Shown here: positions 1 through 52,658 of the stretch, piece by piece
Layout of the letters: every line of letters begins with the position of its first letter
Position numbering within the stretch: the first letter of the stretch is position 1
Source of the DNA: a virus
Virus record (IMG/VR): IMGVR_UViG_3300025117_000573
Location: 1-52,658 of that record
Direction: 5' to 3' (one strand)
Length of the DNA stretch: 52,658 nt
Made by a program: the position numbers and the translations under genes
Notes under the pieces: model-generated
Databases searched by the model: none
What the model was told of the DNA's origin: nothing
What the model saw: the letters and a program-made list of their open reading frames with translations, nothing else

Positions 1-3000
1 GCGTCGGCCTTTTCTGGCGGCGGAGGCGGAGGCGGAGGTGGTGGTGGCGGTGGCGGTGGCCGCAATAGAGGTTTTGTAGGCGGCCATGGTTTTACGTCGG
101 CCCCTGAATTTGTAGCCGCTGGAATAGGAACTTTGGCTGCTCGTGAGATGATATCTGCCGCGTCAGATTTTGACAAGGCCATGGCTACGGTCCAGGCTGC
201 TACTCGTGGAACGTCGGCAGAATTCAGTCTTCTTCGAGACTCTGCTCTCCAGATGTCTACGACGAGTGTATTTTCGGCTACAGAAATTGCGGACGCGATG
301 GCTGTGTTAGCTAAAGCCGGTTTATCAGCTACGAATGTAGCAGTAACAATTCAACCGGCGTTGAATCTTGCCGCCGGATCTTCCGAAGAATTAGGGGTAG
401 TTGCTAGATCGGTTACCGACGTTGTTACTCAGTTTGGGCTAAGTATGCAGGATGCTGGCATGGTGTCAGACATCATGGCCACGACTCTGGTAAAATCTAA
501 AGCCGAGCTAAAAGATTTGATCCCCGCATTTGTGCAAGGCGGCGCGACAGCTAAAGCCCTTGGACTTACTCTTCAAGATACGGCCGCTATTTTTCAAATG
601 CTTGCTGATGCTGGTATCCGAGGTACTGCGGCTGGCACAGCACTTCGAAACATATTAGTTAGTCTCGAAACAGCGCCCACGAAAAACGTATTTGCAGATA
701 TTGGACTTTCGGTTCAAGATGTATCTGTACAAACCCTTGGATTTGCGAAAGTTCTCGATAATCTCAAAAACGCAAATATATCTGTAGCTCAAGCCAACCA
801 ACTATTCAATCGTCGAGGACTTACACCATTTTTGACTTTGGCTCGCCAAGGATCCGAAAGATTTGAGGAACTTCGGGATAATACAAATGAAACCGGCGCC
901 GCCCTTAGATTTTCAGCTGATGCAACGAATAATCTATCCGCTGCCTACATAAAGCTAAAAAATTCTGCCCTAGCTCCGATTATTGCATCGTTCCAAACAC
1001 TAAAACCTGCGTTGATGGGGACGTTGGACGTGATGTCTGTTATGGCCCAGTCTCCGCTTGGTAATGGGCTCGTAAAAATAACAGCAACAACTATCGCTCT
1101 TGGTGGTACTCTCGCTACGCTTGTGATTGCGGGTAAGGGCGTTGCTAGAATGTGGGAAGCCATAACTGTCTCTTCTGCAAAAGCAGCTATTGCCCAAACA
1201 GCCGCTGGTAATGCTGCAACTGGTGCGACATTGGCTGGATCTGCTGGTAAGATGTCCGTTGGAGCTAAAATAGGCATATGGGGACTCATCGCTGCGGGAA
1301 TTTACGAGATCGCTAATGCTTGGTTGTATACTAGCTTTGCTGCTGAGAAGGCTGCAAAAGCGCAACAAGATGCTTATCTACAGGGAATAGACAAGGCTAA
1401 AGCATCTGGGATCAGCCGCGTGTCGGGCGCGAAGTCGTTGGAGGAACTTCGCGATATCCGAAAGGGAGCTAGCCGGGTATTAGCTGCTAATCTCGGTGCT
1501 GATTATCAAACGGCTCTTGAGGAACAAACAGCTGCGCGAGACGAACTTAAAAAACTGGCTGATAGACCATTACCGCTGGACGCTAGACATCAACCTATCT
1601 TCGGCAATGAAAGAGAACTATTCGAGGCATCTAAAAAAGCTGCTGTGGAGGATGCTCAGGTACAGTACGCTGCTGCCCAGAGTAAAGTAAAGTCGCTCGA
1701 AAACTATGAATTTACATTACGCGAAGCTGGGGCTGTTTTTGAGGCTTATTCGGCACGAGAGGCGGAGTTACTCCACGAACAATCAGTTGCGATGAATAAG
1801 TTCAACGAGTTTAAACGGCGCGGCATAGAAGAAACTACGGAAAACGAAGAGCAAGCTTTGCGGCTTAAGTTTAATCGCCTACAAGAAGAATATGAAGCAG
1901 AAGTTAATACGCAAAGAGCCATAGCCGTAGCAAAAACAGAAGACGAGGGCAAAAAATTTGAGATAGACGTGGACGCCGATGAACTTATCGCAAGTCGTCG
2001 AGAAGCTAACGAGCGTAAATTTCGAGCTGGTCAACTGGAAATTCGCAACAAAGATGCAGAAGAAAAAGCAAGGTACGAGTCCGCTACGTTAAATCGGCAG
2101 ATTAGAGTTACCCGAAACGGAGGAAGAAAGCTCAATCTTCAAAAAGCTAAACTGGATCAGGAATACAATAAGGACATAAGAAGGCTCGAAAGAGAAGCTA
2201 ATGCTAGAGGCGTTGAATCGGACGAAGAACTTATCCAAGCTAAGTTAGACCGAAGAGCCGAGTACGATGTAGAACTGCTAGAGCTTGAGAAGCAGACAGC
2301 GGGGACGGTAGCACATCTGTGGGAAAGCGCAATGAATTCTGTAGAATCTAGCACAGCCGACGCGTTTACAGCTATGATTCTGGACGGTAAAAAATTTGCA
2401 GATGCCATGAAAGACATTCAAAAGTCCGTGATTCGGGCATCTGTTCAAAGCGTGGGCCAAGGAGTTGCGCAAGGTCTGACATCTTCACTGTCTTCGGGAT
2501 TGGGATCTATGATGGGCGGAGCTGCCCAAGGTGGCGCAGCCCCAGCAGGGGGTGGCGGATTTATGTCTATGCTAGGAAGTTTGTTCGGCGGTGGAGGAGC
2601 CGCCGCGGGTGGAGGAGCCGCCGCGGGTGGAGGAGCCGCCGCTGGTGGTGCAGCTCCAGCAGCTGGAGGATTTGGCGCTGCGATGAGCGGAATGGCTCCG
2701 TTAGCTATAGTTGCGGCGCTAGCTGGGATAGGGCGTGGAGGAATGCAGTTAGGCGGACGAGGTTCTGGGGGACGAAACGCCGCGATGGCGGGTGGAGCTA
2801 TTGGAGGAGCGCTTATAGGCGGCCCAATCGGAGCTATAGCTGTGCCACTCGCGATGCGAGCACTTGGAATAACTGGAGGAGCGAGCAAAAAGAAAATAAG
2901 GCACCGAAGAGCCCGCGCTGCTGCGCATGCCATGATGATGGCCGAAGTCGAGCGTCAAAAAGAACGTACTCGTGCCGGCGAACAGTTGCAGGCCACATTT

Positions 3001-3264
3001 GGTGGCGGGCTTATGACCACCCAAGGAGCGTCTGAAATTGCACAAATTCTTTCTGGAGGTATCAGCGAAGCCGAGTTGCAAGAACTCGAAAAGGGCGCTG
3101 GCGAAACTCCGGGACTCGGTGGAGTAATAGGTGGAACCAACGTAGCTGGCGCAAACGTGACTATGAACAATCAGTTCCAAATACGAACCGGGATGGATAT
3201 AAATCTAATTGCGCAACAGCTGGGCCAGCAGATCGCTAGTTTCTCGCCAGGCGGGTCTCCGTAA
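1..3264 (+). CDS. Tail tape measure protein (5' end outside window)
   Basis: Sets tail length during assembly and occupies the tail lumen until DNA ejection. The frame is open from base 1, so the start lies left of the window; at least 1,087 residues are present. Residues 6-20 are a run of glycines. Residues ~45-230 form the TP901-type tape-measure core (motifs VQAATRGTSAEF, AVLAKAGLSA, GTALRNIL). Hydrophobic segments lie near 355-440, a charged coiled-coil-rich stretch at ~450-765, and a Gly/Ala-rich hydrophobic stretch at ~825-935 containing a short tandem repeat. The Dit-like gene starts immediately after the stop codon. Family assignment is firm; nothing can be said of the missing N terminus. 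Confidence 0.93.
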   Translation, partial: ASAFSGGGGGGGGGGGGGGGRNRGFVGGHGFTSAPEFVAAGIGTLAAREMISAASDFDKAMATVQAATRGTSAEFSLLRDSALQMSTTSVFSATEIADAMAVLAKAGLSATNVAVTIQPALNLAAGSSEELGVVARSVTDVVTQFGLSMQDAGMVSDIMATTLVKSKAELKDLIPAFVQGGATAKALGLTLQDTAAIFQMLADAGIRGTAAGTALRNILVSLETAPTKNVFADIGLSVQDVSVQTLGFAKVLDNLKNANISVAQANQLFNRRGLTPFLTLARQGSERFEELRDNTNETGAALRFSADATNNLSAAYIKLKNSALAPIIASFQTLKPALMGTLDVMSVMAQSPLGNGLVKITATTIALGGTLATLVIAGKGVARMWEAITVSSAKAAIAQTAAGNAATGATLAGSAGKMSVGAKIGIWGLIAAGIYEIANAWLYTSFAAEKAAKAQQDAYLQGIDKAKASGISRVSGAKSLEELRDIRKGASRVLAANLGADYQTALEEQTAARDELKKLADRPLPLDARHQPIFGNERELFEASKKAAVEDAQVQYAAAQSKVKSLENYEFTLREAGAVFEAYSAREAELLHEQSVAMNKFNEFKRRGIEETTENEEQALRLKFNRLQEEYEAEVNTQRAIAVAKTEDEGKKFEIDVDADELIASRREANERKFRAGQLEIRNKDAEEKARYESATLNRQIRVTRNGGRKLNLQKAKLDQEYNKDIRRLEREANARGVESDEELIQAKLDRRAEYDVELLELEKQTAGTVAHLWESAMNSVESSTADAFTAMILDGKKFADAMKDIQKSVIRASVQSVGQGVAQGLTSSLSSGLGSMMGGAAQGGAAPAGGGGFMSMLGSLFGGGGAAAGGGAAAGGGAAAGGAAPAAGGFGAAMSGMAPLAIVAALAGIGRGGMQLGGRGSGGRNAAMAGGAIGGALIGGPIGAIAVPLAMRALGITGGASKKKIRHRRARAAAHAMMMAEVERQKERTRAGEQLQATFGGGLMTTQGASEIAQILSGGISEAELQELEKGAGETPGLGGVIGGTNVAGANVTMNNQFQIRTGMDINLIAQQLGQQIASFSPGGSP
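2590..2643 (+). repeat. Three 18-bp tandem repeats inside the tape measure gene
   Basis: Three consecutive copies of an 18-bp unit (GGTGGAGGAGCCGCCGCG, last base T in the third copy) encode GGGAAA three times. The repeat keeps the reading frame, so changes in copy number would alter the protein by six residues per unit. Confidence 0.9.
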
Positions 3265-5487
3265 ATGCCAGCTACCATCCTTGTAAAATACGGGGATGTG
3301 ACGTTTACCACGGTTTCCGAGTCGTGGACCGAGTCTGTTCCAAAACGCGTGAACCCAGCTGTTCTGGCTAAAACTCATGGAACCAGACTCCAGGAAGATC
3401 CTCCTTGGGATGCGAGAACAATAGACATTGCGGTTAGTTTTTATGGAACCGATGCCGCAACTCCTGGAACTACGGCTGAGGATGCTCGAACAGCATTCGA
3501 CGAAGTAATTAACGCATTCCCGCAAGGCGTGAATAAGCTATACAAGCACAGCGACCGTTACATAAACGCTGTGTTTACAGGTGTTTCAGACGAGACGTTT
3601 CCCCAGGGAACTGCTGGACTGGTTATCGTGTGTCACATTAGTTTCTACTGTCCTGACCCCTTCTACTACGGCTCCGAGACAGCTGCTACTGTACAGGCAA
3701 AAGGAGTAAGAGCTAGTCTTACTAAAATTACTGATACGGGCACTCTTACAAACGACGATTTAACGTTCACAGCCAAAGAAGTTGGTCCAAGAGGAAATAA
3801 TATTCGGGTAAAGATGACAAACGCGGCCCAAGCCGTAGTTACGTCAACAACAGAGTTGAATGCGACCAAAGTTTTTGGCGCTGTCGCTTTAGACGCTGAT
3901 ATTACCGTTACAGCAGTTGCTACTGGGACGACTGGCGAAAGAATACGAGTCAAGTTTGTCAACAGCACCGAAGAACTAGTTGAAGTAAGGGCCAAAGATA
4001 TCAGAATTACCTATAACGCAGGGACATCTACGGCCAACGATTTGAAAGACGCTCTCGATAGAAGCAAGGATGCCCGCGCATTGGTTACTGTAATTGTTCA
4101 GGGATCGGGAACGGGGATATGGGCAACTGGGGATGCCCAAGGATTCACTAATCTTGCTCGCGGACAAAACAGGGACATAAACGTTTCGTTCGGTACTAGT
4201 TCGGCGAATACACTTAAAACAGCGATTGAGGCAGATCCTACAGCTAATAGCTGGGTAAGCGTTTCTGTAGAAGGGAGTGGGGCAGGAACCTGGGAATCTG
4301 GAGATGAGTCGGACTATGAAAATTTGGCTAACGGAGCTGCCGAAACAATCTCTCTTACTAACGGCGGAGGCGCGCAGCCCGTATTCCCGAGACTAACGTT
4401 CAAACCATACCAAGGTGGCCTAGCCAGTATATCAGTTAGTTTATCTAACGCTGCCGAAGATACCGTAGGCGCAGATTGGACATTTGCTTTTACAACCTAC
4501 ACGTCAATTCCAAGCGACGGTAAAATCGTTATCGACTTTCCCGTGGGAGTCAGTCTCATCGGTGTTACAGCAACGAGTACGACTATGGACGGAACTCTTA
4601 CCGCAGCGGCATCGGGAAATGTACTAACGGTTACGAGATCTACTGGTACGGCCGAAGCAGCCGGCGTCCAAAACTTGGTTATTGTTGGCGTAACTAATCC
4701 AAAAGCCGGAACTTGGGCTTGCGCGATCCAAACTACCAACGCATCGGACATAGTTCTAGATACGTATTCTACATCTACGTATTTCTCAGTTACGGGAAGT
4801 CCGGTAGTAATCTCGGACATAAGTCTAACCGTAAGCCCAGCGACAGCCAGTACGATTGATGCGACGTATACTTTGTCATTTGATCTTAGTGCTGCATTAG
4901 CAGCAACCGATGTAATAAAAATTCAGTTCCCTGAAAACACGACGATTGCTAATGTTGGTGCCGGGGAAGTAACCAGTAGTCAAATTGACGGAACTCTGGC
5001 GCCTACTGTATCCGGGAATACGCTAATAATTACTCGGAGCGGGGGAACATCCGTGGCGTCAGGAACAGATGTCACACTTGTTATAACTGACGTGGATAAT
5101 CCAACATCCGGAGATTATGTGTGTCATGTGTGGGTAGAAAACTCCGGAGGAACGATAACCCAGGGCATCGACGCTCTTAGAACGCATTACGCAATAGGCG
5201 ATTCACGTAGCGTAACCAGTATGTCTGTATTACCCGTGAAGAACTTTCCTGGTCGAACGTTTGACTACCAAGGAACTCTTGCTCCGAACCAAAGACTAGT
5301 CGCAGACTTCCCGAACTTCACCGTAGAAAACAACGGAACTAGTGACTTGAATAACTGGAAGCAAGACGACGGAACGGCCAGTGATGTTCTTTATCTTCTT
5401 GATGACCCAAGCACTTTCGATCTAACGTGGGTGGGAATGGCAAGATTTGTTGAGGTGCTAGCCCGCTACAAAATCCGCTGGATTTAA
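3265..5487 (+). CDS. Dit-like distal tail protein with inserted Ig-like modules
   Basis: Probable distal tail protein linking the tail tube to the adhesion apparatus. Residues ~1-140 resemble the N-terminal half of siphovirus Dit proteins and ~640-740 the C-terminal half (FPGRTFDYQG, then a trailing strand-rich segment). About 500 residues are inserted between them: two related copies of a module around 170-365 (NDLKDALD and NTLKTAIE, each followed by a GSG..W motif), then two Ig-like copies at ~385-505 and ~515-635 marked by LTVTRSTGT/LIITRSGGT and VTNPKAG/VDNPTSG. The same Ig-like module recurs at the start of the next gene. Ordinary Dit proteins are ~250-500 residues, so this is an enlarged version. 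The call rests on position and partial similarity. Confidence 0.72.
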   Translation: MPATILVKYGDVTFTTVSESWTESVPKRVNPAVLAKTHGTRLQEDPPWDARTIDIAVSFYGTDAATPGTTAEDARTAFDEVINAFPQGVNKLYKHSDRYINAVFTGVSDETFPQGTAGLVIVCHISFYCPDPFYYGSETAATVQAKGVRASLTKITDTGTLTNDDLTFTAKEVGPRGNNIRVKMTNAAQAVVTSTTELNATKVFGAVALDADITVTAVATGTTGERIRVKFVNSTEELVEVRAKDIRITYNAGTSTANDLKDALDRSKDARALVTVIVQGSGTGIWATGDAQGFTNLARGQNRDINVSFGTSSANTLKTAIEADPTANSWVSVSVEGSGAGTWESGDESDYENLANGAAETISLTNGGGAQPVFPRLTFKPYQGGLASISVSLSNAAEDTVGADWTFAFTTYTSIPSDGKIVIDFPVGVSLIGVTATSTTMDGTLTAAASGNVLTVTRSTGTAEAAGVQNLVIVGVTNPKAGTWACAIQTTNASDIVLDTYSTSTYFSVTGSPVVISDISLTVSPATASTIDATYTLSFDLSAALAATDVIKIQFPENTTIANVGAGEVTSSQIDGTLAPTVSGNTLIITRSGGTSVASGTDVTLVITDVDNPTSGDYVCHVWVENSGGTITQGIDALRTHYAIGDSRSVTSMSVLPVKNFPGRTFDYQGTLAPNQRLVADFPNFTVENNGTSDLNNWKQDDGTASDVLYLLDDPSTFDLTWVGMARFVEVLARYKIRWI

Positions 5488-5488
5488 A

Positions 5489-8400
5489 ATGGCCGAAAGT
5501 CAGCAGATCCCAGAGCCGTATAATGTCCATGCGTGGCTAGTTCGCCCGGCCAAGCCCAGGACCACTCTCACTGGAATAACGGTTGTCCCAACAAGCTTTG
5601 TAGCATCCGCCGCAACGGTTGGGTATGCCCTAAACTTTACTCTGGCTACAACTCTGCCAGCTGATGGAAAAATACTGGTCGAATTCGATCCAGGATACGA
5701 ATTCGGAACTCTTGGAGCATCATCTACAGAAATAACCGGGACTTTTGTTCTTACTAGATCTGGCCAGGTCGTAACTGTAACTAGACAAAATGACGGTACT
5801 ACGGATATTGGAGCTGTCGACCTTACCATAACAGGGATCACGAATCCTGCTGCCGGATCATACAATCTAAAAATAACTACCCAAGACACGGATTCTGTCG
5901 TTATCGACGGACCTGGGTCCAGCCCCAACTTTTCTATAGGCGGATTACATACCCTATCAGCAGCTTTGTCCAATACGACAGCAAGAGAGTATTCGGACTA
6001 TACTTTTACGTTCACAGCTGTAACTGCTCTCCCTGCTGATGGGAAAGTTGTTCTTACATTTCCCTGGCAGACAACTTTCGGGCCATCTCCACTCGCTACG
6101 TCTACAACTATTGGAGGCGGGTTTACGGTAACGACGTCGGAAAATATAGCTACAATAACCAGAGATGGGACAGGAGCATCTGAAACTGGTGTTTCTGACA
6201 TCAAGTTAACTAAAGTTTTGAATCTGTCCGCAGACACTTACGTTACTCAGGTGACTATACAAAACGCGGCTGGCGCAATTCAATCCGGCCCAGCAAAAAC
6301 TACTGGTTACGCAGTTGGCACCGTAGCCGATAATACGTTCACGCAAAAACTTAAGCTAGATGTGATGGAAGGCTTGTGGGACTGGCGAGAGGATGGCGGG
6401 TCTAGCAAAGCCGAATTTACACTTGGCCAGGTCCTCGAAGATCCGCAAACCTATATCAACAACGAGTGGGAAATAATCCTTGATATTCGCGTCGAACCAG
6501 AACGAGAATACACTAGGTGGTATAGGGGCAACCTGGTTAATGTCGATACCCGGTCGATCGGTGGTAAAACTGTCAGTGTTGTCCAGTGTAACGGGGCATG
6601 GGCCACTCAAGCAAATAAAGCCAGAGTAGAAAAAGATTACACAGCCGGAACTAGCGATGTTCAGGCACTGATAAAAGACGTCATTCAAAGTGGCGGTATA
6701 CCGAACGAATCGACTATTCTTTACGACTCGACTAAGATTGCGTCGGCTACTTATACACCTACGACCTTTGACGCTCGCGGAAGTGCCGCGCATGTTATAG
6801 AAACACTTGCACAAATCCAGGGACAAACTACTTACAAAGTAAATCCCGCTGATCGAAAGATATATACAGCAGCAAAAACGCTTACTGTGCAAGAGCGAAA
6901 CATATACATCATCGGAAAAAATGCTCAAGAGGTTCACTACGGGTCCGGTCGAAACCACTTGATCAATATGTTCACATTGATCGGCCGTAATAACTCTGGT
7001 CTTTCCCCCACAGTAGTAAGAGGAGACGAAGAAGCTGTTACAGAGTACGGAACGCGCAATAAAACAGTCATTCTTCCGTATTTGTCCGACACGGACGACT
7101 TGCAACGGTGGGCGGACAAACGAATTGAAGAAGCAAAAACTGTGCGCGGGTATTCCGTAGTTAGGATACCAGATGTTCAAAAGAGAGTCGAATCCGACAC
7201 AGCGTCTACGGGAAATGTTCGGGTGTGGGGAACGAAAGTCGACCAAGAATCTGAGTTCGTCGATCTCCCTCTCTACAAAGTCCAATACCGTTACGGGCTC
7301 TCGTGTGCGAGATACGAAGTCCCGGACTGCACACCAGAAGAGACGCGACAACCTTCCAGATCTATAGAGGCTACAATCTGGATAGGTATCCCGCCGCCGA
7401 ACATACCTGAGTGGAATGAGATTAACGAACTTGACAAGGAGCGTATCACGGAGTGGATCGAGCAGGGGCGTACGCCAGATGGCTACGACGGTGTCCCCAC
7501 TACGGCTAATCGTCCCCAAGATCGGACATGGGACGGCCAACTTACACTAGACCGAACAAACGAAGATTTGTATCTGTGGGATGGAACTACCGAAGACTAT
7601 ATACGCATAGGAGGAAAAAACGTCGCGTTCTTGGATGAGGCCCCTACGTTTACCGGCGACATCACAATCTCCAATGCCGACCCCAGCCTTAAGTTAGTAG
7701 ACACTACAGGAGCATCCGACGACTGGTCTGTAAATGTTGACGCTAGTGAATTCAACATTACCAACGATACAGATGCTGGCCGAAAAGATATCGCTATTGA
7801 TGGTGACGGAAAGGTCACCATCGACCAGAATCTAGCGATAAAATCCGGGACTGCTAACGCGATGACGTTTGATCACGCGGCATCGGCTACTCGAACAGTC
7901 ACATTTCCAGATGCCAGCATTACAGTAGCAAGAAACGACGCGGCGCAAACCTTTACTGGTCTTCAAACGTTTGGCGACGGCGTTGCCACCGATACCATCG
8001 CAGAAAAGACAGCAGCGGCCGGCGTGACCGTCGATGGCTGTCTCATCAAGGACGGCATCGCCGCGAACGCGGGGCTTCTAGACGGTCTGGACTCGCTCGC
8101 GTTCCTCAAGGCCGACGGAACAGTAGCCCTGACGGGCAACCTCACCGTAAGTGCGGGCGGCACCATCGACGGCTACGACCTTGGGGTGACGCTGTTGGAC
8201 ACCCCACGCCTGAGCACCAACAACACCTTCACGGGGCAGCAAACTTTCCAGGCGACAAATCCGATATTTATTTTCCACGATGGCGGCGGTGGCGTAGACA
8301 ACCGCCGGTGGTGGTTCCAGGTGACGGATGATTTCGATCCTGGCGGCAAGTCATTTTTCATGATCCGTGGAGCGAATGATGCCGATAGCGCGGCGGTGCA

Positions 8401-9343
8401 AGCCCTCGCGATTCGCCGTAGTGGGCAGACGGTGGACTGGATTCAACTGAATGCCGCGGAATTGTTTGTTGCAGATGGGGCCAAGAAGATCGGCGATTCG
8501 GCGGGAAACCTGTACCAACAAGGCACGCTGGTCGCGCTGACGGCCGTACAGATCAACGATGCCGCGTTAAAAAGCGCGGCAAATACATTCACGGCAGACC
8601 AAACACTAAGTGGTGCTTCGGCAGATCGAAAACTCAATTGGTCCCGCAGCGGCGATGTGACAGCATCCGCAATAGCGTATATCGAATCAGCCGGGAATCT
8701 GCTATTTGGAGCTACAAGCAACAATGCGCTACGCCTTCTGGCTAACAATACGGAGTATTTGCGGATTCTAGCGGCCGGCAACATCGGTATGGCCGCAACC
8801 AAGAAACTGTTTCTGGATGGAGTAGGCGGTGCGGGTGACACATACTTATTAGAGTCGTCTGATAATGTTGTCGAACTCAGGGTAAATGACATCTCTGTGC
8901 TAAAGGCAAAGAATAACGGCATCACGGCAAAAGGAGGTTTGGTCGTACCGCTGTGTTTCATAGAGGATGGTATTCCAGCGACCGCTGAATTTGAGGCTAA
9001 ACCTGTTGCTGGCAGCTCTACATTAGAGGACCCAAATGTGGAGTACGTAATGCCGTTTTCTGGTAGTATTGTGGGTATAGGTGTTGCCGCAAGTGAGCCG
9101 CGAACAGCAGGAACTGCAACATATATAGTCTCGAAAAATACGTTTACAACTGGATTCAGTGTTGCTCTAAATGCCACCGACGATCAATATGCTTATGATG
9201 ACCAACCTATTGGTACGGATACATTTGTAGCTGGAGATAGAATAGGATGCCGACTTACCATCTCAGGCGGGTCATTCACACCAACGACAATGAATGTACA
9301 AATCACGGTATACGTAGAGTTCGACACAACAGGGATCGCATGA
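5489..9343 (+). CDS. Tail-associated (Tal-like) hub and fibre fusion protein
   Basis: Probable tail-tip protein combining hub and receptor-binding parts, 1,284 residues, starting one base after the preceding stop. Residues ~25-155 and ~155-265 are two more copies of the Ig-like module seen in the Dit-like protein (LPADGKI/LPADGKV, ITNPAAGSY). Residues ~275-620 look like a Tal/gp27-type hub domain (VMEGLWDWRE, EPEREYTRWYRG). A Pro/Trp-rich linker at ~625-700 leads to a fibre-like region with repeated TFTG..TF and LKADGTVALTGNLTV motifs. The final ~130 residues look like a beta-rich head domain. About 7960-8570 is markedly GC-richer than the flanks and uses C-ending codons, suggesting recent exchange. 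Confidence 0.72.
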   Translation: MAESQQIPEPYNVHAWLVRPAKPRTTLTGITVVPTSFVASAATVGYALNFTLATTLPADGKILVEFDPGYEFGTLGASSTEITGTFVLTRSGQVVTVTRQNDGTTDIGAVDLTITGITNPAAGSYNLKITTQDTDSVVIDGPGSSPNFSIGGLHTLSAALSNTTAREYSDYTFTFTAVTALPADGKVVLTFPWQTTFGPSPLATSTTIGGGFTVTTSENIATITRDGTGASETGVSDIKLTKVLNLSADTYVTQVTIQNAAGAIQSGPAKTTGYAVGTVADNTFTQKLKLDVMEGLWDWREDGGSSKAEFTLGQVLEDPQTYINNEWEIILDIRVEPEREYTRWYRGNLVNVDTRSIGGKTVSVVQCNGAWATQANKARVEKDYTAGTSDVQALIKDVIQSGGIPNESTILYDSTKIASATYTPTTFDARGSAAHVIETLAQIQGQTTYKVNPADRKIYTAAKTLTVQERNIYIIGKNAQEVHYGSGRNHLINMFTLIGRNNSGLSPTVVRGDEEAVTEYGTRNKTVILPYLSDTDDLQRWADKRIEEAKTVRGYSVVRIPDVQKRVESDTASTGNVRVWGTKVDQESEFVDLPLYKVQYRYGLSCARYEVPDCTPEETRQPSRSIEATIWIGIPPPNIPEWNEINELDKERITEWIEQGRTPDGYDGVPTTANRPQDRTWDGQLTLDRTNEDLYLWDGTTEDYIRIGGKNVAFLDEAPTFTGDITISNADPSLKLVDTTGASDDWSVNVDASEFNITNDTDAGRKDIAIDGDGKVTIDQNLAIKSGTANAMTFDHAASATRTVTFPDASITVARNDAAQTFTGLQTFGDGVATDTIAEKTAAAGVTVDGCLIKDGIAANAGLLDGLDSLAFLKADGTVALTGNLTVSAGGTIDGYDLGVTLLDTPRLSTNNTFTGQQTFQATNPIFIFHDGGGGVDNRRWWFQVTDDFDPGGKSFFMIRGANDADSAAVQALAIRRSGQTVDWIQLNAAELFVADGAKKIGDSAGNLYQQGTLVALTAVQINDAALKSAANTFTADQTLSGASADRKLNWSRSGDVTASAIAYIESAGNLLFGATSNNALRLLANNTEYLRILAAGNIGMAATKKLFLDGVGGAGDTYLLESSDNVVELRVNDISVLKAKNNGITAKGGLVVPLCFIEDGIPATAEFEAKPVAGSSTLEDPNVEYVMPFSGSIVGIGVAASEPRTAGTATYIVSKNTFTTGFSVALNATDDQYAYDDQPIGTDTFVAGDRIGCRLTISGGSFTPTTMNVQITVYVEFDTTGIA

Positions 9344-9381
9344 TTCTCTGTTGTAAACCCAATTGATGCAGGAGGTATAAA

Positions 9382-9600
9382 ATGGCCCCACGTAATCCAT
9401 CTCCACTGGAGATAGCCAGACACGAATCTAGTATTCGCATAAAGGTAGCCCGAGACAAAATCATCGAGACTATCGCAGAGTTGCACCCTGAAGAGCAACT
9501 GGAAGCAGCTCAAGCCGCTGTCAACGCTCTACGGGCGATAAACGAACGTGTTGTCAAGCAACAACAGATTGACAAACTTAAACACGATGTCGGTATTTAG
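9382..9600 (+). CDS. Small charged helical protein, first of a duplicated pair
   Basis: A 72-residue protein of unknown function. It starts at ATG 9382 behind a strong ribosome binding site (AGGAGG at ~9370, 6-7 bases upstream). The sequence is predicted largely helical, and it shares the core RDKIIE..A.LHP.EQLE.AQA.VN with the gene at 9660. The two are clearly ancient tandem copies, similar in protein but diverged in DNA. Position after the fibre gene and before membrane genes suggests a late virion or tail-fibre accessory role; this is inference from position only. Confidence 0.8.
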   Translation: MAPRNPSPLEIARHESSIRIKVARDKIIETIAELHPEEQLEAAQAAVNALRAINERVVKQQQIDKLKHDVGI

Positions 9601-9604
9601 TCCC

Positions 9605-9633
9605 TTGTTAGAAATACTTACAATAGGTATAAT
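9605..9633 (+). promoter_or_regulatory. Sigma-70-type promoter between the duplicated genes
   Basis: TTGTTA at 9605-9610 and a perfect TATAAT at 9628-9633 are separated by exactly 17 bases. It lies in a 59-bp gap, just upstream of the ribosome binding site (AAAGGA) and ATG 9660 of the second paralog. It would let the lysis-region genes be transcribed separately from the tail operon. Confidence 0.62.
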
Positions 9634-9659
9634 GTAGTCAACAAAGAAAGGAATTACCT

Positions 9660-9890
9660 ATGTCAGATGAAATAGCCCCTCTTTCTCCGGTCCAATTAGC
9701 GCAGCAAGAATCGAAAGCTCGAATTGACGCGGCCCGTGACAAGATCATCGAAGCTCTTGCCAACCTGCATCCACAAGAGCAACTTGAGACAGCGCAGGCA
9801 CTGGTCAATTTGTTGAACATCAAAAACCAGCGAGCGCAGAAACTAGCGCAACTCGCTAAACTCCAAGCGGAATTAGGTGCGTCTGCCTAA
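9660..9890 (+). CDS. Small charged helical protein, second of a duplicated pair
   Basis: A 76-residue paralog of the gene at 9382, sharing the central RDKIIEALANLHPQEQLE-type block but with a different N terminus (acidic, Pro-rich) and a Gln/Leu/Ala-rich helical C terminus. AAAGGA at ~9646-9651 serves as ribosome binding site. It has its own promoter-like sequence immediately upstream. The stop overlaps the start of the lipoprotein gene by 14 bases. Function unknown. Confidence 0.78.
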   Translation: MSDEIAPLSPVQLAQQESKARIDAARDKIIEALANLHPQEQLETAQALVNLLNIKNQRAQKLAQLAKLQAELGASA

Positions 9891-10191
9891 ATTCGTTGTG
9901 GTTCTGGGGTTGTGTTTGTGTCTCGGGTGCCAAACACAAGAGACGGTGGAGTCTCACATTTGTGAATTAGGACACATGGGGTGGTGTTGGCGATGTGGCC
10001 TACCAAAAGCGACGTGTCACGATGTTTATACTAGCCACGGACCTAGTAAGGAAATGACGCCATGTGACCGAGGCGCATGGTACCCAAAAGACCCCTACGT
10101 AGTCCCCAAAGAGTATCAGGCTCCACCAACAGATCTAGAAAAAACCGAAATTTTAACCAACTCTCATGGGGACACGTCAAATGGAAATTAA
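9877..10191 (+). CDS. Probable lipoprotein with a Cys-rich exported domain
   Basis: A 104-residue protein starting at GTG 9877, inside the end of the previous gene. A short basic N terminus and hydrophobic run end in a lipobox-like LGC at Cys18, so it is probably exported and lipidated. The mature part carries CELGHMGWCWRCGL, four cysteines suggestive of a metal site or disulfides, followed by a Pro-rich tail. In a cluster next to a holin-like gene it could be an outer spanin or a superinfection-exclusion lipoprotein; the sequence does not decide between them. The -3 position of the lipobox is Cys rather than Leu, so lipidation is likely but not certain. Confidence 0.6.
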   Translation: MRLPKFVVVLGLCLCLGCQTQETVESHICELGHMGWCWRCGLPKATCHDVYTSHGPSKEMTPCDRGAWYPKDPYVVPKEYQAPPTDLEKTEILTNSHGDTSNGN

Positions 10192-10504
10192 CGACAGCCA
10201 AGAGCTAAAAGAAGCGTTCGACAATGCCATGCAACATCAGAAAGAACAAAAACTCGAAGATGATAACTTCGTAATTCTTAAACTGCCAAAGAATGCTTTC
10301 CTATCGCTGGTGTCCCAACAGTTTCATATTTCGAGTGATGGTTCTCTACTAGTCAATACAAATAGCGAGGCTATTCCACGAGAGTATGAGTGGGGCAAAA
10401 TGTCTAGCATTCGGCTAGCAAAATTTGTTTCTGGTGTTGTCCAGCTACAGCGATGTATACTTGAACAGGCTAAGAAAATGGTCGTTTCTAAAGAAGGTCC
10501 CTGA
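10181..10504 (+). CDS. Small acidic protein of unknown function
   Basis: About 107 residues from ATG 10181, preferred over ATG 10166 because GGGGA lies 8 bases upstream of it. The start overlaps the end of the lipoprotein gene. The sequence is soluble, with an acidic helical N terminus and a helical C terminus; no motif was recognised. Its place between the lipoprotein and holin-like genes suggests co-transcription with the lysis region. Confidence 0.6.
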   Translation: MEINDSQELKEAFDNAMQHQKEQKLEDDNFVILKLPKNAFLSLVSQQFHISSDGSLLVNTNSEAIPREYEWGKMSSIRLAKFVSGVVQLQRCILEQAKKMVVSKEGP

Positions 10505-10518
10505 TTCGCGGAATTCAC

Positions 10519-10755
10519 ATGTCACCAGACCCATCGGTTGAAACATCTCTAGCTCTCGTAGTTCAAAGCATCGAACGCATAGAAACTACGTTAGCCAAAA
10601 TGGAGATTAATGGACAAGACCAGTGGCGGCATATTCGAGTAATGGAGAACGAGTCACTAAGACAGGCTGGAGCAATAAAAGCAGTCCAAGTAGTCGGAGC
10701 CTGTGCTGTGGCCATTAGCGGTATTGTTATAGGTATTTGGAAACTTATCCTGTGA
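10519..10755 (+). CDS. XhlA-like holin candidate
   Basis: A 78-residue protein with a polar, probably coiled-coil N-terminal part (~1-55; IERIETTLAKME) and one C-terminal membrane helix (~57-76; VVGACAVAISGIVIGIW). This is the architecture of the XhlA/haemolysin holin-accessory family, which inserts in the cytoplasmic membrane at lysis. CGGA precedes the ATG by about 8 bases. The stop overlaps the next start as GTGA. No endolysin is seen nearby, so the lysis role is inferred from shape and position. Confidence 0.55.
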   Translation: MSPDPSVETSLALVVQSIERIETTLAKMEINGQDQWRHIRVMENESLRQAGAIKAVQVVGACAVAISGIVIGIWKLIL

Positions 10756-11408
10756 CTCGTAACAAAATGGCGGTTTCATTATTGTTGTGTGTTAGCTGCA
10801 TAAGCGCGGGCGACCAACGGATTGTAGAAGATCAGCGTCAGATTGGTTCGCTAGTCGAAAATGTCGGAAACACCCTATCATCTCACGACGACTCAACGGT
10901 GTCTAGTTATGGACAGGATCTTCGCATACTTGGCAAGGATGTTCGTTTAGGCGCCGAAACTCTGCAACAAAATCTTGTCGGGGGGCCACCAACACCCCAA
11001 ACGTACAATCCCGGCAAGGCAGAACAGCACCGTAATCAATCTGACAGAGCTGCGGAACAACGCCAAGAACTGTTAGCATCCACACTCGGATTTGCGGGAC
11101 GACTAACGGGTTTTGATTATGCCGGTATAGCGGCTATTATTACGGCTCTTGGCGGAACTGTTATAGCCATTCGAAGAAGTAATAGTGCAAGACGAGAAGC
11201 GGACGTAGCAAGTCAAGAAGCATCTAACGCGAACCAAGAAGCCGACATAGCCGTGCGATCTACGAGAATTGCCTTAGACGAAATTTCAGATATTCAGCCA
11301 AAGAGCGGAGGTCAGTCCCCGCGAGACTTGGTATTGGAAGATATGAAACGTCTCCAAGAAGGCGCCGGCATGCGAGATCGAATTCGAGTGCGTCTAAAGA
11401 AATATTGA
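10752..11408 (+). CDS. Secreted or membrane-anchored protein with coiled coils
   Basis: Start chosen at GTG 10752 (GTGA overlap); ATG 10767 is the alternative. A hydrophobic N-terminal run with Cys (LLLCVSC) looks like a signal peptide or imperfect lipobox. A polar Gln/Asp-rich stretch follows, then a single membrane helix at ~140-160 (AGIAAIITALGGTVIAI), then an Ala/Glu-rich coiled coil and a basic C terminus (RVRLKKY). Two possible membrane anchors in a lysis-like cluster suggest a spanin-type or envelope-spanning protein, but no family was recognised. Confidence 0.55.
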   Translation: MTRNKMAVSLLLCVSCISAGDQRIVEDQRQIGSLVENVGNTLSSHDDSTVSSYGQDLRILGKDVRLGAETLQQNLVGGPPTPQTYNPGKAEQHRNQSDRAAEQRQELLASTLGFAGRLTGFDYAGIAAIITALGGTVIAIRRSNSARREADVASQEASNANQEADIAVRSTRIALDEISDIQPKSGGQSPRDLVLEDMKRLQEGAGMRDRIRVRLKKY

Positions 11409-11410
11409 TC

Positions 11411-11449
11411 TTGACGATGGCGTGAAACAGGTTTAGTCTGTCTACAGAC
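11411..11449 (+). promoter_or_regulatory. Possible weak promoter with a small inverted repeat
   Basis: The 64-bp gap before the glycan locus contains TTGACG (11411-11416), five of six consensus bases for a -35 box, but only a poor TAGTCT 17 bases later. A 6-bp inverted repeat GTCTGT/ACAGAC with a 2-base centre lies at 11436-11449. It could be a start point or operator for the glycan operon. There is no T-run, so it is not an intrinsic terminator. Confidence 0.22.
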
Positions 11450-11472
11450 AAGCGTGTTAAGAGAGGCAATAA

Positions 11473-11796
11473 TTGCACCACGTATTTCACTTTCAAGTTG
11501 ACGACCTGATTCCAACTAAGGAGTCCGCCGAGGACGCTCTTACAAAGATTGCGTCCACTCTCGATTCTGTCGAGCTGAATAGATGTTCGATCGTATACGA
11601 TATCGAAGATGAACCCAACATAACTGGAGTAACAGCTGTTGCGTTACTCGCAACTGGAACTGTTGTAATAACAACCTATCCCGAATTCGAAACAGCTTTT
11701 ATAGACATATCGTCGTGTCAAGATTACGACGTAGCTAAGCTAGACACTAAATTAGCTGATTTGGGATTTCATCTGCTTCCCGCTGCACAACCATGA
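11473..11796 (+). CDS. S-adenosylmethionine decarboxylase-like protein, lacks cleavage serine
   Basis: A 107-residue protein starting at TTG 11473 behind AGAGG. It follows the prokaryotic SpeD pattern: an N-terminal H..F..DDL strand, then GVTAVALL aligned with GVSGVVV, VITTYPE with TIHTWPE, and FIDISSCQ with AIDLFTCG. In true AdoMet decarboxylase the segment before the WPE-like motif is ESH, whose Ser self-cleaves to form the pyruvoyl cofactor. Here it reads ATGT, and the processing His is Thr, while the catalytic Cys is kept. The protein is therefore probably not a pyruvoyl decarboxylase. It opens the glycan locus and overlaps the next gene as ATGA. Confidence 0.6.
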   Translation: MHHVFHFQVDDLIPTKESAEDALTKIASTLDSVELNRCSIVYDIEDEPNITGVTAVALLATGTVVITTYPEFETAFIDISSCQDYDVAKLDTKLADLGFHLLPAAQP

Positions 11797-13031
11797 TCGA
11801 GGAACGGGGACTAAATAACGATGAAAAAACTACCGGGATATGGCTAGATTTGTTTCATGCGTATCCAGACCTTCATAACGCCTTTAAAAATCCGGAATCC
11901 CTGTCATACAAAGCGTGGACTCGTATACACGGGGTGAACGAACTCCCGTCGCGAATTGCCAATATGCCGGGTGGCTCGGCTAACTCTAGCAAACCGGGCT
12001 ACGTGCGATCAGCTAAAGTAGCGATGGTTGTGAATCCGTCTATCCATTGTGGTATACGGGAGCACACATCCTACTTTACCGAGCACCTCAAAACGCCTTG
12101 TGTAACAGTATCTCAAGACCCCCGAGCGCCAGATTTTTATAGTGTGGTAGCGGATTGCTTAGTAAATCGAGTAACCGTGGCCCATATACAGCACGAATTT
12201 AGTTTGTTCCTGGACCGATCGGCGTTTACGAGACTTTTAACCAAGTTAAAAGAGTCCAAGATAAAAATTGTTCTCGATCTCCACACGGGCAGCACAAAAG
12301 AAGAAGATATAAAAGATCTGACTGGTTGGGCTGGAATGTCGGATGAAGTAATAACCCATTCGGACAAAGTAAGTGCCGTAGTAGCCTCGTCTAACCCGAA
12401 GCAATTTCCCCTTGCGCTTAGAGATGACTGTTTATGGGCACAAGAAGCCGATGACTTTGTAAGAGTTGAGCCAGAGAAAGTGGACTCGTCTTTACTTGTG
12501 GGGTCGATCGGTTTTCATAACGATCATAAGGGGTTCTACCAGCTATCTCAGGCCATGGGACTTGTACGTAGAAAATTTGCTGACGCCAAACTAATGATAA
12601 TCGGGTCGCACAACTTTCCGTGGCAGGATCTTGCATTCGAGAAGGTAAAAAAAACAGCTGCTCTAGGGCCTCTTCTATTAATCGATCGATTCATGGAAAT
12701 ATCCGAAGTGGTTCGGACGCTTGGTCTATGCGACATAATCGTACTTCCATACCGAGTGAATTCTACGAGCCAATCTGGTGCTGTAGAAACGGCACTTCTG
12801 GCTGGTAGACCCGTAATAACCAGCGACTCTGAAATGTTCTCACACATCCCGACTGGGCACATTGTTGCTAAAGTTGGCGTCGACGCGACAGTAAAAGAAC
12901 TTGGCGAAACTATACGCGAGCACGCTGTTCAACAACCAAGTAGTGTTAGACTTAGCAGATATAGACTTGCTTTAAGGAGAGGCAGTTGTTTAGCCAGAGC
13001 ATATGACAACTTGTACGAAAGCTTGGCCTAA
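11793..13031 (+). CDS. GT4-type glycosyltransferase
   Basis: A 412-residue GT-B-fold glycosyltransferase, expected to move a sugar from a nucleotide donor to a glycan or protein acceptor in the cytoplasm. The C-terminal half is typical: LLVGSIGFHNDHKGF at the start of the second Rossmann domain, AKLMIIGSH, a CDIIVLPYR strand and the donor-binding region SGAVETALLAGRPVI. The N-terminal ~65 residues are polar and unassigned. It starts at ATG 11793 (ATGA overlap) and its stop overlaps the following ATG by one base. Confidence 0.8.
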   Translation: MIEERGLNNDEKTTGIWLDLFHAYPDLHNAFKNPESLSYKAWTRIHGVNELPSRIANMPGGSANSSKPGYVRSAKVAMVVNPSIHCGIREHTSYFTEHLKTPCVTVSQDPRAPDFYSVVADCLVNRVTVAHIQHEFSLFLDRSAFTRLLTKLKESKIKIVLDLHTGSTKEEDIKDLTGWAGMSDEVITHSDKVSAVVASSNPKQFPLALRDDCLWAQEADDFVRVEPEKVDSSLLVGSIGFHNDHKGFYQLSQAMGLVRRKFADAKLMIIGSHNFPWQDLAFEKVKKTAALGPLLLIDRFMEISEVVRTLGLCDIIVLPYRVNSTSQSGAVETALLAGRPVITSDSEMFSHIPTGHIVAKVGVDATVKELGETIREHAVQQPSSVRLSRYRLALRRGSCLARAYDNLYESLA

Positions 13032-13792
13032 TGGTTGCGAAGAAATCTACGTCCGTTCTCGTCTGCGTAAATTATCGAGGAGCCGAACGAGTCCGTAAAA
13101 TGCTCGACAGTGTTCCAGCAACCACCAATTTTGGTCCCGACCACGTCGTTATATACGACGACGGTGTTCCGCAAGACATAGATGAACCACGAGGTATGGA
13201 CTGGAAATTTTCCCGCCTACTTAGTAGTACTAATCTTGGTGTTGTTGGAGCGTATAATCGAGCTTGTAACTACGCCAGCGCTTTGCAAACGGATTGGATT
13301 GTTCTTGCGGATGACGATTTAGTATTTCCGGATACGTGGTGGCCAGAGTTTAATAATATAATGCAAAGCTCGCTTGCTCTTCTAATTGGCCCAATTTCGT
13401 GGAAAAGCTCGAACCGGCCGCCTCAAATAGACGGATTTCTAGAGGCAGATACGAGGCTAGCTGGTTACTGTCTTGCGTTCAAAAGGTCGTGTTACAGAGC
13501 TATTGGCGGATTCGACACAACATTTCATCATTATCACGGAGATTCTGACTTTTGTGTTCGAGCAACGGTAGCTGGAATGACGAGTTATCGATCCCACTGG
13601 CCTCTCGTACACCACACCGAACACGCATCGGTCACAGAAAATCCCGAGCTTGCTGCGGACAGATGGCGGGATACCGATACTAAGATATTCATTGAAAAGT
13701 GGGGCGAGTCAATTCTACATAACGGCTATCGCACGTCAAGCAATTTATGGTATGATCGAAGTAGTAAAATTCTAACCGGGGCGAGCCCATGA
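13031..13792 (+). CDS. GT2-family glycosyltransferase
   Basis: A 253-residue GT-A-fold enzyme. The N terminus has the nucleotide-binding strand (SVLVCVNYRGAER) and IYDDG. The metal/donor motif is ADDDLVF at ~93-99. GGFDTTF (~159-165) followed by GDSDFCVR supplies the usual catalytic acidic region. It overlaps the next gene by four bases. One of several GT2 enzymes here, which suggests a multi-sugar product. Confidence 0.82.
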   Translation: MVAKKSTSVLVCVNYRGAERVRKMLDSVPATTNFGPDHVVIYDDGVPQDIDEPRGMDWKFSRLLSSTNLGVVGAYNRACNYASALQTDWIVLADDDLVFPDTWWPEFNNIMQSSLALLIGPISWKSSNRPPQIDGFLEADTRLAGYCLAFKRSCYRAIGGFDTTFHHYHGDSDFCVRATVAGMTSYRSHWPLVHHTEHASVTENPELAADRWRDTDTKIFIEKWGESILHNGYRTSSNLWYDRSSKILTGASP

Positions 13793-14628
13793 AACTTCTA
13801 GTCGCGATTACTACTTACAACGGCCCCGAGCGCGTTTTCGCCGTTTGGCGCAGCTTTCAAACATTTCAGCCGACAACAGAGTGTAAGTTTTTGGTAGTTG
13901 ATGACGGATCGGATGGGCATCACATGCCCAAAACAATTGAAGCCACGGCAAAAAGCCTCGGTATGTCCCACATTAATCACAAAGATAACAATGGGCAACC
14001 GTGTAATCTTGGCATACCAACAGCGTGGAACACTGCTTGCGAATTCGCACAAGCGAATAATTACTCTCACGCGCTCATTTTGAACGACGACATCGAAATA
14101 CTTCCCGGGGCTGTTGATGCTGCTACATTCTTTGCCGAGAAAAACAAAGACGTAGCAACAGTAGGTCTTACATCGGTATTTCCAACCCCGTCTGGAATGA
14201 TACCGGATTGGCCCCAGTCTTTTGGACGAAATAAACCATTTATTTCGCACTACGCGAAAGGATGTGCATTCGTAATAGATATCTTGACGTGGAAGAAACT
14301 GGGCGGCTTCGACACCCGTTTTGTGTCCCACTTCGAAGATGTTGATTATGGTATTCGTGCGTCACAGGATGGGAAAGTAAATGTAACCATCCCTCAAGTC
14401 ATGTTGCACGGGTGGTCGAAAACGTTTGCCGCTAACCCGCACCTTCAGGGCCATCTTCGTCTTGAAATATCCCGCGTGCTGTTCAAAAACAAGTGGGGCA
14501 AGCCGCCATCTGACTTTCCAACTCTCACCTGCATGAACGATGGCCGAACTTATCAATATCAAGACCTTAGTGGCGTACCAAGATCAGGTCAGTTGCCGTT
14601 TGTTAAAATAGGCGCGACACAAGACTAA
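13789..14628 (+). CDS. GT2-family glycosyltransferase
   Basis: A 279-residue GT-A-fold glycosyltransferase with LVAITTYNGPERV at the N terminus, FLVVDDGSDG, the metal-binding LILNDDIEI (~97-105), and GGFDTRF followed by EDVDYGIR as acidic catalytic region. It starts in an ATGA overlap and its stop shares one base with the next ATG. Donor and acceptor cannot be predicted. Confidence 0.83.
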   Translation: MKLLVAITTYNGPERVFAVWRSFQTFQPTTECKFLVVDDGSDGHHMPKTIEATAKSLGMSHINHKDNNGQPCNLGIPTAWNTACEFAQANNYSHALILNDDIEILPGAVDAATFFAEKNKDVATVGLTSVFPTPSGMIPDWPQSFGRNKPFISHYAKGCAFVIDILTWKKLGGFDTRFVSHFEDVDYGIRASQDGKVNVTIPQVMLHGWSKTFAANPHLQGHLRLEISRVLFKNKWGKPPSDFPTLTCMNDGRTYQYQDLSGVPRSGQLPFVKIGATQD

Positions 14629-15080
14629 TGGCGTCTAGAAAGATAACAGATTACCTGTTCACGGGTGGCGTCGACACGCTAGAGGATGGGTCACTAGAAA
14701 AAATAGACCCGGCTTTCGTTGTCATCGTTCACAAATATTCATGCCCCAAGCTGAAGAAATATTCGTCTTTTACGATGATCGTCGAGCACCGAGAAACTCC
14801 AACTCAACTACAGTTACGGGAAATAATCGCAGCAGCGTCCCCTGTTCTGTCCAAAGGAAAAAAAGTTCTCGTTTTGTGTAACGACGGGAGTCAGCGCTCG
14901 TGTACAATCGCTTCCGTAATACTTGCACACGCAAATAAAGAGCCCGTAACCAGGGTTATCAACCGTATGTGTAAACAATTTCAGACTTCGGCGCAGGGGA
15001 TGCATGTTTGGTATCCATACGAGCACTGGCTCGCGGGAATTACAAAGCATTGGAATCAGCTAAAAGACTTGGTGGTGTAA
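14628..15080 (+). CDS. Dual-specificity/tyrosine phosphatase-like protein
   Basis: A 150-residue single-domain protein with the Cys-based phosphatase signature: VLVLCNDGSQRSCTIAS, giving Cys84, Arg90 and Ser91 in a CX5RS loop followed by the usual helix. The residue before Cys is Leu rather than the common His. The segment where the general acid Asp is expected reads VEHRETP, with Glu, so catalysis may be altered. The length fits a minimal DSP fold. It sits among glycosyltransferases with one-base or one-codon spacing. The substrate could be a phosphoprotein, a phosphosugar or a lipid phosphate. Confidence 0.68.
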   Translation: MASRKITDYLFTGGVDTLEDGSLEKIDPAFVVIVHKYSCPKLKKYSSFTMIVEHRETPTQLQLREIIAAASPVLSKGKKVLVLCNDGSQRSCTIASVILAHANKEPVTRVINRMCKQFQTSAQGMHVWYPYEHWLAGITKHWNQLKDLVV

Positions 15081-15081
15081 C

Positions 15082-16050
15082 TTGGCTAAACGAATAGGTA
15101 TCGGCTGTACCACGTATCGGGGCCACGCCAGGGTAGAAAATCTTTTAACGTCTATTCGTCTCCGCAATCCGGGCGTAGATCGATTAAAACTAGATGTAGC
15201 TATACACGACGATGGATCACCAGGAGGAATTCCAAAGTCTACTTACCTAGCTTTGTATAAAATGCTGGACGCAGGATTTGGAGACATAACAATCGGAGGA
15301 ACGCCAGACAATCGCGGCATAGCCCCGTCGTGGAATGCGCTAACAGATACTCTAATCAAACGAGGTGCCGACATTGTTATCCTGTTGAACGACGACATCC
15401 TTGTAGTAGATGACTGGGTAAGAACTATGGAGTATTTTCTCGACAACAATCCGTCTGCTGGGTCGGCGTCTTGGGGGTTTTACTGGTTTGACCCAGTTGA
15501 TGTGCCGGCGCTTTTAGAGAACCCGGACTCGGTTACACCCCGAACCTACGACGCGCGTAAAAAGGACTCTTCGGGCAATCGAGAACACGTTAATAGATGG
15601 GACGCGGGAGATGCGACACCTGGTCGGTTAGGCGCACCGTCGGGGTGCTGTTTTGGGTTCACTAAGGAAAAGTGGGCAGAAGCCGCGAGATTTCCGGATC
15701 ATTATAGATCCTTTCACGAGGAAACTTTTTTTTCATTCAAACGTTGTGAAAAAGGGCACCCTGCGTTTGGACTTACGTTTCCGTTCCTTTGGCATCAATG
15801 GTCAGCCACATTTCAAGAATGCCCCGAACTTAAAGCTAGCGAAACCATGACGCGATCCAGAAAGCTGTTCTGCAAAGATTTTGGTGTGCCGCCATCTATG
15901 AGCAATCACCCATTCGACTTCGCCCATCCTCGGGTTTGCGCCGTTATACCAGCGATGGACATAACGTGGATTTCGAAGAACGGGGTACAACGAGGGACTT
16001 CTCCTATTTGCGGGTGTAAGTTGTGCGTCGACTTTCGAAATTCTAAATAG
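15082..16050 (+). CDS. GT2-family glycosyltransferase with C-terminal Cys motif
   Basis: A 322-residue GT-A-fold enzyme from TTG 15082. It has GIGCTTYRGHARV, IHDDGSPGG and LLNDDILVV (~101-109), the metal-binding loop. The middle contains GAPSGCCFGF and an HEETFFSF acidic motif. The C terminus carries CGCKLCVDF, a possible metal knuckle not usual in this family. It is followed by the aminotransferase gene after 15 bases. Confidence 0.78.
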   Translation: MAKRIGIGCTTYRGHARVENLLTSIRLRNPGVDRLKLDVAIHDDGSPGGIPKSTYLALYKMLDAGFGDITIGGTPDNRGIAPSWNALTDTLIKRGADIVILLNDDILVVDDWVRTMEYFLDNNPSAGSASWGFYWFDPVDVPALLENPDSVTPRTYDARKKDSSGNREHVNRWDAGDATPGRLGAPSGCCFGFTKEKWAEAARFPDHYRSFHEETFFSFKRCEKGHPAFGLTFPFLWHQWSATFQECPELKASETMTRSRKLFCKDFGVPPSMSNHPFDFAHPRVCAVIPAMDITWISKNGVQRGTSPICGCKLCVDFRNSK

Positions 16051-16065
16051 TTCTGGGGAACTATA

Positions 16066-17175
16066 GTGATACCTGTTCTAAAGCCTAAGTACGGTATAGA
16101 AGAAGAACTGGCTGTAGCCGAAGTCCTTCGATCTGGTTGGTCCGGGTTAGGACCTCGAACAAAAAAATTCGAGGACGCTTTTGCTAACTTTATAGGAAAT
16201 GGTGTATATGTTGTTGGCACTAACAGTTGCACGTCGGCGCTGCACCTAGCGCTAGTTTTACTCGATATCGGAGAGGGAGATGAAGTAATCATCCCGGCTC
16301 TTAACTTTGTAGCCGGTGCCCACGCAATTAGATACGTGGGCGCTACTCCTGTATGGACAGACATCGACCCACATACTTTGTGCGTATCTTCCGATGACAT
16401 AGCTAGAAAGATAACCAAAAAAACGAAAGCTGTAATGGTTATGCACTATGGTGGAGAACCATGCGACATGGACTCCATACGAAGAGTTACTAAACACATC
16501 CCTGTTGTCGAAGATGCCGCGCACGCCTGCGGAGCTTTTTATCGCGGTACGCGAATAGGGAGAAATAATATTACCTGTTTCTCTTTTCACGCCGTCAAAA
16601 ACCTGTCAATGGGGGAAGGCGGCGCTCTTGTAACTCGCAGTCAACAACTTTATGAACGAGCGATAAAGCTCCGATGGTTGGGGGTAGATAAGAGTACTTG
16701 TTCGAGATCTGTTGGAGGGCATTATAGTTGGGGCTACTCTATTGATTCTGTTGGGTGGAAGTATCATCTGTCAGATGTTTCGGCGGCCATAGGTCTTGTG
16801 CAACTCGAAAAACTAGACGAAAATAATAGCCGTCGTCGGGAAATAGCGAGTCTCTACAGGTCTAGGTTGTGGTGTGTAAGTGGAGTGTCTTTAATCGGAC
16901 ACGACGTTAGAAACACGTCCGCCCAGCATCTGTTCGTCGTGAAGGTAGATCCGACAAAACGAAATGATATAATCAACAATCTCGCTGACCGTGGGATAGG
17001 TACATCCGTCCACTATCTTCCTACCTACGAGCACGATGTTTACAGATCCTCGGATCACGACTGCCCCAATACTGACGCGGTCGCTGGGTCCATCCTATCC
17101 TTACCTATGCACTTGTGGTTGACCGACGGCGATGTTGACAGTATTTCAGACGCGCTAATAGAAGCTGTGCTATGA
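16066..17175 (+). CDS. DegT/DnrJ/EryC1-type sugar aminotransferase
   Basis: A 369-residue PLP-dependent aminotransferase that converts a keto-sugar nucleotide into an amino sugar, normally using glutamate or glutamine. It starts at GTG 16066 behind GGGGAAC. Visible motifs are the substrate loop SGWSGLGP, GTNSCTSAL, the cofactor Asp in VEDAAHACGA (~Asp150), and the Schiff-base lysine in FHAVKNLSMGEGG (Lys178). Length is normal and all key residues are present. The nearby formyltransferase and GNAT genes suggest that the new amino group is then acylated. Confidence 0.92.
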   Translation: MIPVLKPKYGIEEELAVAEVLRSGWSGLGPRTKKFEDAFANFIGNGVYVVGTNSCTSALHLALVLLDIGEGDEVIIPALNFVAGAHAIRYVGATPVWTDIDPHTLCVSSDDIARKITKKTKAVMVMHYGGEPCDMDSIRRVTKHIPVVEDAAHACGAFYRGTRIGRNNITCFSFHAVKNLSMGEGGALVTRSQQLYERAIKLRWLGVDKSTCSRSVGGHYSWGYSIDSVGWKYHLSDVSAAIGLVQLEKLDENNSRRREIASLYRSRLWCVSGVSLIGHDVRNTSAQHLFVVKVDPTKRNDIINNLADRGIGTSVHYLPTYEHDVYRSSDHDCPNTDAVAGSILSLPMHLWLTDGDVDSISDALIEAVL

Positions 17176-18734
17176 CAGATAAAAAATTCTGTCGCGACCG
17201 AGTTTTATCCTATGCGTCGTCTTATGGTGGATACGCCATGTTTCCTTACATGCCTTGTCTTTTGAATGACGGCATCATTCTCGATATCGGAACGTCCGAA
17301 GGAGACGAAATACAACATTTTACACAATACCCCAACAAGATAATAGGATTCGAACCCGACGTCGAACGAGCCAAAAAAACACAGTCTCGTTTCGGCGAAA
17401 TGGCGACTGTGTTACCGATGGCCGTAACAAACGCAACCGGATCAGCTAGAATGGGTAACTGGGGAGGGGATGCTGCTAGCATACTTTGCGCTAATGACAC
17501 ATCTCCCACAGTTCAGACAGCATCTCTTAAATCGGTTGTCGAATCAACAGGACCCGTTGCCTTGATTCGTATGAATTGCGAAGGTTCGGAGTACGACATA
17601 CTTCGGTCAATAGATAAAGATCTCGCCGACAAAATATCGCAGATTTCCTTTATCTCGCACCCCCAATTTATCGGCAATACATTGTACGACGAAGAACTAA
17701 AACGTCTTGGCGAATACTTTCGTGTGTGCATAAAACAGGCGCTCCCCTGGGGGGATAGCTATTTGCTGGTAAAAAGGGGGTTGGTGTCCAACGACTTGCT
17801 TATCTCAATTCCAGTCTACGCAGCGAATAGGATAAGAAGCCTTGACCAGTTTCTACGAAACATAGACAAAAATAGTTTCTTTCGCACAGAAATAATTCTG
17901 GTTCGCGAATCTTGCGACATAGAGACGTTTCCGCAAGACGAGCTGCCGGGATTTTCTACTATGAGAGATTACTTGTACAGATTGGATACGAGTCTATTAC
18001 CAAGACTAAGCATAAGAGAAATTTTTCTGCCTGACCGGAAACAGCCGATAGCGAGTATGTTCGATTGGCATAGGAGAATGGCCGAGGCTACTAATACTGG
18101 GTTCGATTATGCGTCTACAAACTGGGTGTCCAACGTAGGAAATTGCGACTTTTATTATTCTCCCAATTGGGACATCAATCTTCTCAAGTGGGCAACAGAT
18201 CAAAAGGCACTTGTCCCGGTAGTTCTGTTCGCTTACGCGCAGTCAAATGATTTTATTCGTTTAGATGACCATTCCGCCGATAACATGTTAAACGCGTATT
18301 GGTGCTACATCCAAAGAGTAAACAAGTTTACACACGAAAGGGTGCTCGTAAAAACTCGAAATCTGTCCGATTTACACGATTACTACATCTCCGAAATCGA
18401 GTTTTTAGAATGGCTCGATGTCACCGGGATACACAAACCAAATCTACTCGTCAGCGAGAATGGATGCCACAGACACGCGATAAGCCAATACGCGCAAATC
18501 ATAGACAAAGACTTCTTTACATCTACAAACGGATTTGACCTTAGTCGTATAGCCCCTCATGACACAGATGGATGGAACCACTTCGACCAACGGCTAGCCG
18601 GGGACAATAAAAAGTACAGCCCGCAAGATTCGTTCTGTATGGAGGGACACTTTCCGATAGACTTTGATCCAGCAGAGAGAGCTGGAGTAGGTAACAGATT
18701 TTTTAGTCTGGACCAGTCTATTAGGACGTCATGA
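17172..18734 (+). CDS. FkbM-type methyltransferase fused to a glycosyltransferase-like domain
   Basis: 520 residues in two parts. Residues ~1-200 are an FkbM-family SAM-dependent methyltransferase (LDIGTSEGDE at 38-47, GFEPD at 59-63, MNCEGSEYDIL at 134-144), a family that O-methylates sugars. Residues ~205-520 match the gene at 20042: RIRSLDQFLRNIDKNSF corresponds to RILTILRFLESVNKNSF, and SPNWDINLLKW to MPNWDLNMLKW. That part looks like a divergent GT-A glycosyltransferase. The order suggests one protein that adds a sugar and caps it by methylation. ATGA-type overlaps link both ends to neighbours. Confidence 0.75.
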   Translation: MTDKKFCRDRVLSYASSYGGYAMFPYMPCLLNDGIILDIGTSEGDEIQHFTQYPNKIIGFEPDVERAKKTQSRFGEMATVLPMAVTNATGSARMGNWGGDAASILCANDTSPTVQTASLKSVVESTGPVALIRMNCEGSEYDILRSIDKDLADKISQISFISHPQFIGNTLYDEELKRLGEYFRVCIKQALPWGDSYLLVKRGLVSNDLLISIPVYAANRIRSLDQFLRNIDKNSFFRTEIILVRESCDIETFPQDELPGFSTMRDYLYRLDTSLLPRLSIREIFLPDRKQPIASMFDWHRRMAEATNTGFDYASTNWVSNVGNCDFYYSPNWDINLLKWATDQKALVPVVLFAYAQSNDFIRLDDHSADNMLNAYWCYIQRVNKFTHERVLVKTRNLSDLHDYYISEIEFLEWLDVTGIHKPNLLVSENGCHRHAISQYAQIIDKDFFTSTNGFDLSRIAPHDTDGWNHFDQRLAGDNKKYSPQDSFCMEGHFPIDFDPAERAGVGNRFFSLDQSIRTS

Positions 18735-19528
18735 AAACAGTCGCATTTTTCGGCGGAAAGACGGTGGGCGCAGCTGTACTCAAGGAACTTTTGTCGAGCA
18801 GTAATATCGAAGTAGTTTCGATTGTATCAAATAAATCCGACTTGTCAACAGATCCAAAAGATAGCTGGTTCGAAAAAATCCATCCGTTAGCCAAGACAAG
18901 AGGAATTCCATATTCGACGTCTTTTTCTGCGCCCAGCATTCCTAGTAATACCGACGTTGTTATTTCTGCCTACTACGATAAAATACTACCGAAAAGTATT
19001 CTGTCTTTACCGGCTTTTGGAGCCTATAACGTCCATCTCGGAGATATTCGTAAGTACCGCGGAGCCTTTCCAACTGTGTGGCCAGTTCTTCGGGGAGACG
19101 ATTTTTATGGCGTGTCAATTCACGAGATGGATAGTCAAATCGACCACGGACGTTTAGTAGCGTTTGCCGAGCGGGAGTTTCCATGTTGGTATACGGGAAG
19201 GGATCTGTACGATGACGCAGTAGAAACAGCAACACAGCTGTTCAAAAAACTTTTGCCGGTCCTAGAATTTGCTAACAGTAAACAAGATATTTGCCTTCTC
19301 GACACTTTACCTGCTGACCACGAAAAACGGGGGAACTTGTACTTCAGATCGGATTTTCCTGGACATTACTTAGACAAAGCCGATTCCAACCTCATCCGCC
19401 ATGTCCAGGCTCTAACATTCCCGCCATTCCCACAACCATTTGTTAAACTTGGCAACAGATTCTATACAGTTAAACTGTCTTACGACCAAGAGAATGGTAA
19501 CCACAATGATCGACACAATTCCATCTAA
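18731..19528 (+). CDS. Sugar N-formyltransferase
   Basis: A 265-residue enzyme of the methionyl-tRNA formyltransferase fold. It uses N10-formyltetrahydrofolate to formylate an amino group. The catalytic set is visible: Asn100 and His102 in YNVHLGDIRKYRG, and Asp138 in MDSQIDHG. It lacks the C-terminal tRNA-binding domain of a true Fmt. Together with the aminotransferase 1.5 kb upstream this supports formylation of an amino-sugar nucleotide, as in bacterial N-formyl-sugar O-antigens. The Rossmann start is KTVAFFGGKTVG. It begins in an ATGA overlap. Confidence 0.85.
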   Translation: MKTVAFFGGKTVGAAVLKELLSSSNIEVVSIVSNKSDLSTDPKDSWFEKIHPLAKTRGIPYSTSFSAPSIPSNTDVVISAYYDKILPKSILSLPAFGAYNVHLGDIRKYRGAFPTVWPVLRGDDFYGVSIHEMDSQIDHGRLVAFAEREFPCWYTGRDLYDDAVETATQLFKKLLPVLEFANSKQDICLLDTLPADHEKRGNLYFRSDFPGHYLDKADSNLIRHVQALTFPPFPQPFVKLGNRFYTVKLSYDQENGNHNDRHNSI

Positions 19529-20030
19529 TCCAACGGTCGTAAACAATGTCTCTATTAGACTGGGCGATGTCGAGCTACGATCGCTCAAAGAATCCGACAT
19601 TCTGTTGGTGCAAACATGGAGGAATAAAAGCAGAGTTCGTTGTGGATTCTTCGACAGTTCTGAAGTAACGAAGGAAAAACATCGTGCTTGGTGGGATTAC
19701 TATGTGGCATCTACCACAGATCGAAGTTTTATAATAGCATGCCAGGGCGATTACGTCGGATTTATTTCTTTGTACAATATCGACTATCTGAACAGTAAGG
19801 CGGAAATAGGCCGAATGATGATAGGAGAAGATGTCTTTCTTGGTAGAGGCATTATGCCCAAAGCCATCGACGCTATCGTTGGATACGCCCGAACTCTCGG
19901 CATCCAATCAATCTATTTGAACGTCAAGTTAGAGAACTTTTCGGCTATAAAGTGTTACAACAAAGCCGGGTTTATTCGATCAACCAGTGATCGAACGTCT
20001 ATACACATGACTCGGTCAACCAAAGAGTAG
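19494..20030 (+). CDS. GNAT-family N-acyltransferase
   Basis: About 178 residues from ATG 19494; ATG 19506 is equally possible, and both overlap the end of the formyltransferase gene. Acetyltransf_3-like layout: VELRSLKESDI, WRNKSRVR, YVGFISLYNID, the acetyl-CoA loop in the GEDVFLGRGIMPKAI region, and YLNVKLENFSAIKCYNKAGF. RimJ/PseH-like members acetylate amino sugars or N termini. In this locus N-acetylation of an amino sugar is the likeliest job, offering an alternative to formylation. Confidence 0.8.
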   Translation: MVTTMIDTIPSNPTVVNNVSIRLGDVELRSLKESDILLVQTWRNKSRVRCGFFDSSEVTKEKHRAWWDYYVASTTDRSFIIACQGDYVGFISLYNIDYLNSKAEIGRMMIGEDVFLGRGIMPKAIDAIVGYARTLGIQSIYLNVKLENFSAIKCYNKAGFIRSTSDRTSIHMTRSTKE

Positions 20031-20041
20031 GTAAATTGCCG

Positions 20042-21577
20042 ATGTCGCTTTCAACCCCACAACCGTCTCTGTCTTCTGAATTGAATCGAACTGCCCGATT
20101 GCACGCAGCGGGTTCTGTACGCGGGTCTTTGGTTTATACGCCGATAGATAGTAAAGTCTTCGATTTAAGCAGGTTCAAAAATATACGGGTAAACTGGACT
20201 ACGTTTTCTAGTTGGGACCGAGAGATTCCTGAAGTTGTTGCTCTATATTCTGTATCAGCCAAAAATGGGCAGTGTGTCGGTGTGATAGCAGTGGATACCG
20301 AGAAGCCTACACACGGAAGATTTGGTATAGCTGGGGTATCTCTTCGGTTATCAAATCGTGCTGTCAAACAAGTCGTATCGGATATTCGCGGGATATTTAC
20401 CAGAAAGATAAACAAGATTCTGGGGACTCGTGGATGTTATATACAACTACCTACCCCAGTAAGTTTTAACAGGCGCGAAATTAAAGAACTTAGATCTGAG
20501 GAACTCCAATCTCTGGGATTTCGCCCCGACAATGGGTACTTGACATCCGGACCAGGAAATATTAAAGACAACAATCGAGTAACCCTTACGGTATATGTGA
20601 GAGACCGAATTCTGACAATACTTAGGTTTCTAGAATCGGTCAATAAGAACTCTTTCTACGATGGCCACGAAGTAATTCTTATGTGCCACCCGGAATACGA
20701 GCGCGCGTCTATCGCGGAATTTGCAGAACACCGCGGCAAAAACACGCCGATGAGGGATTGGATTGCCGAAAATCAGTCGTTATTTCCACGGATCCGAGTT
20801 CGCGTGATGTCTGGTTATCAGATACAACAACGTGGTAAAAAACCGTGGTTGGGGGTTTGGGAGGGGTTCAACCGAGCCATTTCTGATATAATGAGCACAG
20901 AGTACGTAGTTACAAACATGTCTTGTGGAGTTTGGTTTATGCCGAACTGGGATCTAAACATGTTAAAGTGGAGGGGTTACGCAGATGTTCTTATTCCTCG
21001 TTATGTCGAACTACGAGGAGCTGATCCAAAAATACTGCCCAAATGGTGGCACACGGACAGATTCTGTGATGTCATAAAGCTAGAGAACCACATGCAGACG
21101 GAAGAAAACATAACTACGCTAATAGGATCGCAATTCATTGCTCCGGGTTACGCTGCAGTCGAGGATTGTGCTGAGCGTAGGTACGGATACGTCATGGGGA
21201 TGACTATGACGAGAGAGGCGTTTCTACAGACTGGTGGATTCCACGACACGGCATACCCAGACACGTCCGACTTCTTTTTTGACGATGTTTGTCGAGACCT
21301 GTCGTATTCGAAGTTACTCAGTTTAGACAGTGTTATAATGAGAACTCGCTACGCCATTAATACCTTTCGACCATCTCGCCAAGTCACAGGGGGGAAGGAC
21401 GGGCTTTGGCACTATCCCGATAAATGTGGACTATTAGTTGGATCTCTGAAGAAAGAGTTGGCTGATAGGATACCCGATTCGACTAGGGTTTTAACCGATC
21501 ATAATTCCTGTCTAGGAGTCGACGGGAGCATCCGATTGGGCGTATACAAGCACAAAGAGAAACTTAGTCGACAATGA
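20042..21577 (+). CDS. Divergent glycosyltransferase-like protein
   Basis: About 511 residues from ATG 20042; TTG 20036 is an alternative. The N-terminal ~160 residues are unassigned. From ~175 the protein parallels the C-terminal half of the gene at 17172 (RILTILRFLESVNKNSF, VVTNMSCGVWFMPNWDLNML), suggesting a GT-A fold in which the sequence around PNWD helps bind the donor. DTSDFFFDDV resembles the acidic catalytic segment of such enzymes. It is a paralog of that domain without the methyltransferase. It ends in an ATGA overlap. Confidence 0.6.
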   Translation: MSLSTPQPSLSSELNRTARLHAAGSVRGSLVYTPIDSKVFDLSRFKNIRVNWTTFSSWDREIPEVVALYSVSAKNGQCVGVIAVDTEKPTHGRFGIAGVSLRLSNRAVKQVVSDIRGIFTRKINKILGTRGCYIQLPTPVSFNRREIKELRSEELQSLGFRPDNGYLTSGPGNIKDNNRVTLTVYVRDRILTILRFLESVNKNSFYDGHEVILMCHPEYERASIAEFAEHRGKNTPMRDWIAENQSLFPRIRVRVMSGYQIQQRGKKPWLGVWEGFNRAISDIMSTEYVVTNMSCGVWFMPNWDLNMLKWRGYADVLIPRYVELRGADPKILPKWWHTDRFCDVIKLENHMQTEENITTLIGSQFIAPGYAAVEDCAERRYGYVMGMTMTREAFLQTGGFHDTAYPDTSDFFFDDVCRDLSYSKLLSLDSVIMRTRYAINTFRPSRQVTGGKDGLWHYPDKCGLLVGSLKKELADRIPDSTRVLTDHNSCLGVDGSIRLGVYKHKEKLSRQ

Positions 21578-21804
21578 TTCCGTGGCCTGGATTCACGATA
21601 CCCACATATTGTCGCAATCGGCCCGGCATAATAATGCAAAACGGTAAAGAGGATATACGTATAACGGCTCAGGAACCTACGAATTTCTGTCGGCAAATTT
21701 GCGAAAGCAACAACGGTTTAACGCAGGAAACTGAGACGTTAGATCCCGAAGTCACGCACACAAGCCCTGTCCCGATAGCCGAATTTGACTGGAGCAGTGT
21801 GTGA
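21574..21804 (+). CDS. Small protein of unknown function
   Basis: A 76-residue frame between two genes, linked by ATGA at the start and GTGA at the end, which supports its being translated. The protein is Pro/Thr/Asn-rich with three cysteines and no membrane segment. No function can be assigned. Confidence 0.5.
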   Translation: MIPWPGFTIPTYCRNRPGIIMQNGKEDIRITAQEPTNFCRQICESNNGLTQETETLDPEVTHTSPVPIAEFDWSSV

Positions 21805-22550
21805 CAAACCACAACGACTTTTCTACGTGGACTACAGCCTATATTAAAGAGCAAAATATTTGCCCCGAGTGGCACTATCTTCTGGAACACTTCGATGCAC
21901 TCGACTATCGAAGACCGAGACATCCACAACTTATGGACATACGTAAACCTAACAACGAAGTTGGGCATTTTCAGCGCGCCGTGAACATCACATGGGCCAT
22001 CAAATGCTGTCTTATACCGAATCTTACAGGTATCGAATTCGGATCGGCCGGAGTTCCTGCTCCTAGATGTGTAAACACAGACGTTCGTACTGGTCTTAAA
22101 TCACACTATCCGCCCACTACACCGGTTTCAGAGCGTGCAACTATAGGGGGTGACTTGCGAGTAGACGGAGGATTCTTTGGTGAGTCCTATCTTCGCTATG
22201 ACGAACTGTGCGGGGATACTGTCGAAGTTATGGGGACCGGGGCATTCCCGGATGGGTGTTTCAATCTTGTTCTTGCGAACCACGTCCTCGAACATATCGA
22301 AGCCGATCCTGTAGACACACTTAAAGAGTGGTCTCGACTTCTAATACCCGGAACTGGTCACATCGCTATTGTTGTTCCCGAACATCGCCCCCCGCGCTTA
22401 GATGTGTGGAAACTAGACCCAGATCACAAACACGCTTGGACAGTCGAAGAATTCGCGCAAATAGCGAAATCTGTTCCGGGGCTAGAAGTGATCGAACATG
22501 CAACTATGCTGAATCATCACTCCTTTCACACAGTGTGGAGGAAGCTGTAA
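21801..22550 (+). CDS. Class I SAM-dependent methyltransferase
   Basis: A 249-residue protein. GIEFGSAGVPAP is the probable motif I region, and FPDGCFNLVLANHVLEHIE followed by the LKEWSRLLIPGTGHIAIVVPE stretch is the typical Methyltransf_11 block (motifs IV-VI). It probably methylates a sugar or glycan end. It starts at GTG 21801 inside a GTGA overlap; the next gene starts directly after its stop. Confidence 0.75.
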   Translation: MTNHNDFSTWTTAYIKEQNICPEWHYLLEHFDALDYRRPRHPQLMDIRKPNNEVGHFQRAVNITWAIKCCLIPNLTGIEFGSAGVPAPRCVNTDVRTGLKSHYPPTTPVSERATIGGDLRVDGGFFGESYLRYDELCGDTVEVMGTGAFPDGCFNLVLANHVLEHIEADPVDTLKEWSRLLIPGTGHIAIVVPEHRPPRLDVWKLDPDHKHAWTVEEFAQIAKSVPGLEVIEHATMLNHHSFHTVWRKL

Positions 22551-23528
22551 GTGAAGATACTTTTTGTAACAGATCCAGAAGCCGACTACGGAGCCGCTTT
22601 ACTTTATCGCGGGTTGTGCACCGCTCTCGGCGAATCGAACGTAGTAGACTTTCCGTCAAAACCGACGTGGCATTCCCCGCATACCCACAAGTACACTCGC
22701 GGAGAAGTTCCGTTCTACCCAGATCACGAAGGGCTTACATCTTGGTTCGACTGGATGAAACTAACTCCAGATCTTGGTTATAACGCAGACAGAGTTCTTT
22801 CGGAGTCCGCGACATTTGACCTTACTGTTTTGTCGTCGAATCGACGAGGGGTTTGGAAAGCCTGGGACTACCTCTATCATAAAGCCAAGTTTCCGAGGGC
22901 TGTCGTTACAGATCACGAAGATCACAACCTGCTATTGACACCATCTATTGTATCCAATGTTTTGCCTATTATGTTCAAAAGGGAGTTCTTCAGTGTTCCC
23001 GTTGTCCGAGACGGCTTTAAAATTTTTCCTCTTCCGTTTAGTTGTGGATGGGCAGATCTATTAGAGCCGGGTAACCCACTCGACCCTCAAAGGTCTGGTG
23101 TGTTCCTCTCGTGCAGCATTACGCACCCACTACGCAGCATAGCGACGGCTCAGATCAACGATTTCCAACAAGGTGGGTCTGTGAACCGATGCCAGGGAGA
23201 TCGTTACGCTACGGGTCTGCGAAACGCCCTAATAGGCGTATCGGTAAGAGGGCATGGAGTCGATACTCTTAGACAATGGGAAGTCCCGTTTCACGGAGCC
23301 GCCCTTCTTACAGATTCCAGCTTAGCTATGCCTAATAATTTTGAACACGGCGTCGACTGTATTAGATACACTGACCATAGTCAACTTGGCCAAATCGTAA
23401 AAGACCTTTTAGCCGAGCCTGATATGTTACGAGACGTAGCAACGAAAGGGCAAAAGAAGTTGCTGGATTATCATACACCCAAACACAGAGCCGAATATTT
23501 TTTGGCTAGAATCAAGGAAGTAGCATGA
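22551..23528 (+). CDS. CgeB-like GT-B glycosyltransferase
   Basis: A 325-residue protein starting at GTG 22551. ILFVTDPEADYG opens a Rossmann domain. The C-terminal part has YATGLRNALIGVSVRGHG, DTLRQWEVPFHGAALLTD and GQIVKDLLAEPDMLRDVA, matching the Glyco_trans_1_2/CgeB-like family. It is paralogous to the gene at 24019: both open with F(V/L)T(D/N) and DYG, and both have a TDHED/TDMED segment. It probably transfers one sugar of the phage glycan. Confidence 0.7.
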   Translation: MKILFVTDPEADYGAALLYRGLCTALGESNVVDFPSKPTWHSPHTHKYTRGEVPFYPDHEGLTSWFDWMKLTPDLGYNADRVLSESATFDLTVLSSNRRGVWKAWDYLYHKAKFPRAVVTDHEDHNLLLTPSIVSNVLPIMFKREFFSVPVVRDGFKIFPLPFSCGWADLLEPGNPLDPQRSGVFLSCSITHPLRSIATAQINDFQQGGSVNRCQGDRYATGLRNALIGVSVRGHGVDTLRQWEVPFHGAALLTDSSLAMPNNFEHGVDCIRYTDHSQLGQIVKDLLAEPDMLRDVATKGQKKLLDYHTPKHRAEYFLARIKEVA

Positions 23529-24022
23529 TTTTCGATAAACAACCCAGGAAACGCCAGCCGTTGTCTGACCTGCGGCCACCAGATGCCGCACAAGAACCTG
23601 TTGACCCTGAATTGGTTGAGGAACTGTGTCCCCCTGTTGTGAAGTCCGATGTAAAACAGCCGGCTTTCAACGAAAAGTCAGAAATTATATTCGAAGGACC
23701 AAGGCTACCCAGTGGCATCGCAATTCGATCGGATAGACAAACGACGGCCAGGAAAGGAAAGACCCTTGTTTTTGGCTGCTTCGATAAACAACTGATTCGG
23801 AGTCTTAAGCAAGAAAACCAGCTCGTTTTTCTGGCCTTGTCTGAGAAAGAGGCCGAGTTACTTCATAGTGTAGGACTATGCGACACGATCGTCATCGCTA
23901 ACGGACTGCAACTTCCTCCGTCGGTCACTAAAGAGACTGTTGGGGGAGTTGTTCTAGGGAGTTACGGAGATGATGTTGCATCTGCCGATTCCCGCCGAAA
24001 ACTGATTGAGCATCTTATTTGA
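23525..24022 (+). CDS. Protein of unknown function between two CgeB-like genes
   Basis: 165 residues, ATGA overlap at the start and TTGA overlap at the end. The first ~75 residues are Pro/charged and probably disordered. Residues ~78-165 could be a small alpha/beta domain (TLVFGCFDK, LVFLALSEKEAELL, GVVLGSYGDD). No family recognised. Confidence 0.55.
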   Translation: MIFDKQPRKRQPLSDLRPPDAAQEPVDPELVEELCPPVVKSDVKQPAFNEKSEIIFEGPRLPSGIAIRSDRQTTARKGKTLVFGCFDKQLIRSLKQENQLVFLALSEKEAELLHSVGLCDTIVIANGLQLPPSVTKETVGGVVLGSYGDDVASADSRRKLIEHLI

Positions 24023-25179
24023 GCCGGCTACTTTTTTTAACGAATCTTGGATCGGACTACGGAGAATATTTCAATCTCCGTGGGTTTGTTAAGCTCCTCG
24101 GCAAAGATCGTGTATGGGAGTGGCCAAGAAAGAATACCTATCATGGCCTAGCTGACCACTACCCAGAACGTTACGTCGGCAATACCCATTATCTAGGCCC
24201 AAAGGGTGCTTGGGGAGAATTGTGGACTGACCCATCTCTTTATCGTTCGTGGGAACCAAGCAGATTTCCAAGCGTCCCGATGTCCGGAGACGGCCCTCTT
24301 CATTTTGTAGAACCGTTCGAGACTTACAACCCGACGTTCGAGGAGATTATAGTTGCTATAGCATCTGGCGAGATCAGCGCTATCGTTCTCGGGTCTGCAA
24401 GATGGCACAGTTCCGCTGCGTTGTCCGAGATCATGAGTGTTTTGGGTCGAGACAAGTTACCAACACTTATCTTCACCGACATGGAAGACTACTACCAAAT
24501 ACGAACGGACTTCATTGGTGCTTTCTATCCTGATGTTTACTTCAAGCGCACGTTCATCAAGCATGGCAATCCGAAAACTCTGCTAACGGGAGTCGACGTT
24601 CCCGTTCGTCCTCTTCCATTCAGCTCGATGTGGGACTTCGACTTCAAGCCGTTCGCCGAACGAACAATCGACGTGTTCTGCGTATTCGGCGCTACCCAAG
24701 TTCTTAGAAAGCTCGTTCGCGATACCGTAGTCGATACAGTAACATCTCGATTCCCGTCAGCCAAGATTATGGCTGCTGTCGGCCACCCGTTGGGGCATAA
24801 AGAGTATTTGAAAACGTTGCAAGACTCCAAGATTGTAATCGACCATCAACGCATGGGCACTGACTGTATTCGAACCTGGGAAGCCTTCGCCGCTGGCAGT
24901 TGCGTAATAGGCGACTTGCACATCGAAATGAATGATCCATTAATCCCCGGGGTTCATTTCTATCGTTACGAAAACGACATGTCTTGGCAGGGGGACCAGC
25001 AGAAGATGGATATTCTAAGGAACAGCGTAGCCTATGCTCTGGCTAATCCACAGTCTACAGAGAACGTAGCAAAGGCGGCTTACCAACATGTTCGAGAAAA
25101 GCACACCAATAAAGCCAGAGCTTTTTACATTCTGCAAGAAGCCAAAAATCTTGGTTATGATGTCGGGGACCTAGTATGA
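24019..25179 (+). CDS. CgeB-like GT-B glycosyltransferase
   Basis: 386 residues from TTG 24019. LLFLTNLGSDYGEY begins the first Rossmann domain, TLIFTDMEDYY ends it, and the second domain has IDVFCVFGATQ, KIVIDHQRMGTDCIRTWEAFAAG and a glycogen-synthase-like end. The DCIRTWEAFAAG motif corresponds to the donor-site helix of family members. It is a paralog of the gene at 22551 and overlaps both neighbours by four bases. Confidence 0.7.
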   Translation: MSRLLFLTNLGSDYGEYFNLRGFVKLLGKDRVWEWPRKNTYHGLADHYPERYVGNTHYLGPKGAWGELWTDPSLYRSWEPSRFPSVPMSGDGPLHFVEPFETYNPTFEEIIVAIASGEISAIVLGSARWHSSAALSEIMSVLGRDKLPTLIFTDMEDYYQIRTDFIGAFYPDVYFKRTFIKHGNPKTLLTGVDVPVRPLPFSSMWDFDFKPFAERTIDVFCVFGATQVLRKLVRDTVVDTVTSRFPSAKIMAAVGHPLGHKEYLKTLQDSKIVIDHQRMGTDCIRTWEAFAAGSCVIGDLHIEMNDPLIPGVHFYRYENDMSWQGDQQKMDILRNSVAYALANPQSTENVAKAAYQHVREKHTNKARAFYILQEAKNLGYDVGDLV

Positions 25180-26156
25180 GAACTATCGTAACAGGAGCCG
25201 CTGGTTTTATTGGGAGTCATCTAACTGACGAGCTGCTTCGTAGAGGCCACACTGTGGTAGGTATCGATAATCTGTCTACCGGCAGTATCAAGAACCTGCA
25301 AAACGCATTTAAAGATAGTGGATTCAACTTCTACGTAGATGATGTCGGAGCATACGACGGCAAACGAGTTTTACAAGATAGCATGGCAGTAGCAGATGTA
25401 GTCTTTCATCTAGCCGCTGTCGTAGGCGTAAAGAAGGTTGTTGCAGAGCCAGTTAATACTATCCGTACAAACGTGCGCGGAACTGAAAATGTGTTAGAAA
25501 CTGCGTCAGAGTTCGGCGTCCGAACCGTGATAGCTAGCACATCTGAAGTTTACGGGCTAAGTGACAAAGTTCCATTTACGGAGTCATCCACGCTGTGCTT
25601 GGGAGAGACTACGAAAAGTCGATGGGGGTACGCCTGTTCCAAAGCCTTAGACGAATTTCTTGGCTTTGCGTACCTGGAAGAAAAGAAACTTCCGGTAACA
25701 GTCGTCAGATTCTTCAACTGTTCCTGGGCTAGACAGTCCTCGCAATACGGAATGGTGCTACCAACGTTTATTCAAAACGCACTGGAGAATAAGCCACTTC
25801 TGGTTCACGGGACTGGGGAACAAGTTAGATGTTTTGGCGCCGCGCCCGATTACGTAGACGCAACGATTTGTGTGTCAGAATTTAGTCATACAATTGGCGA
25901 AGTTTACAATATCGGAAATCCAGATCCCGTGACAATTAACGAACTTGCTACGCGAGTTCTAGCTGCTATTCCAAGTTCGACATCGGAGATTAAAAGAATC
26001 TCGTACGACGAAGCTTACGGTAAGAAGTTCCAAGACATGGCTATCCGTATTCCAAGCGTCGAAAAAATACGTCGGGACACCGGATGGGCACCGACAAAAA
26101 ATCTAGACGACATCATCCGCTCAATACTCAACGAAAGATTACCGCTTGGCGCGTAA
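25176..26156 (+). CDS. NAD-dependent sugar epimerase/dehydratase (extended SDR)
   Basis: 326 residues. VTGAAGFIGSHL carries the dinucleotide-binding GxxGxxG at 7-13. FHLAAVVGV, the active-site STSEVYG (~121-127) and Tyr152/Lys156 in YACSK complete an extended short-chain dehydrogenase. VRFFNC and CFGAAPDYVDA match UDP-glucose 4-epimerase/GDP-mannose-dehydratase relatives. It would supply or interconvert nucleotide sugars. It overlaps the next gene, also an SDR, by 11 bases. Confidence 0.88.
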   Translation: MRTIVTGAAGFIGSHLTDELLRRGHTVVGIDNLSTGSIKNLQNAFKDSGFNFYVDDVGAYDGKRVLQDSMAVADVVFHLAAVVGVKKVVAEPVNTIRTNVRGTENVLETASEFGVRTVIASTSEVYGLSDKVPFTESSTLCLGETTKSRWGYACSKALDEFLGFAYLEEKKLPVTVVRFFNCSWARQSSQYGMVLPTFIQNALENKPLLVHGTGEQVRCFGAAPDYVDATICVSEFSHTIGEVYNIGNPDPVTINELATRVLAAIPSSTSEIKRISYDEAYGKKFQDMAIRIPSVEKIRRDTGWAPTKNLDDIIRSILNERLPLGA

Positions 26157-27147
26157 CATCCTTGTAACTGGTGGATCAGGATTTATCGGCCATCATATTT
26201 GCCGAGAACTACGAGACTTAGGCCATCGAGTCACAAGTGTTGACTCTATGGTTGGTGGGCGTAATGTAGTTCCAGGAGTTCCCCTCCTAGTGGGAGATAT
26301 TTCTGACCACGCATTCGCTAGGTATGTAGCAGATGTTACAAAGCCAGAAATTATCGCCCATCTTGCTGCCGACCCGCGAGAGGGGGCGTCATGGTATCGA
26401 ATCGACTCAGTAACAAGAAACAATCTCGGAGCCTTTTCATCTATCGTAGAGGCGTGCCTTCGCCACAAGTTAAAGCGAATCGTATCTTTTTCTAGTATGT
26501 CTGTTTACGGAGATCAGATGCCTCCGTTTACGGAAGATATGCCAACTAAGCCAGTCGATCCATACGGAGTAAACAAGGAAGCTATCGAGAAAACAACACG
26601 GATGATAGCAGATGCTCACTCCTTAGACTGGTGCATCGTCCGACCGCACAACGTAATAGGCCCAGGCCAGTTTGTAGACCCTCTACGAAACGTCGCCACA
26701 ATTCTAGCCAACAAGGCAGTTGCTGGGGAGCATATGACTGTATACGGGGACGGGTTACAGACAAGGGCGTTTTCGAACATCCAAGATTCTCTTAGTTGTT
26801 ACATTAAGTGTATTCTTTCTTCCGACGCCAACGGGCATACGTTTAACATCGGGGGGGAAGTCAAAACAACAGTCCTTGCGATGGCTGGGATTATTCAAGG
26901 ACTTGTTCCGAACGCAAAGATCGAACACCTGCAAAGCCGGTACGGGGAAGTAAAACACGCTTTTTGCGACCACACAAAAGCAAAACAATTACTTGGGTTC
27001 CGCGAGAACATTGGGTGGGAACAAGCTGTAATCGATATTGTGGATTGGGTAAAACGTTGTGGCCCATTTCCCTGGGAGCCAACCCTACTGTCTACTCCGT
27101 GTGATAAGGCCCCAAAACATTGGAAGACATCTTTGTATGACGAATGA
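26146..27147 (+). CDS. NAD-dependent sugar epimerase/dehydratase (extended SDR)
   Basis: 333 residues from TTG 26146, starting inside the previous SDR gene. GGSGFIGHH is the cofactor loop, AHLAADP the following strand, SFSSMSVYGD the catalytic Ser/Thr region, and Tyr140/Lys144 in DPYGVNKEA the catalytic pair. IVRPHNVIGPGQ follows as in UDP-glucose 4-epimerases. Two consecutive SDR genes suggest a two-step conversion of a nucleotide sugar, for example dehydration then epimerisation; the substrates cannot be read from sequence. Confidence 0.87.
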   Translation: MARNILVTGGSGFIGHHICRELRDLGHRVTSVDSMVGGRNVVPGVPLLVGDISDHAFARYVADVTKPEIIAHLAADPREGASWYRIDSVTRNNLGAFSSIVEACLRHKLKRIVSFSSMSVYGDQMPPFTEDMPTKPVDPYGVNKEAIEKTTRMIADAHSLDWCIVRPHNVIGPGQFVDPLRNVATILANKAVAGEHMTVYGDGLQTRAFSNIQDSLSCYIKCILSSDANGHTFNIGGEVKTTVLAMAGIIQGLVPNAKIEHLQSRYGEVKHAFCDHTKAKQLLGFRENIGWEQAVIDIVDWVKRCGPFPWEPTLLSTPCDKAPKHWKTSLYDE

Positions 27148-27472
27148 CATTACAGGATTTCTAAAGACTGTAGATCACTTAGGCAGCAAAATTCCCCGGC
27201 ATCTCCAAAAAGAGCTTATCGAATATGTCGAAGAATTACGGGCCGCACTTGACGACGATGAATTAGACCTGTTCAGACGTAACATCCAACAGGACATCGT
27301 GTTTTCTTATGATTGGCAGTCGGTTACAATACTTTTGTTCTTGCAACATCTAGTAAGTGGCAACTTTGGGTTTGCTGCCGATCTTTTTGCTATATTGGCG
27401 ACCGCCGCCCAAGACGGAGACTACGACATCTTTAAACATGTACGAAACACGCTAGGCGTTTTCACTAGTTAG
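27137..27472 (+). CDS. Small helical protein of unknown function
   Basis: 111 residues from ATG 27137, which overlaps the end of the second SDR gene; an upstream in-frame start at 27059 would give an unlikely long overlap. The protein is mostly helical (IPRHLQKELIEYVEELRAAL), acidic, with a hydrophobic middle that is probably a soluble helical bundle. No family recognised. Confidence 0.6.
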   Translation: MTNDITGFLKTVDHLGSKIPRHLQKELIEYVEELRAALDDDELDLFRRNIQQDIVFSYDWQSVTILLFLQHLVSGNFGFAADLFAILATAAQDGDYDIFKHVRNTLGVFTS

Positions 27473-27474
27473 CC

Positions 27475-28161
27475 GTGTCGAACCATAAACCTACTGTTGA
27501 TGTTATTATCCCATCATCTGGACGAGCTTCATTAGCTGGTATCTACTCTGCGTGGACTAATCTTGCAAACAACGAACACGATATTGGTGTTCGCATTATT
27601 GTTGTTCAAGATGGCAAATTCCAGCTACCAAATGGCGCTCGAAATTCAAAATGGTCTGTTAAAAAACACACTGGGAATCCGGGATTTCTGGTTGGAAATG
27701 CAATTCACGGGTCAACAGCGGATTATGTGGTACATGGATTTGATGACGATCCACCATCCAACATCCATCAGCTCGTATTACGATGTCACGAAACCCGAGC
27801 TGACTGGTGCTCGTCTAAAGTAGAAGAGCTGCGCGAAGACAGGCAACCAGCTACTATTTATGATGGCATCCCAGGCGACTACCTCCTACACCGAAATACT
27901 GTGCCCCTACAGGGGTGCGTATTCAGGCGGTCATTATTCAAACGAATTCAGTTTTTCGAGCCGGATACGCCTTTTTGGAGATACGATCATGACTTTGTCC
28001 TTCGACTGCATCTTACGGGTGCTACTCACACCCACGTAGACTCGATATGTGGTTGGTGGGTAATAAACCCAGAAGGCATTACATCTACGATTTCTGATCG
28101 CGGCTACTCGATGGTGTGGCAGGACCGGCGAAGCGACGTGTGGAAGCAGTATCGTGGCTAG
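27475..28161 (+). CDS. GT2-like glycosyltransferase
   Basis: 228 residues from GTG 27475. VDVIIPSSGRASL is the nucleotide-binding strand, HGFDDDPPSN is the metal-binding acidic loop, and FRRSLFKRIQFF then WRYDHDFVLRLH form the acceptor/catalytic side. It is shorter than most GT2 enzymes, but the core is complete. It overlaps the next gene by eight bases. Confidence 0.72.
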   Translation: MSNHKPTVDVIIPSSGRASLAGIYSAWTNLANNEHDIGVRIIVVQDGKFQLPNGARNSKWSVKKHTGNPGFLVGNAIHGSTADYVVHGFDDDPPSNIHQLVLRCHETRADWCSSKVEELREDRQPATIYDGIPGDYLLHRNTVPLQGCVFRRSLFKRIQFFEPDTPFWRYDHDFVLRLHLTGATHTHVDSICGWWVINPEGITSTISDRGYSMVWQDRRSDVWKQYRG

Positions 28162-29026
28162 AGTTTTGGTATTTGATCCGTCTGACGGGATTGGCGGCGG
28201 ACAGCGCTGGAGCAAAGACTTTGCTACGTGGCTATCTGCTTTCCACGATGTTACATTCGTTGGAAACGGCGAACCCTCGCCAAAATGTGCGTATCAGTAC
28301 TTCTTCGACATGCGGCCAGTTGGAGTCCCCATATCGGCTAAGAAACACTTCACGTGGTGCCACGTCCCACTAGCTGGAACTACGGCATCCTGGATTCATC
28401 AGACTACTGTAATTGCGTCTAGCAAGTGGAGCGCAGAGCAGGTAAAATCGGCGTGGGGAATAACTCCGGTCGTCTTACCGCTATTCGGCAAGACGAGAGG
28501 GCGTACAAATAACAAGGGCGTTTTGTTTCACGGCCGACTAACTGTACCGAAGGGTGTAGCCAAAGCCGTAGAAATCTTCCGACGGGGGAATTTCGAAGTG
28601 CCAGTTACAATTGCAGGTTCAACTTGCAATACCCATAAAGATGCTTTGAAGGTGCTTAGAGAGGAATGCCGGTTTCTTGGAGTATCGCTAATCGAGGACC
28701 CGAGCGAGTCGGTTGTAGATGAACTTTACCACTCTCACAGCGTATTTTTACAAACAGCTGGATGGACTACGGGTCCGCCCGAAGCGTTTGGTCTTGCTGC
28801 TGCCGACGCTTATCTATCAGGGCTCAACGTAATTGCATATCCCGCCGGGGCTATAATTGAATGGCTGCCAAAAGAACACTGGGCGTACTCGACAGATGAA
28901 TTTGTGCTCAAAATAGATTGGGCTCTCAACAGCACTTTCGTCCCAGATCTTGATGTTTGTTTAAATATCTCGGATTACGGGTTTATCGAACGAGTCAGGG
29001 GGGTAATACCATTTCTGCTAGAGTAG
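28154..29026 (+). CDS. GT4-type glycosyltransferase, compact
   Basis: 290 residues from GTG 28154. The start has the glycine-rich VFDPSDGIGGGQRW typical of GT-B enzymes. GVLFHGRLTVPKGVAKAVEIF opens the donor domain, and GPPEAFGLAAADAYLSGLNVIAY is the donor-site EX7E-like region. The length is short for GT4 because the acceptor domain is reduced. It probably acts on the same glycan as its neighbours. Confidence 0.75.
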   Translation: MARVLVFDPSDGIGGGQRWSKDFATWLSAFHDVTFVGNGEPSPKCAYQYFFDMRPVGVPISAKKHFTWCHVPLAGTTASWIHQTTVIASSKWSAEQVKSAWGITPVVLPLFGKTRGRTNNKGVLFHGRLTVPKGVAKAVEIFRRGNFEVPVTIAGSTCNTHKDALKVLREECRFLGVSLIEDPSESVVDELYHSHSVFLQTAGWTTGPPEAFGLAAADAYLSGLNVIAYPAGAIIEWLPKEHWAYSTDEFVLKIDWALNSTFVPDLDVCLNISDYGFIERVRGVIPFLLE

Positions 29027-29028
29027 TT

Positions 29029-29640
29029 ATGATTGGTTATCGGTCGCATGAAATTGAGGACGAGACACGTACTTTGATGTTCGACATGACACCAGAAGCA
29101 CATTGTGTATTCATCGATAATACAAAAGATAACATTCCACTTACAACTCTGTGGAATCGGATCGTAAAAAATGCGGCCGAACAACTCGTGTTTCTTCTCA
29201 ATGTCGATGTATGGGTGTCTCCTGGCTGGATTATTCCCCTTCTAAAGGCATTCGAAAACCCATCCGTTTCGGTAGTTGGCCCAGGCGCAAATCAAGGCAC
29301 TAATCGAATAGACATAGGTACAAATGAAATACCAGCCAGCCCGTGCCGTGGTTGGCTAGAGAGAGCTGCTATCACAGCAATCGAACGCTACAAAGGACAA
29401 ATCCTGGACAAAGACGTTTTGGGGTTTTGTTTTGGACTACGGAGACGTACTTGGCACGAAATAGGCGGTTTTGACGAGTCCATTCCTTTTTACGGAAACG
29501 AAACAGATTACAATCGTAGAGTTGTTGCTCACGGTAAACGAGTGGTCAAATGCTTCGACTCATACGTATATCACCGAGGCAAATTCAGCTTTGACCAAGT
29601 CGATAAGGAAGAAAAGAAAAAATTAGCGCCGCCGAAATAA
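29029..29640 (+). CDS. GT2-like glycosyltransferase, last gene of the rightward block
   Basis: At least 203 residues. FLLNVDVWVSPGWI is the metal-binding acidic loop, GFCFGLRRRTWHEIGGFDESI and GNETDYNRRV the acceptor/catalytic region. The start is uncertain. ATG 29029 would cut into the first beta strand (RVVMIGY) and lacks a ribosome binding site. ATT 29011 sits 7 bases behind AGGGGGG, and TTG 28957 needs a 70-base overlap. The 3' end runs 18 bases into the last leftward gene, tail to tail. Confidence 0.7.
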   Translation: MIGYRSHEIEDETRTLMFDMTPEAHCVFIDNTKDNIPLTTLWNRIVKNAAEQLVFLLNVDVWVSPGWIIPLLKAFENPSVSVVGPGANQGTNRIDIGTNEIPASPCRGWLERAAITAIERYKGQILDKDVLGFCFGLRRRTWHEIGGFDESIPFYGNETDYNRRVVAHGKRVVKCFDSYVYHRGKFSFDQVDKEEKKKLAPPK

Positions 29641-29997
29641 CTTTCTGATACACCATATTGGAAAGTCGAACAACGCTAGTCTTATTCGTAGAACGACGAA
29701 TATGACCGTGTACATTGTAGTGTACAAAATCTTTGTCTGAACCGATGGCTTTACCTGCATTTTTACTGTTGGGGCCCCGTTTTTGTCTCTTGAAAACGAA
29801 ACCGTCGCACTCGAAACTGTCCAGGGCTTAGCGTCTTTAACGTATCCGAACTTATCGAGCATTCCGTATGCAACAGCCATCCTGTCCTGGGGATGGAATT
29901 CTGTGCTCATCACACTCAGTCCGGCATTCACCATATTAGCAGCGTCTTTCCAGTTCTTTTTTGTAAGAACTATTACATCAGAATTACAGAACGTCAT
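29623..29997 (-). CDS. Small protein with a C-terminal membrane segment
   Basis: 124 residues. The N-terminal ~85 residues look soluble (NWKDAANMVNAGL, MAVAYGMLDKFGY). Residues ~90-112 are hydrophobic (YTTMYTVIFVVLRIRLALF) followed by a basic tail, suggesting membrane anchoring. It starts inside the preceding leftward gene (14-base overlap) and ends overlapping the last rightward gene. Function unknown. Confidence 0.55.
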   Translation of the reverse strand: MTFCNSDVIVLTKKNWKDAANMVNAGLSVMSTEFHPQDRMAVAYGMLDKFGYVKDAKPWTVSSATVSFSRDKNGAPTVKMQVKPSVQTKILYTTMYTVIFVVLRIRLALFDFPIWCIRKLFRRR

Positions 29998-30199
29998 TTG
30001 CAGCTACTGCCTCCTCGGGCTGTTCCATGTCTGGTTTGAAGTTAAGCCCGCGAGCGATGAGAATGCGAGCAAGGCCGGATACCGTACGCATCTCGGGGTC
30101 GGTTTGAGACAATGCTGCCTTAGCTAGTGCAGCCTTAAGAGACTCCCACTCTTTCGGTAGGAATACTGCGAGCATCTGATGAGAATGAGTCTTGGACAT
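29984..30199 (-). CDS. Small, possibly DNA-binding protein
   Basis: 71 residues from ATG 30199, with AAGG about six bases upstream. LAVFLPKEWESLKAALAKAAL then VSGLARILIARGL resembles a strand plus two helices, as in ribbon-helix-helix regulators, but this is weak. The start lies 65 bases inside the upstream gene in another frame. Confidence 0.5.
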   Translation of the reverse strand: MSKTHSHQMLAVFLPKEWESLKAALAKAALSQTDPEMRTVSGLARILIARGLNFKPDMEQPEEAVAANDVL

Positions 30200-31295
30200 T
30201 CTTTACCTTACTTTCTGTTGCTATTCTGTTGAACAAATCTAACGCACCTTCACAACCTACGTGGCTTCTACGCCACCGGAAGAACAAGTCCATCCACAAA
30301 GACCAGGCTATTCTTACAACTGAGAATGATCGTGATCGTATCTTCTTCCACGCAACGACCCCTAATTGGGTTGTCGGCGGTTGCAATACAAAAGTTGTTA
30401 TATGTTTTTTGGCGAGTCTTTCGAGACGAGAACAAACATCTGGTTTCCCACCTACAGTATCCATCGAAACTATTAACATACGGTTTGCCCGACATCGGGC
30501 AAACCACCGCATGTCGTTAACAGACTTAAGAATGCGTACCAACTTGTGACCCTCCCGTGGCCAGTATCTGCATCCGTGTGTGTCTACCAACTTTTTAACG
30601 ATCCGCGCTGCGCGCATTGTGCCTACAAGAATCATTTTGTGTTCTCGTCTTACTGGCCAGACTCTCTCTACGTCATCTAGCCAGATCTCCGCTGCCCCCT
30701 CCGTTTTTTTGTCTAGTTTAGTAACAATCTTGATAAATGCAGCATCATCAGATGTTATAGTGGCCCGCGATGTCTTTTTTATAGCCGACGTTTCTACAAA
30801 AATACCACGATAACGTATAATACGCAATGGTTGTGTGTCAGTCGGAAGTCCAAGAAATTTGAGCAGTCCATTACAATCGAAGCTAGATGTTAGAACAAGA
30901 ATCTTTGGTTTGAATTCGTTTAATGCCGCAATAAGTTCGATGTCTAAAATTACGGCGAATTTCCTTCGCCAGTCAAAAACAACAAGATCGTGTCCGGGTA
31001 TAAGATGTTCGACTCCATCTGCTTTGTTGTTCCTAGTATCCATGTCGACTGTGTCCCACGTGTCTGACAGAAACGACATGTTTTCACCGCCGTGTATCCA
31101 CAATCCCCGAATATTCGGGTCTGGATAGTGGACCCTCGCAGTTGGAATAGCGACAATCCACTCTGGGCAAACTGGTTTATCTGCTCGATCCTTTAATGCG
31201 CCTTCCCAGGCACAACGCAATGTCTGTGTGGTACTCCTGCCGTCGCCGGGAACCCTTTTATATCCTGAATCTAGGTAGCCGTGACCAGCAACCAT
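30135..31295 (-). CDS. Protein of unknown function, possibly helicase-like
   Basis: 386 residues. Alternating strands and helices with HDLVVFDWRRK, PKILVLTSSFD, MILVGTMRAARIVKKL and NRMLIVSMDTVGGKPDV loosely recall superfamily 2 helicase motifs II, III and the C-terminal domain, but no Walker A lysine loop is visible. It lies directly downstream of a DinG-like helicase and a small zinc protein. The last 65 bases are shared with the next gene in another frame; the extreme C terminus (after ~365) is low in complexity and may be variable. Confidence 0.55.
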   Translation of the reverse strand: MVAGHGYLDSGYKRVPGDGRSTTQTLRCAWEGALKDRADKPVCPEWIVAIPTARVHYPDPNIRGLWIHGGENMSFLSDTWDTVDMDTRNNKADGVEHLIPGHDLVVFDWRRKFAVILDIELIAALNEFKPKILVLTSSFDCNGLLKFLGLPTDTQPLRIIRYRGIFVETSAIKKTSRATITSDDAAFIKIVTKLDKKTEGAAEIWLDDVERVWPVRREHKMILVGTMRAARIVKKLVDTHGCRYWPREGHKLVRILKSVNDMRWFARCRANRMLIVSMDTVGGKPDVCSRLERLAKKHITTFVLQPPTTQLGVVAWKKIRSRSFSVVRIAWSLWMDLFFRWRRSHVGCEGALDLFNRIATESKVKNVQDSFSSDARSIPTERVGVS

Positions 31296-31299
31296 AAAA

Positions 31300-31557
31300 T
31301 TACGCAGATCGCGGATCTTTTAGGCCAACTGCCGCAAGAGCCTTTTCGTAGCAGTTTTCGCACAAATGAAAAGCTATTTTTGGATACCCCTCGCGGATCG
31401 ATATCATAATATCGTCCAATCTGCTCCCATAACCGAAGTTGTTTTCGATCAGAGCGAAATTTGCGTTTAAGTAACTACGGGTAACGCAATATATTAGACT
31501 TGTTTTACACGAATCACACACAGCGTCAATTACTTTAGATGGACGAATTTTCAGCAT
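31300..31557 (-). CDS. Small CxxC zinc-binding protein
   Basis: 85 residues. Two CxxC pairs, VCDSCKTS near residue 14 and LCENCYEKA near 66, probably bind one zinc ion. The start overlaps the helicase stop by seven bases, so the two are co-translated. It might be a helicase accessory or regulator; this rests on position. Confidence 0.62.
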   Translation of the reverse strand: MLKIRPSKVIDAVCDSCKTSLIYCVTRSYLNANFALIENNFGYGSRLDDIMISIREGYPKIAFHLCENCYEKALAAVGLKDPRSA

Positions 31558-33410
31558 GTTATGGCCTCTCGGTTTGCCAGAAATACATCTATCTCATTAG
31601 CTGTATGAATTCTCGGCATGTAAGGTAAAACATTTCTAAGCGTTTTACCGTAGGCTTTGGTGTCGACGCGCTTGTCAAGAAAGCATAGTACTCCCCTGTC
31701 TGTCGCACTCCGGATAAGTCGTCCAGCCCCCTGTCTAGTCGACATCAGCGCATGCGGCAGAGATACGTAGGCAAAAGCATTTGAACTTCTTTCGCAAAGA
31801 GCCGCATGAACAGGGTCTTCTGGGGATTTGAATGGTATTCGGTCTATGACTACGCACTGTACGGCATCGCCTGGAATATCTATACCTGTCCACAGACTGC
31901 TCGTACCGAGAAGCACGGTCCCCGGATTCTGTTTAACGCGTTTAATCAAGTTATCTATCGTATCCTGTCCCTGCATCACGACATCAAAAGCTGTATTTTC
32001 TTTGACTGCTATATAAGCAGCATCTAACATTCTGCGGGAAGTAAACAGTCCAAGAACTCGTCCGCGACACGCATTTATCACGTCGAGCAAAGATGCCATA
32101 GCCTGATCCGAAAATGCCTCGTGATTTGGGTCTACTGTTATCGTGTCGGGAATAAGAAGCCTGGCGTTGGTTTTGAAGTCAAATGGCGATGGTACCTTGC
32201 AAGTAGCAGCGCCGGTTAGCCCCGTTTCGTTCATCATGAACTTGAAGGAATCCCCGGTATCCAATGTGGCCGACGTCAAAATCACTCGGCGTTCTCCGAA
32301 CATCTCGTCCAAAAAGTATTTTGGGTCGAGAAATCGGCATTCTGCTGAAATAATCTCGTTGTCTTTTTGTAGCCAGTAAACATACTTGTCGGTATCTTTG
32401 GCGCAAATAAACCGAAAAGCTTCTTCGAACGTGTTGCGAAGCTTGTCAACAATCGAACTTGCTCCGTCAACCTTCGAAAACTTCGTTTCCAGTCTAACTA
32501 CAACAGCCTCTAAATCTCCTATAAAAGATTTTGCGTGTGGGTGAAATATCGGGGTTTTCACGCGGGATATGCCGGTAGCATACAGAATTTTTAGCAGGTC
32601 CCCAAATCGAAGTCCTAGATTCATTAGACTACGTGCGTCGTCCCGCGCATTTAGTTTCGTTTCGACCTCGTGAGATAGGGCGTATAACTTTCCGGGGGAG
32701 AGTTTGAAGCCCAGACAACTTCTAGCTGTATCTGCAAGTTCGTGTGCTTCATCCACAACTAGATAATCGAAGTCCCCGAGAATTCCTACCCCGTATTTCT
32801 GGATAAGTTCGGCGTTCTTTATCAACAAGTGGTGATTGATAACGACTAACTGCGCGTTCACAGCCCTTTGCTTGGCTTTGTAGAAGAAGCATTCGGCTTC
32901 TTTACAATCTTTGCTTCCGCATTCGTCGTTCGACCCCGAAATAGCAGCTTTAACAGAGTTTGGTACGGTTCCTAAGTCGGAGATAAAACCGTCTACGTCA
33001 GTTCTGTCGGTATAGGCTTTGATTGCGTTTCTTAGCGCCGGTTCAAGTCCGCAAGTTATAGGAGCACGATCCAAACGTTCAACACAAACATAGTTGGACT
33101 TCCCCTGTAGTAGCGCAACCCCACAACTTCCAGATGCTTTTTGAGCGAGGGGTATGTCCTTGGTAAGGAGCTGGGCCTGCAATGCCTTACTCGATGTAGA
33201 TACAACAGCCCGCTTTCCGGTTCGACGAACTTCGTCGATAAGAGGAATCAGATAAGCAACGGTTTTCCCAACCCCGCAACCGCCCTCGATCATAAGCCGA
33301 TTATTGCCTTGGCCGCTGATGGTTTTATCCACGGATGACCAATACGCCAGTTGCGCTTCCCTCTTTTCAACACCGGGGAAGATATTTGCAAGACGAGTAT
33401 AAATTTCCAT
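31551..33410 (-). CDS. dinG: DinG/XPD-like superfamily 2 DNA helicase
   Basis: 619 residues. Walker A GGCGVGKT (Lys49), DEAH box VVDEAHELAD (~218-227), TSATLDTGDSF (motif III) and RQGAGRLIRS (motif VI). Cysteines at ~109, 164, 169 and 174 match the Fe-S cluster of DinG/XPD helicases, which unwind DNA 5' to 3' and act on D-loops, R-loops and forks. Length is typical. The ATG follows one base after the stop of a 38-residue membrane peptide. All catalytic motifs are intact. Confidence 0.9.
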   Translation of the reverse strand: MEIYTRLANIFPGVEKREAQLAYWSSVDKTISGQGNNRLMIEGGCGVGKTVAYLIPLIDEVRRTGKRAVVSTSSKALQAQLLTKDIPLAQKASGSCGVALLQGKSNYVCVERLDRAPITCGLEPALRNAIKAYTDRTDVDGFISDLGTVPNSVKAAISGSNDECGSKDCKEAECFFYKAKQRAVNAQLVVINHHLLIKNAELIQKYGVGILGDFDYLVVDEAHELADTARSCLGFKLSPGKLYALSHEVETKLNARDDARSLMNLGLRFGDLLKILYATGISRVKTPIFHPHAKSFIGDLEAVVVRLETKFSKVDGASSIVDKLRNTFEEAFRFICAKDTDKYVYWLQKDNEIISAECRFLDPKYFLDEMFGERRVILTSATLDTGDSFKFMMNETGLTGAATCKVPSPFDFKTNARLLIPDTITVDPNHEAFSDQAMASLLDVINACRGRVLGLFTSRRMLDAAYIAVKENTAFDVVMQGQDTIDNLIKRVKQNPGTVLLGTSSLWTGIDIPGDAVQCVVIDRIPFKSPEDPVHAALCERSSNAFAYVSLPHALMSTRQGAGRLIRSATDRGVLCFLDKRVDTKAYGKTLRNVLPYMPRIHTANEIDVFLANREAITC

Positions 33411-33411
33411 T

Positions 33412-33528
33412 CTATTTGCTGAATCGCCCCAGAATAAAAATAGATGATATAAGTCCTAGGGCTATGCCTATCACAGCTGTTAGTATCGCTCTAAGCAGCT
33501 TATTTTTCTCCAAACTGTTGTTTCGCAT
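33412..33528 (-). CDS. 38-residue single-span membrane peptide
   Basis: ATG 33528 follows AAGGA with normal spacing. The peptide begins MRNNSLEKNK, then has one hydrophobic helix (AILTAVIGIALGLISSIFIL) and ends GRFSK. It stops one base before the helicase ATG. The good ribosome binding site, tight packing and clean membrane helix support a real small gene. The role is unknown. Confidence 0.65.
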   Translation of the reverse strand: MRNNSLEKNKLLRAILTAVIGIALGLISSIFILGRFSK

Positions 33529-33563
33529 TGTTTTCCTTACACCTTGCTTACAGTTAACATCGT

Positions 33564-34103
33564 TCATTCGGTTACAATACGCATAAGAACCCGCTTTGGA
33601 CGAAGATTTTTAGTGTCCCACACCCTTTTACCAGTCCAGTTATCAGTCCCCCTGCCACTAACTCTTTTACACGTATATCCCTTTGTTATTCCAACTTCCA
33701 CCCACCCCGCACGACGATAACACTCTCCTACTCTCGGTAACTCGATAAGTGTTTCAAATGCTATTACTTTATCGCCATACTTATTTTTCCAGTCTTCGGC
33801 AACAACTTTTTCAAAAAGGCGGATAATCCTTGTCGTGAAATTTCTCGTTGGGTATCCTTCGTATTTGGGCTCAACGTGGAAAAATATATTGTTGACGATA
33901 TTGTTTAGCATTATTTTTGCGCTTATGCCGAGGAATTTGTCCCGTCCGGGAAGAAATCTAGTAGCCGAGCCTCCTACGATATGCCCATAACAATGTCCAC
34001 CATAAAAAATTGCGTAACAAATGTTACGGCCAACAAACCCTCTTGGGTGTGAATAGTGTCTTTTCATCTCTTCCAATAGTTGAGGCGTCGTCCGTTTAAC
34101 CAT
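33564..34103 (-). CDS. Mom-like DNA base-modification enzyme
   Basis: About 179 residues from ATG 34103; GTG 34115 is also possible. GNAT-like fold of the Mom family, known from phage Mu to convert adenine in DNA to a carbamoylmethyl derivative that protects against restriction. Visible family marks: AIFYGGHCYGHIVGG, FLPGRDKFLGI, AEDWKNKYG and the highly typical FETLIELPRVGECYRRAGW. Related domains (DUF4338) occur in defence systems, so a different role is possible. It lies between the A1-like gene and the helicase. Confidence 0.7.
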   Translation of the reverse strand: MVKRTTPQLLEEMKRHYSHPRGFVGRNICYAIFYGGHCYGHIVGGSATRFLPGRDKFLGISAKIMLNNIVNNIFFHVEPKYEGYPTRNFTTRIIRLFEKVVAEDWKNKYGDKVIAFETLIELPRVGECYRRAGWVEVGITKGYTCKRVSGRGTDNWTGKRVWDTKNLRPKRVLMRIVTE

Positions 34104-34167
34104 CACTAAATTCACAGCAAATAGAATTTCTGGTTACTGGGTAATCGTTTAAAACTTAGGTTGTTGC

Positions 34168-35748
34168 TTAGTAATTATCGGAAAATTTGCCGTCGATTAT
34201 CAAGTACATTTGCCAGTGCCCAGTTTTCCACACAGCTGCATGCGCGTGCATCCAAGATACTAGTCCCGGATTGTAAGACAGTTTCAAATCTGATGATGTT
34301 CCAACCTGGAGTATCCCTCGCCACACATGTACAGTATGAGAATGCCCAAACACACCCGATCCAAAAGCACGTTCCAGCCCCTGCGGGCCGCCTGGTTTTG
34401 TGCCAGAAACTCCCAAGTCCCCGTGCGCCGAACATAAAAACGGGCCGACACGAACATCCGAATCGCGGGTAAGAAATGAAACATTCTTAGCGTCCAGCCC
34501 GCACAATTTTAACCCGGTTTTAAGAGCATCCTGGTCGTTTAGTTTTGCTTTCAGCACATCGACAGAAATATCGATGTTGGTGGCGTCCTGGACAAATGCG
34601 CCCGTGTCTATCCACTTGTCTAACCACTCATCGTGGTTGCTTTTAACGACCAAGACTTCGTCGCTTCTACTAGCCAGATTTTCTATGTCTCTAACACTCA
34701 GTTTAAGCTCATTCTTCAACAGAGATCGGCCAGCTAGGTAGGACCTGTAACGCTGGGACAGCTTGTTCCGATCGTGGTACGAAATTGATGCAAAGTCGCA
34801 GAGATCGTGAACAAACGTTTTGTGGGGTTTTAGCGTGTCTAGCAATCGATTTGTTGCTGTATTACACGCCTTGTTTAAAGCGCCGTTATGGCGATCGCCG
34901 AGAATAACTGCGTCCGCTCGAACAAATTCTTGGGATGTTGGCCCCCACGCTATTCCAAGGTCTACGAGAATACCCTTCTTGTCGATCTGAACATGCCGTA
35001 TATGGAACCGACCCTTCTTACAAAGTTCAACAACTACCCCACCTATAACGTGGTCCATGTCAGCAATTTTGGCCGTTCGCTTAGAATTGTAGAATTTTGA
35101 ATCGTAGTTTGAGTCAGTTATCGCCCCCGTCGTTATTTGAATGTGTGGAATCTTTTGTTGGGATCTTGGGGCTGTGAGAAGAAACTGTTTTGGCGACGGG
35201 GCTATAAAAGATCCGCGGTCCTGGGCAAATCTACGAAGGCCAGTTAGAGGATTGATTTGTTTAGCCTGTATTTGTATGGCATTAAGGTACAGATTAGAAT
35301 TCAAATGCATGTCTTGCGTGACGATAATAGCGTCTTTTAGACGCTTATCTATAGTCCTGGTTTGGTAGGCTGTGGCGGCAGAATCGGCACAGATCATAAC
35401 TACCAATTCCATGCCCCGTTCCTCGCACATACGAGTAACAGTTTTGAATCCTGTGTCGTTGACTTTACAGCCGACTACAGCCGTCGTAACAAAAAGTCTT
35501 TTTGCGTTTACCAGCCTTTTCTTGGCTCTTGTTTGTGTTGGGTTGGTTAGATCGATCTCAACATCGTCGAAGTAATCTGGATATTCCTGCCGAATGGCCC
35601 TATTCAGGTTGTTGACGTTGCCAAATTGGCTGTACAACGCCCCCCGACCCACACCGGCATCTTTTACTTCTTGAATCGAGAGATCTCTTCTAACCCTACG
35701 ACAAATTTTAGCGCAGCGCTTTAGTGCGCCAAGTCTTGCGTTTGGCAT
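34168..35748 (-). CDS. A1-like metallophosphoesterase (T5 A1 family)
   Basis: 526 residues from ATG 35748, chosen because AGAGG lies 7 bases upstream; ATG 35772 has no such site. An N-terminal HTH-like stretch (LSIQEVKDAGVGRGALYSQF) precedes the A1-like core (TTAVVGCKV, LNSNLYLNA, AKQINPLTGLRR, TTGAITDSNY, KRTAKIADMDHV). Calcineurin-like phosphoesterase motifs follow: LGDRHNG, VKSNHDEW and FGHSHTVHVW. T5 A1 is needed for host DNA breakdown and completion of DNA entry, so a nuclease acting on host DNA early in infection is likely. It has its own upstream promoter via the 84-residue gene. Confidence 0.75.
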   Translation of the reverse strand: MPNARLGALKRCAKICRRVRRDLSIQEVKDAGVGRGALYSQFGNVNNLNRAIRQEYPDYFDDVEIDLTNPTQTRAKKRLVNAKRLFVTTAVVGCKVNDTGFKTVTRMCEERGMELVVMICADSAATAYQTRTIDKRLKDAIIVTQDMHLNSNLYLNAIQIQAKQINPLTGLRRFAQDRGSFIAPSPKQFLLTAPRSQQKIPHIQITTGAITDSNYDSKFYNSKRTAKIADMDHVIGGVVVELCKKGRFHIRHVQIDKKGILVDLGIAWGPTSQEFVRADAVILGDRHNGALNKACNTATNRLLDTLKPHKTFVHDLCDFASISYHDRNKLSQRYRSYLAGRSLLKNELKLSVRDIENLASRSDEVLVVKSNHDEWLDKWIDTGAFVQDATNIDISVDVLKAKLNDQDALKTGLKLCGLDAKNVSFLTRDSDVRVGPFLCSAHGDLGVSGTKPGGPQGLERAFGSGVFGHSHTVHVWRGILQVGTSSDLKLSYNPGLVSWMHAHAAVWKTGHWQMYLIIDGKFSDNY

Positions 35749-35761
35749 ATCGGAACCTCTA

Positions 35762-36016
35762 CTATTCTTCATCGTCGCGAATCAAAATAATCTTCGCGTC
35801 GTGTCTTATTTCTACGGCCTCGCTAGGGTTGAAAACGACCAATTCACCTGTTCCTAACCTTATAGCGTTGTAAGGAAATTCCTTGGTCTTAAGTTCCTTG
35901 GGTATTTCCAGCTTCATGTAGAGTTTATCTTCATGTTTGAATGCGTCTCCTCCAGAGACAGCTCGGACATTGATTGGAATTGGCTGTTTAGGGCGTGTTT
36001 CAAAATCCACATCCAT
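35762..36016 (-). CDS. Small protein, first gene behind a promoter
   Basis: 84 residues from ATG 36016, with AAAGGA about seven bases upstream. Beta-rich (LYMKLEIP, AIRLGTGELVVFNP) and acidic at the C terminus (RDDEE). No family recognised. It is the first gene transcribed from the promoter at 36037-36065, which suggests an early or abundant product. Confidence 0.65.
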   Translation of the reverse strand: MDVDFETRPKQPIPINVRAVSGGDAFKHEDKLYMKLEIPKELKTKEFPYNAIRLGTGELVVFNPSEAVEIRHDAKIILIRDDEE

Positions 36017-36036
36017 TGTTGATCCTTTCCTAGACT

Positions 36037-36065
36037 ATTATACCGGTATAGCTGCAATAGCTCAA
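36037..36065 (-). promoter_or_regulatory. Strong sigma-70-type promoter, leftward
   Basis: On the minus strand TTGAGC (36065-36060) is followed by exactly 17 bases and a perfect TATAAT (36042-36037). The expected start of transcription is near 36030, with ribosome binding site AAAGGA and ATG 36016 right after. The -35 box lies at the end of the kinase gene. It should drive the 84-residue gene, the A1-like gene, Mom and the helicase. Confidence 0.72.
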
Positions 36066-36799
36066 GCGCCGTTTTCGTAGCATTCATCCAAAAATACAAG
36101 CGCTTCGTTACTCCGAGAATCGCTAAATTGGCGCCTTCTGCCCTTTGAAAGTCGACATCTTACACAGCCAATAAATTTGCCGAACCACCCATCTACTCTA
36201 TCTGTTGGAACGCTGTCATAGCCCAAATATCTCCCGATGGCGTATAGCTCGACAGCCACGGAGCCAAAACATTCTATGTCATCCGCAAAATATCTTGAAT
36301 CACCGTTTGATTTCACAGCGGATCCAAAATCCAGAATTGATGAATTGCTTAACCTAGATACAGCAACGTTTCCGGTGTGTAGGTCGCGATGGGCTATACT
36401 CCTGCTGTGTATTGCGCATAAACCAAGTAATAGAGACCGAAGAATTTTGTAGAGTTGGTCATCTGTGAATGGGGTGTCCGACCTGCTGATGGATAACTTT
36501 TCGATTGTTGGACCGGCGTAACTCAACACAAGAAAACAATCGCCTCTGTAATCGATCACTTCGACGGGTTTGACGATGTTTGGGTGGTCGAAACCGAATA
36601 ATATTTTTCGTTCTCTTTCTGTGTATCTGGACTTGATCACGTACTTTCTTCCGGTATTTACGTGTCGGGCAGTATAAGCGCCTCTACTACTTGTTCCGTC
36701 TGGGTACCGTATTTCTCGGCGGACTATGTAGTTTCCAACTATCGATTTCGGCTTTAGTTTAGCTCCCTCCGGATTAACGGCTACTAGACCCACAGGCAC
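36062..36799 (-). CDS. Hanks-type Ser/Thr protein kinase
   Basis: 245 residues from GTG 36799, directly after the preceding stop. All main kinase motifs are present: the ATP lysine in YVIKS (Lys56), a likely Glu63 in the C helix, catalytic loop HRDLHTGN (His137, Asp139, Asn144) and DFG (Asp157). Hinge region VLSYAGP. The C lobe is short and ends near residue 245. It is predicted to be soluble and active. Phage kinases such as T7 gp0.7 phosphorylate host transcription and translation proteins; here targets are unknown. Confidence 0.87.
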   Translation of the reverse strand: MPVGLVAVNPEGAKLKPKSIVGNYIVRREIRYPDGTSSRGAYTARHVNTGRKYVIKSRYTERERKILFGFDHPNIVKPVEVIDYRGDCFLVLSYAGPTIEKLSISRSDTPFTDDQLYKILRSLLLGLCAIHSRSIAHRDLHTGNVAVSRLSNSSILDFGSAVKSNGDSRYFADDIECFGSVAVELYAIGRYLGYDSVPTDRVDGWFGKFIGCVRCRLSKGRRRQFSDSRSNEALVFLDECYENGA

Positions 36800-37150
36800 C
36801 TAAAACTTTCGACCGTGTTTATGGGGCCTGGTTTTATTGAATTCGGCTTTTGCGAGAATCGCTCCCGCAACATCCAACATTCTAGCCTCAGCAAAATCCA
36901 TAAGACGAATAACTACATCGGCCAGTTCGAGTTCTAAAAGCGTGTATTCGGGAACCTTGTCCGACTTTTTGTCCCCGTCTCGCAAAACTTCCAAAGCTTC
37001 GGACAACTCTGAGTGCATTAAAGCGATCAGTTCGCCATCGTTTCTCTGATTGTCCCACCATCCCGACTTCACGGCAATATCGTGAATATCTTTTTGGGTG
37101 TCCTCGAATGCTTCTTTGAACCCATAGTTCGTATTCATAATCTCACTCAT
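36800..37150 (-). CDS. mazG: MazG-like nucleotide pyrophosphohydrolase
   Basis: 116 residues from ATG 37150, set by the strong site AAGGAGGGG seven bases upstream. HSELSEALEVLRDG and ELADVVIRLMDFAE carry the metal-binding acidic pattern (ExxE then ExxD) of the MazG/all-alpha NTP pyrophosphohydrolases, which hydrolyse (d)NTPs or alarmones such as ppGpp. It lies next to other nucleotide-metabolism genes and overlaps none. Confidence 0.85.
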   Translation of the reverse strand: MSEIMNTNYGFKEAFEDTQKDIHDIAVKSGWWDNQRNDGELIALMHSELSEALEVLRDGDKKSDKVPEYTLLELELADVVIRLMDFAEARMLDVAGAILAKAEFNKTRPHKHGRKF

Positions 37151-37164
37151 TTCGAGTCCCCTCC

Positions 37165-37767
37165 TTAGCAATAAATTACCGGCTTGTTGTGGCCGACTGC
37201 AAATTCGACCTCCGCTTTAACACCAACACTCGTCTCCCATCCTGGCAACATCAGCACTCTTAGTTCGTCACATCGTTCTAGAAACTTCTTGTCAATTTTT
37301 TCCCAAAACCCCCAATCACCGGGCAGACTCCCCGTAAGCACGTGACTGTTGATGATTGGTGAGTATACGGCCAGTCCTGATCTAACAAGTTCGGATACCT
37401 TGTTTCGAGTCTTCTCAAACCGATCTATTCTTACGCTTTCATCTGGATGGGAATACGGAGATGCAAGATAGATAAGTCCAGGTTCTTTTTGTGGATCCTC
37501 ATCGGGTTTATGCTCTTCGATAGATTGGACCACCGCTGCATATCCGGCCATGTCTACCAAGTTGTCTCGTTTATGCTTGAAGCACTCCCGGCTTAACTTA
37601 ACGACGACCATGCACAGAGCTGACTGAGCTGCTGTTACCTCGTGGTTCAGAATAATTGACCACAATTTGGCGGTTCGTCCATAGTCTTCCCACGCAGGGC
37701 CATAAGCCGAGTTTCGATCTCCCAATACAAGAGACTTAGCCTCGTCCAGTATATTTACGTTAGTCAT
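37165..37767 (-). CDS. Fusion of a phage DUF6378-like domain and a deoxyribosyltransferase-like domain
   Basis: 200 residues. Residues ~1-90 (LVLGDRNSAYGPAWEDYGRT, CMVVVKLSRE, NLVDMAGYAAV) match a domain common in phage nucleotide-metabolism clusters. Residues ~97-200 (LIYLASPYSHPDESV, AVYSPIINSH, WEKIDKKFLERCDELRVL, GVKAEVEFA) match the DUF1937/nucleoside 2-deoxyribosyltransferase-like fold. The GVKAEVEFA glutamate corresponds to the catalytic acidic residue of that fold. It is probably involved in salvage or removal of modified nucleotides. It overlaps the polymerase gene by four bases. Confidence 0.75.
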   Translation of the reverse strand: MTNVNILDEAKSLVLGDRNSAYGPAWEDYGRTAKLWSIILNHEVTAAQSALCMVVVKLSRECFKHKRDNLVDMAGYAAVVQSIEEHKPDEDPQKEPGLIYLASPYSHPDESVRIDRFEKTRNKVSELVRSGLAVYSPIINSHVLTGSLPGDWGFWEKIDKKFLERCDELRVLMLPGWETSVGVKAEVEFAVGHNKPVIYC

Positions 37768-40067
37768 CTAGTTCTTTCGTATTCGTAAGGCTTCGTATAT
37801 CCCCAGTCATTGCCAACCTCCGTATTCACAACAACAGGAACTTTCCAGTCCCATCCGCTCTCCATTATTTCTTTCAACATTGGTAACCAGTGTGACAACC
37901 GAGAAGTTTTGATCTCAAACACTATTTCGTCGTGTACGTGCAAAACAGCGTAAATGTCGTCGTGCCCAGCAATTATCGAGTCGATCTCATTTAACAGCCT
38001 TTTCAGGTGAACTGCGCACACTCCTTGTATTATACGATTCACGCCCTGATAGGCAACTCTCCTGTCTACCGGACTCTCCCAGTCAAAAACTCTTACCTTA
38101 CCTTTCTTATACACATCTGAACCTACCCGAGCCATAAAGTCGTGTAACTCGGGAATCGCTTGATCGTATCTAGCGATGAATTCCTGCGTATATTCCGGGG
38201 ACTTTCGAATCATCTTGGAAATTTTCTTGTACCCAGCTCCATAGCCCTTTGCCAGTACTACAGCCTTGGTATCCTGCCGAATCTTCGCGTCTTCTGGAAT
38301 CGACTTGTCTATCTTTCGTTGGCATATCTCTGACGCGATCGCAGCGTAGAAGTCCATATTTGGATCGGCGTTGTAACCGTCGATAAGTTTCCTTGCCCCG
38401 GCAAAGTGCGCTGTGCCTCGATTCTCGATCTGACTCATATCCATTGAAACTATCGACCAACCTTCTGGAGCCACAAACACCGATCGAACCTTTTTATCTT
38501 TCGGAATACCGTGCAGGTTGACTCGTTCGTCTTTGGTTTCTGCTCTAGTCTTGCACGTGAATCTTCCCGATTCTGTGCCCGTCGAGTGAAATGACGGGTG
38601 CACTCGATTGTTGCTATCCGTTGCGAGGGGCAAAGATTGTAAGGCACCTCCGGCGAGTAGACGATAGCTACGGTAAGCCAAGATCAGCTTAACCACGTCG
38701 CTTTCTATCAGCGAAAGTGCAAATTTTCCATAGGATGGGGACCCCGTCTTTGTCTTCTCAGGACTGTAAATTTCGAGTTGATCGAGTAGCTTGCGAGTTT
38801 GAACATGAGAACTCGGGTTGAAATCAGGGAAGTCGGGTCGAACATCGGGATGCATTCGTAAATCAGCTAAAGCGCGGTCCCTTTTAGTTTCCATGCTGCG
38901 TATAGCATCTTGGATTCGGCTAGGATCGATAAGAAACCCTCGATCCTCGATATGTTGTGACGTTTCTAGTAGTCGGCGTTCTCGGGCTATGTAGGCATCA
39001 TTTTCGTCTCGTGCCCTGGCCATATCCGGGTGATTGTACAACGCATACGTTAAAGTGGCGTCGAACAGAGCATAGGAGTTCAAATTTTCTCTGGGAATGG
39101 ACTTGAATCCGCCCGATAGAGTCTTTTCACCGCGCTCAGCTAGAATCTGCTTCAACCGTTCGTCCAATTTTCGCTTATGCGCACCGCCATTTTTGAAGTA
39201 ATAGTCGCCAAGACGTTCCAGTTTGTAGGGGCAATTCCCGCTATCGTCTGCGGACGCAGACCATTGGACGTCAAATGTTCGCCTAAGATCGACGTTCACT
39301 CCTATCGAACGGAGATGGCCACAATCAAACAGGGCGTTAGCCATTACAACCACATCGGCACTGTCAATGTCTTTTTGTAGATCAGCCCGTTCAGACGCAC
39401 TGTCTAGTTCATATAGCTTAGATAGCTTACCATCACAAGATGTTGCTATGAATGGTCGAGCATCTCGATAAAAATCGAGGCCTGTCGTTTCCGTGTCGAC
39501 TGCAATTACCCTAGCTATCGGCTTGGTAATTTCAACGATTGTAAGTCTACCTAGAGCAGACCGAAGAATTCGAGCTATCTGGTCGGTTCGGTAAATTCCC
39601 CGTTTAACAGCGGCTGGATTTGGACATGCGTAGCACTTCAACCCATGTTTGCTAACCCACCGATGACCGAGATTCTGACGAACGCCGCCACTCAATCCAC
39701 CAATCAGTTTTATCGCATGCGCTCCCATAAGAACCCACGGAAGAGACTTATATTTCTCGACTAGTGGAAGTATGTTCTTTGCTACACATACGTCCATTTC
39801 TTTTTTCGTAGCATCGCGATTTCCCGGGGTAGCGCATAGAACAGTATTCAAAAGAACAGCGTCGTGTCTTGCTAGGTCAGCCGACACCATCGCATCATCC
39901 AGTATTTCCCCGATCGGCCCAATAAAGTGCGACCCCATCATGTCTTCGATGGCTCCGGGACGGTCCCCACAAATAACCAGAAGCGGGTTACTGGGCTCGC
40001 TTGGCGATATTGGACCACGGCATGTTTGATGCAGCTCACAAGCAACACACGAAAATCGGTTCAGCAT
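37764..40067 (-). CDS. polA: Uracil-DNA glycosylase-like / DNA polymerase A fusion
   Basis: 767 residues. Residues ~5-175 resemble family 4 Fe-S uracil-DNA glycosylases: cysteines 7, 10, 78 and 94, CGDRPGAIED (33-42) and the G.HFIGPIGE motif. The second active-site segment reads CPNPAAVKR, with Asn where His is usual. Residues ~186-345 are a proofreading exonuclease (Asp191/Glu193 in DTETTG, Asp248, YALFD Asp336). Residues ~365-767 are the polymerase: GTESGRFT, motif A DMSQIENR (Asp543), motif B RQDTKAVVLAKGYG and motif C VHDE (712-714). The residue at the E. coli Phe762 position is Leu605. This is the main replicative polymerase candidate. Confidence 0.93.
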   Translation of the reverse strand: MLNRFSCVACELHQTCRGPISPSEPSNPLLVICGDRPGAIEDMMGSHFIGPIGEILDDAMVSADLARHDAVLLNTVLCATPGNRDATKKEMDVCVAKNILPLVEKYKSLPWVLMGAHAIKLIGGLSGGVRQNLGHRWVSKHGLKCYACPNPAAVKRGIYRTDQIARILRSALGRLTIVEITKPIARVIAVDTETTGLDFYRDARPFIATSCDGKLSKLYELDSASERADLQKDIDSADVVVMANALFDCGHLRSIGVNVDLRRTFDVQWSASADDSGNCPYKLERLGDYYFKNGGAHKRKLDERLKQILAERGEKTLSGGFKSIPRENLNSYALFDATLTYALYNHPDMARARDENDAYIARERRLLETSQHIEDRGFLIDPSRIQDAIRSMETKRDRALADLRMHPDVRPDFPDFNPSSHVQTRKLLDQLEIYSPEKTKTGSPSYGKFALSLIESDVVKLILAYRSYRLLAGGALQSLPLATDSNNRVHPSFHSTGTESGRFTCKTRAETKDERVNLHGIPKDKKVRSVFVAPEGWSIVSMDMSQIENRGTAHFAGARKLIDGYNADPNMDFYAAIASEICQRKIDKSIPEDAKIRQDTKAVVLAKGYGAGYKKISKMIRKSPEYTQEFIARYDQAIPELHDFMARVGSDVYKKGKVRVFDWESPVDRRVAYQGVNRIIQGVCAVHLKRLLNEIDSIIAGHDDIYAVLHVHDEIVFEIKTSRLSHWLPMLKEIMESGWDWKVPVVVNTEVGNDWGYTKPYEYERTR

Positions 40068-40069
40068 AA

Positions 40070-40450
40070 TTACTTTGCCCGCAGCGCTTTAATCCGCTTT
40101 ATTCGGCCGTGTTTCTTTCGTCGGTTACGTCCAAACGATTCTTTGCTTACTCTAGACCATTCGCACTCTGGAAATGGGCATCTTTTTTCGTAAGGAAAGT
40201 TTCGGCACATATCAGGCCGATTGTCGTAGATACTACAATTATTGTTCGTATCTAGGTGTTTGCAAGAGTAAGTCCACCCACCTACACATTCCTCTAACGG
40301 GGTCACCATCGGGTATATTAAGTGAATATCGGAGACAGTTTTTCGTTGCGCATCCCCGCTCGCCCATGCGGCGTAAAACTCTCTCAGTTGTTCTGGCGAA
40401 TACGGAATACGAAACGATTTACAGCAACGTCCAGTACAACGCTTTCCCAT
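40070..40450 (-). CDS. YkgJ-type cysteine-cluster protein
   Basis: 126 residues. RCTGRCCKSF at the N terminus and YSCKHLDTNNNCSIYDNRPDMC with later CPFPEC match the zinc/iron-chelating YkgJ family. The C-terminal ~30 residues are strongly basic, which suggests nucleic-acid binding. It lies two bases upstream of the polymerase gene, so they are probably co-expressed. Confidence 0.78.
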   Translation of the reverse strand: MGKRCTGRCCKSFRIPYSPEQLREFYAAWASGDAQRKTVSDIHLIYPMVTPLEECVGGWTYSCKHLDTNNNCSIYDNRPDMCRNFPYEKRCPFPECEWSRVSKESFGRNRRKKHGRIKRIKALRAK

Positions 40451-40486
40451 ACTTATTCCGATCGTCGATAATTCACAGAGTTTCTT

Positions 40487-40822
40487 TCACAATTTTACTA
40501 TGACTATTGCCTTGAAGTAGGACCATCCATCGCCAACTTCTAGGTCTTCGGGGAAATCCCCAAAAGTTTTGTGTAAAAGTTTTAGAGCTTTTACCATGTT
40601 TGGGCCTGCTTTGATAGTCCTTCCTGTAGTTCGCTTTGTAAATGCGTCGACATAGGTCGATATTCCTGGGTACTCGAACCCGATAAAGCAGAAGTTTTTG
40701 TTATGGTCGCTGTGTAATGACCATACGGGTATGTCTCTTTTAGACGGCCAAGAACAATGTTCTTGCGGCTCCTCGTCCGGAAAATTGGACATCTGTTCTC
40801 GAAATTGATCTATCTCGCGCAT
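40487..40822 (-). CDS. Protein of unknown function
   Basis: 111 residues from ATG 40822, with GAAGG about eight bases upstream. A polar N terminus is followed by beta strands (FCFIGFEYPG) and a helical segment (NMVKALKLLHKTFGDFP). No family recognised. The start overlaps the end of a 34-residue membrane peptide frame. Confidence 0.6.
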   Translation of the reverse strand: MREIDQFREQMSNFPDEEPQEHCSWPSKRDIPVWSLHSDHNKNFCFIGFEYPGISTYVDAFTKRTTGRTIKAGPNMVKALKLLHKTFGDFPEDLEVGDGWSYFKAIVIVKL

Positions 40823-40914
40823 TGCTTACAGCCTTCGTAAATGGCCAACAACCCAGCCAATATAATGGCTAGAATCACGATTAAATTCTGCGCATCATCG
40901 TTGAGTTCGATCAA
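40810..40914 (-). CDS. 34-residue membrane peptide (candidate)
   Basis: TTG 40914 overlaps the stop of the upstream frame as TTGA. The peptide has an acidic start (IELNDDAQN), one hydrophobic helix (LIVILAIILAGLLAIY) and ends EGCKQCAR with a CxxC. It ends 13 bases inside the next gene. There is no clear ribosome binding site, so translation would depend on coupling. Confidence 0.45.
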   Translation of the reverse strand: MIELNDDAQNLIVILAIILAGLLAIYEGCKQCAR

Positions 40915-41186
40915 ACAGCAGATCCGCACAGAGAAACAGCTAGTTTCGTATACATATTGGCTACGTGTGAAGACTCGGAAACCCCCCATTGGCCCGAAAA
41001 TGACCGGTTTGTTTTCATATTGTATGAGTGGATATAAGATTTATGCCACTTCGTTTTATTACTTCTGCATATGGAATTATTGAACGGTCTGTGATCCGTG
41101 GATGACACAGATCTCGAATCGGCCAACACGCAGCCGTAAATATCAAATCTTATGATAGGGAGAGACGTTGGAACGAAACGATTCAT
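40911..41186 (-). CDS. Ser/Cys-rich small protein, third of a coupled series (candidate)
   Basis: 91 residues from ATG 41186, in ATGA overlap with the upstream frame and TTGA overlap with the downstream one. Rich in Ser and Asn, few acidic residues, and ending in LAVSLCGSAV. Composition is unlike ordinary genes here, so it may be a rapidly evolving peptide or a chance frame over a non-coding element. The overlaps favour translation. Confidence 0.38.
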   Translation of the reverse strand: MNRFVPTSLPIIRFDIYGCVLADSRSVSSTDHRPFNNSICRSNKTKWHKSYIHSYNMKTNRSFSGQWGVSESSHVANMYTKLAVSLCGSAV

Positions 41187-41478
41187 CGGCTGCTACATCC
41201 GCACAAAGAAACAACGAATAAACTACTCGCCATTTCCATCGACATTCTTCCACCATTATGTCCTGTTACGGAGCCTGTTCGGGGGCCAAAAAAAGCGGAT
41301 ACGCACGACGAACGCCACAAACCCCCACGACGATCCGAGCTGCAATAAGATGCGTCAAACGATGCTGATCTAGACCCAGAAAGCCCTCGATGACAGCCGT
41401 CCCGCTCAACCGAGTATACACTAATCGATGGCGAGTTAAAATAACTCATTGGGGCATCTTCGATCTGCACATAGAAAC
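40922..41478 (-). repeat. Three dispersed 16-bp repeats, ATCyGCACAnAGAAAC
   Basis: On the plus strand the copies are 40922-40937 (ATCCGCACAGAGAAAC), 41197-41212 (ATCCGCACAAAGAAAC) and 41463-41478 (ATCTGCACATAGAAAC), spaced 275 and 266 bases. Read on the minus strand each encodes VS[LM]C near the end of one of the three small frames. They could be protein-level conservation, a repeated regulator site, or part of a replication origin. Confidence 0.75.
41183..41449 (-). CDS. Ser/Gly/Cys-rich small protein, second of a coupled series (candidate)
   Basis: 88 residues from ATG 41449 (ATGA overlap with the upstream stop). About one fifth serine, several cysteines, and ends LFVVSLCGCSSR. No membrane segment and no recognised family. 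The stop forms ATGA with the next start. Its coding status is supported by the overlap chain but weakened by odd composition. Confidence 0.38.
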   Translation of the reverse strand: MSYFNSPSISVYSVERDGCHRGLSGSRSASFDASYCSSDRRGGLWRSSCVSAFFGPRTGSVTGHNGGRMSMEMASSLFVVSLCGCSSR

Positions 41479-41688
41479 GTCGAAAACACCTTCACAGAAA
41501 GATGCTCTGTTATTACCCAATCCAACACTAGATCCGACATAGCCGTCTGTAGCCGACATCGAATAAGATCTTGATCGTCCGTTACAATAATCGAAATAAC
41601 CCGTCGAAAACGATGATTTCGACCTATTCGCTACAACACAAGACGATTGATCCGATATTTCAGTTAGTAAACGCGTAACGAACATCAT
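41446..41688 (-). CDS. Ser/Cys-rich small protein, first of a coupled series (candidate)
   Basis: 80 residues from ATG 41688, in ATGA overlap with the zinc-ribbon gene upstream. Ser/Gly-rich (GRSRSYSMSATDGYVGSS), ending FDVSMCRSKMPQ. An inverted repeat GTCGAAA/TTTCGAC with a 7-base loop lies inside at 41603-41623. No function can be assigned. Confidence 0.38.
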   Translation of the reverse strand: MMFVTRLLTEISDQSSCVVANRSKSSFSTGYFDYCNGRSRSYSMSATDGYVGSSVGLGNNRASFCEGVFDVSMCRSKMPQ

Positions 41689-41888
41689 CCGATTATGCGA
41701 TATCCGATTGTGTTATATCCTGTGCCGGCACATGCAGGACACCGAACGTACCTTGCGTTTGGGTGACGAGGCTCGACATAGCCATCTTTCGCGTAGCACA
41801 ACGAGCATCCAACTACGGTAATGGTAGATCCACTTGGTAATTTGATATTAACAATCTTTCCAGGCTCTAGAATTTGCTGTTGGTCCAT
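41685..41888 (-). CDS. Small CxxC zinc-ribbon protein
   Basis: 67 residues from ATG 41888, chosen because AAGGA lies nine bases upstream; ATG 41927 is a longer alternative. GCSLCYAKDGYV and VRCPACAGTGY give two CxxC pairs as in DnaJ-type zinc ribbons. It probably binds one zinc ion and may act as an adaptor to nucleic acid or protein. Confidence 0.65.
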   Translation of the reverse strand: MDQQQILEPGKIVNIKLPSGSTITVVGCSLCYAKDGYVEPRHPNARYVRCPACAGTGYNTIGYRIIG

Positions 41889-41890
41889 TG

Positions 41891-42151
41891 TCATCTTTCC
41901 TTCGTCTTTTGGAAATCCTTCATACAAATTTCGAGTATTGTTCTGTGTTGCGCGGACATAAGATATTCGCGACCCGTTTCCTGGTCTTTAATCGTGTAAA
42001 CACCATAACCTATGGCGGAAATAACGAATCTACTTGTTGAACTACTGGCTTCAATCTGTGGAGAGGAAGGATAAATAAGCCAAAGTATAAAACCGATCGA
42101 AGCTATGACGACTAATCGAGCCCACTGGTCGACCTTCTGCCAATTAATCAT
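41891..42151 (-). CDS. Small membrane protein
   Basis: 86 residues from ATG 42151, with AAAGGA seven bases upstream. After a short polar start there is one membrane helix (ARLVVIASIGFILWLIYP), then a soluble beta-rich part (GYGVYTIKDQETGREYL). Its end carries the ribosome binding site for the next gene. Function unknown. Confidence 0.66.
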   Translation of the reverse strand: MINWQKVDQWARLVVIASIGFILWLIYPSSPQIEASSSTSRFVISAIGYGVYTIKDQETGREYLMSAQHRTILEICMKDFQKTKER

Positions 42152-42165
42152 ATTTAGTCCTTTCA

Positions 42166-42327
42166 TTAGCAACACGGGTACTCGCTGTGATACTGGCCTA
42201 ACACGCCGCATACACAGCATTCGTAATTCAAGGCTAGCGGTAATCCGTGGTGGTGTTGCCAACATTCCCCACATCGGGGGCAACACCAGTTTATAGCGAA
42301 CGGCGGCAACTGTGTGTCTTGACACAT
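42166..42327 (-). CDS. 53-residue double zinc-ribbon protein
   Basis: From ATG 42327 to TAA 42166. WCCPRCGECW and ECCVCGVLGQYH supply at least four CxxC-type cysteine pairs, with CC at the very end and three histidines in the middle, so one or two zinc sites are expected. Two other frames cross this region: a 30-residue frame at 42291-42383 and an open extension of the membrane protein. The clear zinc-ribbon pattern makes this frame the best. The ribosome binding site is weak. Confidence 0.6.
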   Translation of the reverse strand: MCQDTQLPPFAINWCCPRCGECWQHHHGLPLALNYECCVCGVLGQYHSEYPCC

Positions 42328-42375
42328 AGATTACTGATTTCTTCCCATCTAGGTTTCCGAGCCACCCGCGACGTT

Positions 42376-42594
42376 TCAAACATCTTGGCTACACTCGTAT
42401 CGACACGTGTCGCAGCAGTTACAGATGAACGGCGGCTCGTTTGAGTCGTTTGGGTAGTTTGGGTCGTTTGGGTCATCTAGCTCTGCCATCTCTTCGGCAT
42501 ACGGACAACGACCCTTCTTACCTATATTACCGCATTTACAGAGTTGGTCGCCGGGGACGAACTCCTTCATGTCTGGTTTTCTGGGTTCTTTCAT
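42376..42594 (-). CDS. Small Cys-rich protein with DPN repeats
   Basis: 72 residues from ATG 42594, with AGGA about eleven bases upstream. KCGNIGKKGRCPYA and FICNCCDTCRYEC suggest metal binding. Between them an acidic repeat DDPNDPNYPND is encoded by 9-bp DNA repeats (plus strand TTTGGGTCG-like units at ~42447-42475). Function unknown. Confidence 0.62.
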   Translation of the reverse strand: MKEPRKPDMKEFVPGDQLCKCGNIGKKGRCPYAEEMAELDDPNDPNYPNDSNEPPFICNCCDTCRYECSQDV

Positions 42595-42634
42595 CTTTCG
42601 CTTATTCCTAACACAAGCTTCGGTTTGTTGTTCA

Positions 42635-43423
42635 TCAACCCAACTCCGTTCTTAGACGATTAATAGCAATTTCACAGTAATTTTCGTCTATATCAAAGCC
42701 TACGAAATCGACGCCCAAATTCTTGCACGCCAGCGCAGTTGTCCCGATGCCTGCAAACGGATCCAGAACTAGTTTAGTTCTGCTAAGTCCGTGCAATTGA
42801 ATACACATCTCTGGTAGTCTAACAGGAAACGTAGCCGGGTGAGGACGATCTTTGTTTCTATTCTGTATTGTCTCGTAGGGGATTAGCCACACGTTACCTC
42901 GACATCGCAGGTCCCCGTTTTTTCCTCTCGACCCACGGGTCAAATTGGATTTGTGCTTGTAAGCTACGCCAACGGATGTTCGATCCAACAGAACTTTTCC
43001 CGTCTTAGTAAGATGGAAAATATACTCGTGACATCCGTTCAAATAACGATCGCTGTTAATAGGCTTGTAATGCCCAACCGTGTTTCCATTAACAGCAATC
43101 GACTTGATCCAATGTATTACGTTTTGAACCCTCAGTCGGTTATTGCTTGTAACCGACTGAATAACGCGAAATGGAAAACACGGGTCACTAGGTTTGTATC
43201 CAATGTTCAAGAATACGGACCCGTTATCGTCTAGAGCGCGATCAGTAATGTCTGCCCACTTAGACATAAAATCCAGATAGTCTTGTTCTGGTAAAGAGTC
43301 TCGATAGGTTTTGTAGGCCGTGCCTAGATTATACGGCGGGGATGTAACAACTACCGACACCGAATTTGGGTCTAGGCTAGCTGTTCCGACAAGGCAGTCT
43401 TCGTTTCGTATAGTAATTGGCAT
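42635..43423 (-). CDS. Beta-class DNA (N4-cytosine or N6-adenine) methyltransferase
   Basis: 262 residues from ATG 43423. Catalytic motif IV is TSPPYNLG (residues ~27-34); the SAM-binding motif LDPFAGIGTTALA comes after it, followed by GFDIDENYCEIA. That order is the beta class. SPPY is commoner in N4-cytosine enzymes but also found in N6-adenine ones. No partner endonuclease is seen, so it is probably an orphan methyltransferase protecting the phage or marking its DNA. Confidence 0.92.
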   Translation of the reverse strand: MPITIRNEDCLVGTASLDPNSVSVVVTSPPYNLGTAYKTYRDSLPEQDYLDFMSKWADITDRALDDNGSVFLNIGYKPSDPCFPFRVIQSVTSNNRLRVQNVIHWIKSIAVNGNTVGHYKPINSDRYLNGCHEYIFHLTKTGKVLLDRTSVGVAYKHKSNLTRGSRGKNGDLRCRGNVWLIPYETIQNRNKDRPHPATFPVRLPEMCIQLHGLSRTKLVLDPFAGIGTTALACKNLGVDFVGFDIDENYCEIAINRLRTELG

Positions 43424-43426
43424 TGG

Positions 43427-43627
43427 CTACTTCTTTTTGTCCAATCTTTCGAACTGACTTTTGGAAAACCAGTCTTGCCAACCAGCATCCATTCTTATTT
43501 TTGTGCTGTAATAGAGGTCAAAATCCTGTTCCAGAATGTAACCTTTCTTACCAGCGATTTTCCTTCTGCCGCTCCGACCATCTGCAAGTTTGGTTAGCAC
43601 TACTCGTTTCGCGGGGTCGTAAGACAT
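43427..43627 (-). CDS. Small basic protein of unknown function
   Basis: 66 residues, basic at both ends (SGRRKIAGKKGY, RLDKKK) with aromatic residues in the middle (GWQDWF). It ends three bases before the methyltransferase ATG, suggesting joint expression. Possible nucleic-acid binding by charge only. Confidence 0.58.
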   Translation of the reverse strand: MSYDPAKRVVLTKLADGRSGRRKIAGKKGYILEQDFDLYYSTKIRMDAGWQDWFSKSQFERLDKKK

Positions 43628-43640
43628 CTTGTTTGTAGCG

Positions 43641-43997
43641 TTATTTTTGTTTGAGATTCCTGCAACGTTGGCATAGACTCTTTAGCCAACCGCCACTAGT
43701 TGTAACACCATCAGATATCCCACAGTACTCACAAATAGCGTAAGACGCGTCCTCAGCCCGACTTATTAAGTCGTGGGCATCCTCCGTTCCATTAGACACA
43801 TAGAAACGCAATCCACCAAACTTCTCTTTTACTTGTTCTACGTAATTTGTTCCAGGCGCGTAACCCTCGCTTGAAACTATCGCCCGACACAAATTGTCGA
43901 TAAGATTAAACCAACCGTCTCCGCATTCGCAACAGCTGCCGTGCTTAAAAATATCTGGATAGGTTCGGGACAGATAAAGTTCGTTGCCGTCGTTCAC
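43641..43997 (-). CDS. Zinc-binding phage protein of a common hypothetical family
   Basis: 118 residues from GTG 43997. CCECGDGWFNLIDNLC, VEQVKEKFGGLRFY, CEYCGISDG and LCQRCRN match a widespread phage family of unknown role with two CxxC pairs. It lies just downstream of the NAMPT-family gene and is probably co-transcribed with it. Confidence 0.7.
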   Translation of the reverse strand: MNDGNELYLSRTYPDIFKHGSCCECGDGWFNLIDNLCRAIVSSEGYAPGTNYVEQVKEKFGGLRFYVSNGTEDAHDLISRAEDASYAICEYCGISDGVTTSGGWLKSLCQRCRNLKQK

Positions 43998-44009
43998 GTT
44001 GTCGGTGTC

Positions 44010-46415
44010 CTAAAGCATTCGGGCACGTATAGTATTGAGTGACTCGCGTCGAAGGAGTTTTCCGTCTTTGAATACGGGGGATAGCAAATCGGGGGATAGC
44101 AAATCGGGCGACAGATCGGGTCGGCCTTCGCCGGATAGGTCGTGGCCGTCGGTAAAACACAGACTCCCACTATCGTTTTTGTGTACCATAACTACCCCTT
44201 TAGCCGATTTTTTCGTCCCGTTATCTGTGACAGGATCCTTGAATATCGGAGTTTGGACTCCGTTTATCACACAATGCGTGGACTTCATCGCGAACCCAAA
44301 TGTGTCCCGAGTGTTATGCTGATATGTCAACGAACCTATCCCGTATACCATGTTGGTAGATGCAAATCCCTTAGCTTTTAGACGCGAACAAATTTTCTCT
44401 ACCCGTTCGAGACTTATCGCGTCCCCATAAATTGCCCCGATATGTGGGTCTAACTGTTTGAATCCTTTTAAGTTCGTTGTTCCGCCGAAAATGTCCCACA
44501 GAATTTCGATAACGCCCTTTCGAGCAGCATCAGTTTTATTACTAGCATCTCCGCAAACGATTTTTACGGGGTCCCCCGAATTTCCAGATACTAGCGACCC
44601 ACCGTTTCGTTTAACTAGTAGCATGCCCGTTGGAACTTGAACAGAATATACAACACCATCGTAATCTACAGTTTTCTTATGGACTGACTGGCCACCTAGT
44701 TTATTCGATTTAAGTATGTGGGCAGTGTAAACATCCGAAAAACAATCTTTTCGGTTGTCTTCACGACTGGTTATATATATTCCGTATCCAGCAGCTAACG
44801 CTATCAACTCAACATCAGCCATCACTCCCGGATTCGTTGTATCAAATTTGAATCTATGCTCACTTCGCCTTGTTGCATCCCAGTAGGACAATTCCTCAAT
44901 GAATTCTCTGCTCCAATTTCCACACAAATCAGATGTAGTAACCCAACCAAAGTTTTTTTGCATGATAGACTCGTCTATGTGAACGTTGAACTCAAATTTA
45001 CCATCCGATAAGTTGTATATTTTGTATTTTACTCCGACCAGGGCTAAAATATCTTTTAATCTGTCGATTTTACGTTGCTTAGAAAAACTAAATCTTATTC
45101 CGTGGCCTCTTGTAAGATAAGAACCATCAGCTTGAAATGCGATTTTAAGTCTCTCAAGTGGGGACAAAGATATGCCTCTCGACGGCATTTCCGCGCTTCT
45201 AATAATATCCTTCTCCCAAAAACCGACCCTGGCGTCTTTCGCTTCCTGGATTTTAATTTTGTGGTTTTGGTAGAATACCATTCTATGATTTGGGGTAACG
45301 AGTAAATCCAGTTTCCCCTTACCGTCGCTGAAAGAGATCATTTCTCCGGTGTAGTTTTGTTTAATATATCTAATCGGTTTAACAAATTCACGCATACCGT
45401 TTTCATGCACCTGAGCAACAAGATCGTTGTTTTCGTCCAAATCTTTGAAAAGCTTCCAACCATCTTGAGTTAAAATCATGGTGTCGTCGGCATAACAATC
45501 GGGTCTTATGACGACTTTGCCATCCCGACTAAGGATCGTGTTTTTAAGTGGAGCTATCGCGTCAGAGAGAACTTTCCACAAATCCCACGTGTCGGAAACA
45601 ATCGATATAAAGCCCTTTGGATAGACTTCGGTGATAAGACGTCGGTAGCATGACAGCTCATCTTGTCCGTGGGCGCACATCACACTGTGCTCAGTAGCTG
45701 GAATAGAACAACCGACCAACTCTTTCTCGATGTCAGCGTCGTAGTACTTTTCTAGGTACTGAATTCCGGTTATCGTGTCGGTGCCGACGAAGCTGAGAAG
45801 ATGCCCGGCGGCGCTTCGCGCTCCGCTGGCTATGCTGCTCATACCCCGCATAGAAAAGTCGTGGCCCTGAAATGGGACAAATCCGAGATCCCCGCCTGTC
45901 TCATCTGCGTAACGATCTAGTATCCGCCGATATCGCTTCGCAATTGTTGCTGAAGTCATCGACTGCCATAGTTCGGTGGATATGAGTGTCTCTAGATAGT
46001 TTGTCAGCCAAAAGAATTTTTTCTTTGTATTTTGGATCGTAAACATCGGAACCCGTATTGGCACTTCGGTTCCCTCTGGCAACGCTTTAATAAGCAGGGG
46101 AAGGTATCCCAAAGCGTGCAAGTCTCGGATGTGCTGGTCTTGTGGGTCAGAAACTCCAAGCGTATGCCTGATATACCTCGTGTATTCTGCAACCACATCT
46201 TCGACAGAACGGGCGAAGAAATTGGTACCGAAGTAGCCAATCAACCATTCTTCGATAAAACCCTGAAGCCCGAAATTGACTACATGATCGATCTCTGGAA
46301 TCCTGGAAGATCTAGGTGTCCAGGTCGAGTACACTACCTCCGTTCCTTGCGGGTATTGTTCTCGATGACTTATTTTGTAAAAGTCGCACAACAAAGTCGG
46401 GATATAGCTCGTCAT
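44010..46415 (-). CDS. nadV: NAMPT-family nicotinamide phosphoribosyl/ADP-ribosyl-transferase with intein
   Basis: 801 residues including a 306-residue intein. The spliced protein would be 495 residues, normal for NAMPT/NadV. It has DFYKISHREQYP, the active-site His243 in TEHSVMCAHG, SDTWDLW and, after splicing, VVIRPDSGDP, then KGFKQLDPHIGAIYGD. It joins nicotinamide to PRPP, giving NMN, or to ADPR-pyrophosphate, giving NAD+ directly, as in phage pathway NARP1. The Prs-like partner lies upstream in the same direction. The C-terminal region has an in-frame repeat SPDLLSPDLLSP from a 15-bp DNA duplication. Key residues appear intact. Confidence 0.93.
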   Translation of the reverse strand: MTSYIPTLLCDFYKISHREQYPQGTEVVYSTWTPRSSRIPEIDHVVNFGLQGFIEEWLIGYFGTNFFARSVEDVVAEYTRYIRHTLGVSDPQDQHIRDLHALGYLPLLIKALPEGTEVPIRVPMFTIQNTKKKFFWLTNYLETLISTELWQSMTSATIAKRYRRILDRYADETGGDLGFVPFQGHDFSMRGMSSIASGARSAAGHLLSFVGTDTITGIQYLEKYYDADIEKELVGCSIPATEHSVMCAHGQDELSCYRRLITEVYPKGFISIVSDTWDLWKVLSDAIAPLKNTILSRDGKVVIRPDCYADDTMILTQDGWKLFKDLDENNDLVAQVHENGMREFVKPIRYIKQNYTGEMISFSDGKGKLDLLVTPNHRMVFYQNHKIKIQEAKDARVGFWEKDIIRSAEMPSRGISLSPLERLKIAFQADGSYLTRGHGIRFSFSKQRKIDRLKDILALVGVKYKIYNLSDGKFEFNVHIDESIMQKNFGWVTTSDLCGNWSREFIEELSYWDATRRSEHRFKFDTTNPGVMADVELIALAAGYGIYITSREDNRKDCFSDVYTAHILKSNKLGGQSVHKKTVDYDGVVYSVQVPTGMLLVKRNGGSLVSGNSGDPVKIVCGDASNKTDAARKGVIEILWDIFGGTTNLKGFKQLDPHIGAIYGDAISLERVEKICSRLKAKGFASTNMVYGIGSLTYQHNTRDTFGFAMKSTHCVINGVQTPIFKDPVTDNGTKKSAKGVVMVHKNDSGSLCFTDGHDLSGEGRPDLSPDLLSPDLLSPVFKDGKLLRRESLNTIRARML
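44580..45497 (-). mobile_element. Intein inside the NAMPT-family gene
   Basis: Residues 307-612 of the precursor. Cys307 starts the intein (CYADDTMILTQDGW, block A), TPNH at 374-377 is block B, and VYSVQVPTGMLLVKRNGG leads to SGN at 610-612 with Asn612 as the cyclising residue and Ser613 as the +1 extein residue. The penultimate residue is Gly rather than His, a variant seen in other inteins. LKIAFQADGSYL (~423-434) resembles a LAGLIDADG motif, so a homing-endonuclease domain is probably present, perhaps degenerate. The DNA looks more AT-rich than the flanks. Confidence 0.92.
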
Positions 46416-46424
46416 TATTAAGTC

Positions 46425-46688
46425 CTATTCGTGAATTGGTTCATAAGTAAGTTCGAAGATGTAAGCCCCTACAGGCCGATTTTCACCTTTCGCATTCGTT
46501 ACTATGTAGGCGCCTGGGCACACGATGTGTCCACCATCTAAAGTTTCGATCCACCCGTGAAGATCGAACGATTCGTAGCAACGCCAGCAGGGATTCACTC
46601 GCGAAAAATGTTGGGTTACGGCCGGGTGATCTCCTAACTTTTGCCATCGAGTGGCGTCAACTTCTACAGATTTCTTCTTGTATCTCAT
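46425..46688 (-). CDS. Small phage protein of a common hypothetical family
   Basis: 87 residues from ATG 46688; an upstream frame start at 46847 would overlap the Prs-like gene. It starts MRYKKKSVEVDATRW and ends GHIVCPGAYIVTNAKGE then IFELTYEP, the pattern of a widespread phage family (PGDWI.TG..GE...F..TYE). The family function is unknown. It is placed between the two NAD+-pathway genes. Confidence 0.72.
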   Translation of the reverse strand: MRYKKKSVEVDATRWQKLGDHPAVTQHFSRVNPCWRCYESFDLHGWIETLDGGHIVCPGAYIVTNAKGENRPVGAYIFELTYEPIHE

Positions 46689-46692
46689 TTGG

Positions 46693-47463
46693 TTACCATC
46701 GTCTCGTAACTTCCCCATCTTTGGTAAAAATTCGTTTGATCCTCGCGTCTTGAAGTGGTTTAAGGCCACGGCTGAAAATTCCGTGGGTGACGTACAGATG
46801 AACTTCTGATGCGCCGTTCCGATAAAGCATCTCAGCAAATAAGACAAACGTCATGCCGCCATCGCAAATGTCGTCCACGATAAGGGTAGTTCCAGCTACT
46901 TCTCCTGTTAGACGAGTATACTTTACATGGCCGGTTCTGGGATCCCGCTTTTTGTGGCCAAATACGGTGCCGGGCTTCTTACTTCCCAACAGCTCGTCAT
47001 AGCTCTTGTCATAACGATCGGCTGCTCCCTTATCGGGATAAGCTATTGTATCCGCTCGGACTTTATTTACAGGGCCTACGAGAAACTTTTCGGGCAAAGA
47101 GTTCCATGCGTTGTCGACAAGCTCTGTCGATTTTTCGCTGTGCCCGTCGAAGAAGTACACATCGTCAAATTGACACGAGTTTAATATCCTGGAAAACGTG
47201 TGAAGCGCGAAACACGAATTATTGGTTATGCTCTTGTCTTGCCTTGCGTATGGAAGATAATCTACTCTAACGTCGCAAAATTCTGACCCGCTAGCGTCGA
47301 GTAGGTCTTTCAGCTGGCACAAGTGAAAAATTTCGGCATCGTTCTCGAACACCCACACAATTCGGTTGCGTTTACGAATAGTTCTCTTTGGCAAATGCCA
47401 TACCTGGCTTGTTCGGTCTGGAAAGATCGTCGGCTTAAGAACATGTTTGTTTATAGTTATCAT
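46693..47463 (-). CDS. prs: Ribose-phosphate pyrophosphokinase homologue (Prs/Adps type)
   Basis: 256 residues, shorter than bacterial Prs (~315). PTIFPDRTSQVW is the phage-type start, DYLPYARQDK (68-77) the ATP-binding loop, VDDICDGGMTF (196-206) the PRPP-binding loop, and VTHGIFSRG a following strand. Canonical Prs transfers pyrophosphate from ATP to ribose 5-phosphate. Phage Adps enzymes of NARP1 use ADP-ribose instead, giving ADPR-pyrophosphate for the NAMPT-like partner. The adjacent intein-bearing gene supports that pairing. Sequence alone does not separate the two substrates. Confidence 0.88.
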   Translation of the reverse strand: MITINKHVLKPTIFPDRTSQVWHLPKRTIRKRNRIVWVFENDAEIFHLCQLKDLLDASGSEFCDVRVDYLPYARQDKSITNNSCFALHTFSRILNSCQFDDVYFFDGHSEKSTELVDNAWNSLPEKFLVGPVNKVRADTIAYPDKGAADRYDKSYDELLGSKKPGTVFGHKKRDPRTGHVKYTRLTGEVAGTTLIVDDICDGGMTFVLFAEMLYRNGASEVHLYVTHGIFSRGLKPLQDARIKRIFTKDGEVTRRW

Positions 47464-47484
47464 GTTATAGATTCCGAAGATGCT

Positions 47485-47512
47485 CTAATACTCAGGATGG
47501 TCGTATTAACAA
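47485..47512 (-). promoter_or_regulatory. Possible promoter before the NAD+ genes
   Basis: On the minus strand TTGTTA (47512-47507) and TATTAG (47490-47485) are 16 bases apart, in the gap before the Prs-like gene. Each matches four of six consensus positions. A weak candidate. Confidence 0.3.
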
Positions 47513-48006
47513 TTGTCACTGGTATCGTCTCCGGGCCAGCTAGCGCCTACACCATAATTCATATCGTAGCCCCCTGCGTAGGGATCAAATGATGCGCTAT
47601 TTTTCTTACGACGTTTCGTTTTGAAAAGTTCTCTTATTATCTCAGCAGATATTTTCTTTGGTAATTTCAAGCCCTTCTTTTGAACGTAGCTATCGATTCT
47701 CCCGTCGTATTCGTAGCCCATCTTTTTAAGCAACTGTTTAACTGTATACTTCACGTTACCCCCATTTTTTTGCCCGCCGGTGAGATTTGGCGGAAAAGAC
47801 GTGGTGTTTTTTGCCTTACTTAGAATTCGTGTTTTGCGTACCTTTTGTTTGGTGTTCTCTCTTAGCCAACAGCAATCTACACAGCAGCACTCCTCTTTGT
47901 TGTGGTTGTTAGAGGCGGCTACTAGCAAACAGCAATCTACACAGCAGCACGTTTTTTCGTGGTGGTTGTTAGAGGCGGCTATTTCTGAATTTTTGGGCTT
48001 TGACAT
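47506..48006 (-). CDS. Cys-cluster protein with duplicated N-terminal metal-binding repeat
   Basis: 166 residues from ATG 48006. The N terminus has two 20-residue repeats, each AASNNH then CCCVDCC, giving ten cysteines likely to bind metal. The rest is basic (KVRKTRILSKAK; KLPKKISAEIIRELFKTKRRKK) with a SAP-like or HeH-like helical segment (VKQLLKKMGYEYDG), and the C terminus is Gly/Asp-rich. Nucleic-acid binding is plausible. It lies just upstream of the Prs-like gene. Confidence 0.68.
   Translation of the reverse strand: MSKPKNSEIAASNNHHEKTCCCVDCCLLVAASNNHNKEECCCVDCCWLRENTKQKVRKTRILSKAKNTTSFPPNLTGGQKNGGNVKYTVKQLLKKMGYEYDGRIDSYVQKKGLKLPKKISAEIIRELFKTKRRKKNSASFDPYAGGYDMNYGVGASWPGDDTSDNC
47864..47983 (-). 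repeat. Two 60-bp tandem repeats within a coding gene
   Basis: 47864-47923 and 47924-47983 are head-to-tail copies that agree at most positions (AGCAATCTACACAGCAGCAC identical in both). The main difference is a ~10-base patch in the middle. They encode the duplicated AASNNH..CCCVDCC unit. The high DNA identity points to a recent duplication. Confidence 0.92.
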
Positions 48007-48008
48007 AC

Positions 48009-48290
48009 TTAGGCTCTGACATCTTTCACGTCAAATAGGTGCCCCTGCTTCGCGTCCTCCGCAGCGATTCGTTCTGCCAGACGATCCGCGTCAACTTGAG
48101 CTTCGAGAATCTCCCTCACGGTGAGCACGTCGCCGCCGTAGGGGACATGGTCAGCCCGATCACCACAGGGCAACGTAGCCATACAGACTTCGATGTCGGG
48201 CAGACTCTCATCACAGGTATGATTGTTGGCGATGTCCGCCGCCTCGGACTCGGCCTGCCCGATGGAAAATAGCTGTCTCCGGCACAGCAC
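48009..48290 (-). CDS. Small acidic protein in a GC-rich patch
   Basis: Up to 93 residues; the start (GTG 48290) is uncertain. The C-terminal half (VLTVREILEAQVDADRLAERIAA) is helical and acidic. Three or four cysteines lie in the middle. The stretch ~48030-48280 is visibly GC-richer than its surroundings, which suggests acquisition from another genome. Function unknown. The 177 bases upstream (48291-48467) hold no convincing gene. Confidence 0.5.
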   Translation of the reverse strand: MLCRRQLFSIGQAESEAADIANNHTCDESLPDIEVCMATLPCGDRADHVPYGGDVLTVREILEAQVDADRLAERIAAEDAKQGHLFDVKDVRA

Positions 48291-48467
48291 AAACTAATTG
48301 CGTTGAAAGGTATGGATTTCACGCTAGCAGGAATACAATCGTTTATACTCTGATGTTGCCCGGCGGCATACCCGTTACAAAGCGAATAAAAACGGCTAGA
48401 ACATCTTGATTCTGGTGCGCCGTAACATCGATAGATTTGTCTAAGTTTCATCTCTGTGTATTAAAAG

Positions 48468-48848
48468 CTATCCGACTCGAAAGCTTGCCGATGGAGTTAC
48501 ATACCAACCTTCTGGGTCCAGATTTGGGTCCCGCCACACATCTTCGTTTGGTCTATTGTGTGCAAAAAATAGCTTGCCTCCTAAATACAGTCTAGCGGGA
48601 TGATCTGAGTTGCGCCACCACCAAAAATGGACCCACGGTAACACAACCCACGGAATTCGAAGAGTCCAGTCAGCTTCAACCAGCCACGGATTGTGCCCTT
48701 TCCACGAATATGGCCTTCGCAGGGGGCCCCAAACCACTCCTATCTGAATACCAAAGGTTGGAACTTGAGTTATTTGCCAACTTCCCGTGCCAGACCTAAG
48801 AGTAGTCCCGCTTGCCGAGTCGATCTGAAGCCCGATCCAGTTGGTCAT
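48468..48848 (-). CDS. Trp-rich protein of unknown function
   Basis: 126 residues from ATG 48848, in ATGA overlap with the macro domain gene. Rich in Trp, Pro and Gly (IPWVVLPWVHFWWWRN), probably a beta-sandwich or membrane-surface protein. Coupling to the macro domain gene suggests a shared role, but no family was recognised. Confidence 0.6.
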   Translation of the reverse strand: MTNWIGLQIDSASGTTLRSGTGSWQITQVPTFGIQIGVVWGPLRRPYSWKGHNPWLVEADWTLRIPWVVLPWVHFWWWRNSDHPARLYLGGKLFFAHNRPNEDVWRDPNLDPEGWYVTPSASFRVG

Positions 48849-49339
48849 CGTATACGAACACCTAATTTTTTGTTAGTAGTTGGGGGCACATATGTTTCGA
48901 TTACTACCAGTTCGATGGACGTTTCCGAGCCAACCTGTACAAGAATCTTTTTTACGTCGTCCCAAGGAAGCTTACCAAGTCCCGCCCCTATGCGGGGAAG
49001 CCCTATTTTTTCTATCCCCATAGACTTGGCCTGGCATATGGCCCCTCGTAAAGCTTTTTCTACTGCTGGTAGCTCAGCTGTCGTCATCCAAGTTTTCTGG
49101 GTCATAAGATTGAATACAACGATGCTTGTTTTGCTAGACGCTTGCCACGTAAACACATCTCCGATATTAAGCTGCCTATCGTCGCATAGCTTCCGATACT
49201 CCTTATACATGATCGGAAAGCGATTCTTAAACTCTACAGCGATGCCTCTTGCCATTCTTCCCGCGCAGTTACATCCGTGGGCAATCGCGGTTAGCCCCGG
49301 ATACGCGAACAGATCGCCTTTTACAAATTTAGTCGGCAT
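48845..49339 (-). CDS. Macro domain protein (ALC1/TARG1-like)
   Basis: About 164 residues from ATG 49339; TTG 49378 is an alternative. KFVKGDLF, AIAHGCNCAGRMARGIAVEF, VVFNLMTQKTW and IGLPRIGAGLGKLPWDDV mark a macro domain of the class that includes TARG1, DarG and Poa1. Such proteins bind ADP-ribose and remove it from protein or DNA, or dephosphorylate ADP-ribose-1''-phosphate. Lying 1.4 kb from the NAD+ genes, it could reverse host ADP-ribosylation or recycle ADP-ribose. Confidence 0.9.
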   Translation of the reverse strand: MPTKFVKGDLFAYPGLTAIAHGCNCAGRMARGIAVEFKNRFPIMYKEYRKLCDDRQLNIGDVFTWQASSKTSIVVFNLMTQKTWMTTAELPAVEKALRGAICQAKSMGIEKIGLPRIGAGLGKLPWDDVKKILVQVGSETSIELVVIETYVPPTTNKKLGVRIR

Positions 49340-49399
49340 AATTGACCGGCCGATACCAGTTACGGGTTTGCATAACAAATCTTATTTGAGCGTCGCACT

Positions 49400-49858
49400 T
49401 TATTCCTTTACTTTTGCATCCAAAAAGTCTAGATCAATCAACACTCGTTCCTTTGGTTCTGCTGGGGGGTAGCGATCTGTTTCGTAGGTACAACGATACA
49501 CCTCCCGATACGTAACCAAAACCTCTACCCCCCTCGGAGACTCTTTTAGCCGGTTCACGAACCGATGGTAAATATTCGGTCTGGTAACAATGAACCCGCC
49601 GTGAGAACACTCAAATACAGTGGAAAACCTCTCTGGAATCTCAACCGACTTGCACACAGGAACCATCTGGAATTCCCCCTGAAAAGGGTTGTATACCGCA
49701 TTAAACTCATTTTTCGTAGTGTGTCTTATGGGGGTAAACACAACGTTAACTACCTTTGCGGACTCCTCTAACGTGGTAGAGTACTCCGTGTCCACCCGAT
49801 CACAACCTAGCGAAATCGCGAGCAGCATAAATCCCAAGGCACTAACAATAATTCGCAT
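49400..49858 (-). CDS. Lipoprotein of unknown function
   Basis: 152 residues from ATG 49858. A signal peptide ends in the lipobox ISLGC (Cys19). The mature part is beta-rich with three further cysteines (VPVCKS, FECSHGG, YRCTYE). A lipoprotein made from the early-type block could block receptors or superinfecting phage; this is inference from localisation. Confidence 0.7.
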   Translation of the reverse strand: MRIIVSALGFMLLAISLGCDRVDTEYSTTLEESAKVVNVVFTPIRHTTKNEFNAVYNPFQGEFQMVPVCKSVEIPERFSTVFECSHGGFIVTRPNIYHRFVNRLKESPRGVEVLVTYREVYRCTYETDRYPPAEPKERVLIDLDFLDAKVKE

Positions 49859-49909
49859 GACTTGTTTATCGTCCCTTCGAAGATTTGGTCACAGTAAATC
49901 GACTCCGAA

Positions 49910-50038
49910 TTAGCAGCACTTACCGGTTCTCGCGCAGACGTCGCACCTTATTCGGGTTCCGTTGTCTGTGTCTGGGTGATAATGATCAATACTCGTACCG
50001 TAGCAATTGTGGCATACGCATTCGTGTTCTTCTGTCAT
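49910..50038 (-). CDS. 42-residue zinc-ribbon protein
   Basis: ATG 50038 lies directly after the stop of the metallophosphoesterase gene, with AAAGG upstream. CVCHNCYGT and RCDVCARTGKCC give two CxxC pairs around an acidic, His-containing loop. It is a complete minimal zinc ribbon. Confidence 0.65.
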   Translation of the reverse strand: MTEEHECVCHNCYGTSIDHYHPDTDNGTRIRCDVCARTGKCC

Positions 50039-50794
50039 TTACATTTCGCCTTTCAGATCAAACACAAGATCGCATCTAAAACCAGCATCTTCGCCAGGAT
50101 ATCCTCTGGGGTTGCATATTACTTGACAATTTCCTATCTTGTAATTGTACGTGTCGTGCGCATGCCCATGCACCCATACATCTGCTAACGTAACTAAAGA
50201 GTCCATATTCGAGTAAAAACATGGATTTATCCGACTACCCATAAAACGAGGATGACACGATTTTGACGATGGTGCATGGTGTGTAACAACTATGGTTGGC
50301 CCAGGAAAGGATTGTTCGAGATTTTCTTTTAGCCAGTTACGATCCAACCAATGCTCTAGCCTAGTATCCTCGGGAGTGATCAACTTGCCGGTGTCGCTGT
50401 TGTGAATAACACTAAAGTCGGAGACGTTTGGGGCTGCGTATTCTTTGGCTGCTTCGATAGCGCTTTCTCCATAACACGCAAAATCCGTCCATAGCGTCGC
50501 CCCAAGAAATCGAACACCGTCTATGACAATCGACTCTCTGTCGAGAAATGCGACATTCGTACCTTCGAATTTTTTCGCGAGTTTGTCACGCAACTTTGGC
50601 CAGGCGTTGGAATAGTATTCGTGATTCCCAGCAACAAACACTACTGGCTTGTCTTTAAAGTTGTCGAGGATGAATTTGGCCGACATCACGCCATTATGCA
50701 GATCGCCAGCTAACACAACAACGTCGGTCTCGATCTTAGGCGGGGCAAACTTACTAAACTCGTTATGTAAGTCGCTAAGAATGCGCAACTTCAT
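50039..50794 (-). CDS. Calcineurin-like metallophosphoesterase
   Basis: 251 residues from ATG 50794 (ATGA overlap). Full two-metal motif set: ILSDLHNEF (Asp8, His10), VLAGDLHNG, VAGNHEYY, VVTHHAPSS and VHGHAHDTYN. Family members hydrolyse phosphodiesters or cyclic or dinucleoside phosphates. It is distinct from the A1-like protein. A role against nucleotide second messengers or in nucleic-acid processing is possible. Confidence 0.88.
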   Translation of the reverse strand: MKLRILSDLHNEFSKFAPPKIETDVVVLAGDLHNGVMSAKFILDNFKDKPVVFVAGNHEYYSNAWPKLRDKLAKKFEGTNVAFLDRESIVIDGVRFLGATLWTDFACYGESAIEAAKEYAAPNVSDFSVIHNSDTGKLITPEDTRLEHWLDRNWLKENLEQSFPGPTIVVTHHAPSSKSCHPRFMGSRINPCFYSNMDSLVTLADVWVHGHAHDTYNYKIGNCQVICNPRGYPGEDAGFRCDLVFDLKGEM

Positions 50795-51174
50795 TTTGTT
50801 GTTTGATCGGACTTTGTGCATAATTCCACGATGTAGTCGTAAAGGGCGGATGCTATATCCGCTTCCGCCATCAGTACATATGCGGAATTTGTACCATCCC
50901 AGTACCTGCACCTGGAAATAAAGTCGTATTTCCTTTCGTCAAAAACACATATTTGATCAGGCTGTTTGCTACTTACTAAATCTAGTTTGTCGCGCGGAAT
51001 TGTCAGCCAACCTACATGGCCCGGAAATTCTACGTCGCAACAAGACTCGTAATTATGCCTTACGACACCTAACTTTCCCACCTGCTTTGCAAAAGCTTCT
51101 GCATCATACGCAGATGTATCGACGAGCCAATTTCCTGTGAGTCGGACAGTATCCCCAACATGCAAAATATTCAT
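50791..51174 (-). CDS. Protein with an SH3/KOW-like N terminus
   Basis: 127 residues from ATG 51174, nine bases behind a perfect AGGAGG. HVGDTVRLTGN, GKLGVVRHNY and VGWLTIPRDKLDLV look like a small beta-barrel; the C-terminal part (EADIASALYDYIVEL) is helical. No family assigned. The strong ribosome binding site suggests high expression. Confidence 0.65.
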   Translation of the reverse strand: MNILHVGDTVRLTGNWLVDTSAYDAEAFAKQVGKLGVVRHNYESCCDVEFPGHVGWLTIPRDKLDLVSSKQPDQICVFDERKYDFISRCRYWDGTNSAYVLMAEADIASALYDYIVELCTKSDQTTK

Positions 51175-51555
51175 TTACGAATTCCTCCTAAACCAGTTTC
51201 TCATCCACGACTTCGGCCACGGCCACCAATAGTCGTCCCAAATAACATCAACGCACAGGTCTATGCTCCAACCGTGTTTAATCTCGGTTAGATAGGCTTC
51301 ACGTTCAAACTTCCACCTAAAATATGCAAATCCGATAGGTAATGGAAACAGAAAGTAAAGCAACAGGAGCAGCCATCCGTATTTCTTCCATTGTCTAACG
51401 TGTACTAGTTCGTGCGAGAGTGTCGCAAGAACGTCATCGTGAAATATTCGATCGGGGTAACCAGAATCGGGCGGATAATAGATCGTAGAACCTATAGTGG
51501 TCCACCAGTTTTGAAAAGGTCCCCAAATTCGAGACTTTTGTTTGAATCTAACCAT
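51175..51555 (-). CDS. Membrane-anchored HExxH metallopeptidase-like protein
   Basis: 126 residues. LSHELVHVRQ (His48, Glu49, His52) is a zinc-peptidase motif. A membrane helix follows at once (~60-79; WLLLLLYFLFPLPIGFAYF), then FEREAY, whose glutamate could be the third ligand. The C terminus is Trp-rich and basic. The layout resembles minimal gluzincins. Its last codons supply the ribosome binding site of the next gene. Confidence 0.68.
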   Translation of the reverse strand: MVRFKQKSRIWGPFQNWWTTIGSTIYYPPDSGYPDRIFHDDVLATLSHELVHVRQWKKYGWLLLLLYFLFPLPIGFAYFRWKFEREAYLTEIKHGWSIDLCVDVIWDDYWWPWPKSWMRNWFRRNS

Positions 51556-51558
51556 TTA

Positions 51559-51795
51559 CTATTTCGGTAGTGGAGGCGGCTTTACAACAGCGTAGTGGGT
51601 AAATGGCCATGGAACATTACCGCAACTTAACTTTTTATTGGATGAGAATGTGTCACTTCCCATTCCGCAACTAATTGTAACTTCGGCTTGTTTGTTTACT
51701 ATTAAGACATAGCCACGCGCAGGCTTGAGTCGACTACGACACCAAAGCCAGTATTCACAGCTCTTTTTGGGAATTCCGCTGATCCAATCGCTCAT
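51559..51795 (-). CDS. Small protein of unknown function
   Basis: 78 residues from ATG 51795 in ATGA overlap. Contains CEYWLWCRSRLK and several other cysteines, with a Pro-rich end (VVKPPPLPK). No recognised family. Confidence 0.55.
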   Translation of the reverse strand: MSDWISGIPKKSCEYWLWCRSRLKPARGYVLIVNKQAEVTISCGMGSDTFSSNKKLSCGNVPWPFTHYAVVKPPPLPK

Positions 51796-52172
51796 AGTTT
51801 CGGCATTTCTGCGTCGGGCACAAGATCGGTTTTGTAGAAATCCTTCTCCAGCATAATTCCTACTTCTTCTTGTGCCGGGTCGCATCCACAACTAAGAAAT
51901 GCGTTTCGCAATTCTGGACGTTCGGCGAGCACAAAAAACGGAACACACTTGTAAGCTGTTATGTTGTGGTTCCCGCTGTGATGAAAGCCACACCAACAAA
52001 TAACATCTGCGCTAAACCCACTTGTGGAGTTGCCGCAATCTCCACACTTGAATATCGGATCTCCGCCAGGAGTCACGCCGTTACCGGTTACGCATCGAAG
52101 AACTCGACCGCCACATCTTCTGCACAAATGATTTTCTATAATCCAGGTTTGTCTTATTATTCTAGTTCTCAT
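51792..52172 (-). CDS. Multi-cysteine zinc-binding protein
   Basis: 126 residues from ATG 52172, sharing one base with the upstream stop. HLCRRCGGRVLRC, FKCGDCGNS, VICWCGFHH and LSCGCDPAQ suggest at least one zinc ribbon. The remainder is soluble. It lies next to a DNA methyltransferase and may assist DNA recognition; this is positional inference. Confidence 0.65.
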   Translation of the reverse strand: MRTRIIRQTWIIENHLCRRCGGRVLRCVTGNGVTPGGDPIFKCGDCGNSTSGFSADVICWCGFHHSGNHNITAYKCVPFFVLAERPELRNAFLSCGCDPAQEEVGIMLEKDFYKTDLVPDAEMPKL

Positions 52173-52658
52173 TACTCGCGACCAAAAATAACTTCCTTCG
52201 AATATTTTCGTCCTGGGGTTCTGGCCTGCGAGGATAAGGAGTCTCTAAACGGCACAAACGGAAGCCAGTCAGCCCCCGAGTTTTCACAGACAACGACTTG
52301 ACCCGACCTGGACATAGCCCACTCAGCCAATTTATTGTAGTCTATCTTGCAGTATCTATAGTGTTTGCCCATTTTCTGGTACGGCGGGTCAATGAACCAT
52401 GTAGCTGGTATATCAGGATAATCTTCGTAAGAGCCAAGCACTATTTTCCAGTGCCGAATTTGTTCGACTTGTTCCGACAACCTACGGCGAACTATTTCTC
52501 CCCAGAATCTAGTAGGATTTGGCCCTGCGTTTTTCATCCACGAAGATGCAGACTTTCTTGGCGAGGAGACGGCCCCCTGGATCCACCAGCCGATCAAATA
52601 CTTCGCTTCTTGTGGAATGCTTAAGTCGTCGACAGTTTTACCGTCTGTTATATCCGGT
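52172..52658 (-). CDS. D12-class-like DNA adenine methyltransferase (5' end outside window)
   Basis: At least 162 residues; the frame is open to the right edge, so the start and probably the SAM-binding motif are missing. TWFIDPPYQKMGKHYR contains the catalytic DPPY of N6-adenine methyltransferases, preceded by NPTRFWGEIVRRRL and followed by QVVVCENSGADWLPF. This order fits the alpha (D12/Dam) class. It would be the second DNA methyltransferase of the phage. Confidence 0.78.
   Translation of the reverse strand, partial: PDITDGKTVDDLSIPQEAKYLIGWWIQGAVSSPRKSASSWMKNAGPNPTRFWGEIVRRRLSEQVEQIRHWKIVLGSYEDYPDIPATWFIDPPYQKMGKHYRYCKIDYNKLAEWAMSRSGQVVVCENSGADWLPFVPFRDSLSSQARTPGRKYSKEVIFGRE

Follow-up and report, generated by a model that had tools for sequence, protein, structure and literature searches.

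A putative 18-kb glycosylation locus with Arn-like donor-sugar genes beside the virion and lysis-like genes of a tailed phage

The gene cluster at positions 11473-29640 of the window (the whole 52,658-nt stretch analysed, IMG/VR record IMGVR_UViG_3300025117_000573) is, judged from its sequence, a set of glycosylation genes carried by a tailed phage from a metagenome and sited with virion and lysis-like genes. The donor sugar is somewhat more probably than otherwise an Arn-type 4-amino-pentose, and the acceptor has an even chance of being virion proteins; the exact sugar, the order of the steps and the acceptor are all points that we infer.

The interval is filled by 22 tightly packed open reading frames (ORFs), all on the plus strand, which bears out the roughly twenty contiguous genes of the preliminary description. 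The first of them (11473..11796) is SAM-decarboxylase-like, matching AdoMet_dc (Pfam, 34.6 bits against a cut-off of 25), and is probably not a glycan gene, so that the glycan part starts at 11793. The locus is flanked by tail and lysis-like genes and by a minus-strand replication gene block, its orientation is that of the virion and lysis-like genes, and base composition is alike throughout the stretch. Of the 21 junctions in an adjusted gene set, 14 are short overlaps of 1-11 bases and one is a 35-base overlap, while at the other six the genes lie 0-15 bases apart. These counts used shorter starts for three genes (19494, 27137 and 29032), whose listed starts (19440, 27059 and 28957) run 70-90 bases into the preceding gene and probably lie too far upstream; 29032 begins with ATT and therefore marks a truncated frame rather than a start.

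Seven glycosyltransferases of the locus lie above their curated Pfam cut-offs. They comprise GT-B enzymes at 11793..13031, the probable first glycan gene (Glyco_trans_1_4, 36.1 against 27; no PHROG match), 22551..23528 (Glyco_trans_1_2, 49.4 against 25), its paralogue at 24019..25179 (Glyco_trans_1_2, 44.7 against 25; blastp 1e-12) and 28154..29026 (Glycos_transf_1, 30.9 against 26.4; PHROG glycosyltransferase, 1e-5), together with GT2-type enzymes matching Glycos_transf_2 (cut-off 23.3) at 13031..13792 (36 bits; PHROG glycosyltransferase, 5e-9), 13789..14628 (24.5; PHROG galactosyl transferase, 4e-7) and 28957..29640 (23.9). Three more are assigned by paralogy or sub-threshold match: a GT2-type paralogue of the 13789 gene at 15082..16050 (blastp 2e-13; phrog_2456, 7.8e-5; no Pfam match), the GT2-like C-terminal part (16.7, sub-cut-off) of an FkbM methyltransferase fusion at 17172..18734 (FkbM_fam, 55.9 against 37.7), and a GT-like paralogue of that part at 20036..21577 (blastp 29% over 189 columns, E 8e-14; no Pfam or PHROG match). 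The earlier count of about ten transferases is thus made up of seven clear matches and three weaker ones. A possible GT-A protein at 27475..28161 was picked out only by eye, with no Pfam, PHROG or significant PDB match and a model pLDDT of 37. A second methyltransferase domain belongs to a SAM-dependent enzyme at 21801..22550 (Methyltransf_11, 29.8 against 21.2), and a dual-specificity-phosphatase-like ORF lies at 14628..15080 (DSPc, 25.7 bits, under the Pfam cut-off of 33.5). No function is assigned to the small ORF at 21574..21804 (no Pfam match), to 23525..24022 (no Pfam or PHROG match) or to 27059..27472 (no Pfam match).

The remaining genes would supply and cap the donor sugar, and the two short-chain dehydrogenases/reductases (SDRs), aminotransferase, formyltransferase, acetyltransferase and methylation functions described earlier all recur above the Pfam cut-offs. 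SDR1 (25176..26156) is of the UDP-glucuronate decarboxylase (ArnA/UXS) type and aligns best in a PDB search to UDP-glucuronate decarboxylases, with UDP-glucuronic acid decarboxylase 1 as its top matches. It has STSEVYG (containing TSE), RWxYxxSK and YGKxxQD in common with E. coli ArnA, which we take to be residues of an ArnA-type oxidative decarboxylase, whereas the dehydratase RffG has TDE in place of TSE and is without RWxYxxSK and YGKxxQD. SDR1 is 28.2% identical to ArnA against 29.4% to RffG, though the E-value favours ArnA (4e-36 against 1e-25). In a tree of 13 SDRs it pairs with a phage SDR (L033), and its next neighbours are ArnA and SDR2 together (support 0.925), so that ArnA is not specifically the closest. 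SDR2 (26146..27147) is of the 4-epimerase type, with MoeE5 as its top PDB match and an SSMSVYG motif. The aminotransferase at 16066..17175 (DegT, 354.8 bits; top PDB match ArnB) and ArnB of E. coli K-12 share 38.5% identity across 377 alignment columns. The sugar N-formyltransferase at 18731..19528 (Formyl_trans_N, 53.2 against 26.1) is 26% identical to the ArnA N-terminal domain and retains NxH, KYRG and the Asp; in the PDB search a different formyltransferase (5uin/5uij) ranks first and ArnA third. The GNAT N-acetyltransferase follows at 19440..20030 (Acetyltransf_3, 51.7 against 25.4).

A different sugar would be a UDP-4-amino-4,6-dideoxy-N-acetylhexosamine made from UDP-GlcNAc, legionaminate-, pseudaminate- or bacillosamine-like, a reading that is possible but on the unlikely side and under which the acceptor may still be the virion. 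It draws on the NCBIfam matches: SDR1 scores 141.5 bits with LegB, close to its 143.2 with the pentose-synthase model, both far under cut-off; the aminotransferase scores slightly higher with PseC (308 bits, the top match) than with ArnB (295.5, under the equivalog cut-off of 631); and the best match of the acetyltransferase is PseH (63.3 bits, under the cut-off of 93.1). The LegB match nevertheless stops at residue 268, before the C-terminal YGKxxQD, while the pentose-synthase model reaches residue 319, the PseB model covers just residues 4-121, and in the PDB search the aminotransferase scores 244 bits with ArnB against 119.5 with 2fn6, presumably PseC. On the preferred pentose reading, UDP-glucuronate would have to be host-derived, since no UDP-glucose dehydrogenase was found in the ~109.5-kb composite described below.

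In the mechanism proposed here, SDR1 would decarboxylate host UDP-glucuronate to a UDP-4-keto-pentose, which the ArnB-like transaminase would turn into a UDP-4-amino-4-deoxy-pentose. The amine of this sugar would be capped by the formyltransferase or the acetyltransferase, and SDR2 would provide a second, C4-epimerised donor. In the cytoplasm, the ten glycosyltransferases, which appear to be soluble, and the two methyltransferase domains would then build and complete an oligosaccharide, most probably on virion proteins of the capsid or tail.

Two further IMG/VR contigs are 100% identical to the window where they overlap it and add 56.8 kb of flank, giving a composite of ~109.5 kb. It is open at both ends, and missing genes could therefore lie beyond. 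Polysacc_synt (Wzx), Wzy_C and Bac_transf were not found in the composite, with positive controls, nor did a membrane-segment scan find any transporter-like ORF there, which agrees with the earlier remark that flippase and polymerase genes are absent and extends it from the window to the flank, where a search for Wzx/Wzy genes had been proposed. None of 446 ORFs has at least three membrane segments at a threshold of 1.8, and at 1.6 the tape measure protein is the only one that does; the controls at 1.6 gave 11 segments for ArnT, 3 for ArnE, 4 for ArnF and 11 for WecA. Two-segment proteins would escape the scan, since ArnC and WzzE show just two; five two-segment ORFs were seen, each antisense to a longer ORF. 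Each locus protein has at most one hydrophobic segment, and the four of 22 that have one at 1.6 include two transferases; the soluble controls ArnA and RffG also score one at this threshold. The preliminary description had proposed cytoplasmic glycosylation of a phage product, and gene orientation, together with the negative searches for export families and the few hydrophobic segments, supports phage-encoded cytoplasmic glycosylation, with virion, host surface and DNA as candidate acceptors.

The cell surface is where Arn and O-antigen enzymes usually act, and this role favours an acceptor there: host lipopolysaccharide or capsule would be remodelled during infection against superinfection or adsorption to debris, with phage transferases building the glycan on a lipid carrier or LPS core of the host, for export by its Wzx or ABC systems. 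According to the available text of a global ocean survey, arnA is enriched in viruses, and its role is considered there with reference to lipid A (PMC11360552). Yet the Bac_transf, Wzy_C, Polysacc_synt and transporter-like results for the composite, the count of no more than one hydrophobic segment in any locus protein and the siting of the locus beside virion and lysis-like genes, not in the replication block, all speak against this reading, which is unlikely but keeps some weight, as host export machinery could take up the products of the phage transferases. A glycan on the bases of phage DNA, blocking restriction, is less probable again. Its precedent is the pentose-decorated DNA described for RB69 and Thanatos in the accessible parts of the sources, and the present phage encodes an N6/N4 DNA methylase as well as an ORF with weak similarity to DruA; both of those phages, however, are there credited with dCMP hydroxymethylase homologues (PMC6024577, PMC12838424), and none of that type was found here. 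Thymidylat_synt (PF00303) matched in none of the three records, with 9 of 14 controls positive, and the option is weakened because no thymidylate-synthase-family hydroxymethylase was found. The single thymidylate-synthase PHROG match observed falls on residues 304-381 of a NAMPT ORF at 44010, in an apparent intein, and Tet_JBP was silent in all three records, as was its control. The locus also lies apart from the polymerase genes.

That the locus is a host polysaccharide island misjoined to phage sequence is very improbable. The ocean survey, in its available text, did discard contigs carrying genes of this type because they might be host islands (PMC11360552). Against a misjoin, phage genes lie on both flanks within the record, each flank joint is found again in one other record at 100% identity (the records may not be independent samples), base composition is alike throughout, and isolated phages carry clusters of this sort; only the 52,658-nt record spans positions 13510-13517.

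Virion proteins are the preferred acceptor, and a possible extra glycosyltransferase is encoded by a GT-like ORF 51 bases downstream of the major capsid gene. This ORF matches PHROG glycosyltransferase families weakly (E 0.002 and 0.003), gave no Pfam (PF00535 included), NCBIfam or phage match, and has GmaR as its best, non-significant PDB match (E 0.24). The fullest version of the proposal, in which the sugar chemistry of polymyxin resistance (Arn) has moved off lipid, so that a formylated or acetylated 4-amino-pentose, ten soluble transferases and a dedicated capsid-adjacent transferase yield a branched oligosaccharide on capsid or tail, is doubtful as a whole. If the virion reading is right, environmental phages would equip their particles with complex glycans, using amino-sugar donors dedicated to the purpose. 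Adsorption and recognition by grazers or immune systems would then be affected, and arnA-type genes in ocean virus surveys would be read as pointing to virion decoration and not to lipid A modification. Three of the locus enzymes are directly assayable.

Compared with the E. coli Arn pathway, the locus likewise has an ArnB-like transaminase, an ArnA-type decarboxylase and a formyltransferase, but the last two are separate genes rather than the fused ArnA. The composite has no membrane proteins like ArnT, ArnE or ArnF, and in the general Pfam search and scan no locus protein matched a deformylase, the type of enzyme that ArnD is, or had two segments like the lipid-carrier transferase ArnC. Pentose donors made by phage genes have also been proposed for the arabinosyl-hmC of RB69 and the pentose DNA of Thanatos, whose UDP-xylose pyrophosphorylase has been shown in vitro, according to the accessible parts of these sources; their hydroxymethylase homologue sets them apart from the present phage (PMC6024577, PMC12838424). 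Mycobacteriophage transferases act on capsid and tail-tube proteins, and the available text names one transferase each for Che8, Corndog and Myrna, against ten plus donor synthesis here (PMC12363180).

When the 22 locus proteins were searched by tblastn against nine comparator loci, only those at 16066, 25176 and 26146 matched at 1e-3 and no locus glycosyltransferase did; weak relatives of the 13031 and 13789 proteins are present in other IMG/VR contigs. In cyanophages ACG-2014f and S-SKS1, too, nucleotide-sugar SDRs and transferases stand side by side with further sugar genes, close to a tail-fibre or baseplate gene; these clusters span ~10 and 15 kb, and similarity to the locus was detected for SDR and aminotransferase proteins only. 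The ACG-2014f cluster also shares an aminotransferase and a methyltransferase with the locus but differs in having a sulfotransferase, and many S-SKS1 genes are annotated as hypothetical. Flavobacterium phage immuto has a cluster of ~11 kb with glycosyltransferases, two WecE-type transaminase genes, an epimerase and a methyltransferase, lying ~4 kb beyond genes for a holin and a chitinase, a position comparable to that of the locus; unlike the locus it has no annotated formyltransferase, and again SDR and aminotransferase proteins alone are detectably similar. The locus had been called large even for phages with glycosylated virions, and its 18 kb does exceed these three annotated clusters with several glycosyltransferases (~10, 11 and 15 kb by our own delimitation), but the existence of comparable 10-15 kb clusters in ACG-2014f, S-SKS1 and the Flavobacterium phage places it in an already known kind of cluster.

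The preliminary description of a contiguous glycan biosynthesis and transfer locus is borne out with small corrections: window positions 11473-29640 contain 22 open reading frames (ORFs), all on the + strand, ten of the encoded proteins being assigned as glycosyltransferases. In a gene set with three shortened starts, 14 of the 21 junctions overlap by 1-11 bases. Upstream lie tail genes and a set of small genes whose products carry lipobox-like or membrane segments and which, judged by eye, resemble a lysis cassette; downstream lies a convergent - strand block including helicase, polymerase, NAMPT and PRPP synthetase genes. Neither border shows a clear excess of regulatory sites over shuffled sequence, with 8 and 4 promoter-like sites at 9-12.5 kb and 28.5-31.5 kb, respectively (shuffle mean 5.0 for each), and 6 and 2 terminator-like sites (shuffle means 3.0 and 2.7).

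Seven transferase genes, named by start coordinate (11793, 13031, 13789, 22551, 24019, 28154, and 28957; all +), lie above curated Pfam cut-offs, two of them narrowly, and three further assignments (15082, the C-terminal part of 17172, and 20036; also +) are weaker. A genome-level search with PF00535 found 13031 and 28957, placed 17172 below the cut-off and missed 13789. The transferases fall into paralogue groups (13031/13789/15082/28957, 17172/20036, and 22551/24019), and part of the set may therefore have arisen by duplication. No close relatives of the searched locus transferases were found: 20036, 17172, and 24019 match no phage record at 1e-3, and weak relatives of 13789 occur in three IMG/VR contigs, two of which also hold one of 13031. 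The product of 27475, an ORF without a family match, is predicted with a mean pLDDT of 37. The protein encoded at 11473-11796 is SAM-decarboxylase-like and, judged by inspection rather than alignment, apparently has Thr-Gly-Thr at the position of the processing motif, which we take to be Glu-Ser-His in this family; its usual activity may have been lost.

The sugar supplied by the locus is judged, with slightly better than even confidence, to be a pentose. The closest solved structure to SDR1 (25176-26156) is UDP-glucuronic acid decarboxylase 1 (142.5 bits), presumably human UXS1, followed by 8vr2 (118) and ArnA (108). SDR1 and E. coli K-12 ArnA have STSEVYG, RWxYxxSK, and YGKxxQD in common in an alignment where TDE replaces TSE in the dehydratase RffG and the latter two motifs are missing from it; an Asn and an Arg of ArnA are also present in SDR1, but in RffG too, and the roles of the matched residues are assumed. 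The ArnB-like DegT aminotransferase (16066-17175) shares 38.5% identity with ArnB. The formyltransferase (18731-19528) shares 26% with the N-terminal domain of ArnA and retains NxH, KYRG, and Asp. A hexosamine in place of the pentose is less likely. Several results speak against the Arn-type assignment: in NCBIfam, LegB nearly ties on SDR1 and PseC is slightly ahead on the aminotransferase, none of the three enzymes (SDR1, aminotransferase, and formyltransferase) reaches any cut-off there, SDR1 shares 28.2% identity with ArnA and 29.4% with RffG, and a small SDR tree (node supports 0.18 to 1.0) does not single out ArnA for SDR1. The second SDR enzyme, SDR2 (26146-27147), carries an epimerase-type SSMSVYG motif and has MoeE5 as its closest solved structure. 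UDP-glucose dehydrogenase was detected in none of three records by a search that detects it in 13 of 14 controls, and UDP-glucuronate would therefore need to be supplied by the host.

Two IMG/VR records (both prefix 3300025087) overlap the 52,658-base virus record without mismatch, G001 along window 13518-52658 and G002 along 1-13509, and the resulting composite phage comprises 109,493 bases with both ends open. The two records stop no more than 9 bases apart at window 13510-13517, within gene 13031-13792, which is probably an assembly breakpoint. The left extension holds family matches to terminase, portal, protease, capsid, and minor tail genes, and the right extension SNF2-type helicase, RNA-ligase, and nuclease genes together with a large ORF that appears primase-like by eye. 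A query with the first 25 kb found no near-DNA relatives among 50,697 phage records, and the many phage matches to the tape measure and polymerase all lie below 60% identity. IMG/VR scans returned the two overlapping contigs, one SDR1 relative (43%; L033, without further locus genes in the stretch examined), two helicase loci (37%), and three weak glycosyltransferase loci. The small genes with lipobox-like sequences, recognized by eye, hint at a Gram-negative host.

Decoration of the virion is the best explanation of the locus, held with about even confidence. A 211-aa ORF (L010:1910-2545, window-scale -9035 to -8400) lies 51 bases after the capsid gene and shows weak similarity to two PHROG glycosyltransferase families (E 0.002 and 0.003), a hint of capsid glycosylation rather than proof; Pfam, NCBIfam, and phage searches gave no match to it, its PDB match is non-significant, PF00535 did not detect it, and its predicted structure has a mean pLDDT of 33. 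Among 14 virion-region proteins no acceptor stands out by Ser/Thr content, which is highest (0.22-0.225) in proteins of 740, 786, and 109 aa. Placement of the glycan on phage DNA is improbable, and the absence of Thymidylat_synt from all three records speaks against hmC-based DNA glycosylation; Tet_JBP was likewise found in none of the three, with controls silent too.

Placement on the host surface is unlikely, although use of host export would still be compatible with missing phage export genes. The earlier remark that flippase and polymerase genes are lacking holds when the search is extended beyond the window, with Polysacc_synt, Bac_transf, and Wzy_C each in none of the three records (detected in 13, 9, and 9 of 14 controls, respectively) and no transporter-like ORF. 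A hydropathy scan of 446 ORFs of at least 60 aa in six frames found none with three or more membrane segments at a threshold of 1.8; at 1.6, only the tape measure has three, and two occur in five ORFs, each antisense to a longer one. Controls gave 11 segments for ArnT, 3 for ArnE, 4 for ArnF, 2 for ArnC, 11 for WecA, and 2 for WzzE, and the single segment seen in 4 of the 22 locus proteins is likewise seen in soluble ArnA and RffG. Together, the missing multi-pass ORFs and export families argue against a self-contained surface polysaccharide pathway.

Several other genes of this phage deserve mention. An ORF at L010:11432-12313 (-) has sulfotransferase matches below cut-offs (E 0.03-0.04) and, if the match is real, is a possible further glycan-finishing enzyme outside the locus. 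The protein of window 33564-34115 (-), whose weak match to DruA falls short of the cut-off and which is Mom-like by eye, is possibly involved in DNA modification. At L005:967-4962 (window-scale 74355-78350, outside the window), adjoining genes encode a BCS1-like AAA ATPase, an unassigned 347-aa protein, a JAB-like protein that falls below the Prok-JAB cut-off and weakly resembles Cap3, and an E1-like enzyme of the ThiF/MoeB type that stays under the NCBIfam cut-offs; from sequence, they look like a putative phage-borne ubiquitin-like conjugation cassette. A TnpB-family RNA-guided nuclease gene (L009:14128-15411, -; window-scale -1901 to -618) sits amid tail genes directly before the tape measure; its two 26% genome_contigs matches, in cyanobacterial bins, are uninformative on the host. 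Residues 304-614 of NAMPT (44010-46415, -) match ribonucleotide reductase and PhoH PHROGs and are probably an intein. A PRPP synthetase gene (46693-47463, -) adjoins it. This phage with NAD-salvage genes further encodes a macro-domain protein (48845-49378, -). Different parts of the large terminase are matched by two separate ORFs (L010:8124-11355, -), and the gene lying between these is weakly phosphatase-like.

This kind of locus is already known from other phages, since analogous clusters, as delimited here, occur in ACG-2014f (~10 kb, near a tail fibre), S-SKS1 (~15 kb, near a baseplate gene), and Flavobacterium phage immuto (~11 kb). DLP5 has a small run of deacetylase, WcaG, WecE, methyltransferase, and one transferase. 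Mosig was omitted from the size comparison because its long run, made up of aminotransferase, MoaA-like, carbamoyltransferase, and methyltransferase genes, has no annotated glycosyltransferase; the AG-345-F15 record carries no annotation. Aphanizomenon phage Yong-DA was rejected as a precedent: the annotation of ON073792.1 10000-42586 (L028) lists genes for Wzy, Wzc, ParAB, and polysaccharide export and none for phage structure, and this stretch may be a plasmid rather than phage. When the 22 locus proteins were compared by tblastn with nine comparator loci, Yong-DA still among them, only the aminotransferase, SDR1, and SDR2 gave matches; of the 50,697 phage records, 84 match the aminotransferase (E 1e-3) and 239 match SDR1 (E 1e-10), and none of these matches reaches 60% identity. 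An ocean survey describes arnA as virus-enriched and ties it to lipid A (PMC11360552). The locus suggests an alternative reading of arnA, in which Arn chemistry would supply soluble transferases.

Follow-up and report, generated by a model that had tools for sequence, protein, structure and literature searches.

The window (the whole 52,658-nucleotide stretch of DNA analysed here, from an uncultivated phage) carries genes for a Namat-like protein, an Adps-like protein of the Prs fold and a macrodomain protein, all on the minus strand and all present where the initial annotation had placed NAMPT-like, Prs-like and macrodomain genes. The features of the block are as follows:

44010–46415, minus strand: Namat-like gene (nicotinamide ADP-ribose transferase of NARP1), 495-residue extein plus intein
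44580–45497, minus strand: intein coding part, residues 307–612, LAGLIDADG-like
46425–46688, minus strand: small phage gene between Adps and Namat, phrog_419 (E = 2e-17)
46693–47463, minus strand: Adps-like gene, Prs fold (ADP-ribose pyrophosphate synthetase of NARP1), phrog_619 (E = 2e-57)
47506–48006, minus strand: 166-residue Cys-rich ORF, function unassigned, with two copies of a CCCVDCC motif
48009–48290, minus strand: 93-residue ORF, function unassigned
48468–48848, minus strand: 126-residue ORF without a family, its start overlapping the macrodomain stop by 4 bases
48845–49339, minus strand: macrodomain gene, DarG/TARG1/SCO6735-like, macrodomain only, PF01661 (E = 6e-15)

The macrodomain ORF spans 48845–49378 and is open from a TTG at 49378; the ATG at 49339, the start implied by the initial annotation, is the most likely one. 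The Adps- and Namat-like genes had been described as lying side by side and are indeed close, but the phrog_419 gene lies between them, with gaps of only about 4 and 9 bases to Adps and Namat, respectively. The macrodomain gene is located 1.38 kb upstream of Adps, and the three small ORFs separating them were found only in the window phage, including its near-identical twin contig (3300025087_000941). As the twin is 100% identical to the window over at least 17 kb it represents the same phage, and it was ruled out as independent support. A scan for promoters and terminators gave results at or below the level of shuffled sequence, with nothing exceeding chance.

Adps- and Namat-like proteins

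The Adps-like protein (256 residues) belongs to a ribose-phosphate pyrophosphokinase family (phrog_619) and also matches NCBIfam ribP_PPkin (5e-25), yet under the curated cut-off. In the phylogenetic tree it groups with NARP1 Adps and not with ribose-5-phosphate enzymes, housekeeping Prs forming a separate branch (98% SH-aLRT). An AF2 model, built on a 17-row alignment (pLDDT 87), matches PRPS1 with E = 2e-14. In the 5′-phosphate loop VDDICDGGMT replaces DDxIDTAGT (DGGMT versus DTAGT), which is the one indirect sign that the predicted Adps uses ADP-ribose over ribose 5-phosphate. PADLOC matches of this gene to PsyrT and ShosT were weak, covered the phosphoribosyl loop only, and were rejected. 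The presence of adps and namat in one neighbourhood is common to the window and to 78 of 80 surveyed Namat loci.

The Namat-like protein (801 residues) matches phrog_448 (E = 7e-186) and the solved Namat 9w5x (E = 1e-196), and is 62–63% identical to the Namat of Bacillus phage SPbetaL1, for which there is a crystal structure. At the catalytic and clamp positions defined for that enzyme (PMC12774641; SPbetaL1 numbering), the catalytic core is entirely identical (D13, Y15, F189, R192, D215, R306, and D308) and D361 is likewise kept. In the adenine clamp, R40, T398, R399, and D400 are also kept, whilst F392 is replaced by L and Y396 by H. The reference motif of the clamp helix is GS-x-phi-x-phi-x-phi-TRD, in which positions 3 and 7 are aromatic. 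The window protein reads GSLTYQHNTRD there, retaining GS and TRD but with L and H, not aromatic residues, at these two positions; among 108 relatives, these variants occur in 3 (L) and 8 (H). The pattern at the Namat sites is distinct from that of 80 phage Nampts. Overall, the window has in common with the SPbetaL1 NARP1 the order Adps then Namat, the clade, the catalytic residues and the four retained clamp residues; it differs in the two clamp substitutions, the small gene between the pair, the intein in the Namat active site and the upstream macrodomain.

The size of the Namat-like protein is explained by a 306-residue in-frame intein (residues 307–612), which sits in the active site (IRPD^SGDP) directly after the catalytic D306 of the window protein. 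The intein starts with a Cys (C307), ends with an Asn (N612) and is followed by a +1 Ser; its putative splicing, by precise excision, is predicted to restore the IRPDSGDP junction as found in SPbetaL1. Homologous inteins are inserted at this position in Staphylococcus phage Stab20, Citrobacter phage Tr1 and one of the surveyed loci (L351), and matches to intein profiles fall below cut-off (LAGLIDADG_3, 4e-4; TIGR01445 intein_Nterm, 0.002). The penultimate residue is Gly, where His is usual. The initial annotation had overlooked the intein.

Taken by their database names, the two proteins would be a PRPP synthetase and an NMN-making Nampt, and not NARP1. We consider this highly improbable: the retention of PRPP-dependent activity by Namat (PMC12774641) and the altered clamp positions F392 and Y396 are in its favour, but the Adps clade, the altered 5′-phosphate loop, the TRD motif and the identity to the crystallised Namat all argue against it, as does a search of ten neighbouring proteins, none of which is an adenylyltransferase. 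The NARP1 identity originally given to the pair is therefore supported, both by the kept Namat residues and by the separation of Adps from housekeeping Prs. At the level of sequence and phylogeny, NARP1 membership and active-site conservation are shown, as is the association with macrodomains across the population described below.

Class and active site of the macrodomain

By sequence, profile, and predicted fold the window macrodomain is nearest to DarG (Thermus aquaticus 5m31, Mycobacterium tuberculosis 5m3i) and then to TARG1; the ALC1/TARG1 class named in the initial annotation was roughly right, in that the protein is of the ALC1-like class, but TARG1 is not its nearest relative. The PADLOC DarG profile matches with 5e-32 over positions 3–145 of 329, and the best PDB match of the AF2 model is DarG 5m31 (E = 8e-14). 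The active site positions are H34, N37, Q94, and W97 (numbering of the 177-residue ORF). Loop length, the Trp at W83 and the Asn at N22 are common to DarG and the window protein, whereas the position of the DarG catalytic lysine (K80; PMC5179494) is occupied by Gln (Q94), and a DarG-type mechanism is consequently not claimed. The Lys of TQKTW was considered as a counterpart of K80 and rejected, as the alignment puts K80 at Q94. The C-terminal DarT-inhibiting (DarT-binding) domain of DarG is absent, matches stopping at positions 145 of 329 and 150 of 338 of the profiles, and DarT (PF14487) was not found in the window, its twin, or 19 related records, which may be fragments. That the macrodomain serves a DarTG pair of this phage as antitoxin was rejected, since no DarT was found in the record.

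The active site recalls that of SCO6735 (5e3b), a thymidine-ADP-ribose hydrolase, whose H24, N27, and essential Gln85 (PMC9411070) are matched by H34, N37, and Q94. Overall similarity to SCO6735 is lower, and its longer mobile loop with extra lysines is absent, there being 17 residues in the window protein, compared with 22, from the Gln to helix AL. The window macrodomain is, on this comparison of sequences, a DarG-like scaffold with an SCO6735-like Gln, and of a different subclass from the macrodomains embedded in NARP1 operons, from which it is separated as an isolated lineage in the macrodomain tree. Viral contigs scanned for the window macrodomain yielded the twin only, and no independent relative with the macrodomain at this place.

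Macrodomains near NARP1 and Nampt genes

The survey covered 80 of the 579 Namat loci and 80 of the 345 Nampt loci found. A macrodomain gene lies within 2 kb in 12 of 71 Namat clusters, at a density 11.6 times that at 2–10 kb (11/11 same strand; p = 3e-5); these genes are on the same strand throughout, occasionally lie between Adps and Namat, and at some loci have starts that overlap Namat or Adps stops. When whole records with a macrodomain (PF01661) are considered, 11 of 26 have it inside or within 1 kb of NARP1, against 1.3 expected under uniform placement, and none of 100,000 permutations reached the observed number. At least 6 label changes are forced on the macrodomain tree and 7 on the Adps tree. 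In the latter (Namat-anchored), a macrodomain is present within 3 kb at 9 of 23 loci of the window's clade, the window included, and at 4 of 55 elsewhere. The co-occurrence of macrodomains with NARP1 in related phages is thus real at the population level.

The Nampt loci qualify this result. Macrodomain neighbours occur in 7 of 60 Nampt clusters, a rate similar to that for Namat; on this control the association is not specific to NARP1, and a link confined to NARP1 was rejected. Those Nampt loci that were examined carry NadM-Nudix; such NARP2-type loci resemble NARP1 loci in that a macrodomain is often adjacent, but pair a PRPP-type Nampt with an adenylyltransferase in place of Adps and Namat. 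As an enzyme that does not use ADP-ribose also has macrodomain neighbours, the link may stem from shared anti-defence islands.

The three-part association had been put forward as novel, but it is not: a macrodomain feeding ADP-ribose to NARP1 was proposed in 2025 for one other phage group, that of Pseudomonas phage Adele (PMC12846349). In Adele and in Pakpuna-, Otago-, and Saclayvirus loci (L441, L442, L444), as in the window, a macrodomain gene shares the NARP1 neighbourhood and strand; there it is of another subclass and follows Namat on its downstream side, either immediately or after one small gene. The same logic has been demonstrated experimentally with RyDEP, an RyR-domain glycosidase acting on 2′/3′cADPR, which mycobacteriophage DyoEdafos encodes within its NARP1 operon (PMC13232231). 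RyDEP, like the window macrodomain, is an accessory gene proposed to supply ADP-ribose to NARP1, but it is a glycosidase with an experimentally demonstrated activity, whereas in the window the candidate feeder is a macrodomain.

Taken alone, a single macrodomain lying no more than 1.4 kb away carries no significance in a record of 52.7 kb; the significance of the link derives from the survey. As the window macrodomain differs in lineage from the operon-embedded ones, the survey supports the three-part link in the window only by analogy; it is weaker here, the gene being 1.4 kb upstream, of a different subclass, and shared with the twin only.

A candidate NAD+ cycle and its alternatives

DarT chemistry produces nicotinamide and ADP-ribosyl-DNA, such that a macrodomain, Adps, and Namat together would close the NAD+ cycle. 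We lean, by a little, towards the block being a NARP1 operon in which the macrodomain is an accessory that closes this cycle from released ADP-ribose; the substrate of the macrodomain, the splicing of the intein and the cooperation of the three proteins are what we infer. A host NADase or ADP-ribosyltransferase would consume NAD+, and the predicted Adps would convert ADP-ribose and ATP to ADP-ribose pyrophosphate, which Namat, after intein splicing, would combine with nicotinamide to give NAD+, as known from the homologues of both enzymes. The macrodomain would hydrolyse ADP-ribose off a target, our best guess being thymidine-linked ADP-ribose on DNA, as for DarG and SCO6735; this would both remove the damage and free ADP-ribose usable by Adps. 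Such removal by the putative hydrolase is plausible, and it is most likely a source of the ADP-ribose that NARP1 would turn into NAD+. Because a macrodomain gene often adjoins such genes in relatives, the three proteins probably work together. Counting against this reading are the distance of the window macrodomain from Adps and its lack of independent relatives at this place, the similar rate at Nampt loci, the Gln in place of the DarG lysine and the missing SCO6735 loop, the two clamp substitutions in Namat, and the promoter and terminator scan that did not exceed chance. More tentatively, NAD+-rebuilding phage operons of both the NARP1 and the NARP2 type may on several occasions have taken up macrodomains of differing subclasses to supply ADP-ribose. 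The supplier in the window phage would be a DarG scaffold with an SCO6735-type site, so that a single module would both repair DarT-modified DNA and recycle the removed ADP-ribose and nicotinamide to NAD+.

A serious competitor, although one we would not put first, is that the macrodomain is unrelated to the NARP1 pair and counters host defence on its own, sharing by chance the early block of minus-strand genes. Macrodomains are present in about 40% of medium-sized phages (PMC9503650), and that of the window is non-adjacent, of an isolated lineage and without independent conserved linkage; the strong, recurrent same-strand clustering with NARP1 elsewhere, including in the window's Adps clade, argues to the contrary. 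It is also conceivable, if rather unlikely, that the substrate is soluble and not DNA, with the macrodomain acting as an ADP-ribose-1′′-phosphate or O-acetyl-ADP-ribose hydrolase on what a RES toxin produces or on a substance formed when ADP-ribose pyrophosphate decays. This was proposed by the authors of the Adele study (PMC12846349), O-acetyl-ADP-ribose is deacetylated by TARG1 (PMC9411070), and one operon-embedded group is closest to yeast Poa1p, an ADP-ribose-1′′-phosphate phosphatase (6lft, E = 2e-30; next 3e-11). The window macrodomain, however, falls outside the Poa1p-like clade, has Gln94 where the Poa1p active site has Ser, and finds Poa1p only 14th in the fold search. Phage sponges against Thoeris signals are known, and are a precedent for a macrodomain that sequesters an ADP-ribose-based immune signal by binding, without bond cleavage. 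Some macrodomains have a known sensor role (PMC9503650), but the retained active site His, Asn, and Gln suggest hydrolysis, and we regard sequestration as improbable.

For the favoured reading, a NARP1 operon with an ADP-ribose-releasing macrodomain, the survey names phages suited to direct tests, namely Pseudomonas C2-10_Ab1 (Pakpunavirus), VCM (Otagovirus), and Acinetobacter Aci05. Should macrodomains prove to be a regular third part of the modules that rebuild NAD+, many unexplained phage macrodomains would gain a testable role, and the defences reversible by NARP1 would no longer be confined to simple NADases but would take in ADP-ribosyltransferases, DarT among them, as well as makers of ADP-ribose derivatives.

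A NARP1 pair within a seven-gene block

The positions at which the initial annotation placed Prs-like, NAMPT-like and macrodomain genes in the window (a virus record from IMG/VR, 52,658 bases long) were borne out; all three lie on the minus strand, in a block of seven genes given here in transcription order, with the intein of the last.

Genes of the block
48845-49339, minus: macrodomain gene, first
48468-48848, minus: ORF, second
48009-48290, minus: ORF, third
47506-48006, minus: small Cys-rich ORF, fourth
46693-47463, minus: Adps-like gene, fifth
46425-46688, minus: phrog_419 gene, sixth
44010-46415, minus: Namat-like gene, seventh
44580-45497, minus: intein within the Namat active-site loop, residues 307-612

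The gaps are tight, bar 177 bases between the second and third genes: the macro gene stop and the start of the next ORF overlap by 4 bases, and the phrog_419 gene is spaced ~4 bases from Adps and ~9 bases from Namat. Promoter and terminator patterns turned up no more often than in shuffled sequence, so co-transcription is something that we infer. The fourth ORF contains the motif CCCVDCC twice, with no family match and no relatives among the fetched loci. Elsewhere in the window, a long plus-strand ORF run (13031-29640), unusually large for a phage, appears by eye to contain sugar-nucleotide and glycosyltransferase genes (with aminotransferase-, epimerase- and formyltransferase-like ORF starts), and a 767-aa ORF (37764-40067) appears by eye to combine a uracil-DNA-glycosylase-like N-terminus, with Cys motifs, and a family A DNA polymerase.

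The Prs-like protein is predicted to adopt the Prs fold (AF2 model, pLDDT 87), with human PRPS1 giving the best PDB matches. In the tree it is placed among Namat-linked Adps, whilst six housekeeping Prs form a separate branch (98% SH-aLRT). Its loop reads DDICDGGMT, versus DDxIDTAGT or DDxIDTGGT in the housekeeping Prs shown; by pattern matching, the DTAGT form occurs in none of the surveyed Adps. The Namat-like extein (495 aa) is 63% identical over the alignment to SPbetaL1 Namat. By sequence and phylogeny the pair is identified as NARP1, as initially annotated, a system that is already established (PMC12774641, which cites a Nature 2024 paper).

Namat and its active-site intein

The NAMPT-like ORF extends to 801 codons because residues 307-612, overlooked in the initial annotation, constitute an intein. 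It begins with Cys and ends in GN followed by Ser+1, the penultimate residue being Gly in place of His; profile matches to LAGLIDADG_3 (4e-4) and intein_Nterm (0.002), both under cut-off, are weak yet consistent. The insertion point (IRPD^SGDP) is immediately past D306, the counterpart of SPbetaL1 D308, which touches the substrate ribose (PMC12774641); unspliced Namat should be inactive. Staphylococcus phage Stab20, Citrobacter phage Tr1 and IMG/VR locus L351 have homologous inteins at this same position, and full-length matches suggest a same-site intein in Clo6, V1SA09 and others. The intein appears to be a homing element across phages with very different hosts, and its splicing might act as a switch for an anti-defence enzyme.

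All core residues listed for the SPbetaL1 crystal structure are identical in the extein. In the adenine clamp (SPbetaL1 numbering), R40, T398, R399 and D400 are kept, with F392 replaced by Leu and Y396 by His; since Y or F occupies the first of these positions in 105, and the second in 92, of 108 phage relatives, the window clamp is unusual. In SPbetaL1 Namat, mutating one clamp residue costs only 1.3- to 1.7-fold, but the double F392G/Y396K costs 4.3-fold (PMC12774641). In the 80 control phage Nampts the first position is G, A or Q; in 67 of the 80 the T398 position is D or N.

The macrodomain of the window

DarG (5m31) is the structure closest to the window macrodomain both in sequence (E=2e-23; TARG1 next, 2e-12) and in predicted fold (E=8e-14, model pLDDT 75), and DarG is also closest by profile (PADLOC, 5e-32). 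In the macro tree the window macrodomain has a long, isolated branch that lies close to the DarG references and in neither of the operon groups. Its Trp97 and loop length resemble those of DarG, but it lacks the C-terminal domain of DarG, and its Gln94 replaces Lys80, which is essential in DarG (PMC5179494). Gln94 also aligns with Gln85 of SCO6735, an essential residue of an enzyme that also reverses DarT thymidine ADP-ribosylation (PMC9411070). A DarT gene was not found in the window, its near-identical twin contig or 19 related records. The protein is best described, rather than as a DarG, as a putative ADP-ribosyl hydrolase of the ALC1 class whose active site combines features of DarG and SCO6735. 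This macro is known beside NARP1 from the window phage only, the longer twin contig being identical.

Macrodomains beside NAD+-rebuilding modules

We surveyed 80 Namat, 32 Adps and 80 Nampt (control) loci, along with 80 Namat loci from bacteria. The sets are limited to the best 80 out of several hundred, many of the records are fragmentary, and related phages cannot count as fully independent. A PF01661 search of entire records (Namat and Adps sets) places a macro inside the NARP1 span or ≤1 kb away in 11 of 26 macro-bearing records, against 1.3 expected under uniform placement (matched in 0 of 100,000 permutations); with duplicates removed, 8 were observed against 0.85 expected. A broader HMM, seeded from NARP1-linked macros (PF01661 is free of such seeding), recovered further macros: one lies within 2 kb in 12/71 Namat clusters (90% identity) from the best 80 Namat loci. 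Macro density within 2 kb is 11.6 times that at 2-10 kb, with the same strand in 11/11, and reverse scans starting from macros often recovered NARP1 neighbours. Some macros sit between Adps and Namat (L011, L018, L043, L061, L104); others come straight after Namat, the start of one gene overlapping the stop of the other (L012, L022, L031, L044, L094). The association extends to phage isolates (Pseudomonas phages C2-10_Ab1 and VCM, Acinetobacter phage Aci05); no macro is present in the stretches read of SPbetaL1, ICP1, Stab20, Tr1, humlepung and three others. Sequence and phylogeny establish a population-level association, and the co-occurrence in related phages that the initial annotation put to the test holds.

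NARP1-linked macros fall mainly into two groups, one nearest yeast Poa1p (an ADP-ribose-1''-phosphate phosphatase), the other nearest BT1257 and SCO6735. The linkage points to independent origins: for NARP1-linked macros, well-supported branches of the macro tree force a minimum of 6 label changes (19 in total), and on the Adps tree macro adjacency needs 7 or more.

The initially proposed three-part link stands as clustering but not as specificity to NARP1: Nampt loci too have macros within 2 kb, in 7/60 clusters (best 80 Nampt loci), mostly as one clade of 11, so the association is with NAD+-rebuilding modules generally. Because NadM-Nudix is kept in nearly all examined Nampt loci, these look like NARP2; some NCBIfam models name NadM-Nudix proteins ADP-ribose pyrophosphatases, so released ADP-ribose could be used there too. 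Twelve loci carry NadM-Nudix, PRPP-type Nampt and a macro, mostly of one clade, close together on one strand (L296, L305, L306, L323, L334, L339, L340; L235, L236, L358, L362, L371). Among bacterial contigs, L191 (5790-11446, Flavobacterium soli) and L213 (2-1865, Myxococcota-like MAG) have macro genes next to Namat, between or overlapping NAD genes, and could be prophages; L188, L190, L194, L215, L221 and L223 carry actinobacterial Namat homologues, mostly from Acidimicrobiaceae; the stretches fetched for them contained no Adps, which leaves Namat there without the partner it usually has.

The three-part association, initially considered novel, was anticipated for Pseudomonas phage Adele, where a macro feeding NARP1 was published as speculation in December 2025 (PMC12846349). 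A 2026 preprint gave experimental proof for a different ADP-ribose-yielding enzyme, RyDEP, encoded within a NARP1 operon (PMC13232231). Iyer et al. (2022) had reported NADAR domains close to NadM and NadV, and made the case that phage macrodomains act against soluble derivatives of ADP-ribose (PMC9503650). Judged against the literature searched, the new elements are the statistics on the association, the involvement of several macro subclasses, its extension to loci of NARP2 type, the DarG/SCO6735-like macro and the active-site intein in the window phage.

The Adps clade holding the window is the richest in macro neighbours (9/23, window included, vs 4/55), which mildly favours a functional macro-NARP1 link in this phage. 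In the mechanism that we infer, defence would consume NAD+ and leave behind nicotinamide plus ADP-ribose, which may be free or attached; the macrodomain would release the attached ADP-ribose, and Adps and Namat would restore NAD+ from ADP-ribose and nicotinamide. DarT makes an attractive counterpart, since its two products would both be turned back into NAD+ by the macrodomain and NARP1 together.
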